A DNA stretch of 64,000 bases, from the NCBI RefSeq assembly GCF_007896845.1, contig NZ_VOHS01000005.1:1-64000 (forward strand), in the 5' to 3' direction. Below, in pieces: positions 1 to 64,000 of the stretch. The translations under genes and the position numbers were made by a program. The notes beneath the pieces are model-generated. The model was not told where the DNA came from, ran no database searches, and worked only from the letters and a program-made list of their open reading frames with translations. Each line of letters opens with the position of its first letter. Positions within the stretch are counted from its first letter, which is position 1. This stretch comes from Chitinophaga pinensis. Lineage in GTDB: Bacteria > Bacteroidota > Bacteroidia > Chitinophagales > Chitinophagaceae.

Positions 1-784
1 GCAGCAATAAACGCGGATAACCAAAAGTGGTGATCTTATGCGGTTTATAATGCTGACGCATGGTAAAATACCGGCCATTACCCAATACAGTTCCTATCAC
101 ATTTTCGCCTGTGTACGGCAGTAGTGACATCATAGGTATTATACTTTACCGACTTTCTATAATCAGTGGGCGATTGGGATAATAAGCCGCTCCGCTACGT
201 TGTCCGTTGATATATAACTCATACAGTCCGGGGCCGGAGATATAGACCATTGCCCGTTTACCTGCTGTTGTTACATCAAAAGACTTCCGGTAATATCTGG
301 CGGAAAGACGGGAGAATTTGATTGTGCACTATCCCATGGGAAAGCCTTATCCGCGCCTATCCAACGGGCTTTCCAGTCGGTAGCCTGTAAACAAACCCAT
401 ACTCCATTCATTGACCTCACTCCATTCAGCGGCACCGGTGTTTGTCCACACCCGTACCCGCCAGTAACAATGCTGACGGCTCTGTAAAGCCTTCCCTTCA
501 TACGGAACAGTATATGGTACTGACACTCACTTTACCGGTATTCCATAGATCGGCCTGACCAGCCTGCAACTTTTCCCGTGTAGAAGCCACCTCGATCTGA
601 TAGGCGACCTGATAACATTTCTTCCGCCGGCATTTATTTCCCAGCTAAAACGGGGATGTATGACATCAATACCAACGGGATTAACCAACATCTCACAACG
701 GAGCATGGAAAGTGATATAGGCGCAGCCCCTTTTAAGGACTGCATGCTTCCTAAAAAGAATAATATGTAGAGATAAAAGCGCAT
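1..784 (-). pseudogene. GH78 alpha-L-rhamnosidase, N-terminal part, frame-broken, runs off window
   Basis: This is the N-terminal part of a secreted GH78 alpha-L-rhamnosidase, which would remove rhamnose from pectin side chains. It opens with a signal peptide (MRFYLYILFFLGSM) and the family entry motif CEMLVNPVGIDVIHPRFSWE. The homology then hops between frames: AYQIEVASTREKLQAGQADLW, YWRVRVWTNTGAAEWSE, QATDWKARWIGA, YYRKSFDVTTAGKRAMVYIS and NVIGTVLGNGRYFTMRQHYK are all typical of the family. I count at least six frame changes, near 611, 507, 390, 307, 149 and 112. Some are losses and some gains of one base, and the one near 112 may be a two-base loss. It is the last visible gene of the PUL, and its ATG overlaps the stop of the upstream gene by one base. 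The C-terminal catalytic barrel lies outside the window. Either real decay or poor local sequence would explain the breaks. Confidence 0.8.
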
Positions 785-2624
785 TACAGTGGAGATGTTT
801 TGAGAGACCTGATATAGAATGTAGCGGTATGTGCTTCCTGTTCACCTGCCTGCTTCAGATCATACTCCTGATCAGCAGGTGTGTCTGCATCAGGAAAATG
901 TCTGGGTTCACCTGTGCGGAATACAATTCTCTCCAGTTTATCCACAGGTGCAAACAAGAGACTGGTCAGCACATCTTTTCCGTTAACATTGATAGTGTAG
1001 AAGCGATTCGTTGTATTAATATTCAGGCGAATGTTATACACACTATCCGGTGCATATTTCATAAAGTTCTTAAAGCGGGCGCCTGCTTTGCCTTGAATAC
1101 ACTATCCGCATCAAACACCAGTCTGATACCCGGTGTACCTTTACCGTCCTGCAATTCGATCTGTAACATGCCATAATTGTTCTGCGCAGGCGTCACTGTA
1201 AAGGCGACTTCCAGTTGCTGTGCCGCCGGGAATAAACGCTCCGCCTTTGCATAATCAAAAGGATCTTTATCTGTCAGGATCAGCTGTTGTTCTTTAGCAG
1301 GTGTATTACCAACAGATACAGCTGCCCAACGCGGACTATAAATATTCCAGTAAGTCAATGCAGCAGCAGCTGGTAATGCCGGGAATAATTCATCAACGTG
1401 TGCAGGTGCTTTATCCGTAACCGGCACTGGTATTTTTGATATCCAGATATCTTCTTTATTCATACTGTAGGTTACCCACAGATTACTATCAGCCGGTACG
1501 CCATTCCCTTCTTCAATACCCCGTACATATTGTGGCCCGTAAGACTTATAATTACCGCCATAACGCATAGGTGTAATTTCTCCGTTCACCAATAGCAGAT
1601 TGGTATAATCAAGACCATTCTCACTTACTGACAATGCCAATGGCCAGCGATATTCTGAGGGATTGTATACAGTAGCAAATCGTCCGTCTGTAGTGCGTTG
1701 TCCCCAGATCTTCGCATTGGCATTTACAAAACCGGGTGCACGTGCCACTGTGCTCCATGTACGTCCTTCATCCTTACTCATCGCTGTCAATGCGTTTTTC
1801 CACAGCCCTACCACTTTCCCATCAGGCAGGTGATAGTAGCAAAACGCCTTATATTGCTTTTGTAATGGAATCAGGGGATCATCTCTATCCGCTTCTTCAT
1901 TCCACTGTTGCATCATCAATGGAGTGGCCAGCAGCTCATTACAGGCTGCAACAAATGCTTTGTCTTTACTGCTGGTGTAAAACGGATAACGGGTGTTATC
2001 CTTATTCCATTTCTTTGTATACCTGATAAAATAGATAGAACCGAATTTGCCATCTGGTAATATTTCCCTGACTACCCTTCCTATACCATTCCCATCATTC
2101 GGATCGTCTTTTGCATCCAGACAGATACCATAGAAACCAAGTGCCAGCAGCTTATTATTCTTAGCCACATAGAAGCCCATGCGCTGATGCATGACTGCGA
2201 ATAAGTCCTTCGCCACACCGGGGTTTCCTTCTTTGGTAGTACCATCCGGGATCTTATAGGGAGGGAATAACACAAGCGGTTTATCCCAGTGATAACCATC
2301 TGCAGAAGACAACAACAATGTTTGTCCGGGAGGAATACTTTCACCTATTGCATCACTCAGGTATTCCACATAAAAGCGCTTGTTCCAGTAAGCCAGCATA
2401 GGCGCATGATTGTATGTCCATCCCATATCATCACCCATAGCAGGATGCTCTCTGTTGGCCCGCATAATCTGTATATTATGCACACCCATCACCGGACGTA
2501 ACTGTCCGTGGTGATAATCCACATTCACCAGTGTATTACCGGTATAGCGGATACTTTCCTGTGCAGCAGCTGTCAGTGAGGTTAACAGTAAGCATATCAT
2601 TGCAGTGATCCTCATAGTCGTCAT
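784..2624 (-). CDS. Secreted sialidase-fold (BNR-type) glycan-processing protein, one frameshift
   Basis: A signal peptide ends near SLTAAAQ, followed by a beta-propeller-like body with sialidase-type blades such as AMSKDEGRTWS and SVSENGLDYTN, then a beta-sandwich C-terminus. The exact substrate is not readable. In this pectin PUL it is presumably an exo-acting glycosidase or lyase of the sialidase superfamily. The frame is broken once: the upstream part (1059-2624) reads to VFKAK and then runs out, while the next frame continues with AGARFKNFMKYAPDSVYN down to 784. Adding one A to the AAA run (plus-strand TTT at 1087-1089) restores a single protein of about 613 residues, so this is probably a base-calling error. 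The start overlaps the stop of the GH43 gene by ATGA, suggesting translational coupling. Confidence 0.65.
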
Positions 2625-3523
2625 TTGAGCTTATCCAATATTTTACGGCGGACTTTAAACACTGTCCCGTGTTTATGTCCTTCAGGAATTATGATGCTGG
2701 CATTAATATCTCTGAATGTGCGGAAGTCAGTAGTAGCGACGGCTCCATAGCGCTTATTGCCATAGTCATCGTAATAGATCAGCCAGTCTTTTCCGGCTTT
2801 TAATACGGTCGGTCCTTCTGTCAGTTTTCCGGTAAATGGTGCGGAGACATCCTGATAAGGGCCTAAAGGATGTTGGGCAAAAGCCACCTTCAGATCTCTT
2901 TCATTACGGGTATTGTCCTTTAGCACCAATGTGTATGCCTGCGATCCTGTTTGTACGATCACGGCGTCTATCACGCTAAACCCCGGGTCCAGCAATAATT
3001 TAGCAGGTGAGAACGTCTGAAAGTCTTTGGTAGTCGTGTAATACATTCTATGATTATTATCCTCCGCTTCTATTCCTTTCTCAAAACGTCCCGGTATACA
3101 GGATGCCCAGATAATAATGAACTGCTTTCCCTCCTCATCATAGAATAATTCAGGCGCCCAGACATTTACAGTGGTGGGTTCCTGTTCCATTACGGGAATA
3201 AACTGCTGCGGCCTCCAGTGTTGCAGATCCTTTGAGGATGTATAACCGAAACCTTTATCCCCTTTCCAGCTACTCGTCCAGACCAGATGAAAAGTACCGT
3301 CGGGGCCTTTCACCATGCTGGGATCACGCATGATCTTATCTTTTCCCATCTGAGGATGCAGGAAACTTCCACGAAGACTATCCCATTTATAGCCATCGTA
3401 ACTATACAGGAAATGCAGCCCATCTTTGCCGGGTTCATGAAAAGAAGTGAACATGTACACTTCTTTGTTACTACGGCAGGCCGCAAGCAGAATAATCGAT
3501 ATATAGAGAGCAAATCGTTTCAT
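2621..3523 (-). CDS. GH43-family glycosidase, lipoprotein
   Basis: A lipoprotein of about 300 residues with a lipobox (IILLAACRS) after a short hydrophobic leader. I chose MKRFALY at 3523 because the upstream in-frame codons only add residues before the signal peptide. The body is a five-bladed propeller of GH43 type: an early blade has RDPSMVKGPDGTFHLVWTS, followed by VNVWAPELFYDEEGKQF, the usual GH43 strand, and later LTEGPTVLKAGKDWLIYYDD with the conserved glutamate. GH43 enzymes remove arabinofuranose, xylose or galactose. In this locus an arabinan or galactan side-chain activity is likely, but the subfamily cannot be read. It lies between the GH140-like and sialidase-fold genes with overlapping ends. 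Confidence 0.75.
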   Translation of the reverse strand: MKRFALYISIILLAACRSNKEVYMFTSFHEPGKDGLHFLYSYDGYKWDSLRGSFLHPQMGKDKIMRDPSMVKGPDGTFHLVWTSSWKGDKGFGYTSSKDLQHWRPQQFIPVMEQEPTTVNVWAPELFYDEEGKQFIIIWASCIPGRFEKGIEAEDNNHRMYYTTTKDFQTFSPAKLLLDPGFSVIDAVIVQTGSQAYTLVLKDNTRNERDLKVAFAQHPLGPYQDVSAPFTGKLTEGPTVLKAGKDWLIYYDDYGNKRYGAVATTDFRTFRDINASIIIPEGHKHGTVFKVRRKILDKLK

Positions 3524-3539
3524 GTTACACACACCAGCA

Positions 3540-4943
3540 CTATTTAACACTATCCATTACCAGTACCCAGTCGTTCCCTTCTTTTTCTTCTCCCGGCGGA
3601 TCAAATACAACTGTTCCTTTTTCATTGGGATAGGTGCCTATTTCTTTCGTTTCGCCATTTCTGGGATCATACCATGCTGCCTTCACACGGCGACCAGAGA
3701 TATGGCCCATATTCACAGCGATTTTACGACCGGTATAGGTATAAATAAATGCATAGTCTTTTCCGCGGGTAGCCAGTAAATGCTGATAGCCTTTACCATT
3801 ATCAGCCAACAGAGACTGATCGGGTACACGTGCTGCGTAATTGCGGGAACAGATCAGTTTTTCAAGGTATTGCATCTGACCGGCACCGGGTGCATTGATG
3901 GCGTCATTCCAATATTCACGCACACCATATACGCCCTTTCCGTCGGTCTGCTTGTGCATCTGCATCACGGCATTGTGACCATAAGTATATCCACAGGCGC
4001 CGGCAAATACAGACCAGTATCCATAACGACGTACATCATTATCTTTCCAGAATGGTTCTGCCGGATCATGCAATCCCTGTGGAATGCCTTCATAAGAAGG
4101 TTCTCCGTCTATAACAGGTTTTGCTGGTTTTCTTTGGTAGTCTGTCGTTACGTATTTCCAGTTATCTTCTCCATATGCTTTATCACCTTTGGTAGTATCC
4201 TGATCATATCTTCTGTGACCGGACTGGAACATGTTAAACGCCAGCCATGAACTGTCATGAAACCAATCGGAGGACTGCGTACGTCCGCGCGGATGGAAAG
4301 TCACCAGATGTCCCGGATCCTGTTGATGGAGCGTATTGCCGATGGCCATCCACACATTCATGGAGTCACTGCCTTTGATATCACCACCATTCATCCAGAT
4401 GATGTTAGGGTATTTTTTATAACGGTCTGCGAGGAAAGCAGCATAAGTAACGGCATCCTTTTCCTTAACAAGACCGGCTTTTACCGGGCTCCCCCATACC
4501 GGCACCAGTGCCATGTACAATCCCTTTTCCGCCGCTTTTGCCACCACAAAATCCACATGATCCCAATAGTCGTATTGTGTAGTATCTGTGGGTTGATTGC
4601 CGCTTGTTGTCAGCGGCTTACCTACATTGGTACCGATCAATGCAGAGTCTCCGTAAATATTGGCAGCGGTTACGGCTGGCAATACCATCACCTGAATGAC
4701 ATTAAATCCTTTCTGTTTACGGTTTTCAAGATATTGTTCTGTCTCTTCGCGGGTCAGTCTCGTAAAGAGCAGCCAGCCGGTATCCCCCAACCAGAAGAAG
4801 GGTTTCCCGTCACTGGTTTCAAAATACCGTCCGTTAGCAGACACCTTTAGTGGTGATAATTGTCGCTGTTGTGCATGGGTTAATGCGGTAAAACAAAGCA
4901 GCAGACAGCACGAGATCATCGCAATACAATTCCTGTTCAGCAT
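3540..4943 (-). CDS. GH140-like apiosidase (DUF4038 type)
   Basis: A secreted protein of about 467 residues with a signal peptide ending in LTHAQQ. The start MLNRNC at 4943 fits the 10-base gap after the upstream stop. The sequence follows the DUF4038/GH140 pattern: an N-terminal strand GRYFETSDGKPFFWLGDTGW, a TIM-barrel with KGFNVIQVMVLP and YPNIIWMNGGD, then PVIDGEPSYEG and ACGYTYGHNAV, and a C-terminal sandwich domain with AAWYDPRNGET. Characterised GH140 enzymes are endo-apiosidases that release side chains from the apiose linked to the rhamnogalacturonan-II backbone. That makes this gene the strongest indicator of RG-II as the PUL substrate. The family call rests on overall pattern recognition, and the catalytic residues were not mapped. 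Confidence 0.75.
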   Translation of the reverse strand: MLNRNCIAMISCCLLLCFTALTHAQQRQLSPLKVSANGRYFETSDGKPFFWLGDTGWLLFTRLTREETEQYLENRKQKGFNVIQVMVLPAVTAANIYGDSALIGTNVGKPLTTSGNQPTDTTQYDYWDHVDFVVAKAAEKGLYMALVPVWGSPVKAGLVKEKDAVTYAAFLADRYKKYPNIIWMNGGDIKGSDSMNVWMAIGNTLHQQDPGHLVTFHPRGRTQSSDWFHDSSWLAFNMFQSGHRRYDQDTTKGDKAYGEDNWKYVTTDYQRKPAKPVIDGEPSYEGIPQGLHDPAEPFWKDNDVRRYGYWSVFAGACGYTYGHNAVMQMHKQTDGKGVYGVREYWNDAINAPGAGQMQYLEKLICSRNYAARVPDQSLLADNGKGYQHLLATRGKDYAFIYTYTGRKIAVNMGHISGRRVKAAWYDPRNGETKEIGTYPNEKGTVVFDPPGEEKEGNDWVLVMDSVK

Positions 4944-4953
4944 AGTAGGTCCT

Positions 4954-7900
4954 TTATTTACGTACCAGCCAGAGTACCAGTGCACCCGCTTGTGGCGCTG
5001 GCAGCGTATGGCCGGTACCGGCTTTAATATTCTTTTTACTCAGTAGTATTTTACCATTGGCAGCATCGATCCACACAGCGTTGTAGGCAGCTGCGGCACC
5101 TGGGATATCGATATTTGCTGCACCGGTATTATAGATGATATAATCACCATGCGCATTGCTCAATGCCCATACACCCGGCATGTCTGCCGGATGCATATCA
5201 GCAGCGGCAGACAGAAAACCGGGTACAGCTATGGATGGAATACTGGCGAGAGAACCTCCTGCCATGAATACAGCCCAGCCGTATTTATCGTAACTATCGG
5301 CAGAATACATCACGGCCTTACCCGGATATAGATCGCGATACTCGCGTACTGCCCGATAGATCTCTTTCTCATTGCTACGCTTTGGTTTCAGCAAACGTGC
5401 ATGCTGACGGGGAGCAAGATTTTGTCCTCCCTGTGGTGCATAGACAGTTCCATTCTCCTGATAATGCCAGTAACGGATGTCAATCAGATCAATTGCCGCT
5501 GCACGTTGCGCATCCTTCAGTAAAGCGTCCTGCACATCTTTCGTTACGCTTAATCCTATAATAGGATGCTGCTGTTTTTCCTGCTCCCATCCTCTGATCA
5601 CATCTGCCCAGAAATCCACAAAATGCAGAGGACCTGTGAATTCAGCACCTATCAGCTGAATGACATTATGATTATTGCTGAAATTATCCAGACATTGACG
5701 GATATAAGCGCGATGCAGGTGGTTTCTTACAATATTGGTCGTATCATAAAACTGCTCCGCCATGAAGATGCGTTTACCACCGGCATAAGGCGGTGGCTCC
5801 GGAAATCCGGTCTTATTGATATTGTTGGCAGGCCGCCACGGAAAATCTGCATAGTGAGCACCTGCTTCGATAATATTATGCTGGAAATACTGCTGATGGA
5901 TCAATACCTGTCCATTCCTGTCGGCCAGTGAGGCAAACTGCTGCAGACGGTACCAGTACCAGCGGTTATATTTCGTCAGATCATACTTACTCAATCCTTC
6001 CCACGCAGTCCCTTGTCCGCTACGCGCAAAAGGCTGTTCATAAAAAGGAGGCCATACATCTCCATCCAATCGTAATACCCGCTCATGATCATCTCTTCTT
6101 CTTTCATACCATAATCCGTAATTATGATCGATCGCCACAATGTGCTTACGGCTCATCCACGCAGATACGGAATCCAGATCATCTGTTAAGCCTGTACCTG
6201 TTCTACCCGGTACATAACGGGTAATATGTGGTGTCGCTTCCTGTATCCCATCGGGTCTGATATTCCCTCTCCACCACGATACATCTCTCCGGTCCCCTGT
6301 CATAATTGCGCCATTATTCACCAACCATCCGTTCACTACCTTCATACCCGGTACAGCTGATAATACCGCAGATTGTACAGTCTCCTGTATCCGTACATTA
6401 CTGGCATTAACCGGAATCGGTGTGCGGGTGGCTGCCATACCGATCCATTCGTACAAGGTAGTAGCAGCTTGCATAGACTGGCGGGACAATGCGGCAGCAA
6501 CATCTGCAGTCGGACTACTGGAAGCGTCTCCCAATTCAGGCAGGAGGTAAGCGCGTTCCGCAGCTTTATCCCCCAGTCTGGCGGACAGCTGTGCATAATA
6601 CAGGCTGCGTGGCTGAATGTATTCATTGGAAGCATACCATTCCCCATCTCCTGCAAACTGCGCCCATGCACCGAAAGCCCAGTTATTGGCACCCGGCGGA
6701 CGATAACAATCTATCCGTGCGGCCGCACATTGCCACAATACGCTATTCGCAGCGGTCCATCCGGCGCCTTGTCCGTCCTGACCACGATTCGGGAAACCTA
6801 AAGTCTGTCCGTTGACAATTACATTATCCAGCAGCAAACCTGTAGCCCAGCTATCAATGGCACCACTGAAACTATAGGGCATATCAGACATGCATTGCAC
6901 AAAAGCATTGGGACCCGCTGCACAAAAACCGGCAGCAAAGTCATGGTAGCCATTTTGTGCATAGTTACGCTGGAACAGTGTCTGCTGACCTGACGTAAAG
7001 AAGGTATAACGACGTTGTCCGCCGATCTCTGAGACAGGCGCTGTGGATATACAATCTTCTACGGTGACCCTGCGGGCTGTCTCTAATACAGCTACGGCAG
7101 AACCGGCAAAATGTTCAAAACTGACCTGTCTTACCCAGGCATCTGTGGCATTTTCTATTGCGATGGCTGTCCAGCAATGATCTTCATCCTTCGGATTCGT
7201 AGCATCAAAGACTGAACGGCAATGCAGGTTTTCCACGCCTGTCTGTGTAATCAATCCCGGCCATTTATAAGCTGCAACGGTAGCTGCCCCATACGCCGTA
7301 TCCAGTGCGTTGGTAAGGGGAACATCCAATGTGACTGTATTTCCGGTTACTTTCATCACTTTACGAGACCAGTGGATCTCCCGGTCTCCCGGCTTCCATC
7401 CAAGAGCAGTAATACCGCCACCAAAATGTGCGGTACCTGATTGCTGTATCCACGAGAGCGTACAGGGACGTACGATTTCCACTTCATCTCCTTCTTTTAG
7501 TGATGCACCTGCTGGTATATGTACAACATTACTGTTCACAGGTACATAAGCGTCTGTGATCTTTACCGCCGGAGATAATTGTTTATCATTACGGCCACTG
7601 ATGTGTATAAGTATGGCACGGCTGTAACCTGTCGCCAGTAATACGGTGCTATCTCCGCTTCCTCTCAGTACGACACCAGAGGCGTTGATACGCAGGCTTC
7701 CGCTGATCTCGAAAGTGCCCTTATCCAGCAATACAGCGCCACGTATACCGTCTTTCAATGGTAATGACGCTACATAATCCAGTGCAGCCTGTATGGTCGC
7801 GGTAGCATCTCCCTTCATAACAGGCACCCTGACCCTTATAGGGGTCAGGGGCAATGCTTGTTCGCCGGCCATATATCCACACCAGGAGAAATCAGGCACA

Positions 7901-8046
7901 CGATTCCCTTTCTCATCCGGCTGATACACCAGCTGTCCTTTTTCCCATGACACAGGAGGTAAAGGCGCTTTCGGCTTCTTTGCCTGTGCGGCTGCCAATA
8001 AAGGCAGCCAGCAGGCAATACATATTGTTAATAATCGCTTAGTCAT
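4954..8046 (-). CDS. Large secreted protein: N-terminal beta-helix, C-terminal barrel-like domain
   Basis: A 1030-residue secreted protein with a signal peptide ending LLAAAQA. Residues of about 70-520 have the look of a right-handed parallel beta-helix of the pectate-lyase superfamily: IQAALDYVAS, GAVLLDKGTFEISGSL, GVVLRGSGDSTVLLA, VRQVSFEHFAGSAVAVLE and VTVEDCIS. The second half (about 600-930) looks like a glycosidase TIM barrel, with HIVAIDHNYGLWYERRRDD, YNRWYWYRLQQFASLADRN, NVIQLIGAEFTGPLHFVDFW and IGLSVTKDVQDALL. It ends in a small sandwich domain. I recall similar proteins carrying DUF4955/DUF6298-type labels, without assigned activity. Overlap with the pectate-lyase gene (8 bases) and neighbours acting on RG-II suggest a role in pectin breakdown. 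The reaction is unknown. Confidence 0.6.
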   Translation of the reverse strand: MTKRLLTICIACWLPLLAAAQAKKPKAPLPPVSWEKGQLVYQPDEKGNRVPDFSWCGYMAGEQALPLTPIRVRVPVMKGDATATIQAALDYVASLPLKDGIRGAVLLDKGTFEISGSLRINASGVVLRGSGDSTVLLATGYSRAILIHISGRNDKQLSPAVKITDAYVPVNSNVVHIPAGASLKEGDEVEIVRPCTLSWIQQSGTAHFGGGITALGWKPGDREIHWSRKVMKVTGNTVTLDVPLTNALDTAYGAATVAAYKWPGLITQTGVENLHCRSVFDATNPKDEDHCWTAIAIENATDAWVRQVSFEHFAGSAVAVLETARRVTVEDCISTAPVSEIGGQRRYTFFTSGQQTLFQRNYAQNGYHDFAAGFCAAGPNAFVQCMSDMPYSFSGAIDSWATGLLLDNVIVNGQTLGFPNRGQDGQGAGWTAANSVLWQCAAARIDCYRPPGANNWAFGAWAQFAGDGEWYASNEYIQPRSLYYAQLSARLGDKAAERAYLLPELGDASSSPTADVAAALSRQSMQAATTLYEWIGMAATRTPIPVNASNVRIQETVQSAVLSAVPGMKVVNGWLVNNGAIMTGDRRDVSWWRGNIRPDGIQEATPHITRYVPGRTGTGLTDDLDSVSAWMSRKHIVAIDHNYGLWYERRRDDHERVLRLDGDVWPPFYEQPFARSGQGTAWEGLSKYDLTKYNRWYWYRLQQFASLADRNGQVLIHQQYFQHNIIEAGAHYADFPWRPANNINKTGFPEPPPYAGGKRIFMAEQFYDTTNIVRNHLHRAYIRQCLDNFSNNHNVIQLIGAEFTGPLHFVDFWADVIRGWEQEKQQHPIIGLSVTKDVQDALLKDAQRAAAIDLIDIRYWHYQENGTVYAPQGGQNLAPRQHARLLKPKRSNEKEIYRAVREYRDLYPGKAVMYSADSYDKYGWAVFMAGGSLASIPSIAVPGFLSAAADMHPADMPGVWALSNAHGDYIIYNTGAANIDIPGAAAAYNAVWIDAANGKILLSKKNIKAGTGHTLPAPQAGALVLWLVRK

Positions 8047-10144
8047 TCCTACGTTTCTTCCAGTCGGCTTCCGCCTTTTTCATGTCTATACCTGCTGATG
8101 ACAGGTAGTTATTGATACGTCCTTTGTATTTACCAAACCATGCATGCTTCTGTTCTGAAGAACCTGCATCCATTGCTTTCTCCCGTGCTTCTTCCAGCCA
8201 GATTTTAATCTGTTGTTGTTGCTTTTGGGTCAGCTGAGGCAACATTTCCAGATAAGCATTGTAAGTGATCGGCATAACACCATAGGTCATACCGTCTTTC
8301 ACCCGTGTTACCTGTTCTGTGCTCAGTACAGAAGAGAGCTTTGACAGGTAACGATCATGCAGCTGGTGTATCTGCGTGGTATCTTTCTTTTCATCCAGAT
8401 CATGCAGATCAACATATTGCTGTGCGATGATATCCTGTACCTGTATAGATTTACCTGCATCACGGAGATCGAGGGTAGATACAATCTTAGAAGCACGTTC
8501 CGTTACAATCATCTGATAGCTTTTCTTGTCGCCTTTGATGTCGTTCAGGAAATCTTCGATATTGGTATAACCATCGCCATTACCATCCAGTACGGCATCC
8601 TTCGGATCTTTCGGATTCATTTTATGACGGGTTTCCCATTCATCAGGAATACCATCGCCATCGCTGTCTTTATAGGGCTTACCCTTGTATTCAGGATAAC
8701 CACCCACCTGTGCGATATCATAGATAATACCTTCTTTATAAGAGTCCGGGCTCAGACGGCGTTTGATGTATTCACTGCCGATCTTTGATGTGGTATTATC
8801 CTTGTATTGAATCTTACCCGTTCTTACCTGCTCAATCACTCTTGTATCTACAGCATCACGCACCGGCAGTGTAGCGCCGGCATTATCCAATACATACTGA
8901 TAGGCGTCTTTTGCTGACATGATCATCATACGCGGCATCGGCAAGGGATTGCTCACACGCATGTCTTTTTCATACTCACCGGCATTATCCATATCTTCTA
9001 TCTGCACACCACCATCCCAGTTGTTGGCAGTGACTTTTGGATAGCCCTCCATGATGTTGCCGTTTACATATGCCCGGCCGAATTCACGGTATTTCAGTTT
9101 ACTACGACCTGATTCAGGTTTCAGTATCCTGTGACCAACAGCATCATCTTTTGGTGTGATCGGACCCGGTTTAAAGTAGTTATTCACAATATTGAACTGT
9201 GAACGATAATCACCACCGTCTACAGTACGGTGTTTCCAGTTGAACACCACGTTATTCACAAAGTTGAAGATGCTGTACCAGCCAATAGAAGGGTTACGGC
9301 CGGCATTACATGCCCAGAGATTGCGCATGAATGAACAGTTTTCTCCACCGAGTGTACTACCGAATGCATGATTGTACGTATCCAGTGCTTCAGAAGAAAT
9401 GGTATTCTGAATAGTGATATTGATAGTAGGTAGTTTTTCCTCCGCGTAACCAGCACCCGGATTGTACATATGACGATAGAGCGAGATGTTCTCATCCAAT
9501 CCCCAGCTGGTTGAACAATGATCGATAATGATGTTACCGATCGGGTTCCCGCCCAATGCATCATCCCTACGTCCGACAGTTGTTTCTCCACGACGGAAAC
9601 GCATATAACGGATGACAACATCATGTGTATTGATCCAGAAAGATTCTCCTGCTACGCAGACACCATCCCCCGGAGCCGTCTGACCGGCAATGGTAACATA
9701 AGGCGCCATCAGGATGATCGGCGTTTTCAGATGAATGATACCCGCTACGTTGAATACAATCGTACGCGCACCACCCGCTTCACAGGCATCACGTAAAGTA
9801 CCGGGACCACTGTCTTCGAGGCTGGTGACTACAAAGATCTTTCCGCCCCTTCCACCGAAAGTATAGGCACCACCACCTTCCGCACCCGGGAAGGCAGGGA
9901 TCTGTGCCTGTGGCAGATCAGTTGGTCTGGAGGCGAATGGAATATAAGGTTTCCCCTGACGGGCTTCCTCTTTTACGATAGGTAATGCTTTTTCCCATGC
10001 AGCATCTGAATGTCTTTTTGCGCCTTCCAGCAATGAGTCACTGACTTCCTGTACGGCCTTTGGTATGGTAGGATACTGAGCATAAGCACCCTGCGCCCCT
10101 CCAAGGGCAGCAATAAGCAATGTTCCGGCGAGATAATGTTTCAT
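8039..10144 (-). CDS. Pectate lyase with Ca-binding and C-terminal helical domain
   Basis: A secreted 701-residue protein (signal peptide MKHYLAGTLLIAALGGAQGA). Residues of about 82-400 form a pectate-lyase beta-helix: FPGAEGGGAYTFGGRGGKI, VTSLEDSGPGTLRDA, TIAGQTAPGDGV, VVIRYMRFRRGE and IIIDHCSTSWGLDENISLY (about 205-223), which is the signature of this lyase type. It would cleave homogalacturonan by beta-elimination with Ca2+. Around 493-541 are two Asp-rich Ca-binding loops (DSDGDGIPDEWE, DGNGDGYTNIEDF) like thrombospondin-3/dockerin repeats. The last 160 residues are helical and charged and resemble DUF3826. The gene sits directly behind SusD, the usual position for the first surface enzyme of a PUL. 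Confidence 0.82.
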   Translation of the reverse strand: MKHYLAGTLLIAALGGAQGAYAQYPTIPKAVQEVSDSLLEGAKRHSDAAWEKALPIVKEEARQGKPYIPFASRPTDLPQAQIPAFPGAEGGGAYTFGGRGGKIFVVTSLEDSGPGTLRDACEAGGARTIVFNVAGIIHLKTPIILMAPYVTIAGQTAPGDGVCVAGESFWINTHDVVIRYMRFRRGETTVGRRDDALGGNPIGNIIIDHCSTSWGLDENISLYRHMYNPGAGYAEEKLPTINITIQNTISSEALDTYNHAFGSTLGGENCSFMRNLWACNAGRNPSIGWYSIFNFVNNVVFNWKHRTVDGGDYRSQFNIVNNYFKPGPITPKDDAVGHRILKPESGRSKLKYREFGRAYVNGNIMEGYPKVTANNWDGGVQIEDMDNAGEYEKDMRVSNPLPMPRMMIMSAKDAYQYVLDNAGATLPVRDAVDTRVIEQVRTGKIQYKDNTTSKIGSEYIKRRLSPDSYKEGIIYDIAQVGGYPEYKGKPYKDSDGDGIPDEWETRHKMNPKDPKDAVLDGNGDGYTNIEDFLNDIKGDKKSYQMIVTERASKIVSTLDLRDAGKSIQVQDIIAQQYVDLHDLDEKKDTTQIHQLHDRYLSKLSSVLSTEQVTRVKDGMTYGVMPITYNAYLEMLPQLTQKQQQQIKIWLEEAREKAMDAGSSEQKHAWFGKYKGRINNYLSSAGIDMKKAEADWKKRRND

Positions 10145-10205
10145 GCGAGTAGTTTAATGGTCTGTGAACTTTAACCGTTCAGAGATAATGGTATGTATTA
10201 TATTT

Positions 10206-11969
10206 TTAGTCTAATGGATTAAAGCCGCCACTGGTCCAGCCTGTCGTCTGCACAAGACTCGGGTTCCTCGTAATGTTGGTAGTGGGAATGGCGTAAAAAT
10301 AATAGTTGGATGGATAGTTGATCGGCTTCTGCGTATCCAGTACATCAACTGTAGCTGTAAAATACGTAGTATAATCCGGTCCGTTCAGATCCAGTTTATC
10401 ACGCAGTGGTATACCTGTCGCGTCTGGTTTTTCCAGATCAGCCACTGTATAAGGTGCGTTGATAGTGATCTTCAGGATAGAACGTTTCTTACCATTCAGT
10501 TTATCAAACAATTTGTTACGGCGCAGGTCGTCATAACGTTTTCCTTCGAATGCCAGTTCTATACGACGCTCGTTCATAATCGTCTCAAACATTTCGTCTT
10601 TAGACATACCTTGTTTCAGACCGTATGTACTTCCTTCACCCGGACGGATACCTGCTCTTTTACGGATAGCGGTCAGCATGTCATAAGCTTCCTGTGTACG
10701 ACCTGTTGCATTGGCACATTCCGCCAGATTCAGCATTACTTCTGCAAAGCGCATTTCTATCCAGTCTGTTTTACCCAGCTTGGTGTTATCCTTGATAGTA
10801 GACGTATTAACGTTCTTACGGCAATAGAAACCTGTTGCAGTGGGCTTATTTTTATCTTCAGTTACGCCAACATAGTTCCATTGCTTACGACCGGTTTTAT
10901 TACTCAGGGGCCAGATACAACCGTTATAGGCAATAGTGGCATCAAAGCGCGGATCACGGTTCTTCCAGTAATAGACAGGATCGTAACCGGAATTCGGATC
11001 AGTGATCGGCAATCCGTCTATAGTAGGATAAGTATTCACCAGTTCCAGTGTAGGCTGATAAGCACCACCACCGCCATTGGATTCGGAGTTCGGACGGGCA
11101 GCATCATCAAATGTGCTGGCTTTGGTAGCTCCGTCAAAAGAACGAAGCAGGATCACTTCTTTATTACCGGTTCCTTCATCCAGCCAGATATTCGCATAGT
11201 TGGAGAACAATCCATAGCCGTCCAGTACTAATGTATCATATGCCGCCCTGTTCGCTTTATAAGCTCTTTCCCAGCGTGCAGGATCATTGTTAGGGTTGAA
11301 CTGCGGACTAGCCCAATATAACAGCATGCGGCCTTTTACACCCAATGCTGCACCACGGGTGATACGGCCCTTGTCAGCTGTTCCCCAGGTACCCGGTAAA
11401 GCAGTTGCCATATCGAAATCTCTCGCGATGGAGTCAATACATTCAGAAGTTTTATTTCTGGTAACGAACAGGTTTTCTGTTACCCAGTCCTGTGGATGGC
11501 TGATATAAGGCACACCACCGTACAGTTTGATCAGCTGGAAATATAACCATCCTCTCAGGAAATACGCCTGTGATTTGATCTTTGTTTTCACATCCAATGG
11601 TAACGGACCTTTCTCTATTTCTGACAGCAGAATATTGGTTTTACGGATATATGCCCATACATTATTGGATGCATTTCCGCCGAAGAAATCAGTGATATTA
11701 TCGACGGACAACGTACCGTACCAGATCTTCTGGTCACCTCCATTGTAATCATCAGAGATGTCATGAATAGCAGTTGGCAGTGTTGCAGCACTGGCCAGAT
11801 TAGGCCAGGTTGGCATTGACAGATCATATACCCTGTTAAGGTACAGTGTAGCGGTAGATTCGTTATCCCATGTACGCTCGTCAATCCCTGTCAGATCTGT
11901 CTTATCAAGTATATCTGAACATGCGGTCAGACTGACAGTAAGTAATATATAGCTGAATAATTTTCGCAT
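10206..11969 (-). CDS. SusD/RagB-family glycan-binding lipoprotein
   Basis: A 587-residue outer-membrane lipoprotein with the lipobox SLTACSDILDKTDL directly after the leader. The SusD fold is shown by the TPR-rich region (AYFLRGWLYFQLIKLYGGVPY, with the usual LRAxxYF and GGVP elements), the middle RGAALGVKGRMLLYWASPQ and the C-terminal block EMRFAEVMLNLAECAN and IMNERRIELAFEGKRYDDLRR. It sits 11 bases behind the SusC gene and forms with it the lid-and-barrel importer for oligosaccharides, here probably from pectin. The frame is intact and of usual length. Confidence 0.93.
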   Translation of the reverse strand: MRKLFSYILLTVSLTACSDILDKTDLTGIDERTWDNESTATLYLNRVYDLSMPTWPNLASAATLPTAIHDISDDYNGGDQKIWYGTLSVDNITDFFGGNASNNVWAYIRKTNILLSEIEKGPLPLDVKTKIKSQAYFLRGWLYFQLIKLYGGVPYISHPQDWVTENLFVTRNKTSECIDSIARDFDMATALPGTWGTADKGRITRGAALGVKGRMLLYWASPQFNPNNDPARWERAYKANRAAYDTLVLDGYGLFSNYANIWLDEGTGNKEVILLRSFDGATKASTFDDAARPNSESNGGGGAYQPTLELVNTYPTIDGLPITDPNSGYDPVYYWKNRDPRFDATIAYNGCIWPLSNKTGRKQWNYVGVTEDKNKPTATGFYCRKNVNTSTIKDNTKLGKTDWIEMRFAEVMLNLAECANATGRTQEAYDMLTAIRKRAGIRPGEGSTYGLKQGMSKDEMFETIMNERRIELAFEGKRYDDLRRNKLFDKLNGKKRSILKITINAPYTVADLEKPDATGIPLRDKLDLNGPDYTTYFTATVDVLDTQKPINYPSNYYFYAIPTTNITRNPSLVQTTGWTSGGFNPLD

Positions 11970-11980
11970 GGCTTAATAAT

Positions 11981-14900
11981 TTAGAGACTTACATTCAGAC
12001 CAAAAGTGTAGGTACGCAGGGCAGGATAATCTACTGCCAGATTGGTAGCCGGATCTTTGTAAGACTGATGGTTGATAATAGACCACAGATTAGTACCTGT
12101 CACAAAAACTCTCAGATCGGGTATTTTCCAACGGGAAGACAGGTTCTGGGGAAGACCATAAGACAACATCATGTTGTTCACTCTCATGGTAGTCGCGCTG
12201 ACCATCCAGATATCTGATATTTCTTTTATCAGTGGTGCATTGATCAGAGGATATTTCGCATTGGGATTCTCCGGTGACCACGAATCTTTCCAGATAGCCA
12301 GTGCACGCTGATTTTCATTAGCTGGTGTTCTTGCTGTTTTATCATATACCGTCTGACCACCTACCTGCAGGGACATGTTCACACTGAATTTGAATGTTCT
12401 CCACGATGCGCCGAGGTTGAAGCCTACACCAAACAGACTGCTACCCCTTGGTGCAATACGGGTTTTATCCATTTCATTGATCCTGCCATCTCCATTGATA
12501 TCTTCATAATTCATATATCCCGGAATAGGCTTTTCACCATCGATGGTCCAGTCCGGATTTTTAGCCAGCAATGCATCTACATCTGCCTGCGTCCGCAGCA
12601 TACCGACCGCTTTATAACCTTCCAGTCCGCTGTCTGTTCTGCGGCCAATCGGATTCCTCCACGCAGTATCACCAGCACCATAGTATTTGCGGATCACTTT
12701 ATTGTCACTGATACCAAAGTTGACAGTCGTATAATAGTTGAACTCTTTTCCTATTTTTCCGTTGTAGGTCAGTCCGGCCTCAATACCATATGACTTCAGA
12801 CGACCATAGTTCTGATCGGCAATACCACCACCAAAGCTGGTTGGCACCGTATTGCTCGGCTGCATCAGCATGTCATAGTTGTAACGATGATAAAGGTCAA
12901 TGGCAAAATCGAAGCGACGGTCAAAGAAGCTACCATCAAAACCGAGGTTTTTATACAGCGCTTTTTCCCATGTAATACTGCTGTTAGGGATGTCATTATT
13001 ATTCAAACCACTGGTCATTGTATTACCGAACAGCATACCAGTTGTTTGTGTATAACGCTCTTTATACTGGTAGTTCTTCACAGCATCATTACCAGTCAGA
13101 CCTACCTGAAAACGGATCTTCAGATCATTGATAAATTTCACATTGTCATGGAAGAATTTCTCCTGCGATACTCTCCAGCCTACAGCTACGGAAGGGAAAT
13201 AGCCCCATCTTGAGTTTTTGGGGAAGTTAGGAGATGCATCTGCACGGAAAGTAGCTTCCAGCAGGTATCGGTCGTTGAAACTATAATTGACACGGCTTAC
13301 ATAACTCATCCTGCCTGTCTCTCCCGAAGAACCGGAGTTATCATAAAAGCTCTTATCCTGACTGAAAGCAAACAGTTCGTCGATACCCGGTATCACTACC
13401 TGCTCACGGCGGGTATCAAAGGCATCGGAAGAAGATTCACTCTGTTCTGCCACCAGGACCACAGCTATATCGTGTTTACCGAAGGTGCGGGCATAGTTGA
13501 TAGCCTCATTTAACTGATAGCTGGAAGAACCACCGTAAGATTCCGTCATCAGGTTACCGTTCTTGATCAGCGTAGTCGGATTGTTTGTGGTCAGCTGATT
13601 GGTGAACATCACATTCTGTGTGGTTTCATGTGTACCTTCTTTTACAAAGTTGTACAAGGAATAAGGCACATAGAATTCCTTACCAAAGTTGGTCCTGTTA
13701 CTCCGTGCATATTGCACACGGAAAGACAATCCTTCTATAGCCGGTAATTTGTACTCAAGGGCAGCGTTGATGGTTTGCCCTTGTGTACGGCTGCGGCTGT
13801 AACTACCTGTTTTCACCAGTTCTCCCGGATGCCATCCCGGTACGGAGGAGAATACCGGTCTGTCATCGATATACATGGGTACCCATCCCGGCGTAAGCAA
13901 GAGGGCGCTTACGGTGGCGCTCATCTGGTCTGACTGTTCGGTCAGGCCGGACTGTACTGTTTTAGGAGTTGGACGATTGATCTTTGAATTATCTGTAGCA
14001 AAGGAAATGGTAGCGGTCAGGTTGTCGGTGATTTTGGTATTTAACCCCATACGCAGACCGTATTTAGTGGCATTCAGATCACCCACGTTGCCATCTTCCG
14101 AGTAGTAGTTACCACCTGCGAAGAAGGTAATTCTTTCGGTACCACCGCTGACATTGATTGTATGGCGGCTCAGATGAGAGCTTTTCCATACATTGTCAAT
14201 CCAGTTATTGTTATGCGTCTGCAGGTATTCCAGTTCCTGCGGTGTGTAAAACTTATTGGTATTCGCGTCTTTCAGAGCTGTATACTTATTATTCAGGAGC
14301 ACAGCATGATCATGTGCTGTGAGCATCTCCGGGATATAGGTAGCCGAAGAGATACCATGCGAACCGGAGTAACTGATACGCGGTTTACCCGGGCGGCCCA
14401 TTTTGGTTTTCACCAACACCACACCATTTGCACCACGGGCGCCATAGATGGAGGCAGCCGCATCTTTCAGGAAAGTAATACTTTCTATCTGGGTAGCGTC
14501 CAGATTGTCAAAATCCTGTTTGGTCAACTGGAAACCGTCGATTACATACAAAGGATCGATAGAGGAACCTGTAGCGGCCCAGGTCACCGGATTACGGATG
14601 GTCAGGCTGGTAGAGGAACCCGGACGACCGGAGGACTGTGCCACTGAAACACCCGGTACTTTGTTCTGCAGTGCCGTTGCCAGATTAGCAACCGGCAGAT
14701 CTTCAATGTCACTGGCATTCACCGCTGCAACAGCACCGAGCACATTCGCACGTTTCTGTGTACCATAGCCGATGATCACTGTTTCTGTCAGTGCTTTCAC
14801 ATCTTTGGCGAGGTAAACGGTAATATTTTCTTTTTTGTTAACAGGGATCTCCTGTGTAACGTAACCAATCAGGGATACAACGATGGTTGAGTTTTCGTGT

Positions 14901-15157
14901 ACTTTGAGTGTATAGGAGCCATCAGGCATAGTGGTCGTACCTTTGTTGCCGACTTTTACACGTACAACTACTCCGGGCAGGCCGGTACCTTCTTCTGTCC
15001 CTATTACTTTCCCCTTGAGGATAATTTCTTTTGCCTGAGCAATGGCCGGCGGCGTTGCGTTGGAATTATTAACGGCCAGTTGCTGTGCGGACGCCATCAT
15101 TTGCAATAACAAGGCTCCGGGCAATAACAGTTTTTTGTGGAATAAAAAGTCTTTCAT
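11981..15157 (-). CDS. SusC/RagA-family TonB-dependent outer-membrane transporter
   Basis: About 1058 residues, taking MKDFLFHKK at 15157 as start because it places the signal peptide (LLLPGALLLQMMASAQQ) at the N-terminus. The order is a carboxypeptidase-regulatory-like domain (ILKGKVIGTEEGTGLPGVVV through VVSLIGYVTQEI), then the TonB-box region, the plug (TETVIIGYGTQKRANV, DLPVANLATALQNKVPGVSV, DPLYVIDGF, LKDAAASIYGARGANGVVLV) and the 22-strand barrel ending YTFGLNVSL. It opens the pectin PUL and imports oligosaccharides in a TonB-dependent way with the SusD just downstream. No ECF sigma/anti-sigma or hybrid sensor gene lies beside it in this window. Confidence 0.93.
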   Translation of the reverse strand: MKDFLFHKKLLLPGALLLQMMASAQQLAVNNSNATPPAIAQAKEIILKGKVIGTEEGTGLPGVVVRVKVGNKGTTTMPDGSYTLKVHENSTIVVSLIGYVTQEIPVNKKENITVYLAKDVKALTETVIIGYGTQKRANVLGAVAAVNASDIEDLPVANLATALQNKVPGVSVAQSSGRPGSSTSLTIRNPVTWAATGSSIDPLYVIDGFQLTKQDFDNLDATQIESITFLKDAAASIYGARGANGVVLVKTKMGRPGKPRISYSGSHGISSATYIPEMLTAHDHAVLLNNKYTALKDANTNKFYTPQELEYLQTHNNNWIDNVWKSSHLSRHTINVSGGTERITFFAGGNYYSEDGNVGDLNATKYGLRMGLNTKITDNLTATISFATDNSKINRPTPKTVQSGLTEQSDQMSATVSALLLTPGWVPMYIDDRPVFSSVPGWHPGELVKTGSYSRSRTQGQTINAALEYKLPAIEGLSFRVQYARSNRTNFGKEFYVPYSLYNFVKEGTHETTQNVMFTNQLTTNNPTTLIKNGNLMTESYGGSSSYQLNEAINYARTFGKHDIAVVLVAEQSESSSDAFDTRREQVVIPGIDELFAFSQDKSFYDNSGSSGETGRMSYVSRVNYSFNDRYLLEATFRADASPNFPKNSRWGYFPSVAVGWRVSQEKFFHDNVKFINDLKIRFQVGLTGNDAVKNYQYKERYTQTTGMLFGNTMTSGLNNNDIPNSSITWEKALYKNLGFDGSFFDRRFDFAIDLYHRYNYDMLMQPSNTVPTSFGGGIADQNYGRLKSYGIEAGLTYNGKIGKEFNYYTTVNFGISDNKVIRKYYGAGDTAWRNPIGRRTDSGLEGYKAVGMLRTQADVDALLAKNPDWTIDGEKPIPGYMNYEDINGDGRINEMDKTRIAPRGSSLFGVGFNLGASWRTFKFSVNMSLQVGGQTVYDKTARTPANENQRALAIWKDSWSPENPNAKYPLINAPLIKEISDIWMVSATTMRVNNMMLSYGLPQNLSSRWKIPDLRVFVTGTNLWSIINHQSYKDPATNLAVDYPALRTYTFGLNVSL

Positions 15158-15818
15158 CAGCTGATTTTTTGGCTGAAATACAGCACGCATTAAGCGGTTG
15201 GCATAACGAAATGCTGCTTTAATTGTGGAATTACTAGTAATGGTATCCTTAATTCAGGAAACGATATTGCCATAATTGATGGCAAAAAGTCTTTTGCGCA
15301 ATCAGATGGTGGAATGCATAATTTTTCATACCAAAGGAATTTTTAAGTCTATCTTACCTTCACCGAAGCACTTGACAATATGTACTGGACCAGTCTTTGA
15401 GCTACAGCCCCCCGCACAACCATGGAATCAATAATAACTATTTGTCTACAGTGTCGTAGTGACACTAATTTCCAACAAGCTACAGAATTATTTACTTCTC
15501 TTACTTTTTATTTACGCAATCGTTGCCGGAACTGACCGGCGGTAGTTGCGCTGCGTGTGAAGGATAAAATATTATCTCCGGGCATGAGCAGCTTATCCTT
15601 ATCCGGAGCGGGTTAGCGGGGAAAATTATATTGAAAATATATAAAAGACAAAGAGAATATCAATAGTAGAAATGTTGTAACAACAGTATGGAGGACGCTT
15701 AAAATAAGCTATTTTGCATCTTCACTTAATATCGCTAATATATTTGTTAATCAGTCCCAAAGACCTCTCCCATATCTAAAAAATTGACAAATTCTGTAAA
15801 CTTTTTCATAAATTGCAT
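15158..15818. other. Divergent intergenic region upstream of the pectin PUL
   Basis: About 660 bases between the divergent SusC and acetyltransferase-like genes. I see no convincing gene. It should hold the promoter of the PUL on the minus strand and that of the small gene pair on the plus strand. No clean TTTG-N19-TAnnTTTG pair was found. Two short inverted repeats could be operator sites: GCCAT-N5-ATGGC around 15270-15284 and AGTGTC-N5-GACACT around 15451-15467. The part nearest 15800 becomes very AT-rich, matching the gene pair that follows. Confidence 0.4.
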
Positions 15819-16286
15819 ATGCTAATTACCCGAAGGGAAACCGGAACCAATGAAGAGGTTCAAATCACTGCATTAGAAGATAAAGATTTAAAAAAGTTAA
15901 CTCAGTCCCGATACTTTTTTGATTGGAAAAAGGCAAGGGAAGAAGGAACTGTGTACAAGCTCAGCTTAGTAGAAGGTGATGACATATTAGGACTTATCAG
16001 TTTAATTGAAGTTTCCGTGGAAAAAAGAGTAGAGATAGCACTACTTTGTGTTTCAAGAGAGAACAAAGGGCGAAATAAAAAGTACGATACAATTGCCGGA
16101 TGCCTGATCGCATTTGCCTGTCGTATAGCACTTGAAGCCTTCGGCATTGATGCATGTGTATCACTGATTCCCAAAACTGAGCTAAAAGAGCATTATAAGA
16201 GCAAATATAACATGCTGGATGGTGGATGGCAAATGTATCTGGAGGGCAAATCATTAAAAGAAATTATCATAAAACATTACATATGA
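15819..16286 (+). CDS. Small GNAT-like protein, possible toxin of a toxin-antitoxin pair
   Basis: About 155 residues. An ATG at 15819 is preferred over the TTG two codons earlier. The layout resembles an N-acetyltransferase fold: DLKKLTQSRYFFDWKKA, then strands KLSLVEGDDILGLISLIEV and VEIALLCVSRENKG followed by a helix with IAGCLIAFACRIALEAFG, then DACVSLIPKTELKEHYKSKYNML, close to the GNAT core order strand-4, helix-3, strand-5. The classical Q/RxxGxG/A pyrophosphate loop is replaced by RENKGRNKKYDTIAG. The gene is clearly more AT-rich than its surroundings. It overlaps the following HTH gene by ATGA. Toxin-antitoxin function is inferred from size, pairing and coupling only. Confidence 0.55.
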   Translation: MLITRRETGTNEEVQITALEDKDLKKLTQSRYFFDWKKAREEGTVYKLSLVEGDDILGLISLIEVSVEKRVEIALLCVSRENKGRNKKYDTIAGCLIAFACRIALEAFGIDACVSLIPKTELKEHYKSKYNMLDGGWQMYLEGKSLKEIIIKHYI

Positions 16287-16822
16287 GCGTAAAAAAATTG
16301 ATAGCGGAATTATCTCCCGAAGAGTTGGTTGATTCGTTCGTATTTCCAGTCAGGCTCAATAAAAAACAAAAACAAGAGGCCGCAGAGCAGCTTGCCGCAG
16401 CAAGAAAAAAGTCACAATCAGCAACAAGTGAAGAAGATAAACTTATATTAGGTTTATTACGCCTGAAATTTCAGATTGAGACATACATAAAAAGTGAAAA
16501 ATACGATCACAAACTATCATTCGGCTATTTTCTGAAAGAATATGTTTCTTTATTGCAAATAAAAAGAAAACTGTTCGCAGAAGAGTTAAGCATCGACGAA
16601 ACATTGCTTAGCCAGCTTATTAATCAAAAAAGAGACCCTCCCGAGTACCTTATGGTAAGGTTGGAAATCCATTCTAATAATGCTATTCCCGCTGATTACT
16701 GGTTCAGGGTTATGGAAAGCGCCGTGAATATGAAATTAAAACCAATAAAGAACTACGGAGAAAAGAGAAAAAATTTGTTCAGAATAAACTATCAGTTGCT
16801 ATCTGATATTACGCTCCTGTGA
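16283..16822 (+). CDS. HTH-domain protein, possible antitoxin partner
   Basis: A protein of about 179 residues starting at the ATG that overlaps the upstream stop codon. The N-terminus is charged (MSVKKLIAELSPEELVDSF), with a basic linker LNKKQKQEAAEQLAAARKK that may interact with the partner. Residues of about 95-160 hold an XRE/HigA-like helix-turn-helix: LKEYVSLLQIKRKLFAEELS, IDETLLSQLINQKRDPPEYLM and VRLEIHSNNAIPADYWFRVME, where the ISxxxLSxLxNxKR-type recognition helix is recognisable. It would bind its own promoter DNA. Base composition is AT-rich like the preceding gene, suggesting they moved together. It converges on the T9SS gene with about 20 bases between. Confidence 0.6.
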   Translation: MSVKKLIAELSPEELVDSFVFPVRLNKKQKQEAAEQLAAARKKSQSATSEEDKLILGLLRLKFQIETYIKSEKYDHKLSFGYFLKEYVSLLQIKRKLFAEELSIDETLLSQLINQKRDPPEYLMVRLEIHSNNAIPADYWFRVMESAVNMKLKPIKNYGEKRKNLFRINYQLLSDITLL

Positions 16823-16843
16823 TAAAGTATTACAAGGCAGTAT

Positions 16844-18532
16844 CTAATGCACCACCATCACATTCGTGTAAAAACTATAATTCTTAGACCTGATTGTCAC
16901 AATATATGCGCCTGAAGGTATGTTACTCACATCCAGCGTCAGGGTCTTGCTATCCATGAAAAGCTCTTTTTCATACACCACCACGCCCCGGAAGCTCACC
17001 ATTGTAATTGTGGCCTTCTCATTCACTGTACCCGTAAACTGTAAGCGCATCACACTGGTGGCAGGATTAGGGTATACCTTTTCAAAATAACCACCGAAAA
17101 GGGCCTGTACCAATAACTGTTCAGATGCCTGACTCGGATTACCTGCGGCATCATGTGCAGCATTCGCAGCCAGATCAAGCGTCACCGGACCATCATACAT
17201 TGGCGTCACCAGTACTGTCATCACGTTGTTACTGATGCTGTTGAGATCTGAAATAGTGGCATTTGTTACACGCAGATAACTCAGATCGAAATCAGCAATA
17301 GCTTCGCTAAAGCTGATATAGACCAGAAAAGCACTTCTGAAAGGCGATGCCTCTATGGTATTGAGTGTGACTGCCGGCGGTCTTTTATCTATAAATACTT
17401 TGCTGTTATCGGTTGTGGTGATAATCGTATCACCTGCATTTCCATGCAGATCCCTGAATATTATCCTGAATGGTACCTGTCCGTCCGCATCATTTACAGA
17501 CACCGTATGTCTGGCAACATATTCCTTAGGACCCAATGCAGTGACTGTAGCAGGATTACCTCCAATGGTAATTACAGGCAGATCTATCAGATCATCTACC
17601 GAAAAGTAAACCGTAATCACATCACCGATGGTCGCGAAAGCAGGGTTTTTATTAGCGGACAGCATAACAACAGACATAGCACCCGGTAATGTCAGATCTG
17701 TTATAACGGGTACACCGGTACTCTGCGGACTCACATTTCCGGCCATATCTGTAGCGGTCGCCCGCAGATTGTGATTTCCGTCCGCAATAGCTGTGGATGT
17801 AACAATGGTTGTCCAGCTGCCGCTTGCATCAGTGGTAACAGTTGCTAATACTTTACCATCGATGTATATCGTCACTAATGTATTCGGCTCAGCCAGACCA
17901 CTGATCATCATTTCTCTTTGTGTAAACACTGCATTACTACCCGGTACAGTAATAACTGGCGCCGGAGGCGGATTCCCATCTATTACAATCAGACTTTGCG
18001 CAGATACAGATCCCGGGCTACCGGGTACAGGTAATGTCAATACAGCCTGTGGACCACGGCTGCCACGAACAGTAGCACCATTCATTTGTAATGCATCTGC
18101 CGTTGCATAATCCAGTCTGTCGATGGTATCGCCACGGTTAACAGTGTAAGAAAATGCGAGTGTATTGGTACTATCTCCGGAAGTATAGGATGCATTCACA
18201 GCTCTTCCTGCTATATTCAACTGAAGGACAGGCGATCCTCCGCTTACATGTACAATCTGATCAAATATTATCTGAAATGTAATCGTTTTACCGATACCGT
18301 AAGTACCATCCGGTGTTGTAGTAGTGATAGCCATTACAACAGGAATACTGTCAGCATCAGGCGTCTGATTAAATACACTGTCCACAATTTTTGCCACTGT
18401 ATCAGACTGCGGAAAAAGCTGGATGTTGTCCGAAATACTGTTATTCTGTGCGTGAATAAAAATAGTTGAGACCAGACAATAAATAATAGTGAGAGCCACT
18501 GAGGGAAGTGTTCTCTTAATTGGTATAGTCAT
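16844..18532 (-). CDS. Type IX-secreted Ig-like repeat surface protein
   Basis: About 562 residues from MTIPIKRTL at 18532, chosen because it starts directly at the signal peptide (ALTIIYCLVSTIFIHAQ). The body is made of beta-sandwich Ig-like repeats: an early one with GKTITFQIIFDQIVHVSG, one with APVITVPGSNAVFTQREMM and NTLVTIYIDGKVLATVTTD (Big_3/adhesin type), and later ones with AFLVYISFSEAI. The last about 75 residues (GGYFEKVYPNPATSVMRLQF through IPSGAYIVTIRSK) are a type A type IX secretion sorting domain, so the protein is exported and likely released or anchored at the surface. Its ligand is unknown. It is monocistronic, with a hairpin terminator of the upstream gene just before it. 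Confidence 0.82.
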   Translation of the reverse strand: MTIPIKRTLPSVALTIIYCLVSTIFIHAQNNSISDNIQLFPQSDTVAKIVDSVFNQTPDADSIPVVMAITTTTPDGTYGIGKTITFQIIFDQIVHVSGGSPVLQLNIAGRAVNASYTSGDSTNTLAFSYTVNRGDTIDRLDYATADALQMNGATVRGSRGPQAVLTLPVPGSPGSVSAQSLIVIDGNPPPAPVITVPGSNAVFTQREMMISGLAEPNTLVTIYIDGKVLATVTTDASGSWTTIVTSTAIADGNHNLRATATDMAGNVSPQSTGVPVITDLTLPGAMSVVMLSANKNPAFATIGDVITVYFSVDDLIDLPVITIGGNPATVTALGPKEYVARHTVSVNDADGQVPFRIIFRDLHGNAGDTIITTTDNSKVFIDKRPPAVTLNTIEASPFRSAFLVYISFSEAIADFDLSYLRVTNATISDLNSISNNVMTVLVTPMYDGPVTLDLAANAAHDAAGNPSQASEQLLVQALFGGYFEKVYPNPATSVMRLQFTGTVNEKATITMVSFRGVVVYEKELFMDSKTLTLDVSNIPSGAYIVTIRSKNYSFYTNVMVVH

Positions 18533-18605
18533 CAGGCTTTCCGGATAGTTAATTACTATCAAAGTAAGCAATAGTTTTCTGAAAAAAGAATAAAAATATT
18601 ATATA

Positions 18606-18659
18606 TGTAATACAGTAAAAGGGCGACCGATATACCGGCCGCCCTTTTACTGTATTACA
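18606..18659 (-). terminator. Long perfect-stem hairpin terminator after GH20 gene
   Basis: Two arms of 24 bases (18606-18629 and 18636-18659) match at 23 positions, with a 6-base loop. The outer 20 bases are perfectly complementary and the GC-rich part lies next to the loop. It sits 15 bases after the GH20 stop on the minus strand and before the T9SS gene, so it should end transcription of the hexosaminidase. The A/T-rich outer part of the arms provides U-rich RNA on either strand. Confidence 0.8.
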
Positions 18660-18673
18660 TTCCTGTATATTAA

Positions 18674-20529
18674 TCAGTTATCTTTTACCCGTTTCAACAA
18701 CTCTTCTTTACCAACGGTAAGTAGCTCTCCTACCTTTTTTCCGTTCTGATAAGTAACGATACTCAGGTTTGCCGCACCTGCCGGAAATACCAGTGCTTGT
18801 CCGGTATACTGCGGATACATATTGTCGGGATCGGAATTATCAAAGGTGTAATAAATATCCAGTCCTTTGATCTCTGTGGACAAACGGACTGACAGTTGAC
18901 CGTTATTATCTTTTGATGGTTTTACAATCGCATTCCATGCACTACGGGAGTATTTAACATGGGCTGTATCCAATCTAACAAAATGTACTTCCATTCTCTC
19001 TACAAAATTGTCCCAGTTACGTTTGGATTTCGGACTCCAGTAGACCTCTGATAATGCGAGTGCACGTGGCCATGTCATGTACTGGATATGCCGGTAATTG
19101 GCGATGGATTCAGTCCAGAGATTTCCTTGTCCGCCGAGGATATATTCTCATCCACACCATCAGGTACCGGATCATAGTTATACGAATCACTCAGTCTGCA
19201 CATACCATAAGTAGGTGGTTCTGCGGCCGGATCTCCCTGATACAGGTCGAGATAACAATATTCCCATGGGCTCATCACCACATGATGATTCATCTTTGCT
19301 GCTTCTATCCCTCCTTTCATACCTCTCCAGCTCATTACGGTCGCTTCAGGGGCTAATCCACCTTCCAGAATCTCATCCCATCCAATGAGCTTTTTACCCT
19401 TACTCTGCAGGATCTTTTCCATCCGTTTCACAAAGTAACTTTGCAGCTCGTCCACATTTTTCAGGTGATCCTGCTGCATTCTTTTACGGCATTTCGGACA
19501 GTTATCCCAGAAGCCTTTGTAGGCTTCGTCGCCACCTACATGGATATAGTTGAAAGGAAATAAGGCCGCGATCTCTGTAAATACCTTATCGAGTACGAGG
19601 TATACAGAATCGTTGCCAATACAGAGTGCATTGTCTTCCTTTTTGTAAAAAGGACTGCCCGGATTGACGCTATAAGGTAACTGTGTACAGGACAGGTTCG
19701 GATATGCTGCAATCATCGCCAGACTATGCGCCGGTACATCTATTTCAGGCAGAATGGTGATATAGCGGGCCTGCGCATAGGCCAGGATCTCTTTTATGTC
19801 TTCCTGTGTGTAAAAGCCACCTTCTTTTGCCGGTTCACCCGGTTGCGGAGATTCGAAAGTCCCCCATCTGCCGGTACGGGCCACACGCCATGCACCGGTT
19901 TTTGTCAGTTCCGGCAGACTTTTGATCTCTATCCGCCAGCCGTTATCATCACTGAGGTGCCAATGGAAAATATTGTATTTGTATTTCGCCATTTCATCGA
20001 TGTAACGCTTTACTTCTTCTTTCGTATAGAAATGCCTGCTGACATCCAACATCAGACCTCTCCAACCAAAACGCGGATAGTCTGCGATAGCCACACAGGG
20101 TACTGACCATCTACGGTTAAGCGGCTTGCTGCTTTCGATATCCGGCGGTAACAGTTGCAGCAATGTCTGCAAACCATAGAAAACACCTGCCGGATCAGCT
20201 GCTGTCAGGGTGATCTCCTGCGGACTTACCTTCAGCTGATACCCCTCCTTCTTTTCCTCTTTCTGCAGCACAATACGGAGCGTTTTGGCGCCTGTTTTAG
20301 CTTCTTTCAGGCGGAAACCTGTAGCAGTCGCAATACGGTCACTAAACCATTGCAGGGTGCCTGCCAGCTGCTTATCTGCCGAAGGCGCAATGATCACAAC
20401 ACTGTTATCGATAACAAAATCTCCCGGTTGTTCCTGTACCGAAACCGGCTCCGGTATAACGTGAACCCGCTGGGCAAATGTCTGCAGAACAAGGCAGCAC
20501 AAGGCCAGACAAAACAATGCATTCTTCAT
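18674..20529 (-). CDS. GH20 beta-N-acetylhexosaminidase, one frameshift
   Basis: A secreted GH20 enzyme that removes terminal GlcNAc/GalNAc, for example from chitin oligomers. The signal peptide is MKNALFCLALCCLVLQTFAQ. Residues 21-145 form the GH20b domain. The barrel shows GWRGLMLDVSRHF, NIFHWHLSDDNGWRIEI and the catalytic Asp-Glu pair in HVGGDEAYKG (D334, E335), then GWDEILEGG and VMSWRG. The frame breaks at about 19144: VDENI ends in a wrong frame, while the other frame continues ILGGQGNLWTESIANYRHIQ and on to 18674 with a typical C-terminal half. One missing base (AATTAT read as AATAT) explains it. The active site is before the break. With the base restored, the protein is about 619 residues. 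Confidence 0.85.
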
Positions 20530-20592
20530 TACAAGATATTTTATGGGCTATTAAGTTAATAAAATAGTTGCTGGATACACAGCGTTATACAC

Positions 20593-20630
20593 ACAGGCGC
20601 CCCACTATTTTCCGGAAATGGGACGCCTGT
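20593..20630. terminator. Imperfect hairpin between terpene synthase and GH20 genes
   Basis: ACAGGCG and CGCCTGT pair as the outer 7 bases, followed by one mismatch and a CCCA/TGGG inner stem. The hairpin lies 27 bases beyond the terpene synthase stop on the minus strand. There is no T-run on the exit side, so its role as a terminator is uncertain. It could also stabilise the mRNA 3' end. Confidence 0.4.
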
Positions 20631-20656
20631 AAAAAAGATCTGTCCCCATCTGTTAT

Positions 20657-21691
20657 TCACGCATACACCTGCTGCTGGTAACGGGCGGTATCCTGCAGAC
20701 TCCAGTCAATATTTCCCCGTACGATCATTGCCAGACAAAAAGCATATTTGTACACTTCTTCATCTGTCTTATCGTCAAATGTGGGTAAGGAGTGGAAGAT
20801 CCGTTCAAATTGTATCATTTCCTGATTATGCAGCCGGACTGTCTCATTGATTGCAGCTTCTATGTCCAGTTGCCGTTCCTCACGGATGACCAGCACCAGA
20901 TTATGCGTATCGCCCTGTTCCAGCTCTTTTCCCAGCGAATAAAGGTCATTGGCCCAACAGCCCAGATGACCGCACAACATGGTCAGATTTGACAGTTTTT
21001 TGTGGTTGATGATATCCTCCGGCAGATGAACCTGTTCTGCCAGTTCTATCAGCGTAGCAGCAATATGCGCCCCTCCTATCAGCGGCCGGGATTCGATGTA
21101 ATCAGCTACTGAGGGCATACGGTCTGCATTTACATTCTGGTTCTGCCAGTTGACCGCATTAAACAGTTTCAACATATCCTGTACAAAGGCCTGCTGATAG
21201 CCGGCGGAGGTACAGGCCTGTACCCGTTGCCATACATCGGTCAATGCTGCGAGGATATTCACATGTTCCTTTGCCACCATTGCCTGCGTAATGCTTTTAT
21301 GCACGATATCCTGACCTGACTGCTGTCTGCTATGCCAGTCTTCCAGCGTATAGCAATGGCCGTCTTTCAGGATGCCAAGGCAGGCATACAGCAGCTTTTT
21401 AAGATTTTCAGGATGCTGCGCTTCTTCGTCTTTGTTATCAAAAATGTCATCCATCAGAAAAAGTAATACGAGGAGATCATTCGCCAGACAAAGCCGCCCA
21501 TACTCCGCTGTAGGGTAAAACCGGGAGGTCATATAGGCAAATTTAGCCTCACGGTATCCCCGGATGGCCTCATGTAGCCCAAACCGCTCCACCCATTGGG
21601 TGGTATGGGTTTCGACGGCACTGGCATAAGGACTGATCTGGGAATTGAAAGGACAATACAACGCAGGAATGCTGAATGTTGGATACAACAT
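20657..21691 (-). CDS. Class I terpene synthase
   Basis: A 344-residue single-domain bacterial class I terpene synthase. All expected functional sites are present and correctly spaced. The Asp-rich metal motif DDIFD is at 81-85. The pyrophosphate-sensing arginine is R202 (in YIESRPLIGG), exactly 46 residues before the NSE triad. The triad NDLYSLGKE is at 248-256, and the C-terminal Arg-Tyr pair is at 337-338. It should ionise a prenyl diphosphate (GPP, FPP or GGPP) with Mg2+ and cyclise it. The product cannot be predicted from motifs. No prenyltransferase, P450 or other terpenoid gene is adjacent, so it appears to be an orphan cyclase. Chitinophaga is known to carry several such cyclases. Confidence 0.93.
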   Translation of the reverse strand: MLYPTFSIPALYCPFNSQISPYASAVETHTTQWVERFGLHEAIRGYREAKFAYMTSRFYPTAEYGRLCLANDLLVLLFLMDDIFDNKDEEAQHPENLKKLLYACLGILKDGHCYTLEDWHSRQQSGQDIVHKSITQAMVAKEHVNILAALTDVWQRVQACTSAGYQQAFVQDMLKLFNAVNWQNQNVNADRMPSVADYIESRPLIGGAHIAATLIELAEQVHLPEDIINHKKLSNLTMLCGHLGCWANDLYSLGKELEQGDTHNLVLVIREERQLDIEAAINETVRLHNQEMIQFERIFHSLPTFDDKTDEEVYKYAFCLAMIVRGNIDWSLQDTARYQQQVYA

Positions 21692-21803
21692 AACAAAGTG
21701 ATTTAGAAATGTCAGGAGATTCTCTTATCACTTTGAATTTAAAAAAAACCGGGCGTGCATTTATCAGGAAGCAGGTAGTTCGGGAGAGATAAACGACTAT
21801 TAA

Positions 21804-23534
21804 TCAGTTTGCTACTGTAGGGCTAAATTTGATGATCTCGTTATACAGCTGACTTGAAGTAGTAATAGGTTTCACCAGATAACCGTCTGCGCCGAAGTTT
21901 TTCATATCGGCAATCGTTTCTTCATAGGCATCTGCGGAACAAATAATCACGGGAATATCTGCCAGCCGGGGATGATGTTTTATCTTATACAGCATTTCCT
22001 TACCGCTGATACCCGGCATATTCAGATCCAGCAGAATGAGGTTAGGGGTTGCTCATTAGCCAGCCATAAGGCATTATCCAGACTATCAGCTACCATCACA
22101 CTACTGACCATTTTACGCAGTAGTCTTTCTGCAATCGTTCTGCACATAATATCGTCATCCACCACCAGTATGTGTAAAGGAAGCAGGTCTTCCTGTCCGT
22201 TTGTGCCGTTTACCGCAGATACCGGCGGCAGGATCTTAGCCTGCGGCACCACGCCCTGTTCCAATGGTAAGGTCAGTGTAAATGTGCTGCCTTTTCCGGG
22301 AATACTTCTGACTGTGATGTTTCCACCCATCCGACGGGCAAAATGTCTGGAAATGGTCAATCCCAGCCCGTGGATTCCGTTTGCTGGTGTTGCTGGGAAA
22401 CATAAGGACTGAAGATTTTCTCGAGGTTCTTTTCTTCAATCCCCACTCCTTCATCAGTGATATCCATACAGATGGTCGCCGCGTTCAGGAGATATACATG
22501 AAGGCGGACTGTTGTATCATTCCGGCTGAACTTAATAGCGTTGGTAAGCAGATTGATCACGATACGATGCATTTTGGCAGCGTCAGTGATAATGTATTCC
22601 GGTACGTCGTCATTAATGCGACAGGCTATTTTTACTGCTTTTCTGTTACCCAGTACCTGATAACCGACTGTACGTTTGGCAAACCACTCCCGTACCCTGA
22701 CAGAAGAACGGGTAATTTCGTCGTAAGAGCCGGATTCTATCTTACTCAGGCTCAATACATCATTCATGACCAGCTTTACATCCTGTGTGGCGAAATACAT
22801 ATTGGACACCTGATCATAATCCACCACAATCGGCTCCCCGGTTCAGCATGAGCAGGATCAAACCAATCTTCCAATATACTCTCAATCACATTGATAGATC
22901 CTCTCAGATCGTGACTTGTCTTGGCGATAAAATTGCTCTTAGACATACTTTTTACCTCAAGCCGCCTGATCCAGTCTGAGAAGTCCTGACTATAAAACCG
23001 GAGTACCATGATATTAAGGAAGGTCACCAGAAAGAAAATAATACCGTACATGAGATTACCTGCGTTCTCAGGATAAGGCAGATGATCGACTATCGTATAA
23101 AATGAATTGATTTCAAGCAGCAGTGCGATAACCAGCAAAAAAGAGATACTCAGTACCTGTTCTTTTCTGCGTTCAAACAACAAAAAACTAAACCCTATCA
23201 TGAAGATGACAATGCCTTCTATACAGGCTGCACGACCGAGGAACAGGCCAAAGAAAAATAGTCCGAAAGAATGTACCAGAAAAGTGAGCAGGGCTGCTCT
23301 GTTAAACTGATGTCTTTTATTAAGCATCACCGCGATGGTTAACACGCCTGCTTCTATCCATGGAGAGATCCACGTCAGCCAGCTGCCGGTGATGGCATAT
23401 AACACAGGTCCCATGATGAATGCCAGTATAGCAGGGATAATCGCCATTACGTTTACAATAACGACTGTGGTGCGTTTCCTGTTTTCCTGCAAAACATCCG
23501 TTCCCGTCTTAATCAGGGAAAGCAATCTGTACAT
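21804..23534 (-). pseudogene. Membrane hybrid histidine kinase with receiver domain, three frameshifts
   Basis: Order: five or six N-terminal transmembrane segments (about residues 25-190), the dimerisation/phosphoacceptor helix with FIAKTSHDLRGSINVI (H-box), ATPase motifs KMHRIVINLLTNAIKFS (N-box) and [20 protein letters not shown] (G1), [20 protein letters not shown] (G2 region), then a receiver domain [17 protein letters not shown] with [17 protein letters not shown] and GYLVKP. I chose MYRLLSL at 23534 as start, since the earlier one adds an unlikely extension. The frame changes at plus-strand CCCC 22836-22839, TTT 22380-22382 and GGGG 22045-22048. In each case one extra base of the same kind restores the protein, about 577 residues in total. 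All three being homopolymer contractions suggests sequence error rather than decay. No partner regulator gene is adjacent. Confidence 0.75.
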
Positions 23535-23635
23535 ATTTTGAGGTTTTCTCCGGTGTAACGTTGCCAGGTGTCTGGTCACTGCTAAATTAGTGAAAATGAG
23601 TGACAAGTAATACAAAGACGCGACTGTAAAAACAA

Positions 23636-23670
23636 ATTCCGGGAAAAGCCTGAAGGCCTTCTCCCGGAAT
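23636..23670 (-). terminator. Rho-independent terminator facing the kinase start
   Basis: The arms ATTCCGGGAAAAGCC and GGCCTTCTCCCGGAAT pair with one mismatch and one bulge. Read on the minus strand the hairpin is followed by TTTGTTTTTA, a good U-tract. It lies upstream of the histidine kinase, not behind any recognised gene, so it should end a minus-strand transcript that starts somewhere in 23680-24340. Confidence 0.65.
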
Positions 23671-24347
23671 GATCATTAGCAGTCCATTCTGACTCTACAA
23701 GTTAACGAGGGAAAGTTGAGTCATGCTGAAACTGTGCTACAATAGTCCTGCCTACCTTAGGTGTGGATTAACGAACGGATGAAGATAGACGGTAGACAAA
23801 GAGCCAACACTAAAAGAGTTTACGAACAAGCATCGCTTTTGACGGGTTATCCCGAAGGATGAACCATCTCCATGATAACTTACGTTATAATATTTTTCAG
23901 AGAATGTCCCGCCTGGATAAGCAGAACAGCTAGATATCCTCAATATACCATTAAAAAAAATTGCTTCTCATTCCTCTGTTATCAGCTGAGGCCTGACCTT
24001 CGTAATCAACAAAGATCAGGGCATCAGCTGATTGATCCTTCTGCGGACATCCTTACTCAGTAAGTAGTTGAGGAAAACAGCATTCTCAGGAGAACACCAG
24101 CCCGCATTATTATGAAAAGGCAAATATGTTTATCAAAGCAATGATAAGTTTTCAAGTAAGACCTTCCATCAAGTCACAAACAAGGTTTTTTCTGATACAA
24201 TCGTGGCATTAACTATCTGATGTTGCGACTTTATCTTATGGGTTAATCTCATAGTCACCTTACAAATATCGCAAGCAGCCTGAAAAAACGATAGGACAAA
24301 GGCAAACAACTGCCGGTGATTTTTTATCTCTTTTGTCCTATACACAG
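23671..24347. other. Gene-poor stretch, possible non-coding RNA or gene remnant
   Basis: About 680 bases without a gene I can defend. A minus-strand transcript is suggested by the terminator at 23636-23670. On the minus strand near 24020-24130 an open stretch without an ATG reads as plausible protein (AGWCSPENAVFLNYLLSKD then VRRRINQLMP and a stop), which could be the end of a decayed gene. The part 23700-23900 has even composition and several short pairing segments, as in structured RNA. A larger inverted repeat lies at 23981-24032. I could not identify a family for any of it. Confidence 0.35.
23981..24032. repeat. Imperfect inverted repeat, 21-base arms
   Basis: The left arm starts ATCAGCTGAGGCC and continues TGACCTT. 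The right arm read in reverse complement starts ATCAGCTGATGCC and continues CTGATCTT. The arms differ by two substitutions and one base of length, around a loop of about ten bases. It could be a stem of a non-coding RNA or a degraded terminator. No T-run follows. Confidence 0.5.
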
Positions 24348-25352
24348 CTAAATAGCCGCACTGTGATCGCTTCTATACCTTCCCGGAGTGACGCCTTCAG
24401 TTTGCTTAAAGATCCTGATAAAATAAGAGGGATCTGAATAACCAACTTCCAATGCAATGTCGGTGATCGTATGCATGGTGGCAATCAACAGCTGTTTGGC
24501 TTTTTCCACTCTTTGTTGCAGTATATAGATCTTTACCGTACTGCCCAATTTGAGTTTAAATGCATTTTCCAGTGCACGTTCTGTCAGTCCCAATGCATGC
24601 GCCCGTTGTTCGACATTCACATGCTCTTCAGGACAGCGGTCCACACTTTCTATAAATTCGTCTATCTCTTTTTCGTGTAACAATATCAACCTGCTGTCCT
24701 GTAGTGTAATACGATGCATATTATCCAGATAGGCGATAACGACGTCACTGATACGATTATTATAATACTGTGTACGGGCCTGCCCTGTCAGCGGACAATT
24801 CTTCATTTTCTCTATCTCTGTACGTACCGATGCACTCAGCCTGATATAAGGCAGATGCGCCGAAAAGCTGCTGTCTGTATTGATTGTACGCAGCATCTCT
24901 TTCAGCTGCTGATAAGTGTCTGCCAGTTCATCCAGCAGTGTGACAGGTGTCTGGAAATAAATACTGCGGAATGCTTGTCCTGCTGTCAGTCTGATGGTAT
25001 ATTCCACGTCTGGTGACAGATATTGCAGTCCCATTTTACCAGCCTGCAGCTGTATATGGCTGCCCGGATAGATCATGCGGATATTGCCTGTTACAATTGC
25101 CTGCATGATAATCACCGGCTGGTTAACCACTAATGTAATGCTGAGATCCGCAGTTGGTTCTATATACAATTCTGCATAAAAACTTTCTGCCACCTGTACC
25201 TGCTGTTTTAGTAGTACGCCCCATTTACCAGATACAAAAGCAGTATCCGTATCATGTATCGGTAATCGTAATTTGCGGTAACGCGGGGGCACAACATGCG
25301 TTATCGCTGCATCCTGCGTCAGATGCGCAGGCAACCGGAACTCTATTGGCAT
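24348..25352 (-). CDS. AraC-family transcriptional regulator
   Basis: A 334-residue protein with an N-terminal beta-rich sensing part (about 1-150, with IQLQAGKMGLQYLSPDVEYT, like surfactant-sensor AraC proteins) and a C-terminal double helix-turn-helix (about 235-330). The second motif is clear: ITDIALEVGYSDPSYFIRIF followed by KQTEGVTPGRYR, the AraC signature ending. The first helix-turn-helix has NVEQRAHALGLTERALENAF. It is 37 bases downstream of the small gene at 25390-25902, read in the same direction, and may form an operon with it. The target and the inducer are unknown. Confidence 0.85.
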   Translation of the reverse strand: MPIEFRLPAHLTQDAAITHVVPPRYRKLRLPIHDTDTAFVSGKWGVLLKQQVQVAESFYAELYIEPTADLSITLVVNQPVIIMQAIVTGNIRMIYPGSHIQLQAGKMGLQYLSPDVEYTIRLTAGQAFRSIYFQTPVTLLDELADTYQQLKEMLRTINTDSSFSAHLPYIRLSASVRTEIEKMKNCPLTGQARTQYYNNRISDVVIAYLDNMHRITLQDSRLILLHEKEIDEFIESVDRCPEEHVNVEQRAHALGLTERALENAFKLKLGSTVKIYILQQRVEKAKQLLIATMHTITDIALEVGYSDPSYFIRIFKQTEGVTPGRYRSDHSAAI

Positions 25353-25389
25353 ATTGGATAGGTTTTTAGAAGAACAATGGTCTTTCCCT

Positions 25390-25902
25390 TTATTTTCTGG
25401 TCTCGGTGTTCATGAGACCAAGGGCAAAAAGGAACTTGTTTACGAACGCAAAAGTTTCTGCACTTTTCATACTTTCACTGTCATCCTGTTCAGGAGAGAA
25501 CGGAAAAGCCAGTGACTGATAATTGCCTTTACTCACCAGTACGCGGAGATCTTTCGGCTGAAAGCCACCTCCCAGATAGCAATAATCATTCTCCCCGATA
25601 TCAATTCCTATATCCTGATGCAAAAACATCATCTCGCTATCATTCTGAATGGTGTAAATCAATAATTTACTTAGTCCGGGTGTGAGATCAAATCGTAATA
25701 ACAGATTATCCTCTGTGGCGTTAATGACTGTATACCAGAAACTTCTTTCAAAAAGCTGCATCTGTTGTATCAGCACACTACATTGTGGCGTGGTATAATA
25801 TAGTGGCAGCTTCTCTGAAGACAAATAATGTTCAAAAGATGCAGGTACGTGTTCGGATTGTTGAAAAGGTAGTAAAGAATTAAAGTTAACATCAAGTTTC
25901 AT
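25390..25902 (-). CDS. Hypothetical protein, regulator-sensor-like
   Basis: A 170-residue soluble protein that I do not recognise. It has no signal peptide or transmembrane segment. The middle alternates hydrophobic strands (FWYTVINATEDNLLLRFDLT, KLLIYTIQNDSEMMFLHQDI) in the manner of the cupin-like sensing half of AraC proteins. A short C-terminal helix (SAETFAFVNKFLFALGLMN) follows, but no DNA-binding part. It directly precedes an AraC regulator in the same direction. It may bind a ligand or the regulator, but this is only inferred from position. Confidence 0.5.
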   Translation of the reverse strand: MKLDVNFNSLLPFQQSEHVPASFEHYLSSEKLPLYYTTPQCSVLIQQMQLFERSFWYTVINATEDNLLLRFDLTPGLSKLLIYTIQNDSEMMFLHQDIGIDIGENDYCYLGGGFQPKDLRVLVSKGNYQSLAFPFSPEQDDSESMKSAETFAFVNKFLFALGLMNTETRK

Positions 25903-26620
25903 GTCAGTCAGTTATTTAAAGTGAAGAGGGGAGCTGAAATAAGTTGTAACCGTCCTATCCGGGAGGTGGGTTCAGCCAGCTTAGGGGTTGTACTGCAGAT
26001 AAGGTGCAGTCATGTTGATGATCATTTAGCGGAACACCTTGAAAAGTGAAATAACTCAGGTAGTTTAAAGACACTACGCCAGATAAGCGTATTTGAAAAC
26101 TGTCTTCCATTTCATTTCAGGTTAACTTAATATGCCCATGTGTACTAATACCGCCGGTCCCTTGTACATTACTGCAAAACACATGCAGTGGTCACTTTCA
26201 GTGCTGAATGTGACGATTGAATTTACAAAATTTCTACGAATAAAAGTTACAACTATTAATAATAGTTATAAGCTGTTAACATTTGTAATATCAGGAGCTG
26301 AGGCATCATGTGCCAGCTAATGCCGCACTAAAATAGTAACACTTCCGCTGCAACAATTTCTACCCTGTAAAGCTACTGCTGCATTTCATGCACCGGCTGG
26401 AAAATTTTCCTATTGTAAAACGGGATCAACAAACGCTATCATCAATCCGGTGCGCATTTTACCTGATCAGGTAGATTTTTCATAGATAAGCCGTAGATAT
26501 CCCGTATATAAGCCGTATATAAGCCATTCCTATAGATACGGCTTATATACGGGTTATCTACGGGGTATCTACGGCTTATGTACAAGACACCTTCCTGACT
26601 CAGTAAAATCTAAGTGCCTC
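25903..26620. other. Intergenic region with palindromes
   Basis: About 720 bases between two minus-strand genes. A 62-codon open frame on the plus strand at 26132-26320 has no recognisable features and I do not call it. The region holds a perfect 14-base palindrome (TACCTGATCAGGTA, 26460-26473) followed by the 11-base-repeat hairpin at 26486-26579. The remainder should contain the promoter of the 25902 gene. Confidence 0.45.
26486..26579. repeat. Inverted pair of 11-bp tandem repeats (giant hairpin)
   Basis: The left arm (26486-26525) is three full copies plus seven bases of an 11-base unit, ATAAGCCGTAG, ATATCCCGTAT, ATAAGCCGTAT, ATAAGCC. The right arm (26536-26579), read in reverse complement, is four copies: ATAAGCCGTAG, ATACCCCGTAG, ATAACCCGTAT, ATAAGCCGTAT. 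A ten-base loop separates them. The arms therefore pair almost along their full length, and each arm is itself a tandem repeat with a period near one helical turn. It sits 41 bases beyond the stop of the membrane protein gene at 26621. Confidence 0.85.
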
Positions 26621-28012
26621 TTAAAAACTGACTTCACCGGGATTTTTTTCATCCATAAAAGTTTCTTCCGGCAACTGATATTTATCCAGATTGGGATGAA
26701 ACACTTCCATCAATACATAAAAGGAGAGATAAACGGCCATGATCATACTGCCCACATACATACCCTCTTTTCCTCTGGAAATCAGTGTAAATAACAATAT
26801 CGAGATGCCATTTAATGCCAATACCAGATATACGGCTTCTTTAAACTTCCTCAGCATCGGATGTAACAGGGAACTGAAAATACAAAGTGCAGCAAAACCC
26901 AGTGCATAACCATTGGAAGAATGATATTTACTCATTGCCGACAGCAGGTAAAAACCAGTCGCAAACGCACAGACAGTACCTATACACATAATTACCATAC
27001 CTATGGAAGAAGGTGTTTTGGTCAGATAGAAAACTGCATTCTCTTCTTCTGTTTCATGAACGGATGCGGCATTACTCCAGACTATTACGGGAATGATATT
27101 CAATATGATAGAATAATGCAGTACATACAGCCAGCCATTATCACTACCGATAGTGTTCATACGGCTGATAATGATATTACGCAGCAGATAGCCCGCAGCG
27201 GCACATACAGTGCCATAACAAACTACAAAGACCATCACTACATATACCGAATAATAGCCGGTTTCAAATGAGCGATATCCCATGACCTTATTAAGAAACA
27301 TATTGAGGTTAAAGCCAAAGGCGGTCGCACCGAAAAGGCATACCATTGACAGAAAGAGATACAATACCAGATACTCTTTACTGTTGATGCGTTCCAGTTT
27401 TGACTTCAGTTTTTCCAGATAACCCTCTTCCGATACCAGATTATCAGCAAGGAATAAACCAGTGAAATACAAAACAGGATACAAGGCCCGGAATGGCAAA
27501 GTGAGCACTTCCCGCAGCCAGAAATCCATACCATAAAACGGATTTGTAAAGGAAAAAATGTGACTGGACAATGCAGCAGTAAAATAGGTAATGACCAATC
27601 CTACCAATGCCCGCTGCCACAGCTTCGAACCGCCAAGCAAATAAGCCCGTACTGCCAGCAATAAGAAATTGGCAGACAAAGCCAGCGCTAAGGATAAGGG
27701 ACCATATGAGTGAGTTTTCGCCTTAAACCGGAAAAAAAACTCGAACGTAACCAGTCCACCCACGGCAAGTGCGAGCAGTATCATGAATGCTATTTCCTTG
27801 TACTTCTTCCGCATAAGAAATTCATACCCTGCAGCGAATGAAAAGGGGAGAAAAAACAACACAGAAGACAGGTAGTCCGGCCCGCCAGAATGGCTTTTAT
27901 AAAAATTCTGCTGATGAATGTCGGCCGGAAGATGAAAAGCCAGATAAATGAGTACGGGAATCCAGATAAATTTGAGCACGCGTCTCTGGACAGCGCTGAA
28001 ATAGGTTGTCAT
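26621..28012 (-). CDS. Polytopic membrane protein, paralog A
   Basis: A 463-residue integral membrane protein with about twelve hydrophobic segments, for example IWIPVLIYLAFHL, FMILLALAVGGLVTF, LSANFLLLAVRAYLLGG, LVLYLFLSMVCLFGATAFGF and YVVMVFVVCYGTVCAAAGYL. A charged cytoplasmic loop in the middle reads YLEKLKSKLERINSKEYL. It is clearly paralogous to the next gene: both start MTTYFSAxQRR and share LREVLTLPF, the INSKEYL/INAKEYL loop, FRNIVISRM-like and LHYxxxLNI blocks. I do not recognise the family, and no catalytic motif is evident. The C-terminal tail is soluble. Confidence 0.7.
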   Translation of the reverse strand: MTTYFSAVQRRVLKFIWIPVLIYLAFHLPADIHQQNFYKSHSGGPDYLSSVLFFLPFSFAAGYEFLMRKKYKEIAFMILLALAVGGLVTFEFFFRFKAKTHSYGPLSLALALSANFLLLAVRAYLLGGSKLWQRALVGLVITYFTAALSSHIFSFTNPFYGMDFWLREVLTLPFRALYPVLYFTGLFLADNLVSEEGYLEKLKSKLERINSKEYLVLYLFLSMVCLFGATAFGFNLNMFLNKVMGYRSFETGYYSVYVVMVFVVCYGTVCAAAGYLLRNIIISRMNTIGSDNGWLYVLHYSIILNIIPVIVWSNAASVHETEEENAVFYLTKTPSSIGMVIMCIGTVCAFATGFYLLSAMSKYHSSNGYALGFAALCIFSSLLHPMLRKFKEAVYLVLALNGISILLFTLISRGKEGMYVGSMIMAVYLSFYVLMEVFHPNLDKYQLPEETFMDEKNPGEVSF

Positions 28013-28072
28013 AAAAGTAGGTTATAGGGATTTTTGATAGTGTAAGTTACATACTTATATTAAACTTATTCT

Positions 28073-29425
28073 CTATTTAACAAGCGCAAACTGCTCCTCT
28101 CCTCCTTCAATATTATCCGGCGTGGGGTAGAAAACCTCCTGAAACACAAAAACATATTGATAAACAGTCATAAAAAAGAGGCCGACAATAGTGTCATAGC
28201 CTGCCGCAATACAAAGTAAGCAAAGCAGCACAGTGTTTACGACAGTAACGGTGATGAAAACTGAGCTATGACGGCGCAGAAAGGGATAAAGCAGCGCGCA
28301 GCAGCACAAGGTGACAGCGATCGCCATCATGGAAAAATCAGGGTTTTTGAATACCTGTATGCCCAATAAACCTGCTATGATTAACCTGCCTATACAACCT
28401 GTATACATGAGCACTGTACCAACAGATGATTTTCTCTCTGAAAGATAGCATTGCAGGTTTTCTTCAGTCGTAGTATGTATCGTCTTTTTTGTTGCAAGTG
28501 TTATTATAGTAAAGATATTGAGCGGTAGCAAATAATGCAGTACGAACCACCACGCGTTCTTCCTGCCGGTGGTCATCATTCTGCTGATAACGATATTACG
28601 AAACAGATATCCCTTTGACAGACAAGCAACCAGAAAAACGAGACTTCGTATAACCAATACAGAGATGCTGAAATAGTCCATATCAGGCATAATGCCACCC
28701 ACCATTTTAACATAAACGGCCAGCAGGCTCCACCCCAGCGCCACGGGACCAAAGAAACCGGTATAGATACAGCAAAGCGACAACAACAAATACTCTTTTG
28801 CATTGATCACCTGCAATTTAGATTGGAGTTTATTCCAGTAACCGGCATTTTGCGTTACATTATCTGTAAGAAAAAGTACAGCGAAGTAGAGTACGGGCAA
28901 TGCCATTTTAAAAGGCAATGTTATCAGCTCCCGCATATAAAATGGCATAACGATATTGTCAGTGAAAAGATTAATCTGTGTGAATATAGACTGCGTAAAA
29001 TAAGTCGCTGACACAGCCAGTAGAGTAGTAAGCCATATATTGCGTAATTCCAGCAACCATGCACGCAGACTTAAAATAATGAAACTAAGGCCTAAGACTA
29101 TCAGCAATGTACTAAAGCCATATAATATCTGCCCCTGCTGCATACGTTGACAGAATTCCACGGATCTTATCCCTACACTCACTCCGGCAAGCAGTATCAT
29201 CAAAATCATATCCCGGTATCTTCCCCTCATTAAAAACTCATATGCCGGTAATAATGCCGATGGTAACAATGCCAATACCGATAAGAGATAATTAGCAGTA
29301 CTATCCTTTGTTTCAGTATTCGGGCGAAGCAGGTCAACCCAGAGAAAACAACACAATACAATGATCATAGGTATCCAGGAATATCGCAATATCCGCCGTT
29401 GTTCCGCGCTGAAATAGGTAGTCAT
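28073..29425 (-). CDS. Polytopic membrane protein, paralog B
   Basis: About 450 residues from MTTYFSAEQRR at 29425, chosen because it matches the start of its paralog; the longer frame adds eleven unrelated residues. It has about twelve membrane segments (for example IPMIIVLCCFLWVDLL, SLCCIYTGFFGPVALGWSLL, VIRSLVFLVACLSKGYLF) and the central loop YWNKLQSKLQVINAKEYL. Tandem duplication produced this pair, as order of segments and loops is conserved. Function unknown. It is divergent from a single-domain response regulator, 133 bases away. Confidence 0.7.
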   Translation of the reverse strand: MTTYFSAEQRRILRYSWIPMIIVLCCFLWVDLLRPNTETKDSTANYLLSVLALLPSALLPAYEFLMRGRYRDMILMILLAGVSVGIRSVEFCQRMQQGQILYGFSTLLIVLGLSFIILSLRAWLLELRNIWLTTLLAVSATYFTQSIFTQINLFTDNIVMPFYMRELITLPFKMALPVLYFAVLFLTDNVTQNAGYWNKLQSKLQVINAKEYLLLSLCCIYTGFFGPVALGWSLLAVYVKMVGGIMPDMDYFSISVLVIRSLVFLVACLSKGYLFRNIVISRMMTTGRKNAWWFVLHYLLPLNIFTIITLATKKTIHTTTEENLQCYLSERKSSVGTVLMYTGCIGRLIIAGLLGIQVFKNPDFSMMAIAVTLCCCALLYPFLRRHSSVFITVTVVNTVLLCLLCIAAGYDTIVGLFFMTVYQYVFVFQEVFYPTPDNIEGGEEQFALVK

Positions 29426-29542
29426 ATAAAAGGCACCAGGAAATTTTAATGGTAGCAAATTACATACTTATATTTTATTTATGTAATATCAAATAAACAC
29501 AAACAATCTGCTCAATATACATATTAGTACAGGGAATATCGC

Positions 29543-29550
29543 TACTTTTG
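29543..29550 (+). promoter_or_regulatory. -7 element TACTTTTG of response regulator gene
   Basis: TACTTTTG matches the Bacteroidota -7 consensus TAnnTTTG and ends 8 bases before the ATG at 29559. No TTTG is found at the usual 19-base spacing upstream. Transcription from here would leave a leader of only a few bases. Confidence 0.5.
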
Positions 29551-29558
29551 CGGCACAT

Positions 29559-29954
29559 ATGGCTAAAAAAGTAATCTTACTGGTAGACGACGATTTGGAT
29601 GATCAGGAGCTTTTCGGAGAGGCAATGTCTATAGTTGACAGTGACGCCACCTGCTATTTTGCTTCTGACGGAGAAGAAGGACTGCGCATGCTGGAGAATG
29701 AAAGCCTGGAATGTGACCTTATCTTTCTGGACCTGAATATGCCTAAAATGAATGGCAAACAGTTCCTCGCTGAAATCAAAAAGAAGAACGCCTACCGCGA
29801 CATCCCTGTTGTTATTTTCTCTACTTCGTTGAGAGAAAAAGACGGTATAGAAACTGCTGAGATGGGCGCTGCTCATTTTCTTACCAAACCTTCCAGTTTT
29901 GGTGAATTGTGCAAGCAACTGGAATTGGTATTAGCCAAAGCATTGGCTCAATAA
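29559..29954 (+). CDS. Single-domain response regulator (CheY-like)
   Basis: A 131-residue receiver domain with no output domain. All key residues are present: acidic cluster DDD at 10-12, phospho-acceptor D58 (LIFLDLNMPKMNG), S88 in VVIFSTS and K110 in FLTKPSSF. It resembles the Rcp1-type regulators of Bacteroidota that take phosphate from hybrid or phytochrome-like kinases and pass it on by protein contact. No kinase gene adjoins it. It converges on the GH172-like gene with a 7-base overlap (29948-29954). The promoter element is nearly at the start codon. Confidence 0.92.
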   Translation: MAKKVILLVDDDLDDQELFGEAMSIVDSDATCYFASDGEEGLRMLENESLECDLIFLDLNMPKMNGKQFLAEIKKKNAYRDIPVVIFSTSLREKDGIETAEMGAAHFLTKPSSFGELCKQLELVLAKALAQ

Positions 29955-31102
29955 ACTTCGAGTTTGTCTTTTACAGGCAGTTTCGGAAATGGCTGATGCG
30001 GTTCCGTCTGGTACCAATACACCACAGAAGAAATATCTGAATGCTGCTGCAGATAGCGGCCACCTTCCCGCCAACCGAGGTCTTGTATAGTGACTTTCAG
30101 ATCTTTATCAAAACGCACCGGATCCATGATATGCCAGCGATACATACCGAATCGCTGACGCGCCCGATAAGTACCATCCGGGCGTATTACCTGATGTAAG
30201 CCGGCGTATGGTGTGCAGAACTCAGTATACTTTCCTCCCCGGTCAAAGTTGTATGATCCACAGAAATAGTCTTCGGTACCCGTACCACAGATAGTAGGAA
30301 ATTTGTTATCTCCGTCCATAAAGAATTTAATCTCCCCTTCACCCCACCAACCGGAATTATTCACACCCAGCGCCATAAAAGTACCCACATACTGCCCTTT
30401 TCCTTTGATATTATCGACTAATATATAATCTGATGTTGTATCCGGATTGGTACGACGGAATTGCGCATGGAAATAAGCGGCATCATCGGGTACTTCGGTT
30501 AATGTATAGTCAACCTGATAATACAACGTCATCTGCTCTGTATTGATATTTTCCATGGTAATACGACACTTCTTCCGGAAAGGCATCATCCAGTAGCTAT
30601 TGAAAGCACTTCCCGGATTGACGGTGATCGCCATTGAGTTCAACGGTGCGTATTCATTCCAGGCCATTCCAAAAAAATCTCCTACCGGACATTCTACAGA
30701 AGGTTCCTTTTCATCATCCCAATATACCCTTAAGATGGAATAACGCCATACACCGGTCGGCGTCATCCAGATGTGCTGGATCGCGCCCGGACCTGTTATT
30801 TCGGCCATCGTAAAGGTTTGTCCGGGTTTAATGATCACAAAAGGATTCACCTTCCATCCCTGCCCCAGTTCACGTGCCGGACCGGAAGCATTAGCGGTAT
30901 TTGGTGCACCATCCTTCTGCGGTACTGCCATTCCACCTTTTCCTTTTTCACCGGTAAAATTCTCAGGGCTGATAGAGCGGGTCTTCGCATCGGACAAACG
31001 GTACAGGTTACCCATGTTCATATCCAGACCGTTGAATTGCTGCGCAAACAATGGCATGCAACAGCAGAGTACAAGTAATAATAACGGGAATTTTTTCATC
31101 AT
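29948..31102 (-). CDS. GH172-like (DUF2961) secreted protein
   Basis: About 384 residues from MMKKFPLLLL at 31102, which puts the signal peptide (LLLVLCCCMPLFAQ) first. The DUF2961 pattern is clear: FTMAEITGPGAIQHIWMTP, SILRVYWDDEKEPSVECPVG, DFFGMA, NSYWMMPFRKKCRI, GWWGEGEIKFFMDGD, TICGTGTEDYFCGSYNF and YRWHIMDPVRF. DUF2961 founded family GH172, whose studied members act on fructofuranose or arabinofuranose linkages. The GTGTEDYF block carries the acidic residues expected in the active site. It is a single gene with no SusC/SusD beside it, so the natural substrate is open. Confidence 0.82.
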   Translation of the reverse strand: MMKKFPLLLLVLCCCMPLFAQQFNGLDMNMGNLYRLSDAKTRSISPENFTGEKGKGGMAVPQKDGAPNTANASGPARELGQGWKVNPFVIIKPGQTFTMAEITGPGAIQHIWMTPTGVWRYSILRVYWDDEKEPSVECPVGDFFGMAWNEYAPLNSMAITVNPGSAFNSYWMMPFRKKCRITMENINTEQMTLYYQVDYTLTEVPDDAAYFHAQFRRTNPDTTSDYILVDNIKGKGQYVGTFMALGVNNSGWWGEGEIKFFMDGDNKFPTICGTGTEDYFCGSYNFDRGGKYTEFCTPYAGLHQVIRPDGTYRARQRFGMYRWHIMDPVRFDKDLKVTIQDLGWREGGRYLQQHSDISSVVYWYQTEPHQPFPKLPVKDKLEVY

Positions 31103-31151
31103 CTTTTGCTTTGAATATATAAAGTACAAAATGAAGTGGTAAAAAGAAAAA

Positions 31152-31179
31152 CGCGCAGACATTTTTATCTGTCTGCGCG
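31152..31179 (-). terminator. Rho-independent terminator of macrodomain gene
   Basis: Perfect 10-base stem CGCGCAGACA/TGTCTGCGCG with an 8-base loop. On the minus strand it is followed by TTTTTCTTTTT. It lies about 45 bases after the macrodomain gene stop. Confidence 0.85.
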
Positions 31180-31222
31180 CTATACTTATCGGGCACTGGT
31201 TATCTGAAACACCAATACCCGC

Positions 31223-31741
31223 CTAATTTCTCGATAATAACTCCGAATAAATATCATAGTTTTCTTTCTCATGACACACAAATATCAGATTAGTGATCCT
31301 GTTATCCTGTGCCAGAAATTCCTTTACCGCAGCTACCGCAATTTCAGCAGCAATCTGCTTTGGAAAATGATATACGCCGGTACTGATATTCGGAAAGGCA
31401 ATTGTCTCTACACCATTCTTTACAGCCAGCAGCAGGCTATTGATATAAGCGTTTCTCAGTAATCTCTTTTCCTCTTCATTCCCTTTATTCCATACAGGCC
31501 CTACCGTATGGATCACATATTTTGCAGGCAGTTTACCTGCCGTAGTAATCACAGCCTCACCAGTTGCACACCGACCCTGTTTATCTCTGATCCTCCGGCA
31601 CTCTTCCAGTATTGCAGGACCACCCGCCCTGTGTATCGCACCGTCAACACCACCTCCGCCTAATAAAGAAGAATTAGCGGCATTTACGATGGCATCTGCT
31701 TTTATCTGGGTGATATCTCCCTGTATTAATGTAATCTTCAT
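31223..31741 (-). CDS. Macrodomain protein, ADP-ribose/O-acetyl-ADP-ribose hydrolase type
   Basis: A 172-residue single macrodomain of the MacroD/YmdB type. The signature is complete: GDIT at 8-11, [26 protein letters not shown] (first ribose and catalytic loops, about 16-41, with N20, N23 and the GGGVDGAIH loop containing D33), [22 protein letters not shown] and the second loop [12 protein letters not shown]. Such enzymes remove acetyl from O-acetyl-ADP-ribose or ADP-ribose from proteins. It appears monocistronic, with its own terminator. Confidence 0.93.
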
Positions 31742-31757
31742 ATGTCTGTCATATGTT

Positions 31758-32017
31758 TTATTGCCAGTCCCGTTGAATGTAAGGGCCCGTCTTTATAACT
31801 TTACGCAAATCTACAGCCGTTTTCAGATAATCTGTCTCTGTCTTCACAAATAGACTATTCTGCTGGTACTGGTTCCCTCCATATTCACCGCCGTCTTTCT
31901 GTACTGATTGATATGCTCATTCACCGTCTGACTCTGTTCCCTGATATGCTCCCGCAGACTGTCAGTCTGAGCCATTGCAGGCATTCGCGTTAACAGTAGC
32001 AGTATGATTCTAAACAT
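31758..32017 (-). pseudogene. Small secreted hypothetical protein, one frameshift
   Basis: An 87-codon frame when repaired. It starts MFRIILLLLLTR-like with a short signal peptide ending PAMAQ, continues TDSLREHIREQSQTVNEHIN, then must shift one base near 31907 to read SVQKDGGEYGGNQYQQNSLF and [18 protein letters not shown], ending PYIQRDWQ. Both parts end or begin nowhere sensible alone, and the combined protein has a heptad-like charged helix after the signal peptide. The missing base would be a T in ATT. No family recognised. Probably a small periplasmic or secreted protein, broken by a sequence error. Confidence 0.5.
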
Positions 32018-32094
32018 AGATATAATACTTTAAAACACACCCAAATTAATAAAATTAATAACTTGTGGTCCTGTAGCGACTTTTAAATACAAAT

Positions 32095-33351
32095 ATGAAT
32101 AAAACAGCAGGCTCTTAATTATTCTATCGATTTTAGTGGTTATTCTGTTTACCGCCGGTTTACTGTACATCATCTTTTCCACTATGCATGAACATAGCAG
32201 AAAAACTATACAAAGTGATGCCGTCATTTATACACAGGAAGGTAAAACAGTGCTGGCTGCCGTGTTGAAAGAATTTAACGCACATGCTGTACGTAAGGGT
32301 GGCGGCACAACCAGTGTATCCGGTTCCTCCAGTTATTATGCCTGTGCATTCGATCTGGAAAAAGGAGAAAAATTATGGAGTATTAAGCTGAACGCAAAGA
32401 ATAATCTGGGGAAGAACTGGGGAGATGCAGTGTTGCTGGGACAGTCTGCTAAATATCTTTTTTTCTCCCGGAACGAACTGTATGTGATCAATAAAGAAGA
32501 TGGCCAACTGGTGGCCGGTAATAAAGACCTGAAAGGTATAGCAGATAAGTTAATGAACGAAAGCTCACTATTTCCTGATTTCATCAGTAACTACCTCTAC
32601 GATGATTCCCTGCAGGCAGTTGTTATAAAAGGCTCCGACGGACTGGCATATCTGCTGGATGGAAATACCCTGCAAACGCGTCCGGCACCGGGTATTAATA
32701 TTGTTAAGTACTTCAATGAGAAACAACAACTGATCAGTAAGACCGCCATTAGCAATTACCACCGGCAACTGGTAACGTTCACTAAAGAGAATGGGCAATT
32801 GTATGCCTTTATGGATGACAATGATCTTGCACTACTACAGAAGGGCGAAGCCCCACCTTATGGCACCAAAGAAGCACCAAGACGCTCACTCTATACCACA
32901 GCAGCTTCCAATCCGGTTACTGACCTGAAACAAATGAGTGAAGATGTATTTCTTTTTGGTGGTTTTTGAAGGCGACAGGTATTGACAGCAGCATTTTTAA
33001 TAAGAATGAACCTGGTTTTTATGAAGGTGCCTATGAACTGATCAGCAGGGTAATCAAAATACACAGACAGCATTGCGCCTGCCGGATGACGGTCATATCA
33101 TACTGCACAAAGCGTCTATTGCGTCCAATGCCACCATTATGATCACAGCCGTCGATACAAGTGGCAACAAACGCTGGCATATCCCTACCAATTTCCGTAA
33201 TATCAGTAAGGTATTGCAGATAAAAGAACAGTTATTTATCCTTTCCGGCGGATCAGATAACAGTAACGGCGAAGCCGGAAAAATACTGATACTATCCCTG
33301 AGTGACGGTAAAGCCAGAACGTATAATTTTAAAGAAGGCAAATTCATTTAA
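32095..33351 (+). pseudogene. Membrane-anchored beta-propeller-like protein, three frameshifts
   Basis: The protein starts MNKTAGS at 32095, then continues in the next frame with LIILSILVVILFTAGLLYII, an N-terminal membrane anchor. After about 30 residues come repeated strand blocks typical of PQQ/WD-like propellers: YYACAFDLEKGEKLWSIKL, YLFFSRNELYVINKEDGQLV, QAVVIKGSDGLAYLLDGNTL and SGNKRWHIPTNF. Frame changes fall at TT 32115-32116, at the T5 run 32963-32967 and near 33046. Restoring one base at each gives a continuous protein of about 420 residues. It resembles the PA2928-type propeller family from memory, with low certainty. Function unknown; position suggests a sensor or binding role at the membrane. 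Confidence 0.6.
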
Positions 33352-33367
33352 TATTCAGAAAAAAGAA

Positions 33368-33389
33368 AGGCCGGCAAACTTGCCGGCCT
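33368..33389 (-). terminator. Terminator of the ten-gene minus-strand operon
   Basis: Perfect 10-base stem AGGCCGGCAA/TTGCCGGCCT with a 2-base loop as written (about four unpaired bases in RNA). On the minus strand the hairpin is followed by TTCTTTTTTCTG. It lies about 45 bases after the last gene of the SusC/SusD operon and also 16 bases after the propeller gene coming from the other side. Confidence 0.85.
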
Positions 33390-33431
33390 GCGGATCTAAA
33401 ACCTCCTGATTTCGAGGGAACAGGAAAAAGT

Positions 33432-34814
33432 TTATGGTCGCTTTAAAAGTCTCCACTCGGCCATCTGGAATAAGGTGGCATTCTTCACCGCTGTAATATT
33501 CAGGCGATAGAACTTAAAAGCTACCTGATTGGAAAAAGTATATTTTACCGTCAGGAAACGGGAACCAAAAGACTGATCTGTACGGGTATCCAACACTGTC
33601 CAGTCAGAACCATTGTCTGACCCTTCCAGCGTCCAGTTCTTAGGATCACGTTCTGGTGCATCATTAGCAGAAGTCATGGTATAAGCACCTGTAGTTATCG
33701 GTGTAGCGAATTCCAGCTGTGCCCATAAAGTAGAGAAATCAAACAACAGGAACTTGGAGTTCACATTGTTATCAATCAATTTACCAGAGGTTTCGTTTGC
33801 ATTGCTGGTATTCTCATACTGTGTCTTATAACCAATATTGGTGTTGGTAATATCCGTTTCTATCAGTTTGGAAGGATCCAGTTTCATTACCACTTTGCTA
33901 CGTGTCTCATCCAGCAGGTGACGGGTAGGGTTACTCAGACTTAAGGCCAGTACAGGTTTATTCAACTCATACTTTTTCAGTGATTCTGTTTTTACTACCA
34001 GATCGAATCTTGCTGTATTGCTATTGGCAGGAAAGTTCAGAGTAGAAGGAATGGTATAATCATCTCCTTCTTTCAGCAATGTAGATCCTGCCAGTGTACC
34101 ATCGTCAATCAAAGCCTGCGCAGTGTCAGCGCTGGTACTGATATTCACCGCAAAAGATCCTCCGGCTACACCACCAAGCGTTACACTTACCGGCAATACT
34201 ACAAAGCTGGTACCCAACGTGTGATCCGTACCGGAAGGCTGTTGCAATACACTACCGCCACCTGTAAAGAAGAGATAATGTATATCCTCCTGTCTGATCA
34301 CTTCTGTTGTATTGATCAATATGATTGCCATCTTTCCGCTGGCGTCCAATGTATTGTGTTTTCCCACATCTGCGAGGCTGACAGCCAGCGCCAGTGTCTT
34401 ACCGTAATACTTTTCTATCGCCTGCATGCTAACCTGCAAAGGAATAGACAGTGTATCGATACCAAACCTGACTTCAGCGGTTTTAGCCAGCTGATAATAA
34501 CTCTCTTCCAGTAATACAGCGTCTCCCAGTTGTCCGGCGTCAATCATATGCCGGATCGTATCATTATTCACATGTACATCTACTGTGAATATCTTAGGCG
34601 CGGTGGCAGACAGCACGATACCGACAGGTATAGAGACGTTATCAACAGTCCGGGTGTAATTATTACCCGACGGCACCGTGATGCGTCCGTTGGTACTACG
34701 GATGGAGACATTTACCGGCGACAGTTGTTCGTCGTTAAACTTTTCATTCTTCTTGCAGGAGCATAATCCTGACAGACATAGCAGCAACAGCACAGGGAAT
34801 ATATTGCGACTCAT
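33432..34814 (-). CDS. Surface lipoprotein with DUF1735 repeats and discoidin (F5/8 C) domain
   Basis: About 460 residues from MSRNIFPVLLLL at 34814. The lipobox is SGLCSCKKNEK. Two DUF1735-type beta-sandwich repeats follow (one with TVDVHVNNDTIRHMIDAGQL and LEESYYQL, the other with NISTSADTAQALIDDGTLAG and LKEGDDYTIPS). The C-terminal about 140 residues are a discoidin/F5-8 type C module: SGKLIDNNVNSKFLLF, LWAQLEFATPITTGAY, TLEGSDNGSDWTVLDTRTD and FKFYRLNITAVKN. Such modules bind glycans at the surface. It is the last gene of the operon, and binding rather than catalysis is expected. Confidence 0.8.
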   Translation of the reverse strand: MSRNIFPVLLLLCLSGLCSCKKNEKFNDEQLSPVNVSIRSTNGRITVPSGNNYTRTVDNVSIPVGIVLSATAPKIFTVDVHVNNDTIRHMIDAGQLGDAVLLEESYYQLAKTAEVRFGIDTLSIPLQVSMQAIEKYYGKTLALAVSLADVGKHNTLDASGKMAIILINTTEVIRQEDIHYLFFTGGGSVLQQPSGTDHTLGTSFVVLPVSVTLGGVAGGSFAVNISTSADTAQALIDDGTLAGSTLLKEGDDYTIPSTLNFPANSNTARFDLVVKTESLKKYELNKPVLALSLSNPTRHLLDETRSKVVMKLDPSKLIETDITNTNIGYKTQYENTSNANETSGKLIDNNVNSKFLLFDFSTLWAQLEFATPITTGAYTMTSANDAPERDPKNWTLEGSDNGSDWTVLDTRTDQSFGSRFLTVKYTFSNQVAFKFYRLNITAVKNATLFQMAEWRLLKRP

Positions 34815-34845
34815 ATCAACGTATTTGCGGTTTTTAAATAAATGT

Positions 34846-36570
34846 TCAGAGGCTGGCATAAGAGGTGACCCATACCCTTCCATCCATCTGCCATTTTGTA
34901 TCTGCGGCTATCTGCAGCCAGTTCAGCACCTGACGCGCTACATCTACCGGTTGTGGCACCAGTTGTGCGAGATTGGTGGCGGTACTTGGGCACATCAGAT
35001 CATTAAAATCATCCCATTGATAAGCACCATGTATGACAAAGTCATGCTGGTATTCCGACTGATCTTTGAAGACACCGCCAAAGCCATCCCGGCAAGGCCA
35101 GTATCCGATCAGGTAATCCCGGTAAGGATGAGAAGATGGCAGCTCTTCCGCGCACACATAGGTCCTTATCACACTATCCGGTAAAGCGGCGCGCCAGAAA
35201 CGAATCTCAGTAACATTGGCATTCAGCCAGCGATTATCATCCACCACGTTAGCCGGTACCCAACCCAATGTGAGCGGCGAACCATTGTCGAAATTGCCAT
35301 AAGAGGTAATTTCCTGTTCTGTGTTGAAATTACCGTCAGTGAACAGGCGGATGAAACGTTTATTATCTCTGTTCAGGAATACTGCAGTCAGGTCATGCCA
35401 TTTACCATCACTGATATTAGCGCCGGTCACCATATTGAAACCGGCACCATTCTGTCCGTAGTGTACACCCCATGCATTTGTTTCCAGAGACATACTCCAG
35501 CCGGTGTTCTTCCACCAGTCATCAGACAGGTTGTTACCAATGATATTAGGATAAGTATAGGAATAGTCGCCATAGATCGTCTTGTTCTTTTTGATCTTCA
35601 GAGCAATGGTCATTTCATTGGTCTTACCGAGATTCAGATCTTCTTTCCCCTGATTGATATCTGCATATACGGCGGTAGCAGCAGTTTTACCATACAGTCT
35701 GACAGACTTACCGGTATAACGGTTACCTGTGTAAGGGCGGTCAATAAAATTGGGCACATAACGCGGAGAATAGAAGATTGTGAAAGTATTGATCTTAGGA
35801 TTGCTGAGAATCGTACCATCATCTTCTTCCGGTCTGAGTTCGTGCGGACCGCCATTACCGGAGGTAACGATCACCAGCCAGTTCTCATGTGCATAGTTCT
35901 TACGCTGCTTCAATGCGTTCATGATATTACCGATGTAATCATCTACTCTTTGGATAGCGGCTTTGTATTCCGGTACACTTACATCATAACCATATGCTTT
36001 ACCAGCAGAGGCAACCTGTCCGAACTGACCGAATATGAGACCGGCGGTATCGATCTTCAATTCATCTATTATTGCCAACTCTGTCGCGTCATCATCATTT
36101 GCAAAAGTGCGGTTCACATCTGCATCGGTGATCAGCATTTTACCCAATGAGTCGGAAGCGCTGTATGCTGCAATACGAAAATCGGGCATACGGGCTTTGA
36201 TGTATTTGAAGAACACCGGGTACTGTGACAGCCGGTTATCACTGAAATCACTTTTTACCACACCATGCTTTTCTTTGCGCACACCTGTCAACAGATCTGC
36301 CCATGCGGTAGCAGACAGATTCAGTGTATCACTGATGCTATTCCATGAATAGATTGCATTATCTCCCAGCATCTGTAAATGAGTCGCCTGTGCACTTCTT
36401 ACAGATTCACCCCGTGCTCCGTCTACGACCAGAAACAGTATTTTAGGCTGTCTGCCTGTCACACCGGTTGTATCTTCATATTCCCTGTTTTCCAGCATCC
36501 GGTCATAGCCTTTGTTACAGGCTACACAAAGTACACCGATGATGATGGTCAGCCATCTGAGCTTCTTCAT
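34846..36570 (-). CDS. Lipoprotein with degenerate phosphatase-fold domain and LamG domain
   Basis: 574 residues from MKKLRWLT at 36570, lipobox IGVLCVACNKG. Residues 40-265 follow the type I phosphodiesterase/alkaline-phosphatase fold: ILFLVVDGARGE with the metal-binding D50, ATAWADLLTGVRKEKHGV in the nucleophile region, and IMNALKQRKNYAHENWLVIVTS. However, the metal ligands are missing. The usual DHxGH is ASAGK (187-191), and the usual SDHG is SGNG (237-240). The second half contains a LamG/concanavalin-like domain (MTIALKIKKNKTIYGDYSY, WSMSLETNAWGVHYGQNGAG, KWHDLTAVFLNRDNKRFIRL). A DUF4983-like tail ends the protein. I therefore expect a binding protein, not an active hydrolase. It overlaps nothing and sits inside the SusC/SusD operon. 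Confidence 0.75.
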   Translation of the reverse strand: MKKLRWLTIIIGVLCVACNKGYDRMLENREYEDTTGVTGRQPKILFLVVDGARGESVRSAQATHLQMLGDNAIYSWNSISDTLNLSATAWADLLTGVRKEKHGVVKSDFSDNRLSQYPVFFKYIKARMPDFRIAAYSASDSLGKMLITDADVNRTFANDDDATELAIIDELKIDTAGLIFGQFGQVASAGKAYGYDVSVPEYKAAIQRVDDYIGNIMNALKQRKNYAHENWLVIVTSGNGGPHELRPEEDDGTILSNPKINTFTIFYSPRYVPNFIDRPYTGNRYTGKSVRLYGKTAATAVYADINQGKEDLNLGKTNEMTIALKIKKNKTIYGDYSYTYPNIIGNNLSDDWWKNTGWSMSLETNAWGVHYGQNGAGFNMVTGANISDGKWHDLTAVFLNRDNKRFIRLFTDGNFNTEQEITSYGNFDNGSPLTLGWVPANVVDDNRWLNANVTEIRFWRAALPDSVIRTYVCAEELPSSHPYRDYLIGYWPCRDGFGGVFKDQSEYQHDFVIHGAYQWDDFNDLMCPSTATNLAQLVPQPVDVARQVLNWLQIAADTKWQMDGRVWVTSYASL

Positions 36571-36587
36571 ATATGCGGTTAATTTTA

Positions 36588-38157
36588 TCATTTAAATAAC
36601 AGGCGGACTACATTACTGATCTCTTTTTCATTGAAACGGTTGAATCGTCCCATGAGCAATGCCTGTGTTTGTCCGGAAGAGTTGATTGTCTCGAATACTT
36701 TGGAAAGGTTGCCGGAGAAGTCACCGGTATTGTTGTAACCCTGAGCCAGTTTGCCCGTATTATCCAATACCATGAAGCCACTGCGATGCACACCGTCATA
36801 GCGGTTGAAATTACCGTTGACGATCACCATGCCATTACTCAGCTGCTGTGCGCACCAATAATTTTCATTACTGGCTTTACCCCGCACATTGAACTGCGGA
36901 TCAGGTGTACCGTCTGCTTTCAGCATAACCAATCCACTGGCAGGCGCATTATCAAACTTGATAAAACTGCCGGATAGGATGAACCGCTGCGTAGTTTCAT
37001 TGAAACGGATAGAGAGAATAGAGTTATCTGCCCCACCACCGCCAAAGCCGGGATCCAGACTTCCATCTACATTGATGCGGGCGATATATGGCGCCGGTTG
37101 CCCGTTATAGCGGGTAAAACGTCCTACAATAATGATCTTCCCGTCTGCCTGCTGATAAGCATCTGCAATAGGGCCGTTAGGGCCATCAAAACTTCTATGG
37201 CGCGTCAGGTCATAATTGAAGGATGAATCCAGAGAACCGTCCGGAAGGAAACGAACCAGCTGGCGTACCAGCACACTGTCTGTGATCAGGGAATCTCTTT
37301 CTTTCAGGTAATCAGATTTACCATATATAAACTGCAGGTAGTAATTGAAGCCACCTATTGCGGTAATGCGGTTATTATGGACAAACAGTTTAGAGATACG
37401 GCCGTCAGTACCACCGTTGAAAGCTGGCACGGTGTCTTTGCCTGTAAAAGTGGTCACGCTCACAGAATCGATTGAGCCATTGCTGTTTAGTACTGTGATA
37501 TTATGGATCTCCGCCTGATGAATATCATAAGAGGCAAAATTGCCGCCCACTACAAGTTTACCACTAGGCAAAGCTGCAATACTATTCAGGGAACCATCGG
37601 CGCCTCTTCCTGATTGCAGACTACGATCCATTTCTCCATCTCTGGAAGTGAGTACGATCCGGCTGATAGGTCTTACAATGCCTTTACGTTCATAATCCAG
37701 AAAATCTCCTATCAGTAAAAGCCGGCCGTCTGCATAACGATACACATCATTCACCCAGTTGTTGGCGCCTACCACTACTTTGTAGTTAGGGTCAATATCC
37801 AGATTACCTCTTACTCTGAAGAGCGGACCAAAAAATCTGGTCTCCGATGGTAGCGGAAGTTACGCCTGTACTGGCGGCAACGGGTACCTTTACCTGTATG
37901 CCGGCGGAATCTACTTTCACAATTTCACCCGGTTCTCCATTGAAATTGAAAAGCAGGGCATCCTTATGTTTTACGAGTCCTTTCCCTTTAAAGGTGATCA
38001 CCGTACCCGGTGCTGCTTCTGAAGGCGCTGGTATTTCCGTACTGAGTTGTACACCCAGTGGTTCCTTTCCACCAGCATAAGGATCTTCGTATTTTTCATC
38101 TTTCTTGCAGGCGCCAATGGCAAGCATCAGCAGCACTGCTGTTGTTATTCTTCTCAT
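36588..38157 (-). CDS. Lipoprotein with TIG domain and delta-60 propeller repeats, one frameshift
   Basis: The N-terminal part (37829-38157) has a lipobox LMLAIGACKKDEKYEDPYAGG and a TIG/IPT domain (PAPSEAAPGTVITFKGKGL, KVDSAGIQVKVPVAA), resembling DUF5008. It then loses frame in a T6 run (plus-strand A6 at 37830-37835). The other frame continues GPLFRVRGNLDIDPNYKVVV and runs to 36588 with five or more delta-60 style repeats such as RFLPDGSLDSSFN, INVDGSLDPGF and LKADGTPDPQFN. These form a propeller. Removing one T restores a protein of about 520 residues. Surface binding is the likely role. It follows the fasciclin lipoprotein by 18 bases. Confidence 0.75.
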
Positions 38158-38175
38158 GTGATACTGACTTTTTTA

Positions 38176-38877
38176 TTAACCTCCGTTTTCCATTGCAGCG
38201 ATCACATCGGAGACAAAGAGATATGAGCTAAAACCGAAATAAAGATGATTGTCATTGATCGTATGCACCACACCATTATAGGTGGTGATATTACAGGAAG
38301 CAATACGTTCAATGATCCAGTTTTCCTTTGGCTTTGCCGGATCCGGTATCCATGCAAGCGTCAACTGGCGGTAGCCAACATATTTCACCCCATTATCATC
38401 ATTATAGATAACACCGATGTTCATAGGTGTACCAAACCATGACAGGTATCCTTGTCCGGGATAGGTATTCAACAGGTTGTAATCTATCTGTGGATAATCT
38501 TTCAGCTCATTGGCACCGTGGAACATGTACATCTGCAGATACTTCTGCCAGATGCGCTGTGGTACATCAGCGAGCGTTTTTATTGTGTCATATCCCTGAT
38601 AATACAGGTTGTAATTCAGTTCACGTACCAACCGGAGTATGCTTCTATCGGTCGGGGCAAAAAAGGTCAGGGTATCACTTTTGAATACCTCTTCCATTCC
38701 TGCCAGTCTCACTACTGTGGCCAGTGAATCAAAATAGAGCGGAACCGCATCGAGGTAATCCATGGTTGTTCCTTTAAAAGCAGGATCATGCTTGCCTGAA
38801 TCCTGAAAGTATTCATCTTTTTTACAGGCAGTGAATACCATAAAAAAGGCTGTCATTAAACAGAGTATTGTCCGCAT
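38176..38877 (-). CDS. Fasciclin-domain lipoprotein
   Basis: A 233-residue lipoprotein (lipobox MVFTACKKDE). The single fasciclin (FAS1) domain is recognised by TMDYLDAVPLYFDSLATVVR, TLTFFAPTDRSILRLVRELN (the FAPTDxA-type box) and, near the end, NGVVHTINDNHLYF, the H2 box in which VVHxIDxVL is typical. FAS1 domains mediate adhesion or binding. The gene lies 11 bases behind a SusD gene and 18 before the TIG gene. A second fasciclin gene with extra CBM modules occurs at 44653-46254 behind the other SusC/SusD pair, so this accessory is a repeated element of the operon. Confidence 0.85.
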   Translation of the reverse strand: MRTILCLMTAFFMVFTACKKDEYFQDSGKHDPAFKGTTMDYLDAVPLYFDSLATVVRLAGMEEVFKSDTLTFFAPTDRSILRLVRELNYNLYYQGYDTIKTLADVPQRIWQKYLQMYMFHGANELKDYPQIDYNLLNTYPGQGYLSWFGTPMNIGVIYNDDNGVKYVGYRQLTLAWIPDPAKPKENWIIERIASCNITTYNGVVHTINDNHLYFGFSSYLFVSDVIAAMENGG

Positions 38878-38887
38878 AAAACAGTTT

Positions 38888-40420
38888 TTATCTTAACCAA
38901 TAGTTGTTCAGTTGCATATAAGGGTTATTATCCAGTGCGCTGGTATTGATAGGCCATGTCCAGCCACCATTGTCAAACTGCGCCTGTGTGAGCGGATAGT
39001 AACACCATTGTTGATTCATAACACGACCAGTACGTACCAGATCGAAATAGTAATGACCTTCCATCATCAGTTCTTTTGCTCTTTCTGTGAAGATGGCGTC
39101 CTTGAGTGCTTGTCCGCCGCCACCCTGATATACAGGTGTTTTGGCACGCTGCCTGATCATATTCATCATCCTGATGGCTTCGGCAGTCTGTGTCTCGCCC
39201 AGTTCTGCAAGTGCTTCAGCTCTGAGCAGAATGGCCCCTGCATACCGCAATACGATCAGGTTGTTATCCACATTCACGTCTGAATTACCCTGTTCATAAA
39301 GGCTGTTATACTTGAGGAACATGAAAGTGCCGTCATTGGCAAACATCTGTGAGTCAAACCACATCTCTATTCTTGCATCAGGTATACCTGAAGGATAGAG
39401 GCGTCGCAGGTACTCTGCGCGGAAGTAGGTAAAACTGTATTGGTGATTGTAGGCCGGGCGTTTATACGGGTAATGCACGACAAACTCAGACAGATCATTC
39501 CATTTTTCTGCCAGTCCTTCTCCGTAGTTGGAACTGATCACGATATCAAACAGGCTTTCTCTTGAGCGGCCTTTGAAGATGGTGAATGACTCTTCAATAG
39601 GCAGCAATGTATAAGCACCACTTTTGATCATCTGATCACCCAGATCGGCGGTAGCCTGATAATGTTGTTGTGCGTTGGCTTTATCGAATCCGGCGTTCCA
39701 CATGTGTAATTCCATCAGCAGACCAATAGCTGCACCTTTACTGGCTCTTGCTCCCTGATAGGCAGGTTCTGTAAATGACCATGGCATATCATCCAGCACG
39801 GCAGTCAGCTCAGAGATACAGTTATTAACAACGTTGACCATTTTCTCCCTTGGCAAGGGTGCTTCATGATAGGCGTCTGTATAATAAACCACATCGCCCC
39901 ACATTCTCACCATGATGAAATAGCTCAGACAACGCATGAATGTTGCTTCTGCTTTATAAGCCTTTTTACGGGCTTCTGTCAGATCAGGTATCTGACGCCT
40001 GTCTACTTCGTAAATAAGGATATTACAGGCCTGTATGACACGATAATAGGGCTTCCAGTCTGCCATATTATACAGATCGAAAATGTCCCAGAATTCCTTC
40101 CCTGCGGGTCTGTAGATAACGGAAATAAGGTCATTCTTGGCGATATACTCCACAAAGGTCCTGTCAGCTCCATCCCCTTTGGGCGACATCGCCAGCATAC
40201 CTCCCCGGGCTTCTCCTGCCATAGCGAACAGAGGACAGGAACCCGTTACATCTCTGAAAAGGCCATAGATGTCCCAGGCATTGTCTTCTACATCTTTCGC
40301 TGTTTTGAAGAAGGTATTTCCTGACAGCCGGTCCAGTGGCTCTACATTCAGGAATTTTTTACACCCGTACTGACTGATCAGCAGTAAACAGGTCGTGATA
40401 TAAATAAACCTCCGGATCAT
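38888..40420 (-). CDS. SusD/RagB-family lipoprotein (second pair)
   Basis: A 510-residue SusD with lipobox ISQYGCKKFLNVEPLDRLSG. Typical blocks are AWDIYGLFRDVTG, AEATFMRCLSYFIMVRMWGD, VVYYTDAYHEAPLPRE and SKGAAIGLLMELHMWNAGFD. The C-terminal half has RYAGAILLRAEALAELGETQ, RAKELMMEGHYYFDLVRTGR and QWCYYPLTQAQ. The frame is complete. It follows its SusC by 18 bases. The glycan (or peptide/other polymer) is unknown because the operon has no enzyme gene. Confidence 0.93.
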   Translation of the reverse strand: MIRRFIYITTCLLLISQYGCKKFLNVEPLDRLSGNTFFKTAKDVEDNAWDIYGLFRDVTGSCPLFAMAGEARGGMLAMSPKGDGADRTFVEYIAKNDLISVIYRPAGKEFWDIFDLYNMADWKPYYRVIQACNILIYEVDRRQIPDLTEARKKAYKAEATFMRCLSYFIMVRMWGDVVYYTDAYHEAPLPREKMVNVVNNCISELTAVLDDMPWSFTEPAYQGARASKGAAIGLLMELHMWNAGFDKANAQQHYQATADLGDQMIKSGAYTLLPIEESFTIFKGRSRESLFDIVISSNYGEGLAEKWNDLSEFVVHYPYKRPAYNHQYSFTYFRAEYLRRLYPSGIPDARIEMWFDSQMFANDGTFMFLKYNSLYEQGNSDVNVDNNLIVLRYAGAILLRAEALAELGETQTAEAIRMMNMIRQRAKTPVYQGGGGQALKDAIFTERAKELMMEGHYYFDLVRTGRVMNQQWCYYPLTQAQFDNGGWTWPINTSALDNNPYMQLNNYWLR

Positions 40421-40438
40421 AGCAATACATTTAAAACT

Positions 40439-43400
40439 TTAGAATTCTACATTCAATCCCACGTTGTAACTGCGGGCAATCGGATAACCTCCTGACTGAT
40501 CGCGTCCCATTGCGGATACGTTCTCCGGATTAGGGCCGCTGTATGGCGAGAAGGTGATCAGGTTATTGCCTGACATATACATGCGCACAGAATTGATACC
40601 ATAGCGGTTGGTAAATTTCCTGTTCACGAGGTAAGCAATCGTCATGGTATTGACCTTGAAATACGAGCCGTCTTCCTGTATGAGTGTCTGGTCATAGCGG
40701 TAAGGCCTGATATCATTGTAACGTTTGTAGTCAAAAGGATTCGGATAATGTGCGGTAGAACCGGGGCCTTTCCAATAATCCACATCACTGAAATCAACCA
40801 TTGCTTTAGGATTGTAAGGGTCTCCCAGAAACTGCATTCTTTCAGCAAATGCATTGTTCAGAATGTCGCGGATAAGGGTAAAAGAGGTACTGATGTTCAG
40901 GGAGAAATTCTTCCAGTTCACATAGGACTGTATACCACCGGTGATCAGGGGTTGTGAATTACCAGCAGCTACATAATCGTTTGCATCGAGGATATAGTTA
41001 CCATCCACATCCTTCCAGATAGGATCACCCGCTTTGAAATAGGTACCATTGGAAGTACGGTAACGCTGACCCGTAGCAGGATCAACAGGAACATCTGCGT
41101 CTGAGGCATACACACCTTCCGTTTTCAGCAGATAGTTGGTCAGACTGTTTCTGCCCACCCGGAAGAGTGTATGCTGACTGGTGGAGTTGTCATACTGTAC
41201 CAGCTGTCTTGCCCCATTCGGGAGACTGGTCAGTACGTCTTTGTTCAACGCCGCATTCAGGGAGAGCGTCCACTGAACTTCACTGGTACGGGGCAGCGGA
41301 CGGAAAGTAAGGGTCAGTTCATATCCGTAGTTGATCAGTGAAGTTTCATTGGTGGTGATCTCGTTGAAACCTGTGATATTGGACAGCGATTTTGTACGGA
41401 GGAGGTTCTTCACGGTCTTATAATAAGCGTCGAAGATCACCTCTATCCTGCTGTCAAAGAAACCGGCCTCAAAACCGCCGTTATACTGTGTAGTCGCTGT
41501 AGGTTGCAGGTATGTATTAGGCAACTGATTGAAGTTAATACCAAGGCGGGGATTGGCATTGTACGTACCTCTCGGATCGTAGGTACCATAGATAGAAAAT
41601 ATGTCGCCGGACGGAACGATGTTCTGTCCCCAGCTACCGCGCAACGAACCATAGGTCAGCCAGCTTTTATCGCTCAAAGCGGCCTCTTTGTTAAAGTTCC
41701 ATCTGATACCAATGGCGGGATTCTTAGAGTATGGATCTTCAAAACCGGAGCTGGATGTACCATCCATTCTGTAACTGAAGTCCACTACATACTTCTGTTT
41801 GTAGTTGTAGGAAAATGTTCCTGCAAAGGAGGCCACATGCTGTTTGCTGTAGTTATCCAGGAGGCCCCCTCCACGGGAAGCATATCCATCATAACCGAGT
41901 GGTCCTTCGTATTGGTTATTCGGCGTTTTCTCCTGCCGGATCACCTGCGCCTGGAAGCCACGGTTATAGAATTCGTTAAATGCGGAGATAAAGAAGTTAT
42001 GGTTTGTATTTACAACACGGTTATAAGAAATTGTGTTACGGTTGTACAAGGTAAACTTGCGGTCGTTATACGCATAGATCTGGGAGAAGTCATTATTGGC
42101 TTCCGCCGGTGTGAAGCGGTCTTCCGTATTGGAAGCGTATTCATAACTCACACTGGATCCGAGATTCAGGCCCGGCACCAGCTGATAGCTGACATCCAGA
42201 CTACTACGCACGTTACCTGTTTTATTATCATTACGCGTATTCAAAGCAGCTAAAACGCCGGCGGTACTCTGGTAAAATGATGGACCGGGCAACAATGAGG
42301 AAGCCGATGCATTAGAAGAGACGCCACTTTGTGTCAGGCCATTCCCATTCCCTTTGTTTCTTCTACCTACCTGTGTGGATAAAGTAGTGAATACACGCAG
42401 TTTGGTATTAGGCTGATAGAGCATATTGGTATTGATGGAATACCTGTCAAAGCCTGTATTGCGGATCACACCATTCTCATGATAGTATCCCAGATCCACT
42501 TTATAGTTGAATTTAGGATCACCACCGCTGATGTTCACGTTATGCGTCTGGTTGGCGGTAGTAGCGTAAAATACATCCTGCCAGTTGGTAGAATTATTAT
42601 AGTAAGGATTCAGACTGTCTGCCAGAAAAGGTTTGGTAGAGATCTGGTAGATGTCTTCCATATTGCTGCCACCATTGATCATACCGAGGCGGATCCTTCT
42701 TTCTTCTTTACCACCGATGGTAGGACGTAATTTCGGTGGGTTATTCACAAAGAAGTTACCGGTATATCTTACCAGTGGGATCGGAGAACTACCACGACGT
42801 GTGGTGATCAGGATCACACCATAAGCACCCCGGGAGCCATACAATGCGGTCGCCTGAGAATCTTTCAGGATCTCCATGCTTTCGATGTCTTCCGGAGGGA
42901 TGAGGGACAGCGGACTTACACCGGGACCTGCAGACTGGTATCCATATTCGAAGTTAGCATCCGCTTCTACGGGTACCCCATCGATCACATATAACGGCGA
43001 GGTTGGTGACAGAAATGCGTCATTACCATTACCAGATACACTGATATTGGATAAACCCCTGATCTGTATCAGACCGCGACCACCGGGAGTACCGGTATTA
43101 TTCTGGATATTCAGCCCTGCCACACGACCCTGTAGTAATTGCTCTACGTTGGATACGGGAACGTCCTGTAATTCTTTACCACTTACGATCACCGCAGAAC
43201 CGGTGGTTACCTCTCTTGTCTTTTTCTGATAACCGATAACGATCGCCTCATTCAGCTTGTTTTCTGTTACCACCAGACGGATCACCAGATCACGTTTATC
43301 TTTCATTTTGATCTTATAATCAGAGAAGCCGATATAGCGGAATACCAGTTGGGCATCCGCCGGAACAGCTACAGAGAATGAACCATTTGCACTGGTTACA

Positions 43401-43573
43401 CCCACCGCTTTGGGAGGTGTACCTGCCATGATACTCACCCCTACCAGCGGTTCATTTGTCTGGGCATCCCTTACTATACCTTTGATCTGCACTTTCTCCT
43501 GTGCCTTTAATAAGATCGGCAACAGCAACAGGAGTATCCATCCTGAAAATTTATACATACGCTTACCTTGCAT
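40439..43573 (-). CDS. SusC/RagA-family TonB-dependent transporter (second pair)
   Basis: About 1044 residues. I take MQGKRMYKFSG at 43573; MYKFSG at 43558, preceded by AAGG, is an equal alternative. Both put the signal peptide (WILLLLLPILLKAQ) at the front. It has a carboxypeptidase-regulatory-like domain (VQIKGIVRDAQTNEPLVGVS to LVFRYIGFSDYKIK), then the plug with NEAIVIGYQKKTREVTTGSA, VEQLLQGRVAGLNIQ, LYVIDGVPV and LKDSQATALYGSRGAYGVIL, and a full barrel ending SYNVGLNVEF. It is of usual length. Its partner SusD follows. Confidence 0.93.
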   Translation of the reverse strand: MQGKRMYKFSGWILLLLLPILLKAQEKVQIKGIVRDAQTNEPLVGVSIMAGTPPKAVGVTSANGSFSVAVPADAQLVFRYIGFSDYKIKMKDKRDLVIRLVVTENKLNEAIVIGYQKKTREVTTGSAVIVSGKELQDVPVSNVEQLLQGRVAGLNIQNNTGTPGGRGLIQIRGLSNISVSGNGNDAFLSPTSPLYVIDGVPVEADANFEYGYQSAGPGVSPLSLIPPEDIESMEILKDSQATALYGSRGAYGVILITTRRGSSPIPLVRYTGNFFVNNPPKLRPTIGGKEERRIRLGMINGGSNMEDIYQISTKPFLADSLNPYYNNSTNWQDVFYATTANQTHNVNISGGDPKFNYKVDLGYYHENGVIRNTGFDRYSINTNMLYQPNTKLRVFTTLSTQVGRRNKGNGNGLTQSGVSSNASASSLLPGPSFYQSTAGVLAALNTRNDNKTGNVRSSLDVSYQLVPGLNLGSSVSYEYASNTEDRFTPAEANNDFSQIYAYNDRKFTLYNRNTISYNRVVNTNHNFFISAFNEFYNRGFQAQVIRQEKTPNNQYEGPLGYDGYASRGGGLLDNYSKQHVASFAGTFSYNYKQKYVVDFSYRMDGTSSSGFEDPYSKNPAIGIRWNFNKEAALSDKSWLTYGSLRGSWGQNIVPSGDIFSIYGTYDPRGTYNANPRLGINFNQLPNTYLQPTATTQYNGGFEAGFFDSRIEVIFDAYYKTVKNLLRTKSLSNITGFNEITTNETSLINYGYELTLTFRPLPRTSEVQWTLSLNAALNKDVLTSLPNGARQLVQYDNSTSQHTLFRVGRNSLTNYLLKTEGVYASDADVPVDPATGQRYRTSNGTYFKAGDPIWKDVDGNYILDANDYVAAGNSQPLITGGIQSYVNWKNFSLNISTSFTLIRDILNNAFAERMQFLGDPYNPKAMVDFSDVDYWKGPGSTAHYPNPFDYKRYNDIRPYRYDQTLIQEDGSYFKVNTMTIAYLVNRKFTNRYGINSVRMYMSGNNLITFSPYSGPNPENVSAMGRDQSGGYPIARSYNVGLNVEF

Positions 43574-43598
43574 AGCGATAGATTTTTGTGTTGATAAC

Positions 43599-44639
43599 TC
43601 ATTCATCCCTGAACCGGGGATTGTTCCTGAAATAGAAAATGATTTCCCAGTCACCTTTCTGATAGATGTTGAAGTTGAGATCCAGTACACCTGTCTGACG
43701 GACATTACCAAATGCTACGCGTGTGAAACTGAATTTCACATAAGCCTGAGAACCGTCGCCGTTGGTATATCTTGTTCTGAACCGCATTGCCGGTATTGGA
43801 TAGGCAACCTGATAGGTGACTTCTGTTGTTGTCATTTTTTTATCAAAACCATGCATCAGAGAATCCCAGGGAGTCAGGTTGAATTTCGCCGGATCTATAG
43901 GCAATGAGTCTTTATCCATAAACTTGAATGACAGCGAGTTGCCAGTGCCTTTTTTATGGAAGAACACCCTTACACTATCGCCTTTCAGGTCAAGGTTGGT
44001 ATCATCATCCACCATACTATACACACCCGGATGATTGTAGATCAGCTCAAACTGAGATGAGTCATTGGGATTGGGGTAATTGGCGCGATGTATGCCGGTC
44101 ACCGCATCATACTCGTAAGGCGCATAAGGCTGTTCTCTCATCGGCATCAGCGAGAGATTCTTATAGGTATTCGTACCACCGGAATTGGTTGCTTCTACAT
44201 CAAACAGGTAACCGGAGTCAGGCTGGTGACGCATATTCGACTGGATAGCTTCTGCCCATAGTACGAAGTCGCCGGAAGTGGGCCGGATTTCAAATATGGG
44301 ATGACGCTCTACAGCGCGTTTATTTTCTATTTCTGCCAGTGACTTTTCCTCACCGGTATAAGCGGATTTCCAGACCAGCACATCTGCCTGTTGCTCGAAA
44401 TCGCTGGCTGGTTTACCATCTTTTTTATACCGCACATTGAGGATACGGAAACCGATAGGTGTAGTTGAATTATCTGTGTTAAAGATCTGGGAATACAGGG
44501 TGGTTCTTCCCAGTATGGGAGCAAATACCTTCTGATTATATACTGCCCGCTGGCTGAGGAAGTCGAGATCGTCTGCCGCCCATTTCCGGCAGGCGAAAAG
44601 CAACAGGAGCAATGATAAAAATAGTAAGCTTTTCCGCAT
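43599..44639 (-). CDS. DUF5007-like surface lipoprotein
   Basis: A 346-residue lipoprotein with lipobox LLLLFACRKWAAD. The body is beta-rich with no known catalytic motif: LDFLSQRAVYNQKVFAPILG, FRILNVRYKKDGKPASDF, GDFVLWAEAIQSNMRHQPDS, GYLFDVEATNSGGTNTYKNL and FKFMDKDSLPIDPAKFNL. From memory it matches DUF5007, a family found with SusC/SusD genes whose function is not known. It stands between the fasciclin/CBM6 gene and the second SusC gene with short gaps, and its C-terminus reads into the upstream part of the next gene without overlap. Confidence 0.6.
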   Translation of the reverse strand: MRKSLLFLSLLLLLFACRKWAADDLDFLSQRAVYNQKVFAPILGRTTLYSQIFNTDNSTTPIGFRILNVRYKKDGKPASDFEQQADVLVWKSAYTGEEKSLAEIENKRAVERHPIFEIRPTSGDFVLWAEAIQSNMRHQPDSGYLFDVEATNSGGTNTYKNLSLMPMREQPYAPYEYDAVTGIHRANYPNPNDSSQFELIYNHPGVYSMVDDDTNLDLKGDSVRVFFHKKGTGNSLSFKFMDKDSLPIDPAKFNLTPWDSLMHGFDKKMTTTEVTYQVAYPIPAMRFRTRYTNGDGSQAYVKFSFTRVAFGNVRQTGVLDLNFNIYQKGDWEIIFYFRNNPRFRDE

Positions 44640-44652
44640 GGGTGTTGATATT

Positions 44653-46254
44653 TTAGTTTAAAGGCCGGAAAGTGACAGACTTCACATCAAAGCCGTCGTG
44701 GTCTACAAAGAAGCGCATCACATGTACTCCCTTTGTGAGGAAGACGCTGGTAGCGATATTCTGCCGTTTGTGGTATCCACCCGTATTAGGTACTTTTAGT
44801 TGTCCGGTCACATCTTTGCCATCAAATTCGAGGTGGAATATGCCGTTGGTGCCTTCAGAACCGACGAGTATAAATGTGTTGTAGGTACCCGTTTCTTTTA
44901 CATTGACAGTATAGTTCAACCATTCGCCGGTAGAGTTCCATCCCACCTGATAACCTCCGCCTTCATTCTTGGCGAAATCGATATCCACACCTTCAGATTG
45001 TCTGTACTTATTACCTTCATTCTTTGTGTTGGTATCGTGGTAGCCAACGCCTTCTCCACCCGGGTCATAATCTTCCAGAGCAATAACTCCCGGTATAGGC
45101 ATGGGTGCGTTCTTTAATACAAATTTGAGGAAGCGCAGGTCGAAGTTGGCAAAGTCAAAATAGACCTTCATCAGATGCCGGCCTGCTGTCAGCTGAACAG
45201 TAGTGGTAATATCCCGGAAGTTATCATAGCCACCTGAACCGGGCATCACGACAGAACTACCTACGACAGGACGCCCATCCATTTCCAGATGCACCCGACC
45301 ATCATCACCGCCGCTACCATAACGTAAAGTCATATCATATGCGCCGGTTTCTGTTACTTCTACAGTGTAATCCATCCACTCTCCGGTTTCGGTCCATCCT
45401 ACTTTCAGTCCGCCCTCGCCGGCAGTTGTGATATCTACCTGATCGGCAGGGCGATACTGGCCACCCTGATTATTCAGGGAGAAATCCAGATAGGCAACTT
45501 TATTACCACCGCGGTTGTATTGTTCCAATCCTACTACTCCCGGTATATAGAATGGATAATCATTCCATGGAGAAGAAACTGTTGGGTTCATTCTGGGGAT
45601 GAATTCATCAAATCCGAACATGTGGTCCTTTTCCAGCACGTTGACATAACCATTTTTAGTAACGATATCAAGCGCCACTGTAGTTGCATTGCTCCAGCGA
45701 TTGGTATAGATCACACCTTTTGTATCGCTGTAGGTGATGATACCAGGTCCGCCGCTGACGTGCCCTTCTGCATCTGTGCGTTTAAACTTACCGTGCATGG
45801 GATAGTTGTATCGGATAGTTGTTAATCCGAGACCATCCTGTAAAGTCATTACGTGCGAGGAGAATGTATCTCTTACAAAATACCGGCATACCAGTGTGTC
45901 CAGCTGTTCATAGGGTATTGTGTTGATAAACATATGTGCTCTTCCCTGTATGGTACGCAGGGTATTCATATTCTCGATAGCCTGTCTGAAACTGGCATCG
46001 GTAGGTGCAAATACTGTATATAAACCGTTCTTCAGTGTATCTGTCAGGTGTACCCTTTCGACTGCGAGCAGGAATGAATCGTACTGATGTTGACTTTTCA
46101 GGAAATCGTAAGTGGTACCATCAAACTCCTGCAGCTGATTCTCATAACCATAGTACCCACTGTCCTTTTTGCATCCGCCATAGAGCAGCACGATACAGAT
46201 ACACAGAGCCAGCAGATTTTGGATGTTCAGCATGTGTTTTATTTTTTTAATCAT
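44653..46254 (-). CDS. Lipoprotein with fasciclin domain and two CBM6-like modules
   Basis: About 533 residues from the ATG at 46254 that overlaps the SusD stop (ATGA). The lipobox is IVLLYGGCKKDSGYY. A FAS1 domain occupies about 35-200 (TTYDFLKSQHQYDSFLLAVE, LYTVFAPTDASFRQAIENM, NGYVNVLEKDHMF). Two consecutive CBM6/CBM35-like modules follow, each opening with a VGLEQY or ALEDYDPGGEGVGYHD strand and carrying VGWTETGEWMDYTVEV or VGWNSTGEWLNYTVNV (the glycan-binding face) and a closing HLMKVYFDFANFDL or HVMRFFVDHDGFDV strand. The combination suggests a surface glycan-binding protein that extends from the outer membrane. Confidence 0.85.
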   Translation of the reverse strand: MIKKIKHMLNIQNLLALCICIVLLYGGCKKDSGYYGYENQLQEFDGTTYDFLKSQHQYDSFLLAVERVHLTDTLKNGLYTVFAPTDASFRQAIENMNTLRTIQGRAHMFINTIPYEQLDTLVCRYFVRDTFSSHVMTLQDGLGLTTIRYNYPMHGKFKRTDAEGHVSGGPGIITYSDTKGVIYTNRWSNATTVALDIVTKNGYVNVLEKDHMFGFDEFIPRMNPTVSSPWNDYPFYIPGVVGLEQYNRGGNKVAYLDFSLNNQGGQYRPADQVDITTAGEGGLKVGWTETGEWMDYTVEVTETGAYDMTLRYGSGGDDGRVHLEMDGRPVVGSSVVMPGSGGYDNFRDITTTVQLTAGRHLMKVYFDFANFDLRFLKFVLKNAPMPIPGVIALEDYDPGGEGVGYHDTNTKNEGNKYRQSEGVDIDFAKNEGGGYQVGWNSTGEWLNYTVNVKETGTYNTFILVGSEGTNGIFHLEFDGKDVTGQLKVPNTGGYHKRQNIATSVFLTKGVHVMRFFVDHDGFDVKSVTFRPLN

Positions 46255-47765
46255 TGCCAATAAGGATTCTGGGTGATCAATGGGTTCTGTTTTATAACAT
46301 CGTCTGCCACCGGCCAATAGATGCCACCTTTAGCGATCAGTTCCATGAAAGCAGGATCATTCTGTTTGATCTTGTTATAGCGGATCAGGTCAAACCAGCG
46401 CCAGCCCTCTCCCATCAGTTCTTTCCGACGTTCCCGGAAAATGGCGTCAATCAGATCACCTTCTCTTGCAGCATCATATCTTTTGATTTTACGCAGGTCC
46501 CTGATGGTATTCAGGAGGTCAATCGCTCTTTGTTGTTCGCCAATAACGGCCAGTGATTCTGCCTGCAGGAGGGCTATATTTTCAAGACGGGTGATGATGA
46601 TCGTACTGGAATAGATCCTGAAAGAAGGATCCGAAGTATTACCATCCTGAATCACTTTTATTTTATTGAAAATGGGTATCTGGCTGTTGAAGTTGGCAAA
46701 GTAGCGTTGGGAGGTGGGTACACCGGTAAGGGTATCCAGACTGAAACGTTCATCCGATGGCCGATCAAAGACAGAAAGGATGGTGTCTTTGGGTACATAG
46801 ATATCCGGCAGTGCTTTATTCACCACAGGGGCTGCAAGCGTCAGTTCTTCGAGATGTCCGGAGAAGGTAGCGTCTACATGTCCCCAGTCAAAGTTGAAAG
46901 CCAGTATGTGATTGTCTTTTTTCCATTTGAAAAACCCGTTACTGTTAACCAGTTCATCTGTATTGATATAATAGCTGCCACCTTTTGAATAATTATCCAG
47001 TACGAACTGCGCGTATACGGATGCATCCACATACTTGCCCTGCCACGCTGCCACATGCGCCAGAATAGCGTAAGCAGTATGCTTACGGGCCAATACACCT
47101 GACCAGCGGGTATCCGTTTCGTTGTAATAACTACCGGATTGCTGAGGATCATTGGCGCTGTATTTATAAGGCAGATCAGCAGCTGACTGTACCAGTTCTT
47201 TCTCTACAAATGCCAATACATTTTCTTTACTTTCTCTTGCCTTATTGGCAAATTCACCATCATGAGAAGCGGTGATCAGAGGTACATCTCCCCATACAGA
47301 CACGAGGAAGAAATAAACATAGGCACGTATACAGCGCATCTGTGCGATATCTACCCGCATATTCTCATCCGAGTATTTGGGGTCGCGGGCTTTGACTTCA
47401 CCTACATGTTCGAGAAACATGTTTGCCGCATTGATCACCGCATAGAAGCGACGCCAGTTAGACAATTGTTCCAGCAAAGGATAGGCGGCCCGAAGATCAT
47501 TACGAATGAGGGCTTTCATATCCTGTCGTTGTATAGCGAAGAAATCTCCTTTACGGAATTCACCATACATCCACCACGCATTATTATCTGCCATAGCGGC
47601 ACGTAAGAGTCCGTATACGCCAATAAGCGCTGTACGGGTATCCTCATGCGAGTTCCAGAAGTTTTCTTCTGATACTGCGTGAGAAGAGTGAATATCGAGC
47701 AACTTGTTACATCCTGTGAGCACAGTCGTGCAACAACAAATTGTTATAAGCAATAGTCTTTTCAT
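46251..47765 (-). CDS. SusD/RagB-family lipoprotein (first pair)
   Basis: A 504-residue SusD-type lipoprotein (lipobox CTTVLTGCNKLLDIHSSHAV). Typical elements are AQMRCIRAYVYFFLVSVWGD, VPLITASHDGEF, HTAYAILAHVAAWQGKYVDA and the C-terminal block LENIALLQAESLAVIGEQQR, IFRERRKELMGEGWRWFDLI and QNPLITQNPYWQ. It shares one base with the end of its SusC and overlaps the start of the fasciclin/CBM6 gene by four, showing tight coupling. Confidence 0.93.
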   Translation of the reverse strand: MKRLLLITICCCTTVLTGCNKLLDIHSSHAVSEENFWNSHEDTRTALIGVYGLLRAAMADNNAWWMYGEFRKGDFFAIQRQDMKALIRNDLRAAYPLLEQLSNWRRFYAVINAANMFLEHVGEVKARDPKYSDENMRVDIAQMRCIRAYVYFFLVSVWGDVPLITASHDGEFANKARESKENVLAFVEKELVQSAADLPYKYSANDPQQSGSYYNETDTRWSGVLARKHTAYAILAHVAAWQGKYVDASVYAQFVLDNYSKGGSYYINTDELVNSNGFFKWKKDNHILAFNFDWGHVDATFSGHLEELTLAAPVVNKALPDIYVPKDTILSVFDRPSDERFSLDTLTGVPTSQRYFANFNSQIPIFNKIKVIQDGNTSDPSFRIYSSTIIITRLENIALLQAESLAVIGEQQRAIDLLNTIRDLRKIKRYDAAREGDLIDAIFRERRKELMGEGWRWFDLIRYNKIKQNDPAFMELIAKGGIYWPVADDVIKQNPLITQNPYWQ

Positions 47766-50665
47766 CAGAGATCCATTTTAAGTCCTATGGTATATGTCCT
47801 GGAAAGCGGCAGTGAATAGCCGGTATCAAAGCCGTTGAAGTCCACCAGTTCAGGATCTCCACCAGTATAAGGAGTGATGGTGAACAGGTTGGTAGCGGTA
47901 GCGTAGATAGCCAGTCCGTTGATTTTGCCTTTTTTATTCCACCATTTTGCGGTGGTCAGGTCATATTGCAGCGAGAGGTTGCGCAGTTTCAGGAATGAGC
48001 CATTTTCAAGGAAAAGATCCTGATCTATGCGATAGGCATCTACCGTGCTCCATGGATTATACAGGGGGTATTTGTCGTAGTTGCCCACTTTACTCCAGAA
48101 GGTAATTTCTTTTACAGCACTCATATCGATCTTTCCTTCTCTGTTAATAAAGTCGAAACGGTCGGCGACTTCGGCATTCATTACTTTACGGCCCAGAGTA
48201 TAGTAGAAGGACAAGCCAAGTGTAAACCCGCGCCAGTAGAAGTCACTGTTAAAGCCGCCTGAAATCACCGGTAGCACATGTCCTTTTAGCACTTTGTCTT
48301 TGTCATCAATGATGTAATCTCCGTTCTTGTCTTTCCAGCGAGGATCACCCGCCTGTAGGGTAATACCTTTATAATTCAGTTTCTTTCCTTCTGCACTGAC
48401 AGGAATTTCACTATCGCGGTTATAGATACCATCGTTTTCCAGTACCCAGTACTGATCGATCGCATGCCCCACACGCAGTAGTTTACTGCCGTTGGCTACA
48501 ACCAGTTCTTCCCTGCCATCAGGTAAAGCCAGCAAGGTATTTTTATTATAGTTGAGGGTAATACCGGGTGTCCATTGCAAAGCGCTTGTTGCAGGCAGTA
48601 CACTGGCTTTTACCCCGAGGTCTATACCACGGTTGCGGACGTCCATACCGTTTTTGTAGCGGAAGTTGTATCCGTATTCGGCGGCGAATGGTACACCAAG
48701 CAACATGTTATGATCTTCCTTGTTGTAGAGGTCAAGTGAAACCTGTAATCTGTTTTTGAGGAATGCGCCCGTCAGGTTTACATTCAACTGATCTGCGTAA
48801 GGCCAGGTAATACCATAACCGATATATCCGGAGGAATATGCTCTGCTGATTCCGGGGAAACCGTTATAGGAGAAACGAACCGGATTGTTGCTGAAGGACA
48901 TATCTGACGTGTACTGTGAGCCTTCCCCGAAGCGATCATCAGGCATCAGGCGCCCGATTCTTCCCCAGCTGGCTTGCATTTTCAGGGCATCGATGCTGTT
49001 CTGTTCTTTCAGCCAGATATTCCTGATATTGACACCAGCAGTGAATGTAGGTGTGTATAACCACCAGTTGTCCGGCTGTGCACTGGAAGAACCATCTGCG
49101 CGGACCAATACGGAGACATCCAGTTGATCGTTGTAGGAGTAAGCGGCACGACCGTAGAATGACAACAAACGCGCGCGTTGTTTATCCAGAAAAGAGAAGA
49201 TCAGGGCGTGGTTGAAGGATTTTGGAGACAGATATTCTGACTTGAGGATATCGGAATGCAGCAGATTGATACGGATCAGGTCATTCGGACCTTTGTATGC
49301 GTATGCATAGTTGTAGCGATGATAATCTGCCTGAAAGCCTTGACCAGCTTCTACGCTGAGGCGATGTTTCTCATTGAAGGTATGATTGTACTGGATATTG
49401 TTATTGAAGAACACCCGTTGATTATATCCGAAGTAGTTAGACAGATAATTCACTTTCTCCAGCAAGGTGCTTGGATAGAAGAGATCACGCAGTCCTTCGT
49501 TATAATCAAAACCGAACATGGAGTTCACCTGCCAGCTATCGCCCAGTTTAACATTTACTTTGAAATACCCATTTACTTCATTGGTTTTATTGTCATCGAA
49601 TGATTTCTGAAACTCATTCAGGTACTGGCTGTAGTAGTTTTTATTGGGAGGCAAAGGACTGCTGAGATCAGGTATGTATTGCATTTCTGCAAAGCGGTCA
49701 CGCAACCATGAGCTACGGGTTCTTTCCAACCGGGAGGCACTGATCATAGATGATATGGTCAATCCTTTCAGTGGGACCATGTTTATTTCAAACATGGCAT
49801 TGTAGCGATCCATCTTGCTGTCATCGGCTGTATTGGCGGAACGTTGGTTACCTGCTGCGAACATGAAATTAGCGCGGTCTGTTCCACTGGAAAGACTGGC
49901 GTTTACACCATATACCGGTCTGTTTTTAAAATAGAGGTCTGTCCAGTTGGACGGGCCATAGTAGGCATTATTGGTGGAATCGCGCAGATAGAGTGGATAT
50001 GTCTGCAGTTGTTCTGTAGTCGCATATTTATCATAGAAACGCTGCCGGAAATCGTTTTCAAATTTAGCGTTGGTGGTGTAGACATGCGGCCGCTGCACCA
50101 TACCAAAATAGGTGTTGAAACTTATTCTCCGGCGACCTACTACCGGAGCTTTTGTAGTAAGCAGTATGACACCGCCATTCACTGCACGCGGTCCGTACAT
50201 GGCTGCGCGTCCAAAGTCTTTCACCACTTCGATCTTTTCGATGTTGTTCAGATCTATAGATGAAAGCAGGTTGGTATTAGGTCCGAGGTGATTATAACCA
50301 AACAGTTGGATATCAAAAGTAAAGGGATGGTCCATGATCAATGGAATACCATCGAGTATAACTGTAGGTTGCGACTCATAAATATCTTTACTACTGATGA
50401 AGGGGATGGCAGCACCCCTCAATGCTATACTGCTATAAGCGCCCTGTTCTCCACTTGGTTCCTGTATATACACACCCGCTGCATTGCCTTTCAGCAACTG
50501 ATGTAGTGAGGAATATGGATAAGTATTTTCACGCTCCACTGAAATAGAATCGGCCTTTGTTACACGGACCTGTGGTCTGTGTAATTTCGCTGTATCCTGC
50601 CCTGACAAAAGGTTTGGGCAATACAGTGCCAGGCACGAAATGAAGATCCGTACAAGTACACGCAT
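47765..50665 (-). CDS. Short SusC-like TonB-dependent transporter, first gene of ten-gene operon
   Basis: 966 residues. A signal peptide (FISCLALYCPNLLSGQ) is followed almost directly by the plug: SSLHQLLKGNAAGVYIQEPS, PTVILDGIPLIMDHPF, IEKIEVVKDFGRAAMYGPRA and VNGGVILLTTK. The carboxypeptidase-regulatory-like domain that normally opens SusC proteins is missing, so the N-terminus is about 100 residues shorter than in the two other SusC genes of this window. The barrel is complete and ends RTYTIGLKMDL. It starts the operon, opposite to the helical-repeat gene at 51509. Confidence 0.9.
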   Translation of the reverse strand: MRVLVRIFISCLALYCPNLLSGQDTAKLHRPQVRVTKADSISVERENTYPYSSLHQLLKGNAAGVYIQEPSGEQGAYSSIALRGAAIPFISSKDIYESQPTVILDGIPLIMDHPFTFDIQLFGYNHLGPNTNLLSSIDLNNIEKIEVVKDFGRAAMYGPRAVNGGVILLTTKAPVVGRRRISFNTYFGMVQRPHVYTTNAKFENDFRQRFYDKYATTEQLQTYPLYLRDSTNNAYYGPSNWTDLYFKNRPVYGVNASLSSGTDRANFMFAAGNQRSANTADDSKMDRYNAMFEINMVPLKGLTISSMISASRLERTRSSWLRDRFAEMQYIPDLSSPLPPNKNYYSQYLNEFQKSFDDNKTNEVNGYFKVNVKLGDSWQVNSMFGFDYNEGLRDLFYPSTLLEKVNYLSNYFGYNQRVFFNNNIQYNHTFNEKHRLSVEAGQGFQADYHRYNYAYAYKGPNDLIRINLLHSDILKSEYLSPKSFNHALIFSFLDKQRARLLSFYGRAAYSYNDQLDVSVLVRADGSSSAQPDNWWLYTPTFTAGVNIRNIWLKEQNSIDALKMQASWGRIGRLMPDDRFGEGSQYTSDMSFSNNPVRFSYNGFPGISRAYSSGYIGYGITWPYADQLNVNLTGAFLKNRLQVSLDLYNKEDHNMLLGVPFAAEYGYNFRYKNGMDVRNRGIDLGVKASVLPATSALQWTPGITLNYNKNTLLALPDGREELVVANGSKLLRVGHAIDQYWVLENDGIYNRDSEIPVSAEGKKLNYKGITLQAGDPRWKDKNGDYIIDDKDKVLKGHVLPVISGGFNSDFYWRGFTLGLSFYYTLGRKVMNAEVADRFDFINREGKIDMSAVKEITFWSKVGNYDKYPLYNPWSTVDAYRIDQDLFLENGSFLKLRNLSLQYDLTTAKWWNKKGKINGLAIYATATNLFTITPYTGGDPELVDFNGFDTGYSLPLSRTYTIGLKMDL

Positions 50666-51508
50666 AAGGTAAATAATTTAAGACAGGCAGAGTTGATCAC
50701 ATCAGCGCATAGCGATGAGTAATCGATTACATCATGTATTATAAACTGGATTGCCGGAAGCGCACAACCAAAGTCATTGAGCCTTCCATCAGCATGTGCT
50801 AAAAGAGGTGTTTATACTAGAGATCAGGGTGAACAATACGCTCCGGACCCGTGGAAACTATAACGTGAAATAGATGATGATGCAGTTTTTCTGCATTGGG
50901 ATAGTATCTCCTAACTGTTGTATAAAACGTTTTAGCTAGTGCTTTTCATTAAAATAAATTGTGTTTAGGTTTTAGAAAAAAATGATTTTGGCTGTTGATG
51001 CTTTGCGAAGTTGCTGGTTACTTATACTCCTGTTAATTCAAATTTTTTAGATCCTGCTACAATTTTTCTACGGTGATTATTAGGTTGAATATAGTGCGAT
51101 TAACTAAACTTCTTCAATTTCATCAGGGCTCGCTAACGGGAATTTATAACATACCGGACAATGCTGTTTGCATTTGTGCCTTCATTACGATTCAAATATA
51201 ATGAGCCGTCTGATAACTTTTTAACCTTTTTTTATAAAGAATAGACATTCCCAATTTAAGTAATGCTGAATTCTGAAATAATTCACTTCACGCTTTTATA
51301 ATTAACAATCAACTAGTTAGTATTATATAGACCAGATAAATAAAATATAATTTACATACATTTCAGATAATCCAAAAGCATAAATATGCCATCTGACAGT
51401 GCACTACTTACTATTCGTTATTTAACTTATTTTGTTCCATATCAACCAAGATCTGTTATTGAAAAAATGGAAAGTTTGGGGGCCTTATAAATTAAAACCG
51501 TTAGGACT
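50666..51508. other. Divergent regulatory region of the ten-gene operon
   Basis: About 840 bases, AT-rich towards 51300, with no convincing gene on either strand. It must contain the operon promoter (minus) and that of the helical-repeat gene (plus). A CAAATATA at 51193-51200 reads TATATTTG on the minus strand and fits the -7 consensus, but without a TTTG at 19 bases, and it would leave a leader of more than 500 bases. I found no inverted repeat of note and no attenuator-like hairpin that I could defend. Confidence 0.35.
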
Positions 51509-53020
51509 ATGGCTAAAGCTGACATGCTTAGCAGACTTATAAATACACTTACGAAGGCTGAAAAAAGGTATTTCCGTATGTACACTGCGCTTCAGCAAGG
51601 CAACAAGGATTATGTGAATCTGTTTGACCTGATGGAACACCAATCATTTAAAAGTACAGCGGAAGTAAAACTCGCTTTTCAACAACAGTATGCAGGATGT
51701 AGTTATGATGTATGTAGTAAGTATCTCTATAAAGTCTTGCTGGATTGCCTGCTGCATCTGCGATTGCAGAAGCAGTCTACCGCTATGCTGACTGCGGGCA
51801 TACTAAAATGTGATATTCTGTTTGAACGTTCCCTGCATGAAGATGCATTGAAACAACTACAAAAAATACAGGCAACGTCTGCTACAAATGAAAAGCAGTT
51901 GTTATTGTTGTGGGCACAGCAACAGGAGATCCAACTTCTGCAGCAATTGAACTTTTCAGGTATCACCGCAGAGGAACTTTCTAATAAGCAATCGGCCATT
52001 CAGCATACGCTGGATGTGATGCAGCAGGTGCGTCAGCAGACATCCTTATACGAAACTTTGCGGCATACACTGCTATACAGAGGCAGTGCACGTACTATCC
52101 GTCAACAGGAATCAGTAGACGTATTACATGCGGAGATGCCACCTCCTGTATCTGATTCTGCTATCAGTCTGAAAACACATCTGCTCTTTCAGGCACACTA
52201 TCATCTCGCTACCAGCGATCATCCCGCGGCATTGCAGGTCTTTCATCAACTGAATCAATTACTGGAAACACATCCGGCACTCTTTGAGGATACACCCGCG
52301 GATCATTTACTCATCATTGAAGGGATATTGGACAGTTTGCGTGCAGGGAAACATTATGAAGAACTATTCTCTTTTATCGACAAGATCAAACGTCTGAAAA
52401 GTGATGGTGTCTATTTTGAGATCATGCAACAAAGATTGCTGTTTATTTATGAGTCAGGGGCCTATATTGATAGTGGAGATTTTGGTTTTGCATTAAAATT
52501 ATTACAACAGTATGCCCCTGGTATCAGAAAGAATATCGCATTAATGGATATCAGCAAGCAGGCTGAAATATATCTCTATATGGCACTTATCTATCTGGGC
52601 AATGAGGATATTAACAATGCACATAACAGTCTTGAACAGGTATTACAAAGTAACCTATACAGTACATTGCCTATATATCGTACCTGTCGTCTGGTACACC
52701 TGTTGATACAATATGAGCTGGGCAACTTCGAATACATACGTTATGAGACCAGAGCTTTTCGCCGGCATTTACAGCCAGATGCCAGACGCTCCTATATGCT
52801 TGAACGCACTGTTATCAAATTTCTGGGAAGTGGAGAAATACCAGCAGTTACTTCTTTCCGCACCGCTTTATGGAAGAAGATCAATGCCAGTTTTGATAAA
52901 ATAAGAGCAGACAAATATGAGCGGCAACAACTGAAATTGTTTGACTTCAGTGCGTGGATAGAAGCGAAGTTGAAGCGAAAATCGCTGGGAACAGTGTTAC
53001 AGGAAAAGATGAAGAATTAA
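51509..53020 (+). CDS. Helical-repeat (TPR-like) conserved hypothetical protein
   Basis: A 503-residue soluble protein rich in Leu, Gln and paired helices. The N-terminus MLSRLINTLTKAEKRYFRMY with LFDLMEHQSF is a pattern I have seen in uncharacterised Bacteroidota proteins near SusC/SusD loci. The rest consists of TPR/SEL-like helical hairpins: FQAHYHLATSDHPAALQVFH, LLIIEGILDSLRAGKHYEEL, AEIYLYMALIYLGNEDINNA and TCRLVHLLIQYELGNFEYIR. No DNA-binding or enzymatic domain is evident. It is divergent from the ten-gene operon and could act as a protein-protein scaffold or regulator. The function is unknown. Confidence 0.65.
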   Translation: MAKADMLSRLINTLTKAEKRYFRMYTALQQGNKDYVNLFDLMEHQSFKSTAEVKLAFQQQYAGCSYDVCSKYLYKVLLDCLLHLRLQKQSTAMLTAGILKCDILFERSLHEDALKQLQKIQATSATNEKQLLLLWAQQQEIQLLQQLNFSGITAEELSNKQSAIQHTLDVMQQVRQQTSLYETLRHTLLYRGSARTIRQQESVDVLHAEMPPPVSDSAISLKTHLLFQAHYHLATSDHPAALQVFHQLNQLLETHPALFEDTPADHLLIIEGILDSLRAGKHYEELFSFIDKIKRLKSDGVYFEIMQQRLLFIYESGAYIDSGDFGFALKLLQQYAPGIRKNIALMDISKQAEIYLYMALIYLGNEDINNAHNSLEQVLQSNLYSTLPIYRTCRLVHLLIQYELGNFEYIRYETRAFRRHLQPDARRSYMLERTVIKFLGSGEIPAVTSFRTALWKKINASFDKIRADKYERQQLKLFDFSAWIEAKLKRKSLGTVLQEKMKN

Positions 53021-53046
53021 ATTACTCTCAGACAGGTATAAAAATG

Positions 53047-53074
53047 AGAAGCGCTTCATTTCTGAAGCGCTTCT
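53047..53074. terminator. Bidirectional terminator
   Basis: Perfect 12-base stem AGAAGCGCTTCA/TGAAGCGCTTCT with a 4-base loop. It lies between the convergent helical-repeat gene and the efflux operon. On the minus strand it is followed by CATTTTTATA, and on the plus strand by TTCCCTC. Confidence 0.85.
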
Positions 53075-53131
53075 TTCCCTCTATATATACACATTGACAG
53101 CTAACCTATATTATATCAATCCTCACCTTAT

Positions 53132-54726
53132 CTAATAAGATGCCGGTGCCGGTTGATTATTCCTGAGATTGATGACCGTTCTATTCAGATAAGGCACAAA
53201 GGCAATCATCAGTATGATCACTACCAATGCGCAGCTGATCAGATAGTAATAGTCCATAGAATATCTTATCTGTGCCTGTATATCGGCGGAGCGATATAGT
53301 AGTCCGTTGGCAATCTTTGTTGCCTGATCGGCCGGAATCCCTTTTGCAGCAACAGCTGTTTTGTAGTTTACCAGTTTGGCTGTCACCAGGGGATCCAGCG
53401 AAGTGACCAGGTCCAGAAAGCGGTTGTAGTGAACTTTTCTGGAAAACAGTTGAAAGTAATTGATCAGCGCAATAGAGATACAGAATCCTGTAAAACGGAA
53501 TAGTACCCCTGTAGCAGAAGCAGTACCTCCCAGATGTGCAGGCACTGACGAAATGGTATAGATGATCATCGGCGCCATTAGCAGTCCTACGCCTATACCT
53601 TGTAATATCAATGGGATGATAAATGTGGGCACATCGGCCTGCGTGGCAAACAGGGTATGCATCCATAAATGAAATATCAGCAGCAGTGAGAATCCGGCCA
53701 TCCAGATCCATCTTACGGAACGTTTCATCAATATCCATCTGGAGGAATAGAGTACACCCAATATTATACCACCAATATTCGCCAGTAATATATAGGACAG
53801 GTGTCTCGGATCCAGTCCGAGGACTGTTATAAAGTAGTTTGTAGTGATATTGAATGCGCCTCTGCACACATACAGTATTGTGATAAGACTGACGCCGATA
53901 ACATAGTTACGATAACGGAATACTTCCAGACTGAGATAAGGTCTTTTAAAGACCGTTGTCTGATAATGTGGATCACCAGTAATGCCACTACAGCAATACC
54001 TGCGGCCATAATCCTTTCATCCTGTAGCCAGTAATATTGCTGTCCGTATAAAAAGATGTAACCAATTAAACAAAGCATTGTGGTATATACCACATAACTG
54101 GCCCAGTCCAGCTGATACAAGGGTATTTTCCTGTTCAGGCGTATTCTGTTCATGATGATAACAAGTAATATAGCACCGGGGATATAGGTAAAGATCATCC
54201 ACTTGTACAGCACATTGAAATCAAAAGCATCTATGATAGGTGCTGTTACCAATGTGGTAAAAGCTGTGATACCGAGCAATACACCATAAAACAGTGAGTA
54301 GCCTACCTCACGTGCGCGGTTTGTTCTCAGCCGGCTGAATACAAGGGTGATACACACGCTGGTGGTGATACAGTTCGCCATTCCCTGAATGAAACGTAAC
54401 GGTAGCAGTACATACAGGTCGCGGGTAATAAAACATCCGTAAGAGGTGACAATCTGTATAATAACGCCTATCAGCAGGTATTCTTTACTGGCAATATAGA
54501 TGAAGAATCTTCTTTCCAATGCGAAGAAACCGGCCAGAGATGCATAAAACAACACCATGGAGTATTGTACATCTGCTGGTTCTATACCATAGTAACCAGC
54601 GGCGTTGGAGCCGCTTGCGGTAGAGATACCGAACATCAGCATGGATGGCATCAGGTTCAGGAATATCACTATTCTGATCAGCCATTCAGAGGCCCATGGT
54701 TTGAATATGGGAATATTATTAGCCAT
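53132..54726 (-). CDS. EmrB/DHA2-type MFS exporter, one frameshift
   Basis: A major facilitator with about fourteen membrane segments. The N-terminal half (53944-54726) has IRIVIFLNLMPSMLMFGIST, LLPLRFIQGMANCITTSVCI and FYGVLLGITAFTTLVTAPII. The C-terminal half reads CRGAFNITTNYFITVLGLD, IPLILQGIGVGLLMAPMIIY and TASATGVLFRFTGFCISIAL. The frame changes at plus-strand TTTT 53944-53947. Adding one base joins SLKRPYLSLEVFRYRNYVIG and gives one protein of about 531 residues, so error is likely. It overlaps the start of its stop-side partner by 8 bases with the EmrA gene. Together with TolC and EmrA proteins it would export drugs or amphipathic compounds across both membranes. Confidence 0.8.
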
Positions 54727-55786
54727 TTTTCTTACTGATTGCTACAGTCGCATTCATACCGGCACGTAGTAAAGCAGTTTCTGTTACGTTGCTGGTGAGT
54801 TTTATACGCACGGGTATACGTTGTACGATCTTCACGAAGTTGCCTGAGGAGTTATCAGGAGGTAATAGTGAAAACCTTGAACCTGTAGCGGGTGATAAGG
54901 ATTCTATTGTGCCGTTGAAGGTTTTACCCGGGAAGGCATCAATTTCGATATTGGCGGTCTGTCCGATGTGCATATGACTGACCTGTGTTTCTTTGAAGTT
55001 AGCGATGATCCATTTTCCGGTAGCCTGATTTACGATAAACGCTAATGTCTGTCCGGCCTGTATTAATTGTCCTTCCTGAATGGTACGACGTCCCATCTTT
55101 CCATCATATGGTGCACGGATAATTGTATAAGACACATCCAACTTATTGCGTCCGAGCATTGCCTGTCTGCGCTCTATTTCGGCGGCTAATACAGCTTTCT
55201 GAGATTTGATATCGTTTATTTTTGAGAGCGCAGCATCATAGTTGTTAATAACAGTCTGATAGTCTGCTTTTGCAACATTCAGGGCTGTCTCAACATTTTC
55301 AAGCTGTTGTTTGGTAGCGGATTCTGCCTCATACAGCTTTTGATAACGGTCATACTCTTGTTGTTGTTTCCAGAGCTTTGCTTTGGCTGCGGCGATTTGT
55401 GACTGAGTCGCATCAGCATTTTTTGCAGTAGTCGTTACATTACTTTGCAACACTTCTACCTGTGCCTGTGCATTCAACAGGGCAGCGTCAGCCTCCTGTT
55501 GTTGCAGCTGGTATTCGCTGTCATCAATGATAAGCAGGGTATCACCTTTCTTTACATCCTGATTCTCTTCGTAATTGATCCTGCTGATATAACCGGTCAC
55601 CCTTGCGGTGATTGGGTTGATATATTCTTCTACCTGCGCGTCATTTGTTTCTTCATATTTACGCAGTTCGAATAATGTGCTTATTCCCCATATAGCCAGC
55701 GCTATCAGGATAATACCTGCCACCCATCCTGTGATGGTGGTAATTAACCTGTCTGTCCGGGCATGGTTGTTCTTCTTAGCTGTCAT
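54719..55786 (-). CDS. EmrA/HlyD-type membrane fusion protein
   Basis: 355 residues with an N-terminal membrane anchor (WVAGIILIALAIWGISTLF), a lipoyl-like half ARVTGYISRINYEENQDVKK followed by GDTLLIIDD, a long coiled coil (about 85-200, with QAQVEVLQSNV, AAKAKLWKQQQEYDRYQKLY and IKSQKAVLAAEIERRQAML), the other lipoyl half TIIRAPYDGKMGRRTIQEG, and the beta-barrel domain WIIANFKETQVSHMHIGQTA. It links the inner-membrane MFS pump to the TolC-type channel. Gene order TolC, EmrA, EmrB is the usual one. Confidence 0.9.
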   Translation of the reverse strand: MTAKKNNHARTDRLITTITGWVAGIILIALAIWGISTLFELRKYEETNDAQVEEYINPITARVTGYISRINYEENQDVKKGDTLLIIDDSEYQLQQQEADAALLNAQAQVEVLQSNVTTTAKNADATQSQIAAAKAKLWKQQQEYDRYQKLYEAESATKQQLENVETALNVAKADYQTVINNYDAALSKINDIKSQKAVLAAEIERRQAMLGRNKLDVSYTIIRAPYDGKMGRRTIQEGQLIQAGQTLAFIVNQATGKWIIANFKETQVSHMHIGQTANIEIDAFPGKTFNGTIESLSPATGSRFSLLPPDNSSGNFVKIVQRIPVRIKLTSNVTETALLRAGMNATVAISKKNG

Positions 55787-55792
55787 ACTAAT

Positions 55793-57130
55793 TTATAAAT
55801 TGCCTATAACTTTTTGTAACTGGTAATATCTGACGCGGGCAGCGATATTGGCTGATACCAGGTCAAATTTTGTCTGCAGCATTTGTGTATCTGCATCTAA
55901 AAGATCTGTAACGAGGGAGAGCTGATTGAAATAGGTATTATTTACAATCCTGAGGTTCTCTGTGGCCTGTTTGATATTGGTTTCTGCTACATCGATACGC
56001 GTAAGAGCTTCTTTATAACGCAGGTAAGCTTCGTTTACCTGTTGTCTTACGACATCGCCTGTTTCTTTATGCTCTACTTCCTGTCTTTCCAGTTGCAGCT
56101 TTGCAGCTTTTTCTTTGTGTTTATTATGATAGAAGGAGGATATAGGAAAAGAGGCTTTCACGCCATACATACCTAATCCGTACACTGCATCACCATAAGG
56201 ATAAAACTGGATCTGCGGATACGACCAATTGTATTCTGCGAACAAACCGATCTTAGGAGATACATTGGCTTTCACCTGTTTTAATGACAGTTCTCTCAAT
56301 GCGGTTTCTCCTTCAGATATCTTGTATTCGTGTGCATGTTCTGCGGCAGCTGCAAGGTAATCATCATAAGTACCCGGTACAGCGAAATCTGCGGTCATCG
56401 TACTATCAGGCTGAATCAGTACATGTTCATCAATGCCGATCATTAAGTCCAGTTTCTGACTTGCAATAGCGATGTCATTTTCTATCTGAATCATACCCAT
56501 TTTCTGGCGGGACAGTTTCAGATTAGCTCTCAATACGTCGCTTTTCAGTACGACACCATTTTTCTGTAATTCCTGAATGTGGGCCAGTTGCCTTTCCTGT
56601 TCTTCAATATCCTTTGCTATCAGTTCTTTAAACCGGCAACTGCGCGCCAGATCCAGGTAACAGACTGCCGCATTGAATTTTACTTCTGATACGGTCAGGT
56701 TCTTTTGTTCTTCTGCTATTGCATGTTCCGTTGCTCCCTTCTTTATTTCAAGATTCGTCTTATTACCATTATAGATGTTAAAATAAGCTTCCCCTCCTAC
56801 CTTGTAAAAGTTGTGTAGTACGGGAAATTGATCTGGTGTATGAAAGAGACCGTCTTCGTAGACAGGCATATTTGTAACACGCGCATAAGCGCCTGCAGCG
56901 TTGATTTCAGGCAGGCGTTCTGCCTTTGCATCTTTCAATGCTTCTTCACTACTTTCCACGTGCAAACGGGACATAGCTATCCTTTTGTTGTTTAGTTCTG
57001 CCTGTTCCCATATCTGCGCGAGCGTTAAATGTAACGGTTTGGTAGTGTCATGAGGTTGTTGTGCCGTTACGCACATTGTCAAAAACATAAAAGGTAGCAT
57101 CAACACCACCTTTCTTATATCAGTACACAT
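55793..57130 (-). CDS. TolC-family outer-membrane efflux protein
   Basis: About 445 residues from MCTDIRKVVLML at 57130, with a signal peptide ending TMCVTAQQ. The two homologous outer-membrane-factor repeats with their long helices are visible: LTLAQIWEQAELNNKRIAMS, AERLPEINAAGAYARV, CYLDLARSCRFKELIAKDIE and NGVVLKSDVLRANLKLSRQK in the first half, and KVKANVSPKIGLFAEYNWSY-like (QVKANVSPKIGLFAEYNWSY), EAYLRYKEALTRIDVAETNI and FDLVSANIAARVRYYQLQKV in the second. It starts the efflux operon. A -7 element lies just before it. An AraC gene diverges 91 bases away. Confidence 0.88.
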   Translation of the reverse strand: MCTDIRKVVLMLPFMFLTMCVTAQQPHDTTKPLHLTLAQIWEQAELNNKRIAMSRLHVESSEEALKDAKAERLPEINAAGAYARVTNMPVYEDGLFHTPDQFPVLHNFYKVGGEAYFNIYNGNKTNLEIKKGATEHAIAEEQKNLTVSEVKFNAAVCYLDLARSCRFKELIAKDIEEQERQLAHIQELQKNGVVLKSDVLRANLKLSRQKMGMIQIENDIAIASQKLDLMIGIDEHVLIQPDSTMTADFAVPGTYDDYLAAAAEHAHEYKISEGETALRELSLKQVKANVSPKIGLFAEYNWSYPQIQFYPYGDAVYGLGMYGVKASFPISSFYHNKHKEKAAKLQLERQEVEHKETGDVVRQQVNEAYLRYKEALTRIDVAETNIKQATENLRIVNNTYFNQLSLVTDLLDADTQMLQTKFDLVSANIAARVRYYQLQKVIGNL

Positions 57131-57146
57131 AATCTTTATTCTGAAG

Positions 57147-57154
57147 CAAAGGTA
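57147..57154 (-). promoter_or_regulatory. -7 element of the efflux operon
   Basis: CAAAGGTA on the plus strand is TACCTTTG on the minus strand and matches TAnnTTTG. It ends 16 bases before the TolC-type start codon at 57130. No TTTG sits at 19 bases upstream, which fits a promoter that needs an activator, likely the divergent AraC protein. Confidence 0.5.
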
Positions 57155-57221
57155 CTGTGAGGAGATATGAACGCTTTTATCTAAATTGCCAATTATTTGT
57201 CCATTCAAGCCATTTGACGCT

Positions 57222-58016
57222 ATGCACTTACTGGCAGACTATCTGAACGAAATAGATGTACATCCTGACTCAGTATATGTGATGCATGAGAAAGTAGAGC
57301 GGAAGTTTTTGATGCACTCTCATATAAAAGGACAGCTGACTTATGTAGAGGGAGGTATCGCATTTTGCAACATGCCTGACAAATCTTATGTAATACCTGC
57401 ACGCCATTATATATGGATTCCAAAACAACAGGAACATTATATGCAGATCAGGCATTCCAAGTCTACCACTACCAGAAACCTTTATTTCTATAGTCAGGAC
57501 GACCACCTCACTCCTTTTTACAATAAACTGGGCATTTATCCGGTAAATGATCTGTTACTGGAAATGATCAACTATTCTGCCCGTTGGGAAAGGCATGTAT
57601 TACCGGGCGAACCGGGGTTTCGTTTTCTCAGTTCGATCAAGGATATTTTACCTGACATCAGTACAACGGCATTACCAGTTGCATTACCGACCACGCAGCA
57701 TGAGCGTTTACGTCCGGTGTTACAATATATTGCACAAAGCTTCGATCAACAGCTGACACTGGAGAGCGTCAGCAGTCAGTTTGATTTAAGTCCGCGTACT
57801 TTATCGCGGCTTTTCACCAACATTCTGGATATGTCTTTCGTGCAATATCTGCAGACCTTAAGAGTGGTAAAAGGCATAGAAATGATCCTGCAAACGAATC
57901 AGACATTAAGTGAGATCGCTTATCAGACAGGCTATAGTAGTATTGCTGCTTTTAGCAAGGTTTTCTATCAGCTGACCAACAAGCGGCCTTCCAGTTTCCA
58001 GCAGGATGTGCATTGA
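57222..58016 (+). CDS. AraC-family regulator of the efflux operon
   Basis: About 264 residues from MHLLADYLNE at 57222. The N-terminal cupin half (about 25-100) reads HSHIKGQLTYVEGG, MPDKSYVIPARHYIWIPKQQ and HYMQIRH, typical of small-molecule-sensing AraC proteins. The C-terminal helix-turn-helix pair is TLESVSSQFDLSPRTLSRLF and LSEIAYQTGYSSIAAFSKVF followed by NKRPSSFQQDV. It diverges from the TolC/EmrA/EmrB operon with 91 bases between starts, so it most likely controls the operon and itself. Cupin-AraC proteins with efflux operons usually respond to the exported compound. Confidence 0.87.
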   Translation: MHLLADYLNEIDVHPDSVYVMHEKVERKFLMHSHIKGQLTYVEGGIAFCNMPDKSYVIPARHYIWIPKQQEHYMQIRHSKSTTTRNLYFYSQDDHLTPFYNKLGIYPVNDLLLEMINYSARWERHVLPGEPGFRFLSSIKDILPDISTTALPVALPTTQHERLRPVLQYIAQSFDQQLTLESVSSQFDLSPRTLSRLFTNILDMSFVQYLQTLRVVKGIEMILQTNQTLSEIAYQTGYSSIAAFSKVFYQLTNKRPSSFQQDVH

Positions 58017-58283
58017 AATATACTGCAAAGGCCTCCATTTCAATACAATATTAACACTATAACACGCCGTTCATAGGTTTTTCAGTTAATCCAATTGAAT
58101 AAATCTGCGACCGCCTGCCAACTTTTAACATTTTTCAATGCCATTAAAACTTTACCTTGCGCAACAGTAATTCCGTCAAGAGCATGAGTCAGAGCACGCA
58201 GGATAGGATGTAGCATTTAATAACACACAATTCAATAAACCAACCCCAGCTAGTCAAACATAGAATAGGACTACAGCTGATCA

Positions 58284-59867
58284 ATGAATTTTTATCACAT
58301 GAATATTTGTAAGCCAGCGGCAGTCATTGCCACATTATTATTGTCAGGATTCGTTGCGGATGCACAGAAACATAACTGGCAGAGCATGGACCTTCAGAAA
58401 GATTCAGTATTCGGTATCAGTGCTGAAAAAGCTTATTCAGAGTTACTGAAAGGCAAGAAGTCAAAAACAGTAGTTGTTGCTGTAATCGACAGTGGTATAG
58501 ATACTACGCACGAAGACCTGAAAAGCATCCTCTGGATCAATAGTAAAGAGAAAAGAGGAAATGGCAAGGATGACGATAAAAACCACTATGCTGACGATAT
58601 TTATGGATGGAACTTCATCGGTTCTCCAAAAGGGAATGTCGACTTTGACAATCTGGAGCTGACCCGTATGGTCCGCCAGCAGCAGAAACAATTCGGCAGT
58701 CTGAACAGTGTGCCGAAAGATACCGCCGGACTGTACAAGTACAAGCAACTGAAGAATAAATATGACCTGAAGTTATCAGAAGCACAGCAGACACTGGTAG
58801 GTATCAGCCGCTTTGTAGAGATGCTGGATACTATGCTGGTGAAATTGGGTAATAGCAATCCGACAGCTGCAGAATTACAGGCTTATACGCCACAGAATCC
58901 GGCAGAAGCACAGATCAAACAGGTGATCTCCGCGCAACTGGATCGCTATCCTGATTTCAAAACCTTCAGGACAACAGAACTGGACGCTGCTGTAAAACAC
59001 TATAAAGAGCAGGTAGATTACTCGCTGAACCTGAACTACGATCCACGTGCGATTGTTGGCGACGACTACAGCAATGCTACTGAAAGATATTATGGTTCCG
59101 GTGATGCTACCGGTCCGGATGCAGATCATGGTACTCACGTAGCAGGCATCATCGGTGCCGGCAGAAATAACAATATGGGTATAGACGGTATCGCTGACAA
59201 TGTTCGTATTATGTCAGTAAGAGCTGTACCTAACGGTGATGAAAGAGACAAAGACGTGGCTAACGCGATCCGTTATGCGACAGATAATGGCGCTAAGGTG
59301 ATCAATATGAGCTTTGGTAAAGCATACTCTCCTAATAAGGACGTGGTAGATGAAGCAGTAAAGTATGCGATCTCCAAAGACGTGCTGCTGGTACATGCAG
59401 CTGGTAACGATGCAGAGAACAATGACGTTACGCCTAACTATCCAAGCCGTGTATACCAGAATGGTGACACCGCAACTGCATGGATCGAAGTAGGTGCTTC
59501 TGGTCCGGAAGACAATGAAACACTTGCTGCACCATTCTCCAACTATGGTAAAGTAAACGTGGATGTTTTTGCTCCGGGTGTTGGTATCTACTCTTCTACT
59601 CCGGGATCTCACTACGAATATCATGATGGTACGAGTATGGCAGCGCCTGTTGTAGCAGGTCTGGCAGCCCTGATCCGCTCCTATTATCCAAAGCTGAGTG
59701 CAGTACAGGTAAAAGACATCATCCTGAAATCTGTGGTAAAAGTTGAGCATCCGGTGACTATCATGGTGGAAGATCAGCCTACATCTGTGCAGATGACTGA
59801 ACTGTGTCGTACAGGTGGTGTGGTAAATGCTTACAAAGCACTGGAACTGGCAGCCACTTACAAATAA
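58284..59867 (+). CDS. Secreted subtilisin-family (S8) serine protease
   Basis: 527 residues, signal peptide ending SGFVADAQ. The catalytic triad is complete: D69 in VVVAVIDSGIDTTHEDLK, H282 in DADHGTHVAGIIGAG, and S451 in DGTSMAAPVVAGLAALIR, with the oxyanion N375 in HAAGND. Between Asp and His lies an insert of about 200 residues (versus a few tens in subtilisin), which contains a helical segment QLKNKYDLKLSEAQQTLVGI to QVDYSLNLNYDPRAIVGDDY. There is no pro-domain of the I9 type and no C-terminal sorting domain, so it is likely periplasmic. It is monocistronic with its own terminator. Confidence 0.92.
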   Translation: MNFYHMNICKPAAVIATLLLSGFVADAQKHNWQSMDLQKDSVFGISAEKAYSELLKGKKSKTVVVAVIDSGIDTTHEDLKSILWINSKEKRGNGKDDDKNHYADDIYGWNFIGSPKGNVDFDNLELTRMVRQQQKQFGSLNSVPKDTAGLYKYKQLKNKYDLKLSEAQQTLVGISRFVEMLDTMLVKLGNSNPTAAELQAYTPQNPAEAQIKQVISAQLDRYPDFKTFRTTELDAAVKHYKEQVDYSLNLNYDPRAIVGDDYSNATERYYGSGDATGPDADHGTHVAGIIGAGRNNNMGIDGIADNVRIMSVRAVPNGDERDKDVANAIRYATDNGAKVINMSFGKAYSPNKDVVDEAVKYAISKDVLLVHAAGNDAENNDVTPNYPSRVYQNGDTATAWIEVGASGPEDNETLAAPFSNYGKVNVDVFAPGVGIYSSTPGSHYEYHDGTSMAAPVVAGLAALIRSYYPKLSAVQVKDIILKSVVKVEHPVTIMVEDQPTSVQMTELCRTGGVVNAYKALELAATYK

Positions 59868-59893
59868 GACAATCAATCTCCGATTTCCAATAG

Positions 59894-59926
59894 AAAGTAG
59901 TTTCGCCTGTGCGGAACTACTTTTTT
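59894..59926 (+). terminator. Terminator of the subtilase gene
   Basis: AAAGTAGTT pairs with AACTACTTT, with an inner CGC/GCG, and is followed by a T-run. It lies about 27 bases after the protease stop. Confidence 0.8.
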
Positions 59927-59961
59927 CATTTTCAACGATTTATAAATTTTTTATAGATTTT

Positions 59962-59992
59962 TTTGGAAGTTATGAAGATTTGCATAATTTTG
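59962..59992 (+). promoter_or_regulatory. Bacteroidota-type promoter of tRNA-Gln
   Basis: TTTG at 59962-59965 and TAATTTTG at 59985-59992 are separated by exactly 19 bases, the consensus of the Bacteroidota primary sigma factor. The expected transcription start is near 59997-60000, about 40 bases before the tRNA. Confidence 0.8.
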
Positions 59993-60036
59993 CCATCCCA
60001 AACACGCAAAGCGAAAGAGGGAAACAAAGACTACCT

Positions 60037-60107
60037 TGCCTGATAGTATAACGGTAGTACGACAGACTCTGACTCTGTTTGTCTTGGTTCGAATCCAGGT
60101 CAGGCAA
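60037..60107 (+). tRNA. tRNA-Gln (CTG anticodon)
   Basis: The 71-base gene folds into a cloverleaf. The acceptor stem TGCCTGA/TCAGGCA is perfect over 7 pairs. The anticodon stem ACAGA/TCTGT encloses loop CTCTGAC, giving anticodon CTG for CAG codons. The T-arm is CTTGG/TTCGAAT/CCAGG. CCA is not encoded (ACAA follows). The U1 start and CTG anticodon fit glutamine. Confidence 0.93.
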
Positions 60108-60113
60108 CAAAGA

Positions 60114-60144
60114 AACCGCTACAAGTAACTTGCAGCGGTTTTTT
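60114..60144 (+). terminator. tRNA terminator
   Basis: AACCGCT and AGCGGTT with inner CAAG/CTTG form a hairpin, with an internal A-C mismatch, followed by a T6 run. It starts 7 bases after the tRNA. Confidence 0.85.
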
Positions 60145-60314
60145 GCTTTCCAACCCTACACGACCAAAGCCCGTACATAAACCTATTTTAGAAAATAAGG
60201 ACCCAAAACGACGAGATTGGAATAAGTACTTCAGCATAAAAGTTCAACACCGCATTCTGATTTTAAGTGTAAACCTGTCTTAATCCGGCATCACCTATAA
60301 AAGAAATAGCAGTT

Positions 60315-60728
60315 ATGCAACAGCGAATAGCCCACATTGCCTTAGTAGTAAAAGAGTATGACGAAGCCATTCAATTTTACACGGAAAAGCTAGGTTTTAC
60401 CCTTATTGAAGACACTCCACAGGGTGATGGAAAAAGATGGGTAATAGTAGCGCCTCCCGGCGCCAGGGAATGTAGTTTGTTACTGGCTAAAGCAGCCAAC
60501 GAGCAACAAGCCTCAAGTATCGGTAACCAAACCGGTGGACGGGTATTCCTGTTTCTATTTACTGATGATTTCTGGCGCGATTACAACACCATGGTCGCAC
60601 GACAGGTTCATTTTATCAGACCACCAAAACAAGAACCATATGGGATGGTAGCCGTTTTTGAAGACCTCTATGGCAACCAGTGGGACCTGCTGGAACCCAA
60701 TAAAAATAACAAAGGACTGTATATATAA
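60315..60728 (+). CDS. VOC-family (glyoxalase-like) protein
   Basis: A 137-residue single-chain VOC protein: RIAHIALVVKEYDEAIQFYT, KLGFTLIEDTPQGDGKRWVI, ARECSLLLAKA and MVAVFEDLYGNQWDLLEPNK. The metal-binding positions H7 (start of first beta-alpha-beta-beta-beta unit) and E in WDLLEP-like strand are recognisable. The substrate is not readable; members act as dioxygenases, epimerases or antibiotic-binding proteins. It seems to be a single gene, about 200 bases after the tRNA. Confidence 0.88.
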   Translation: MQQRIAHIALVVKEYDEAIQFYTEKLGFTLIEDTPQGDGKRWVIVAPPGARECSLLLAKAANEQQASSIGNQTGGRVFLFLFTDDFWRDYNTMVARQVHFIRPPKQEPYGMVAVFEDLYGNQWDLLEPNKNNKGLYI

Positions 60729-60795
60729 CTCACAACTCCGAGGAAACGGCTACAAACCCGCGGGATTTGATTAAGTCCCTCCACTCCCCTACAGG

Positions 60796-60803
60796 TACCT
60801 TTG
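60796..60803 (+). promoter_or_regulatory. -7 element abutting the oxidoreductase start codon
   Basis: TACCTTTG matches TAnnTTTG and ends only 4 bases before the ATG at 60808, so the transcript would be leaderless. A TTTG at 60766-60769 is 26 bases upstream, wider than the usual 19. Confidence 0.5.
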
Positions 60804-60807
60804 GTCC

Positions 60808-61725
60808 ATGAAAATAGTTATCACAGGTTCTCTGGGGAACATCAGCAGACCGCTTAGTATCGCGTTAATAACGAAAGGTCATTCCGTGACCGTTATTAGC
60901 AGTAATCCGGGAAAACAACAGGAAATTGAACAATTAGGTGCAAAAGCGGCTATTGGGTCGCTCACAGACGCCTCGTTTGTAAATACGGCATTTACAGGAG
61001 CAGAAGCCGTTTATTGTATGGTTCCTTTCGATTTTTCAGTGGCAGATCAGGATATGCACATGAAGCAGATTGTTAGTAATTACGTACAGGCAATCCGTCA
61101 ACATGGTATCAGACGAGCTGTGTTTCTGACAGGATGGGCCGCTGAAATAGCAGGGCATAGTCTGACTGATGTGTTTAAAGCATTGGAAGGTGTAGCGATT
61201 TCTGATCTACGCCCTGCCATCTTCTACACCAATTTCTATCAGATGATGGATATGATGCGCGGAAAGGGGATGATGGGCTTTGTCATGGGCTTAAGGGCCT
61301 ATGGTATCAGGGCATTATTTGGAAGAAGAGGTCTGCTGATAGGAAATTATGGTGCTGAAGACAGGATCATCCTCGTCGCTCCGGAGGATATTGCGGCAGC
61401 AGCAGTTGAAGCGTTTGAGGCGCCTGTCAGCGGTCTCAATGTTAGATATGTAGGCAGTGATGATCTCACTTGTAATGAAGCTGCTACTATTTTTGGTACA
61501 GCTATAGGAAAACCATGGATGAAGTGGATCAGAATTTCTGACAAACAGATGTTACAGGGATATAAGATGGCAGGACTACCAGAAGGGCTGGCCAAAGATC
61601 TTGTGAAAATGCAGGCTGCCATTCATGATGGTACAATACTCGCACAATATGACCGTCACAGACCAGCGTTAGGAAAGGTGAAACTGACGGATTTTGTCAA
61701 GGAATTTGCAAAGAAGTACATTTGA
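60808..61725 (+). CDS. NmrA-like NAD(P)-binding oxidoreductase
   Basis: 305 residues with an N-terminal Rossmann motif (MKIVITGSLGNISRPLSIAL; the usual GxxGxxG is present as GSLGNIS), followed by GHSVTVISSNPGKQQEIEQL and AFTGAEAVYCMVPFDFS, which match NmrA/YwnB-type SDR proteins that lack a classical YxxxK pair. DLRPAIFYTNFYQM and GAEDRIILVAPEDIAAAAVE follow. It overlaps nothing upstream and is coupled with the AraC gene, whose start lies 2 bases after the stop. The regulator probably controls it. The substrate is unknown (quinone reductase or redox sensor are both possible). Confidence 0.85.
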   Translation: MKIVITGSLGNISRPLSIALITKGHSVTVISSNPGKQQEIEQLGAKAAIGSLTDASFVNTAFTGAEAVYCMVPFDFSVADQDMHMKQIVSNYVQAIRQHGIRRAVFLTGWAAEIAGHSLTDVFKALEGVAISDLRPAIFYTNFYQMMDMMRGKGMMGFVMGLRAYGIRALFGRRGLLIGNYGAEDRIILVAPEDIAAAAVEAFEAPVSGLNVRYVGSDDLTCNEAATIFGTAIGKPWMKWIRISDKQMLQGYKMAGLPEGLAKDLVKMQAAIHDGTILAQYDRHRPALGKVKLTDFVKEFAKKYI

Positions 61726-61727
61726 GT

Positions 61728-62630
61728 ATGCAAGCCTACAGAGTAAAAACAATTGCTGAGTTTTTGCACCTAAGAGGACTGCCTAAAACGCAGCATCCGC
61801 TGATCAGTGTGATTGATATCGGCAGTCTCACAGAAATTCCCCGGGGGCCTAAACTGGTAGTGACCGATTTCTATATGATCGCGCTGAAAAAGGGATTTGC
61901 TGGCAATATCAAGATCAGGTATGGACAGGAAGCGTATGATTTTGATGAGGGCATTTTATCATTTACTGGTCCGGGCCAATTGCTCGGATTTGAGATGGAA
62001 GGACCTATCGAAGGACACCCCTCCGGATGGCTTCTGCTGCTGCACCCTGACTTTCTGTGGAATACTCCGCTGGCAAAAAAGATCAGGCAATATGAGTTTT
62101 TTGACTATGCAGTAAATGAAGCTTTATTTCTCTCAGAAAAAGAAGAAATCACCATCAGACAAATTATCACCAATATTGAGCAGGAATATTATGGAAATAT
62201 TGACCCGCTTAGCCATAATATTATTATTTCGCACCTGGAGTCTTTGTTCAATTATTCCGAACGGTTTTACAGGAGACAATTTTTAACACGACGGATATCT
62301 AATCATCAGTTGTTAGACAAACTGGAACATATACTACAAAGATATCTGGATGAAGAAACAGGATTACCAACTGTGTCCAGTGTTGCCGAAGCCTTACATG
62401 TTTCTCCTGACTATCTGAGCAGTATGCTTAAAACGTTAACGGGACTGAATACGCAGCAGCATATTCACCAGAAATTGATTGAAAAAGCAAAAGAGCAGTT
62501 ATCAACAACTACACTTTCAGTCAGTGAAATTGCGTATCAATTAGGATTTGAACATCCGCAGTCATTCAGTAAACTGTTTAAGATAAAAACCAGTCTTTCG
62601 CCTGTTGCATTCAGGAGGTCTTTTCAATAG
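61728..62630 (+). CDS. AraC-family regulator paired with the oxidoreductase
   Basis: 301 residues from the ATG at 61728. The N-terminal half (about 1-180) is the beta-rich AraC sensing part, with FYMIALKKGFAGNIKIRYGQ and ILSFTGPGQLLGFEME. The C-terminal half contains SVAEALHVSPDYLSSMLKTL followed by TGLNTQQHIHQKLIEKAKEQ and the second motif VSEIAYQLGFEHPQSFSKLF followed by IKTSLSPVAFRR. Co-transcribed with the NmrA-type gene. It converges on the exporter gene with a 20-base overlap (62611-62630). Confidence 0.88.
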   Translation: MQAYRVKTIAEFLHLRGLPKTQHPLISVIDIGSLTEIPRGPKLVVTDFYMIALKKGFAGNIKIRYGQEAYDFDEGILSFTGPGQLLGFEMEGPIEGHPSGWLLLLHPDFLWNTPLAKKIRQYEFFDYAVNEALFLSEKEEITIRQIITNIEQEYYGNIDPLSHNIIISHLESLFNYSERFYRRQFLTRRISNHQLLDKLEHILQRYLDEETGLPTVSSVAEALHVSPDYLSSMLKTLTGLNTQQHIHQKLIEKAKEQLSTTTLSVSEIAYQLGFEHPQSFSKLFKIKTSLSPVAFRRSFQ

Positions 62631-63591
62631 GCGCCGGTTGATATCCCGCCTGTTTCCATGTATTCCGGAAATGCACACTAATCCCCACCAACACCACACA
62701 AAATCCGACCTGCGCATACCCTCCCGGAAATTGGGCACCCTTCAATACGATCTCTCCAATCAGAGTAAACAATATTTCAAACGCCTGTGTCGCCTCTATT
62801 GCCGCAAGTGCTACTGTATTCCTGCTGACGATCTGTGTAGCCTGATAAAAGCCTACCCCACCGAGGAACCCTGAAAACAAAGCAGATAAAAAAGACGACT
62901 CACATTGCAGCAATGTCGGCGGGCCGCTTTTAACAAAGCCTGTTATGCTCAATATGACCAATAAAGGCAGGCAACCGATACTCATTCCCAGCACACGTTG
63001 TAAAGCGTTTAGATGAAGCCCTTTTTGCTCAAGATCCACCATTAACCTACGATTACCCAATGGCCACACGATTGCCCCGGCTATCACTGTTAAAATGCTT
63101 AAAATGGTATTCCTCAGGGAATGCAATTCTGTGAGTTTTTCCAGCTGCATGATAAACACTCCTGATAATATTACCACAGAGATAATTAATGCCTTCTTAG
63201 GTATCACCTTCCGGTGATCAGGATAAATAAGAGGAGCGAGTAAAATACCTGCCAGAATATTGATCTGAAAGGTGGCAGCGACCATCCAGCCGGGTGACCA
63301 TAAGGAAGCTACCGCTAACAATGTATATAGACAACCGAAGCCGATAATACCCCATTTCAGGAAAGTAACCGGCGCTTGTCTGATGGCAGACAGGGTTGCT
63401 TTTAGCTGCCCTGCCAGCAATACTACTACTCCAAGGATAGGAATAAGAAACAGACTGCGTAACGCAGCTGTCCACGCCCAATGCCCACCAGTGCCTGAAA
63501 TCAGACTATTGATAATGAATGTGGAAGATAAAAACAGGGACGCAGTAATGCCCCACAAAATGGCCTTTAAAACTTTTCTTTGTTCTGACAT
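62611..63591 (-). CDS. EamA/DMT-type exporter (multidrug resistance efflux family)
   Basis: 326 residues with ten membrane segments in two halves, for example LWGITASLFLSSTFIINSLI, LFLIPILGVVVLLAGQL, WGIIGFGCLYTLLAVASL, ALIISVVILSGVFIMQLE, LSILTVIAGAIVWPLGNRRL and FLGGVGFYQATQIVSRN. This is the pattern of the DMT superfamily subgroup annotated as multidrug resistance efflux transporter. There is no signal peptide. Its -7 element sits directly at the start codon. It converges on the AraC gene. Confidence 0.85.
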   Translation of the reverse strand: MSEQRKVLKAILWGITASLFLSSTFIINSLISGTGGHWAWTAALRSLFLIPILGVVVLLAGQLKATLSAIRQAPVTFLKWGIIGFGCLYTLLAVASLWSPGWMVAATFQINILAGILLAPLIYPDHRKVIPKKALIISVVILSGVFIMQLEKLTELHSLRNTILSILTVIAGAIVWPLGNRRLMVDLEQKGLHLNALQRVLGMSIGCLPLLVILSITGFVKSGPPTLLQCESSFLSALFSGFLGGVGFYQATQIVSRNTVALAAIEATQAFEILFTLIGEIVLKGAQFPGGYAQVGFCVVLVGISVHFRNTWKQAGYQPAPIEKTS

Positions 63592-63595
63592 GCCA

Positions 63596-63603
63596 CAAAA
63601 GTA
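63596..63603 (-). promoter_or_regulatory. -7 element abutting the exporter start codon
   Basis: CAAAAGTA on the plus strand reads TACTTTTG on the minus strand and ends 4 bases before the ATG at 63591. Transcription from here would give a leaderless mRNA. Confidence 0.5.
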
Positions 63604-63649
63604 GATTGACCTGCAGCCCGATTCTGGTACTTTTCGGGTGATTTATGGC

Positions 63650-64000
63650 CTATATCGATCGGCTTTGCCGGAAGGCGGCAGGTGTCAGGCCCGTATGCTT
63701 CTTAAAGAAACGACCGAAAAAAGCAGGATCGTTGAACCCCAGGGCATAACTTATTTCTTTGATTGATTGCACTGATGTCTGTAGCAGAATCTTACTTTCC
63801 GTCACCAGACGTTCCTGTAGCAATTCAAACACAGTGAGTCCTGTGGATGCACGGCAGATGTTGTTCAGTTTTTTGATATCATTTCTCAGATACGTTGCGT
63901 AAAATGCCGCCTGATGCTGCTGCCGGAAATTGCGCTCTATTAGTTGTTTCAGCCTGTGTAATAATTCACGCTGTGCAAGGCTGGTCTGCGGAAGAGGATG
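63650..64000 (-). CDS. AraC-family regulator, partial (C-terminal part)
   Basis: The frame is open to the window edge, so the N-terminus is missing. The visible 116 residues are a complete AraC DNA-binding domain: IERNFRQQHQAAFYATYLRN, DIKKLNNICRAST as first motif, LLQERLVTESKILLQTSVQS and IKEISYALGFNDPAFFGRFF followed by KKHTGLTPAAFRQSRS as second motif. It is read in the same direction as the exporter gene, which lies 58 bases downstream. It may regulate that gene. Confidence 0.85.
   Translation of the reverse strand, partial: HPLPQTSLAQRELLHRLKQLIERNFRQQHQAAFYATYLRNDIKKLNNICRASTGLTVFELLQERLVTESKILLQTSVQSIKEISYALGFNDPAFFGRFFKKHTGLTPAAFRQSRSI

Follow-up and report, generated by a model that had tools for sequence, protein, structure and literature searches.

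A two-pair SusC/SusD operon of Chitinophaga pinensis with a pseudoenzyme at its core, and its possible link to an arabinogalactan locus of Bacteroides thetaiotaomicron

What does an operon take up when it encodes two SusC/SusD pairs, a series of accessory lipoproteins and no recognizable hydrolytic enzyme? We examined such a locus in the soil bacterium Chitinophaga pinensis, within a stretch of 64,000 nucleotides (the window). Ten co-oriented genes overlap or are separated by short gaps, and a terminator-like hairpin closes the array. In related loci (the best 80 of 237 found), the median gap is at most 23 bases at every core-gene junction. We infer that the ten genes form a single co-transcribed operon. 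A search upstream of SusC1 for the Bacteroidota promoter motif gave no full promoter, with a lone -7-like site 527 bases upstream, and a sigma-70 scan scored below chance.

Table 1. Features of the locus, in window coordinates.
Feature	Position	Strand	Evidence
Operon, ten genes	50665-33432	-	
SusC1, TonB-dependent SusC/RagA porin	47765..50665	-	TIGR04056 430 bits (cut-off 368); Plug
SusD1 lipoprotein	46251..47765	-	SusD_RagB over cut-off
Fasciclin (FAS1) lipoprotein, two C-terminal CBM6 stretches	44653..46254	-	PF02469 E 1.9e-7; PF03422 E 1.6e-35 (2 stretches)
DUF5007 surface lipoprotein	43599..44639	-	PF16398 E 6.6e-71
SusC2, SusC/RagA porin	about 40439..43573 (ORF opens 43711)	-	TIGR04056 649 bits (cut-off 368)
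SusD2 lipoprotein	38888..40420	-	SusD_RagB over cut-off
Second fasciclin lipoprotein, without added binding module	38176..38877	-	PF02469 E 8.8e-5
DUF5008 + DUF5122 (delta-60 propeller) lipoprotein	36588..38157	-	Domains called in intact orthologue L069
Phosphodiesterase-fold + LamG + DUF4983 lipoprotein	34846..36591	-	PF01663, PF13385, PF16356
BT_3987-like-N ('DUF1735') + F5/8 C (discoidin) lipoprotein	33432..34883 (likely start 34814)	-	PF08522 E 1.9e-7; PF00754 E 3.2e-5
Terminator-like hairpin	33368..33389	-	9 pairs, 7 GC; T-rich tail
Divergent BT2802 (RusR)-family gene	51509..53020	+	NF058569 601.8 bits (cut-off 550)

The ORFs and families of the two SusC/SusD pairs, the two fasciclin proteins and the other accessory genes lie where the original prediction placed them. 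Each pair combines a porin over the curated cut-off with an adjacent SusD, as expected of a SusCD-type TonB-dependent importer. The predicted accessory inventory also holds for the CBM6, DUF5007, delta-60, phosphodiesterase-fold/LamG and BT_3987-like-N/discoidin proteins. Two entries need amendment. The delta-60 gene is frameshifted near position 37837 in this assembly, where a run of T is one base too short for the frame of its relatives, and the proposed TIG domain falls under its cut-off even in the intact L069 orthologue (19.4 bits, cut-off 20.9), in which DUF5008 is the better match (63.8 bits, cut-off 25.4). The fasciclin-CBM6 ORF opens at 46317, and its likely ATG at 46254 overlaps the SusD1 stop. 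The DUF5007 protein is predicted to be all-beta with Ig-like parts (AlphaFold mean pLDDT 87.2); its N-terminal part resembles the SusE-like BT4661 (4ak1; Z 9.5, 95 residues, rmsd 2.4) at a level little above background, and the fold search gave no full-length match. Residues 340-478 of the BT_3987-like-N protein match the discoidin part of the GH92 structure 7nsn (E 7.9e-31).

No catalytic CAZyme family was found in the ten operon proteins, so the operon departs from the classical polysaccharide utilization locus (PUL), which has a CAZyme in the operon. The absence of a recognizable hydrolytic enzyme, as originally claimed, extends to every protein of the operon: we recognized no intact catalytic domain in any of the ten, and the sole enzyme fold, phosphodiesterase-like, is without its active-site residues. 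The active-site string reads D-S-A-K-G-N in the window copy and D-S-D-H-D-H in intact homologues, and the copy thus lacks the set of metal ligands plus nucleophile of an active NPP/alkaline-phosphatase-superfamily member. All six residues are present in 0 of 119 operon-borne copies versus 12 of 12 standalone homologues; 78 copies keep at most three of the six, 40 more keep three, and one (L005) keeps four. Judged by these residues, the protein is a pseudoenzyme, and its decay is graded, given the four residues left in L005. The lost active site, together with a BT_3987-like-N domain that has no catalytic partner domain in the window protein, makes capture and import, with enzymes elsewhere, the best reading of the operon, in agreement with the original proposal.

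The same residues bear on phosphorus scavenging of the type seen in the Flavobacterium phosphate utilization (Pus) system, whereby the phosphodiesterase-fold protein would act on organic phosphate and the phosphate so released would enter through the SusCDs. In Flavobacterium, phosphatases and phosphonate enzymes cluster with SusCDs, and the position of these SusCDs beside a phosphatase-superfamily protein resembles the arrangement here (excerpt of PMC8115612); moreover, intact standalone homologues in three genomes (G481, G410, G446) adjoin PhnX-like and TIGR03364 genes. These genomes belong to the same class and are, by gene content, likely Flavobacteriales. However, the phosphatase-fold protein of the window has no active site, nor is the site complete in any operon-borne copy. 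The presence of two SusCDs that are not equivalent is, like CBM6, discoidin and M60, a glycan feature, and no phosphonate genes were seen among the neighbours looked at, unsystematically, in the best 80 of 237 loci. Phosphate scavenging is thus very unlikely.

In 75 of the best 80 of 237 loci, a sample that favours close relatives, the first nine genes share one order and lie on one strand; chance is excluded as an explanation of nine genes in one order and strand at this frequency. The loci belong to Chitinophagaceae and Sphingobacteriaceae. Within the Chitinophagaceae, where the original prediction proposed to compare the operon, the nine-gene order was found in 18 of 20 fetched regions, in one of which the first fasciclin gene is uncalled. 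More distant loci deviate: L057 and L062 place both SusCD pairs back to back ahead of a single fasciclin, a weak DUF5007 and a phosphodiesterase-fold gene, and L060 and L061 have a single SusCD pair accompanied by fasciclin and DUF5007. The nine-gene order is therefore a feature of the closer family. Gene-to-gene distance correlations of 0.57 to 0.87, with genome-wide relatedness uncontrolled, are compatible with joint inheritance of the genes. A DUF5007 profile matched in 4 of 296 genomes of the phylum, a DUF5007 alignment in 6 of 395 genomes of the class, all from the window's family or one other, and DUF4983 in 7 of 345 genomes; the NCBIfam SusD search gave 0 matches in 247 genomes, its control being likewise silent. 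None of these sequence searches reached B. thetaiotaomicron itself.

Both SusC/SusD pairs are present one-to-one in 80/80 loci (best 80 of 237), and they differ in a consistent way. SusC2 has an N-terminal CarboxypepD-like domain (CarbopepD_reg_2, E 2.2e-9), while SusC1 gave no CarbopepD match at E<=0.1; among the relatives in the same loci, the SusC2 domain is matched by 0/80 SusC1 and 79/80 SusC2 proteins. We found no earlier description of this conserved asymmetry in the literature. The fixed pairing and the invariant asymmetry fit a single mixed two-channel machine, in which SusC1/SusD1 and SusC2/SusD2 would form a heterodimer instead of two homodimeric utilisome copies. Its shared scaffold would consist of the fasciclin and DUF5007 proteins, the propeller and the dead phosphodiesterase turned ligand-holding platform, and it would take up both the glycan and the glycopeptide portions of a single glycoprotein. 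Taken jointly, these propositions are speculative and rather doubtful. The two complete pairs, conserved in all of these 80 loci, also bear on an adhesion or matrix-binding cluster with import as a secondary role. Surface binding is a property of fasciclin, discoidin and LamG domains, adhesion-type domains dominate the operon, and in five relatives (L084-L088) the genes directly upstream encode a PorV and a PA14/T9SS-tail protein (one example of each scanned). The pairs, however, serve no adhesion role, and such a cluster is very improbable.

The gene next in line encodes an M60 peptidase in 49 of the best 80 of 237 loci, and HExxH is present in 14/14 full-length M60 copies. These M60-type operons of Sphingobacteriaceae and Chitinophagaceae (e.g. 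L041, L058, L091) share the nine core genes and their order with the window and differ from it in what follows: an M60 peptidase with discoidin comes next and, in the fetched full regions, a second phosphodiesterase-fold copy lies after it. In the window's clade, the BT_3987N-discoidin binding protein occupies this slot, and the host assembly, with 0 matches to PF13402 at E<=0.001, shows no sign of an M60 glycopeptidase system. Except for L148, which meets a contig end, the loci without M60 fall together in a single supported clade (32 of 83 tips). Among the best 80 of 237 loci, the first fasciclin is long in 27/27 BT_3987N-only loci and short in 46 of the 47 M60 loci with that gene called. 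As these loci form one clade, the M60/BT_3987N swap and the longer fasciclin come close to a single event, without independent replication. In 22 loci of the non-M60 clade, the module added to the fasciclin is CBM6; in other loci of the clade it is weak or has no name. One locus (L147) carries M60 plus a BT_3987N-like gene. A B. thetaiotaomicron PUL that includes an M60 peptidase but is devoid of CAZymes has already been noted; compared by description, BT3013-BT3015 shares the SusCD without CAZymes and the glycoprotein theme, and differs in that fasciclin, DUF5007 and the pseudo-phosphodiesterase are absent from the available description (excerpt of PMC11992087).

The closest structural counterparts of both SusDs come from B. 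thetaiotaomicron. SusD1 best matches PDB chain 3hdx_A (462 bits; runner-up 73), on which its model superposes with Z 44.3 over 437 residues (rmsd 2.1), and SusD2 best matches 3iv0_A (318 bits; runner-up 80). The entries are titled NP_809182.1 (3HDX) and NP_809186.1 (3IV0), and this numbering sets them four genes apart, the same spacing as SusD1 and SusD2 in the window. We take the two proteins to be BT_0269 and BT_0273 of the arabinogalactan PUL BT0262-BT0290 (PUL5), and BT0277 to be an M60 protein, which would place M60 in the B. thetaiotaomicron locus as well. With the locus tags so assigned, the window has the orthologous, equally spaced SusD pair of a BT0262-BT0290-type module; it has no M60 gene between two phosphodiesterase-fold genes, carrying the BT_3987N-discoidin gene and one phosphodiesterase-fold copy. 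The comparison with that operon comprises these two PDB chains and published descriptions. The original view of a system outside known ones was not upheld, as both SusDs have one-to-one B. thetaiotaomicron counterparts and M60 recurs among the related loci: the operon is no oddity but a member of a conserved family. That such an operon might already be described with a known substrate proved partly true, through the arabinogalactan listing of BT0262-BT0290 in the available excerpts and on our assumption that the two structures belong to this PUL.

The published record of the B. thetaiotaomicron locus lists SusDs, DUF5007, carbohydrate-binding and alkaline-phosphatase-family proteins for BT0269-75 and BT0277-79, a likeness to the window (excerpt of PMC10434189). 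The window operon differs in having no adjacent CAZymes, HTCS or M60 gene, and in its divergent RusR-family gene and BT_3987N-discoidin and CBM6 modules. The SusC BT0268 is arabinogalactan-responsive (excerpts of PMC6874557 and PMC5061871), the regulator BT0267 is listed for arabinogalactans (excerpt of PMC3878776), and BT0262-BT0290 is listed for arabinogalactan, with an HTCS mutant at 78.9% of wild-type growth (excerpt of PMC3243724). One paper lists PUL5 (BT_0273, BT_0270) with the substrate 'Unknown' (excerpt of PMC13088901), and the paper on a marine arabinogalactan degrader makes no mention of fasciclin, DUF5007 or M60 (PMC11036162). This operon likely has a gut relative that is switched on by the plant polymer arabinogalactan.

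The divergent gene, originally read as a helical-repeat gene, does diverge from the operon; its identity is corrected by NF058569 (NCBIfam 'BT2802 family ribose utilization protein') to the BT2802/RusR family, and it has no Pfam match. It is a likely local regulator. A BT2802-family gene diverges beside the operon in 15 of the best 80 of 237 loci, all close relatives. By eye, LacI and ECF/anti-sigma-type regulators were seen beside some operon copies.

Our preferred reading, to which we assign a probability of roughly 0.55, is that the operon provides capture and import, one half of a system for arabinogalactan or glycoprotein glycans whose enzymes are encoded elsewhere, and that it is the Chitinophaga counterpart of the BT0262-BT0290 core. 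The fasciclin-CBM6, DUF5007, DUF5008/5122 propeller, dead phosphodiesterase-LamG and BT_3987N-discoidin lipoproteins would keep the ligand bound to the cell surface, and TonB energy would drive its import through the two different SusC/SusD pairs. Equivalence to the BT0262-BT0290 core would make arabinogalactan or arabinogalactan-protein fragments the likeliest substrate. In most relatives, cleavage of the glycosylated protein backbone would fall to the operon-encoded M60 peptidase. The window's clade has no M60 gene in the operon; a binding protein sits in its slot and binding modules are fused to the first fasciclin protein. Lacking M60, the cell would depend on enzymes encoded at other loci or on fragments released beforehand. 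We infer in this way that the proteins act at the surface and in transport, what the substrate is and which part each binder plays. Further observations count against arabinogalactan: the growth defect of the BT0262-BT0290 regulator mutant is mild in the excerpt available, and the likely regulator in the window belongs to the RusR (ribose) family instead of being an HTCS.

In a minority of 38 neighbour representatives scanned (a raw tally without a background rate), enzymes lie near the operon, including GH2, GH29, GH35, GH36, GH78-type, GH88, GH95 and PL11, an arabinofuranosidase domain and DUF2264; other neighbours are housekeeping genes such as HerA, ATP synthase, PCRF and porphobilinogen deaminase. 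The presence of these enzymes speaks for the preferred reading, their minority share against it. Such varied enzymes would also suit a general importer that handles pectic side chains or the O- or N-linked glycans of glycoproteins, each copy being tuned differently, and the Chitinophaga copy might then serve fungal, insect or bacterial glycoproteins in place of arabinogalactan. Several genomes hold two or three operon copies (e.g. Pedobacter ghigonis L091, L112, L119), Sphingobacterium sp. CZ-2 has both an M60 type and a non-M60-like type (L058, L059), and known M60 peptidases are O-glycopeptidases on mucins (excerpt of PMC11992087). The best-studied relative is, however, arabinogalactan-responsive in the excerpts cited above, and we regard the general importer as a tentative possibility.

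SusCD operons that lack enzymes usually go unexplained, and here the family context supplies a testable substrate class. A recurrent phosphatase-like gene turns out to encode a pseudoenzyme, and a neighbouring slot is filled by a peptidase in some loci and by a binding protein in others. Because two structures from the presumed B. thetaiotaomicron counterpart exist, the reason for keeping two non-identical SusCD pairs is directly testable in a laboratory strain.

The predicted operon reads towards the start of the window, its genes separated by small gaps or overlapping according to the ORF reading, and its 3' end is a hairpin with a T-rich tail. Pfam and NCBIfam assign to it two each of SusC porins, SusD lids and fasciclin proteins; the first fasciclin protein carries two CBM6 stretches (Pfam). 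They give the other four products as DUF5007, DUF5122/delta-60 and BT_3987-like-N/discoidin proteins, and a phosphodiesterase-fold protein that also bears LamG and DUF4983. By eye, several begin with a lipoprotein-like signal. A one-base deficit in a T run splits the delta-60 gene; the frame is open in relatives, e.g. locus L069. A close relative of the host is Chitinophaga sp. YR627 (DUF5007 96% identical). BT2802, which names the family of the neighbouring gene, is presumably RusR. In PMC12596196, RusR is a regulator of the Bacteroides thetaiotaomicron ribose system.

Positions of the operon and other features in the window
Feature	Coordinates	Strand	Remarks
Operon	50665 to 33432	minus	Ten same-direction genes
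BT2802 family gene	51509-53020		Divergent from operon; NCBIfam family match
PUL-like cluster	1059-15190	one strand	Separate; SusC/SusD, apiosidase family, BT_1020-like propeller with sialidase-like CBM, GH43-like, DUF6298, DUF3826
Terpene synthase family 2 gene	20657-21691
DUF2961 and macro-domain genes	29948-31741		Downstream of operon, past an opposite-strand gene
Transporter-like gene	53132-54726		Seemingly split into two overlapping ORFs (53869/53827); HlyD- and TolC-like ORFs adjoin (by eye)

Of 244 genomes of the family searched at protein level, 34 encode relatives of the phosphodiesterase-fold protein. In 20-kb regions from 20 of these 34, the core operon (the nine genes other than BT_3987-like-N/discoidin) kept its order in 18, one of them without a called first fasciclin gene; the other two held a looser version and a standalone phosphodiesterase-fold homologue. 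A DUF5007 alignment scan of named genome contigs gave 237 relatives, and the best 80 loci span Chitinophaga, Pedobacter, Mucilaginibacter, Sphingobacterium, Niabella, Paraflavitalea, Lacibacter, Arachidicoccus and others. In 75 of these best 80, all nine core genes keep one order on one strand, with median intergenic gaps of 23 bases or less (80 loci). In the other five, the first fasciclin gene is uncalled (L109 and L124), the phosphodiesterase-fold gene is uncalled (L084 and L147, an M60 peptidase gene occupying its place in L147) or the contig ends (L148). More distant relatives L057, L060, L061 and L062 carry looser versions, and a class-wide scan matched only 6 of 395 genomes, host included, all from two families. 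In the literature, subscription papers being mostly outside our reach, we found no prior account of this conserved unit. A PorV gene and a PA14/chitobiase-C/T9SS-tail protein (one of each scanned) precede the operon in five loci (L084-L088), PorV mostly within about 40 bases of SusC1.

The two porins are asymmetric. A CarboxypepD-like N-terminal domain is present in the window's SusC2 and absent from SusC1; used as query, which a very different domain could escape, it matched 79/80 SusC2 against 0/80 SusC1 proteins (E<=0.01). SusC1 proteins are also the shorter ones (949-1016 versus 1037-1105 residues).

The phosphodiesterase-fold protein was scored at six positions, which we take to be the nucleophile and five metal ligands of the nucleotide pyrophosphatase scheme. 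The window protein has D,S,A,K,G,N. Across it and the 80-locus set (77 copies), at most three of six residues are kept, position four is never H and position five never D. Forty further copies from genome regions, mostly second copies or from overlapping species, likewise keep at most three; the L005 copy keeps four. All 12 standalone homologues examined outside such operons, including L032 in the host genome, have all six. Judged by these residues, the operon protein is a predicted pseudoenzyme. Three intact homologues, two from genomes of one genus (G481 and G410), adjoin PhnX-like, TIGR03364 and transporter genes, which suggests an ancestral enzyme that handled phosphonates or phosphodiesters. 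A candidate phosphonate-scavenging cluster occurs at L167 (8964-14244), L168 and L170: intact phosphodiesterase-LamG-DUF4983 homologues lie there among genes for a SusC-like receptor, a DUF5690 transporter, a TIGR03364 oxidoreductase and a PhnX-like hydrolase.

The next slot varies. In relatives it holds an M60 peptidase of 650-700 residues with a discoidin domain (three scanned), and HExxH is present in 14/14 full-length copies. A profile built from these copies placed M60 in 49/80 loci; the BT_3987-like-N/discoidin gene replaces it in 28/80, counting L147, which has both. Four of 80 have neither, the next gene being GH65N/GH95-type in L116 and an AraC-type regulator in L089. Bar L148, at a contig end, the M60-less loci form one clade (support 1.0), whose members usually have a longer first fasciclin protein, with CBM6 in Chitinophaga. 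One genome, Sphingobacterium sp. CZ-2 (L096/L058 and L059), has an M60-type operon and a second grouping with the window's clade. No M60 was found in the host genome, which does encode other enzymes, among them eight GH43 matches over the cut-off and one DUF2264; we found no tie between these enzymes and the operon.

Upstream of the operon in relatives, 195 ORFs fell into 87 clusters, of which 38 representatives were scanned, ten in detail. Among the best 25 of 82 matching families were GH2, GH29, GH35, GH36, GH88, GH95, PL11, rhamnosidase and arabinofuranosidase domains, DUF2264 and an HTCS regulator; the 38 also included housekeeping genes. As weak evidence, this mix fits decorated galactans or pectic side chains.

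SusD1 matches PDB 3hdx over its whole length (462 bits; next chain 73) and SusD2 matches 3iv0 (318 bits; next chain 80). Their PDB titles name B. thetaiotaomicron NP_809182.1 and NP_809186.1, which we take to be BT_0269 and BT_0273; the two are spaced four genes, as are SusD1 and SusD2. These tags agree with PMC10434189, where BT0269 appears as SusD, and PMC13088901, which places BT_0273 in PUL5. The case that the window operon shares a family with the B. thetaiotaomicron core is strong but not complete. Arabinogalactan is assigned to PUL BT0262-90, a BT0267 mutant growing at 78.9% of wild-type (PMC3243724), and BT0268 is its arabinogalactan-responsive SusC (PMC6874557, PMC5061871); however, PMC13088901 gives the PUL5 substrate as unknown. 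We infer that arabinogalactan may be a substrate of the Chitinophaga operon.

Capture and import is the simplest reading: enzymes encoded outside the operon, or other organisms, would release the material, a coat of binding lipoproteins would capture it and the two SusC/SusD pairs would import it.
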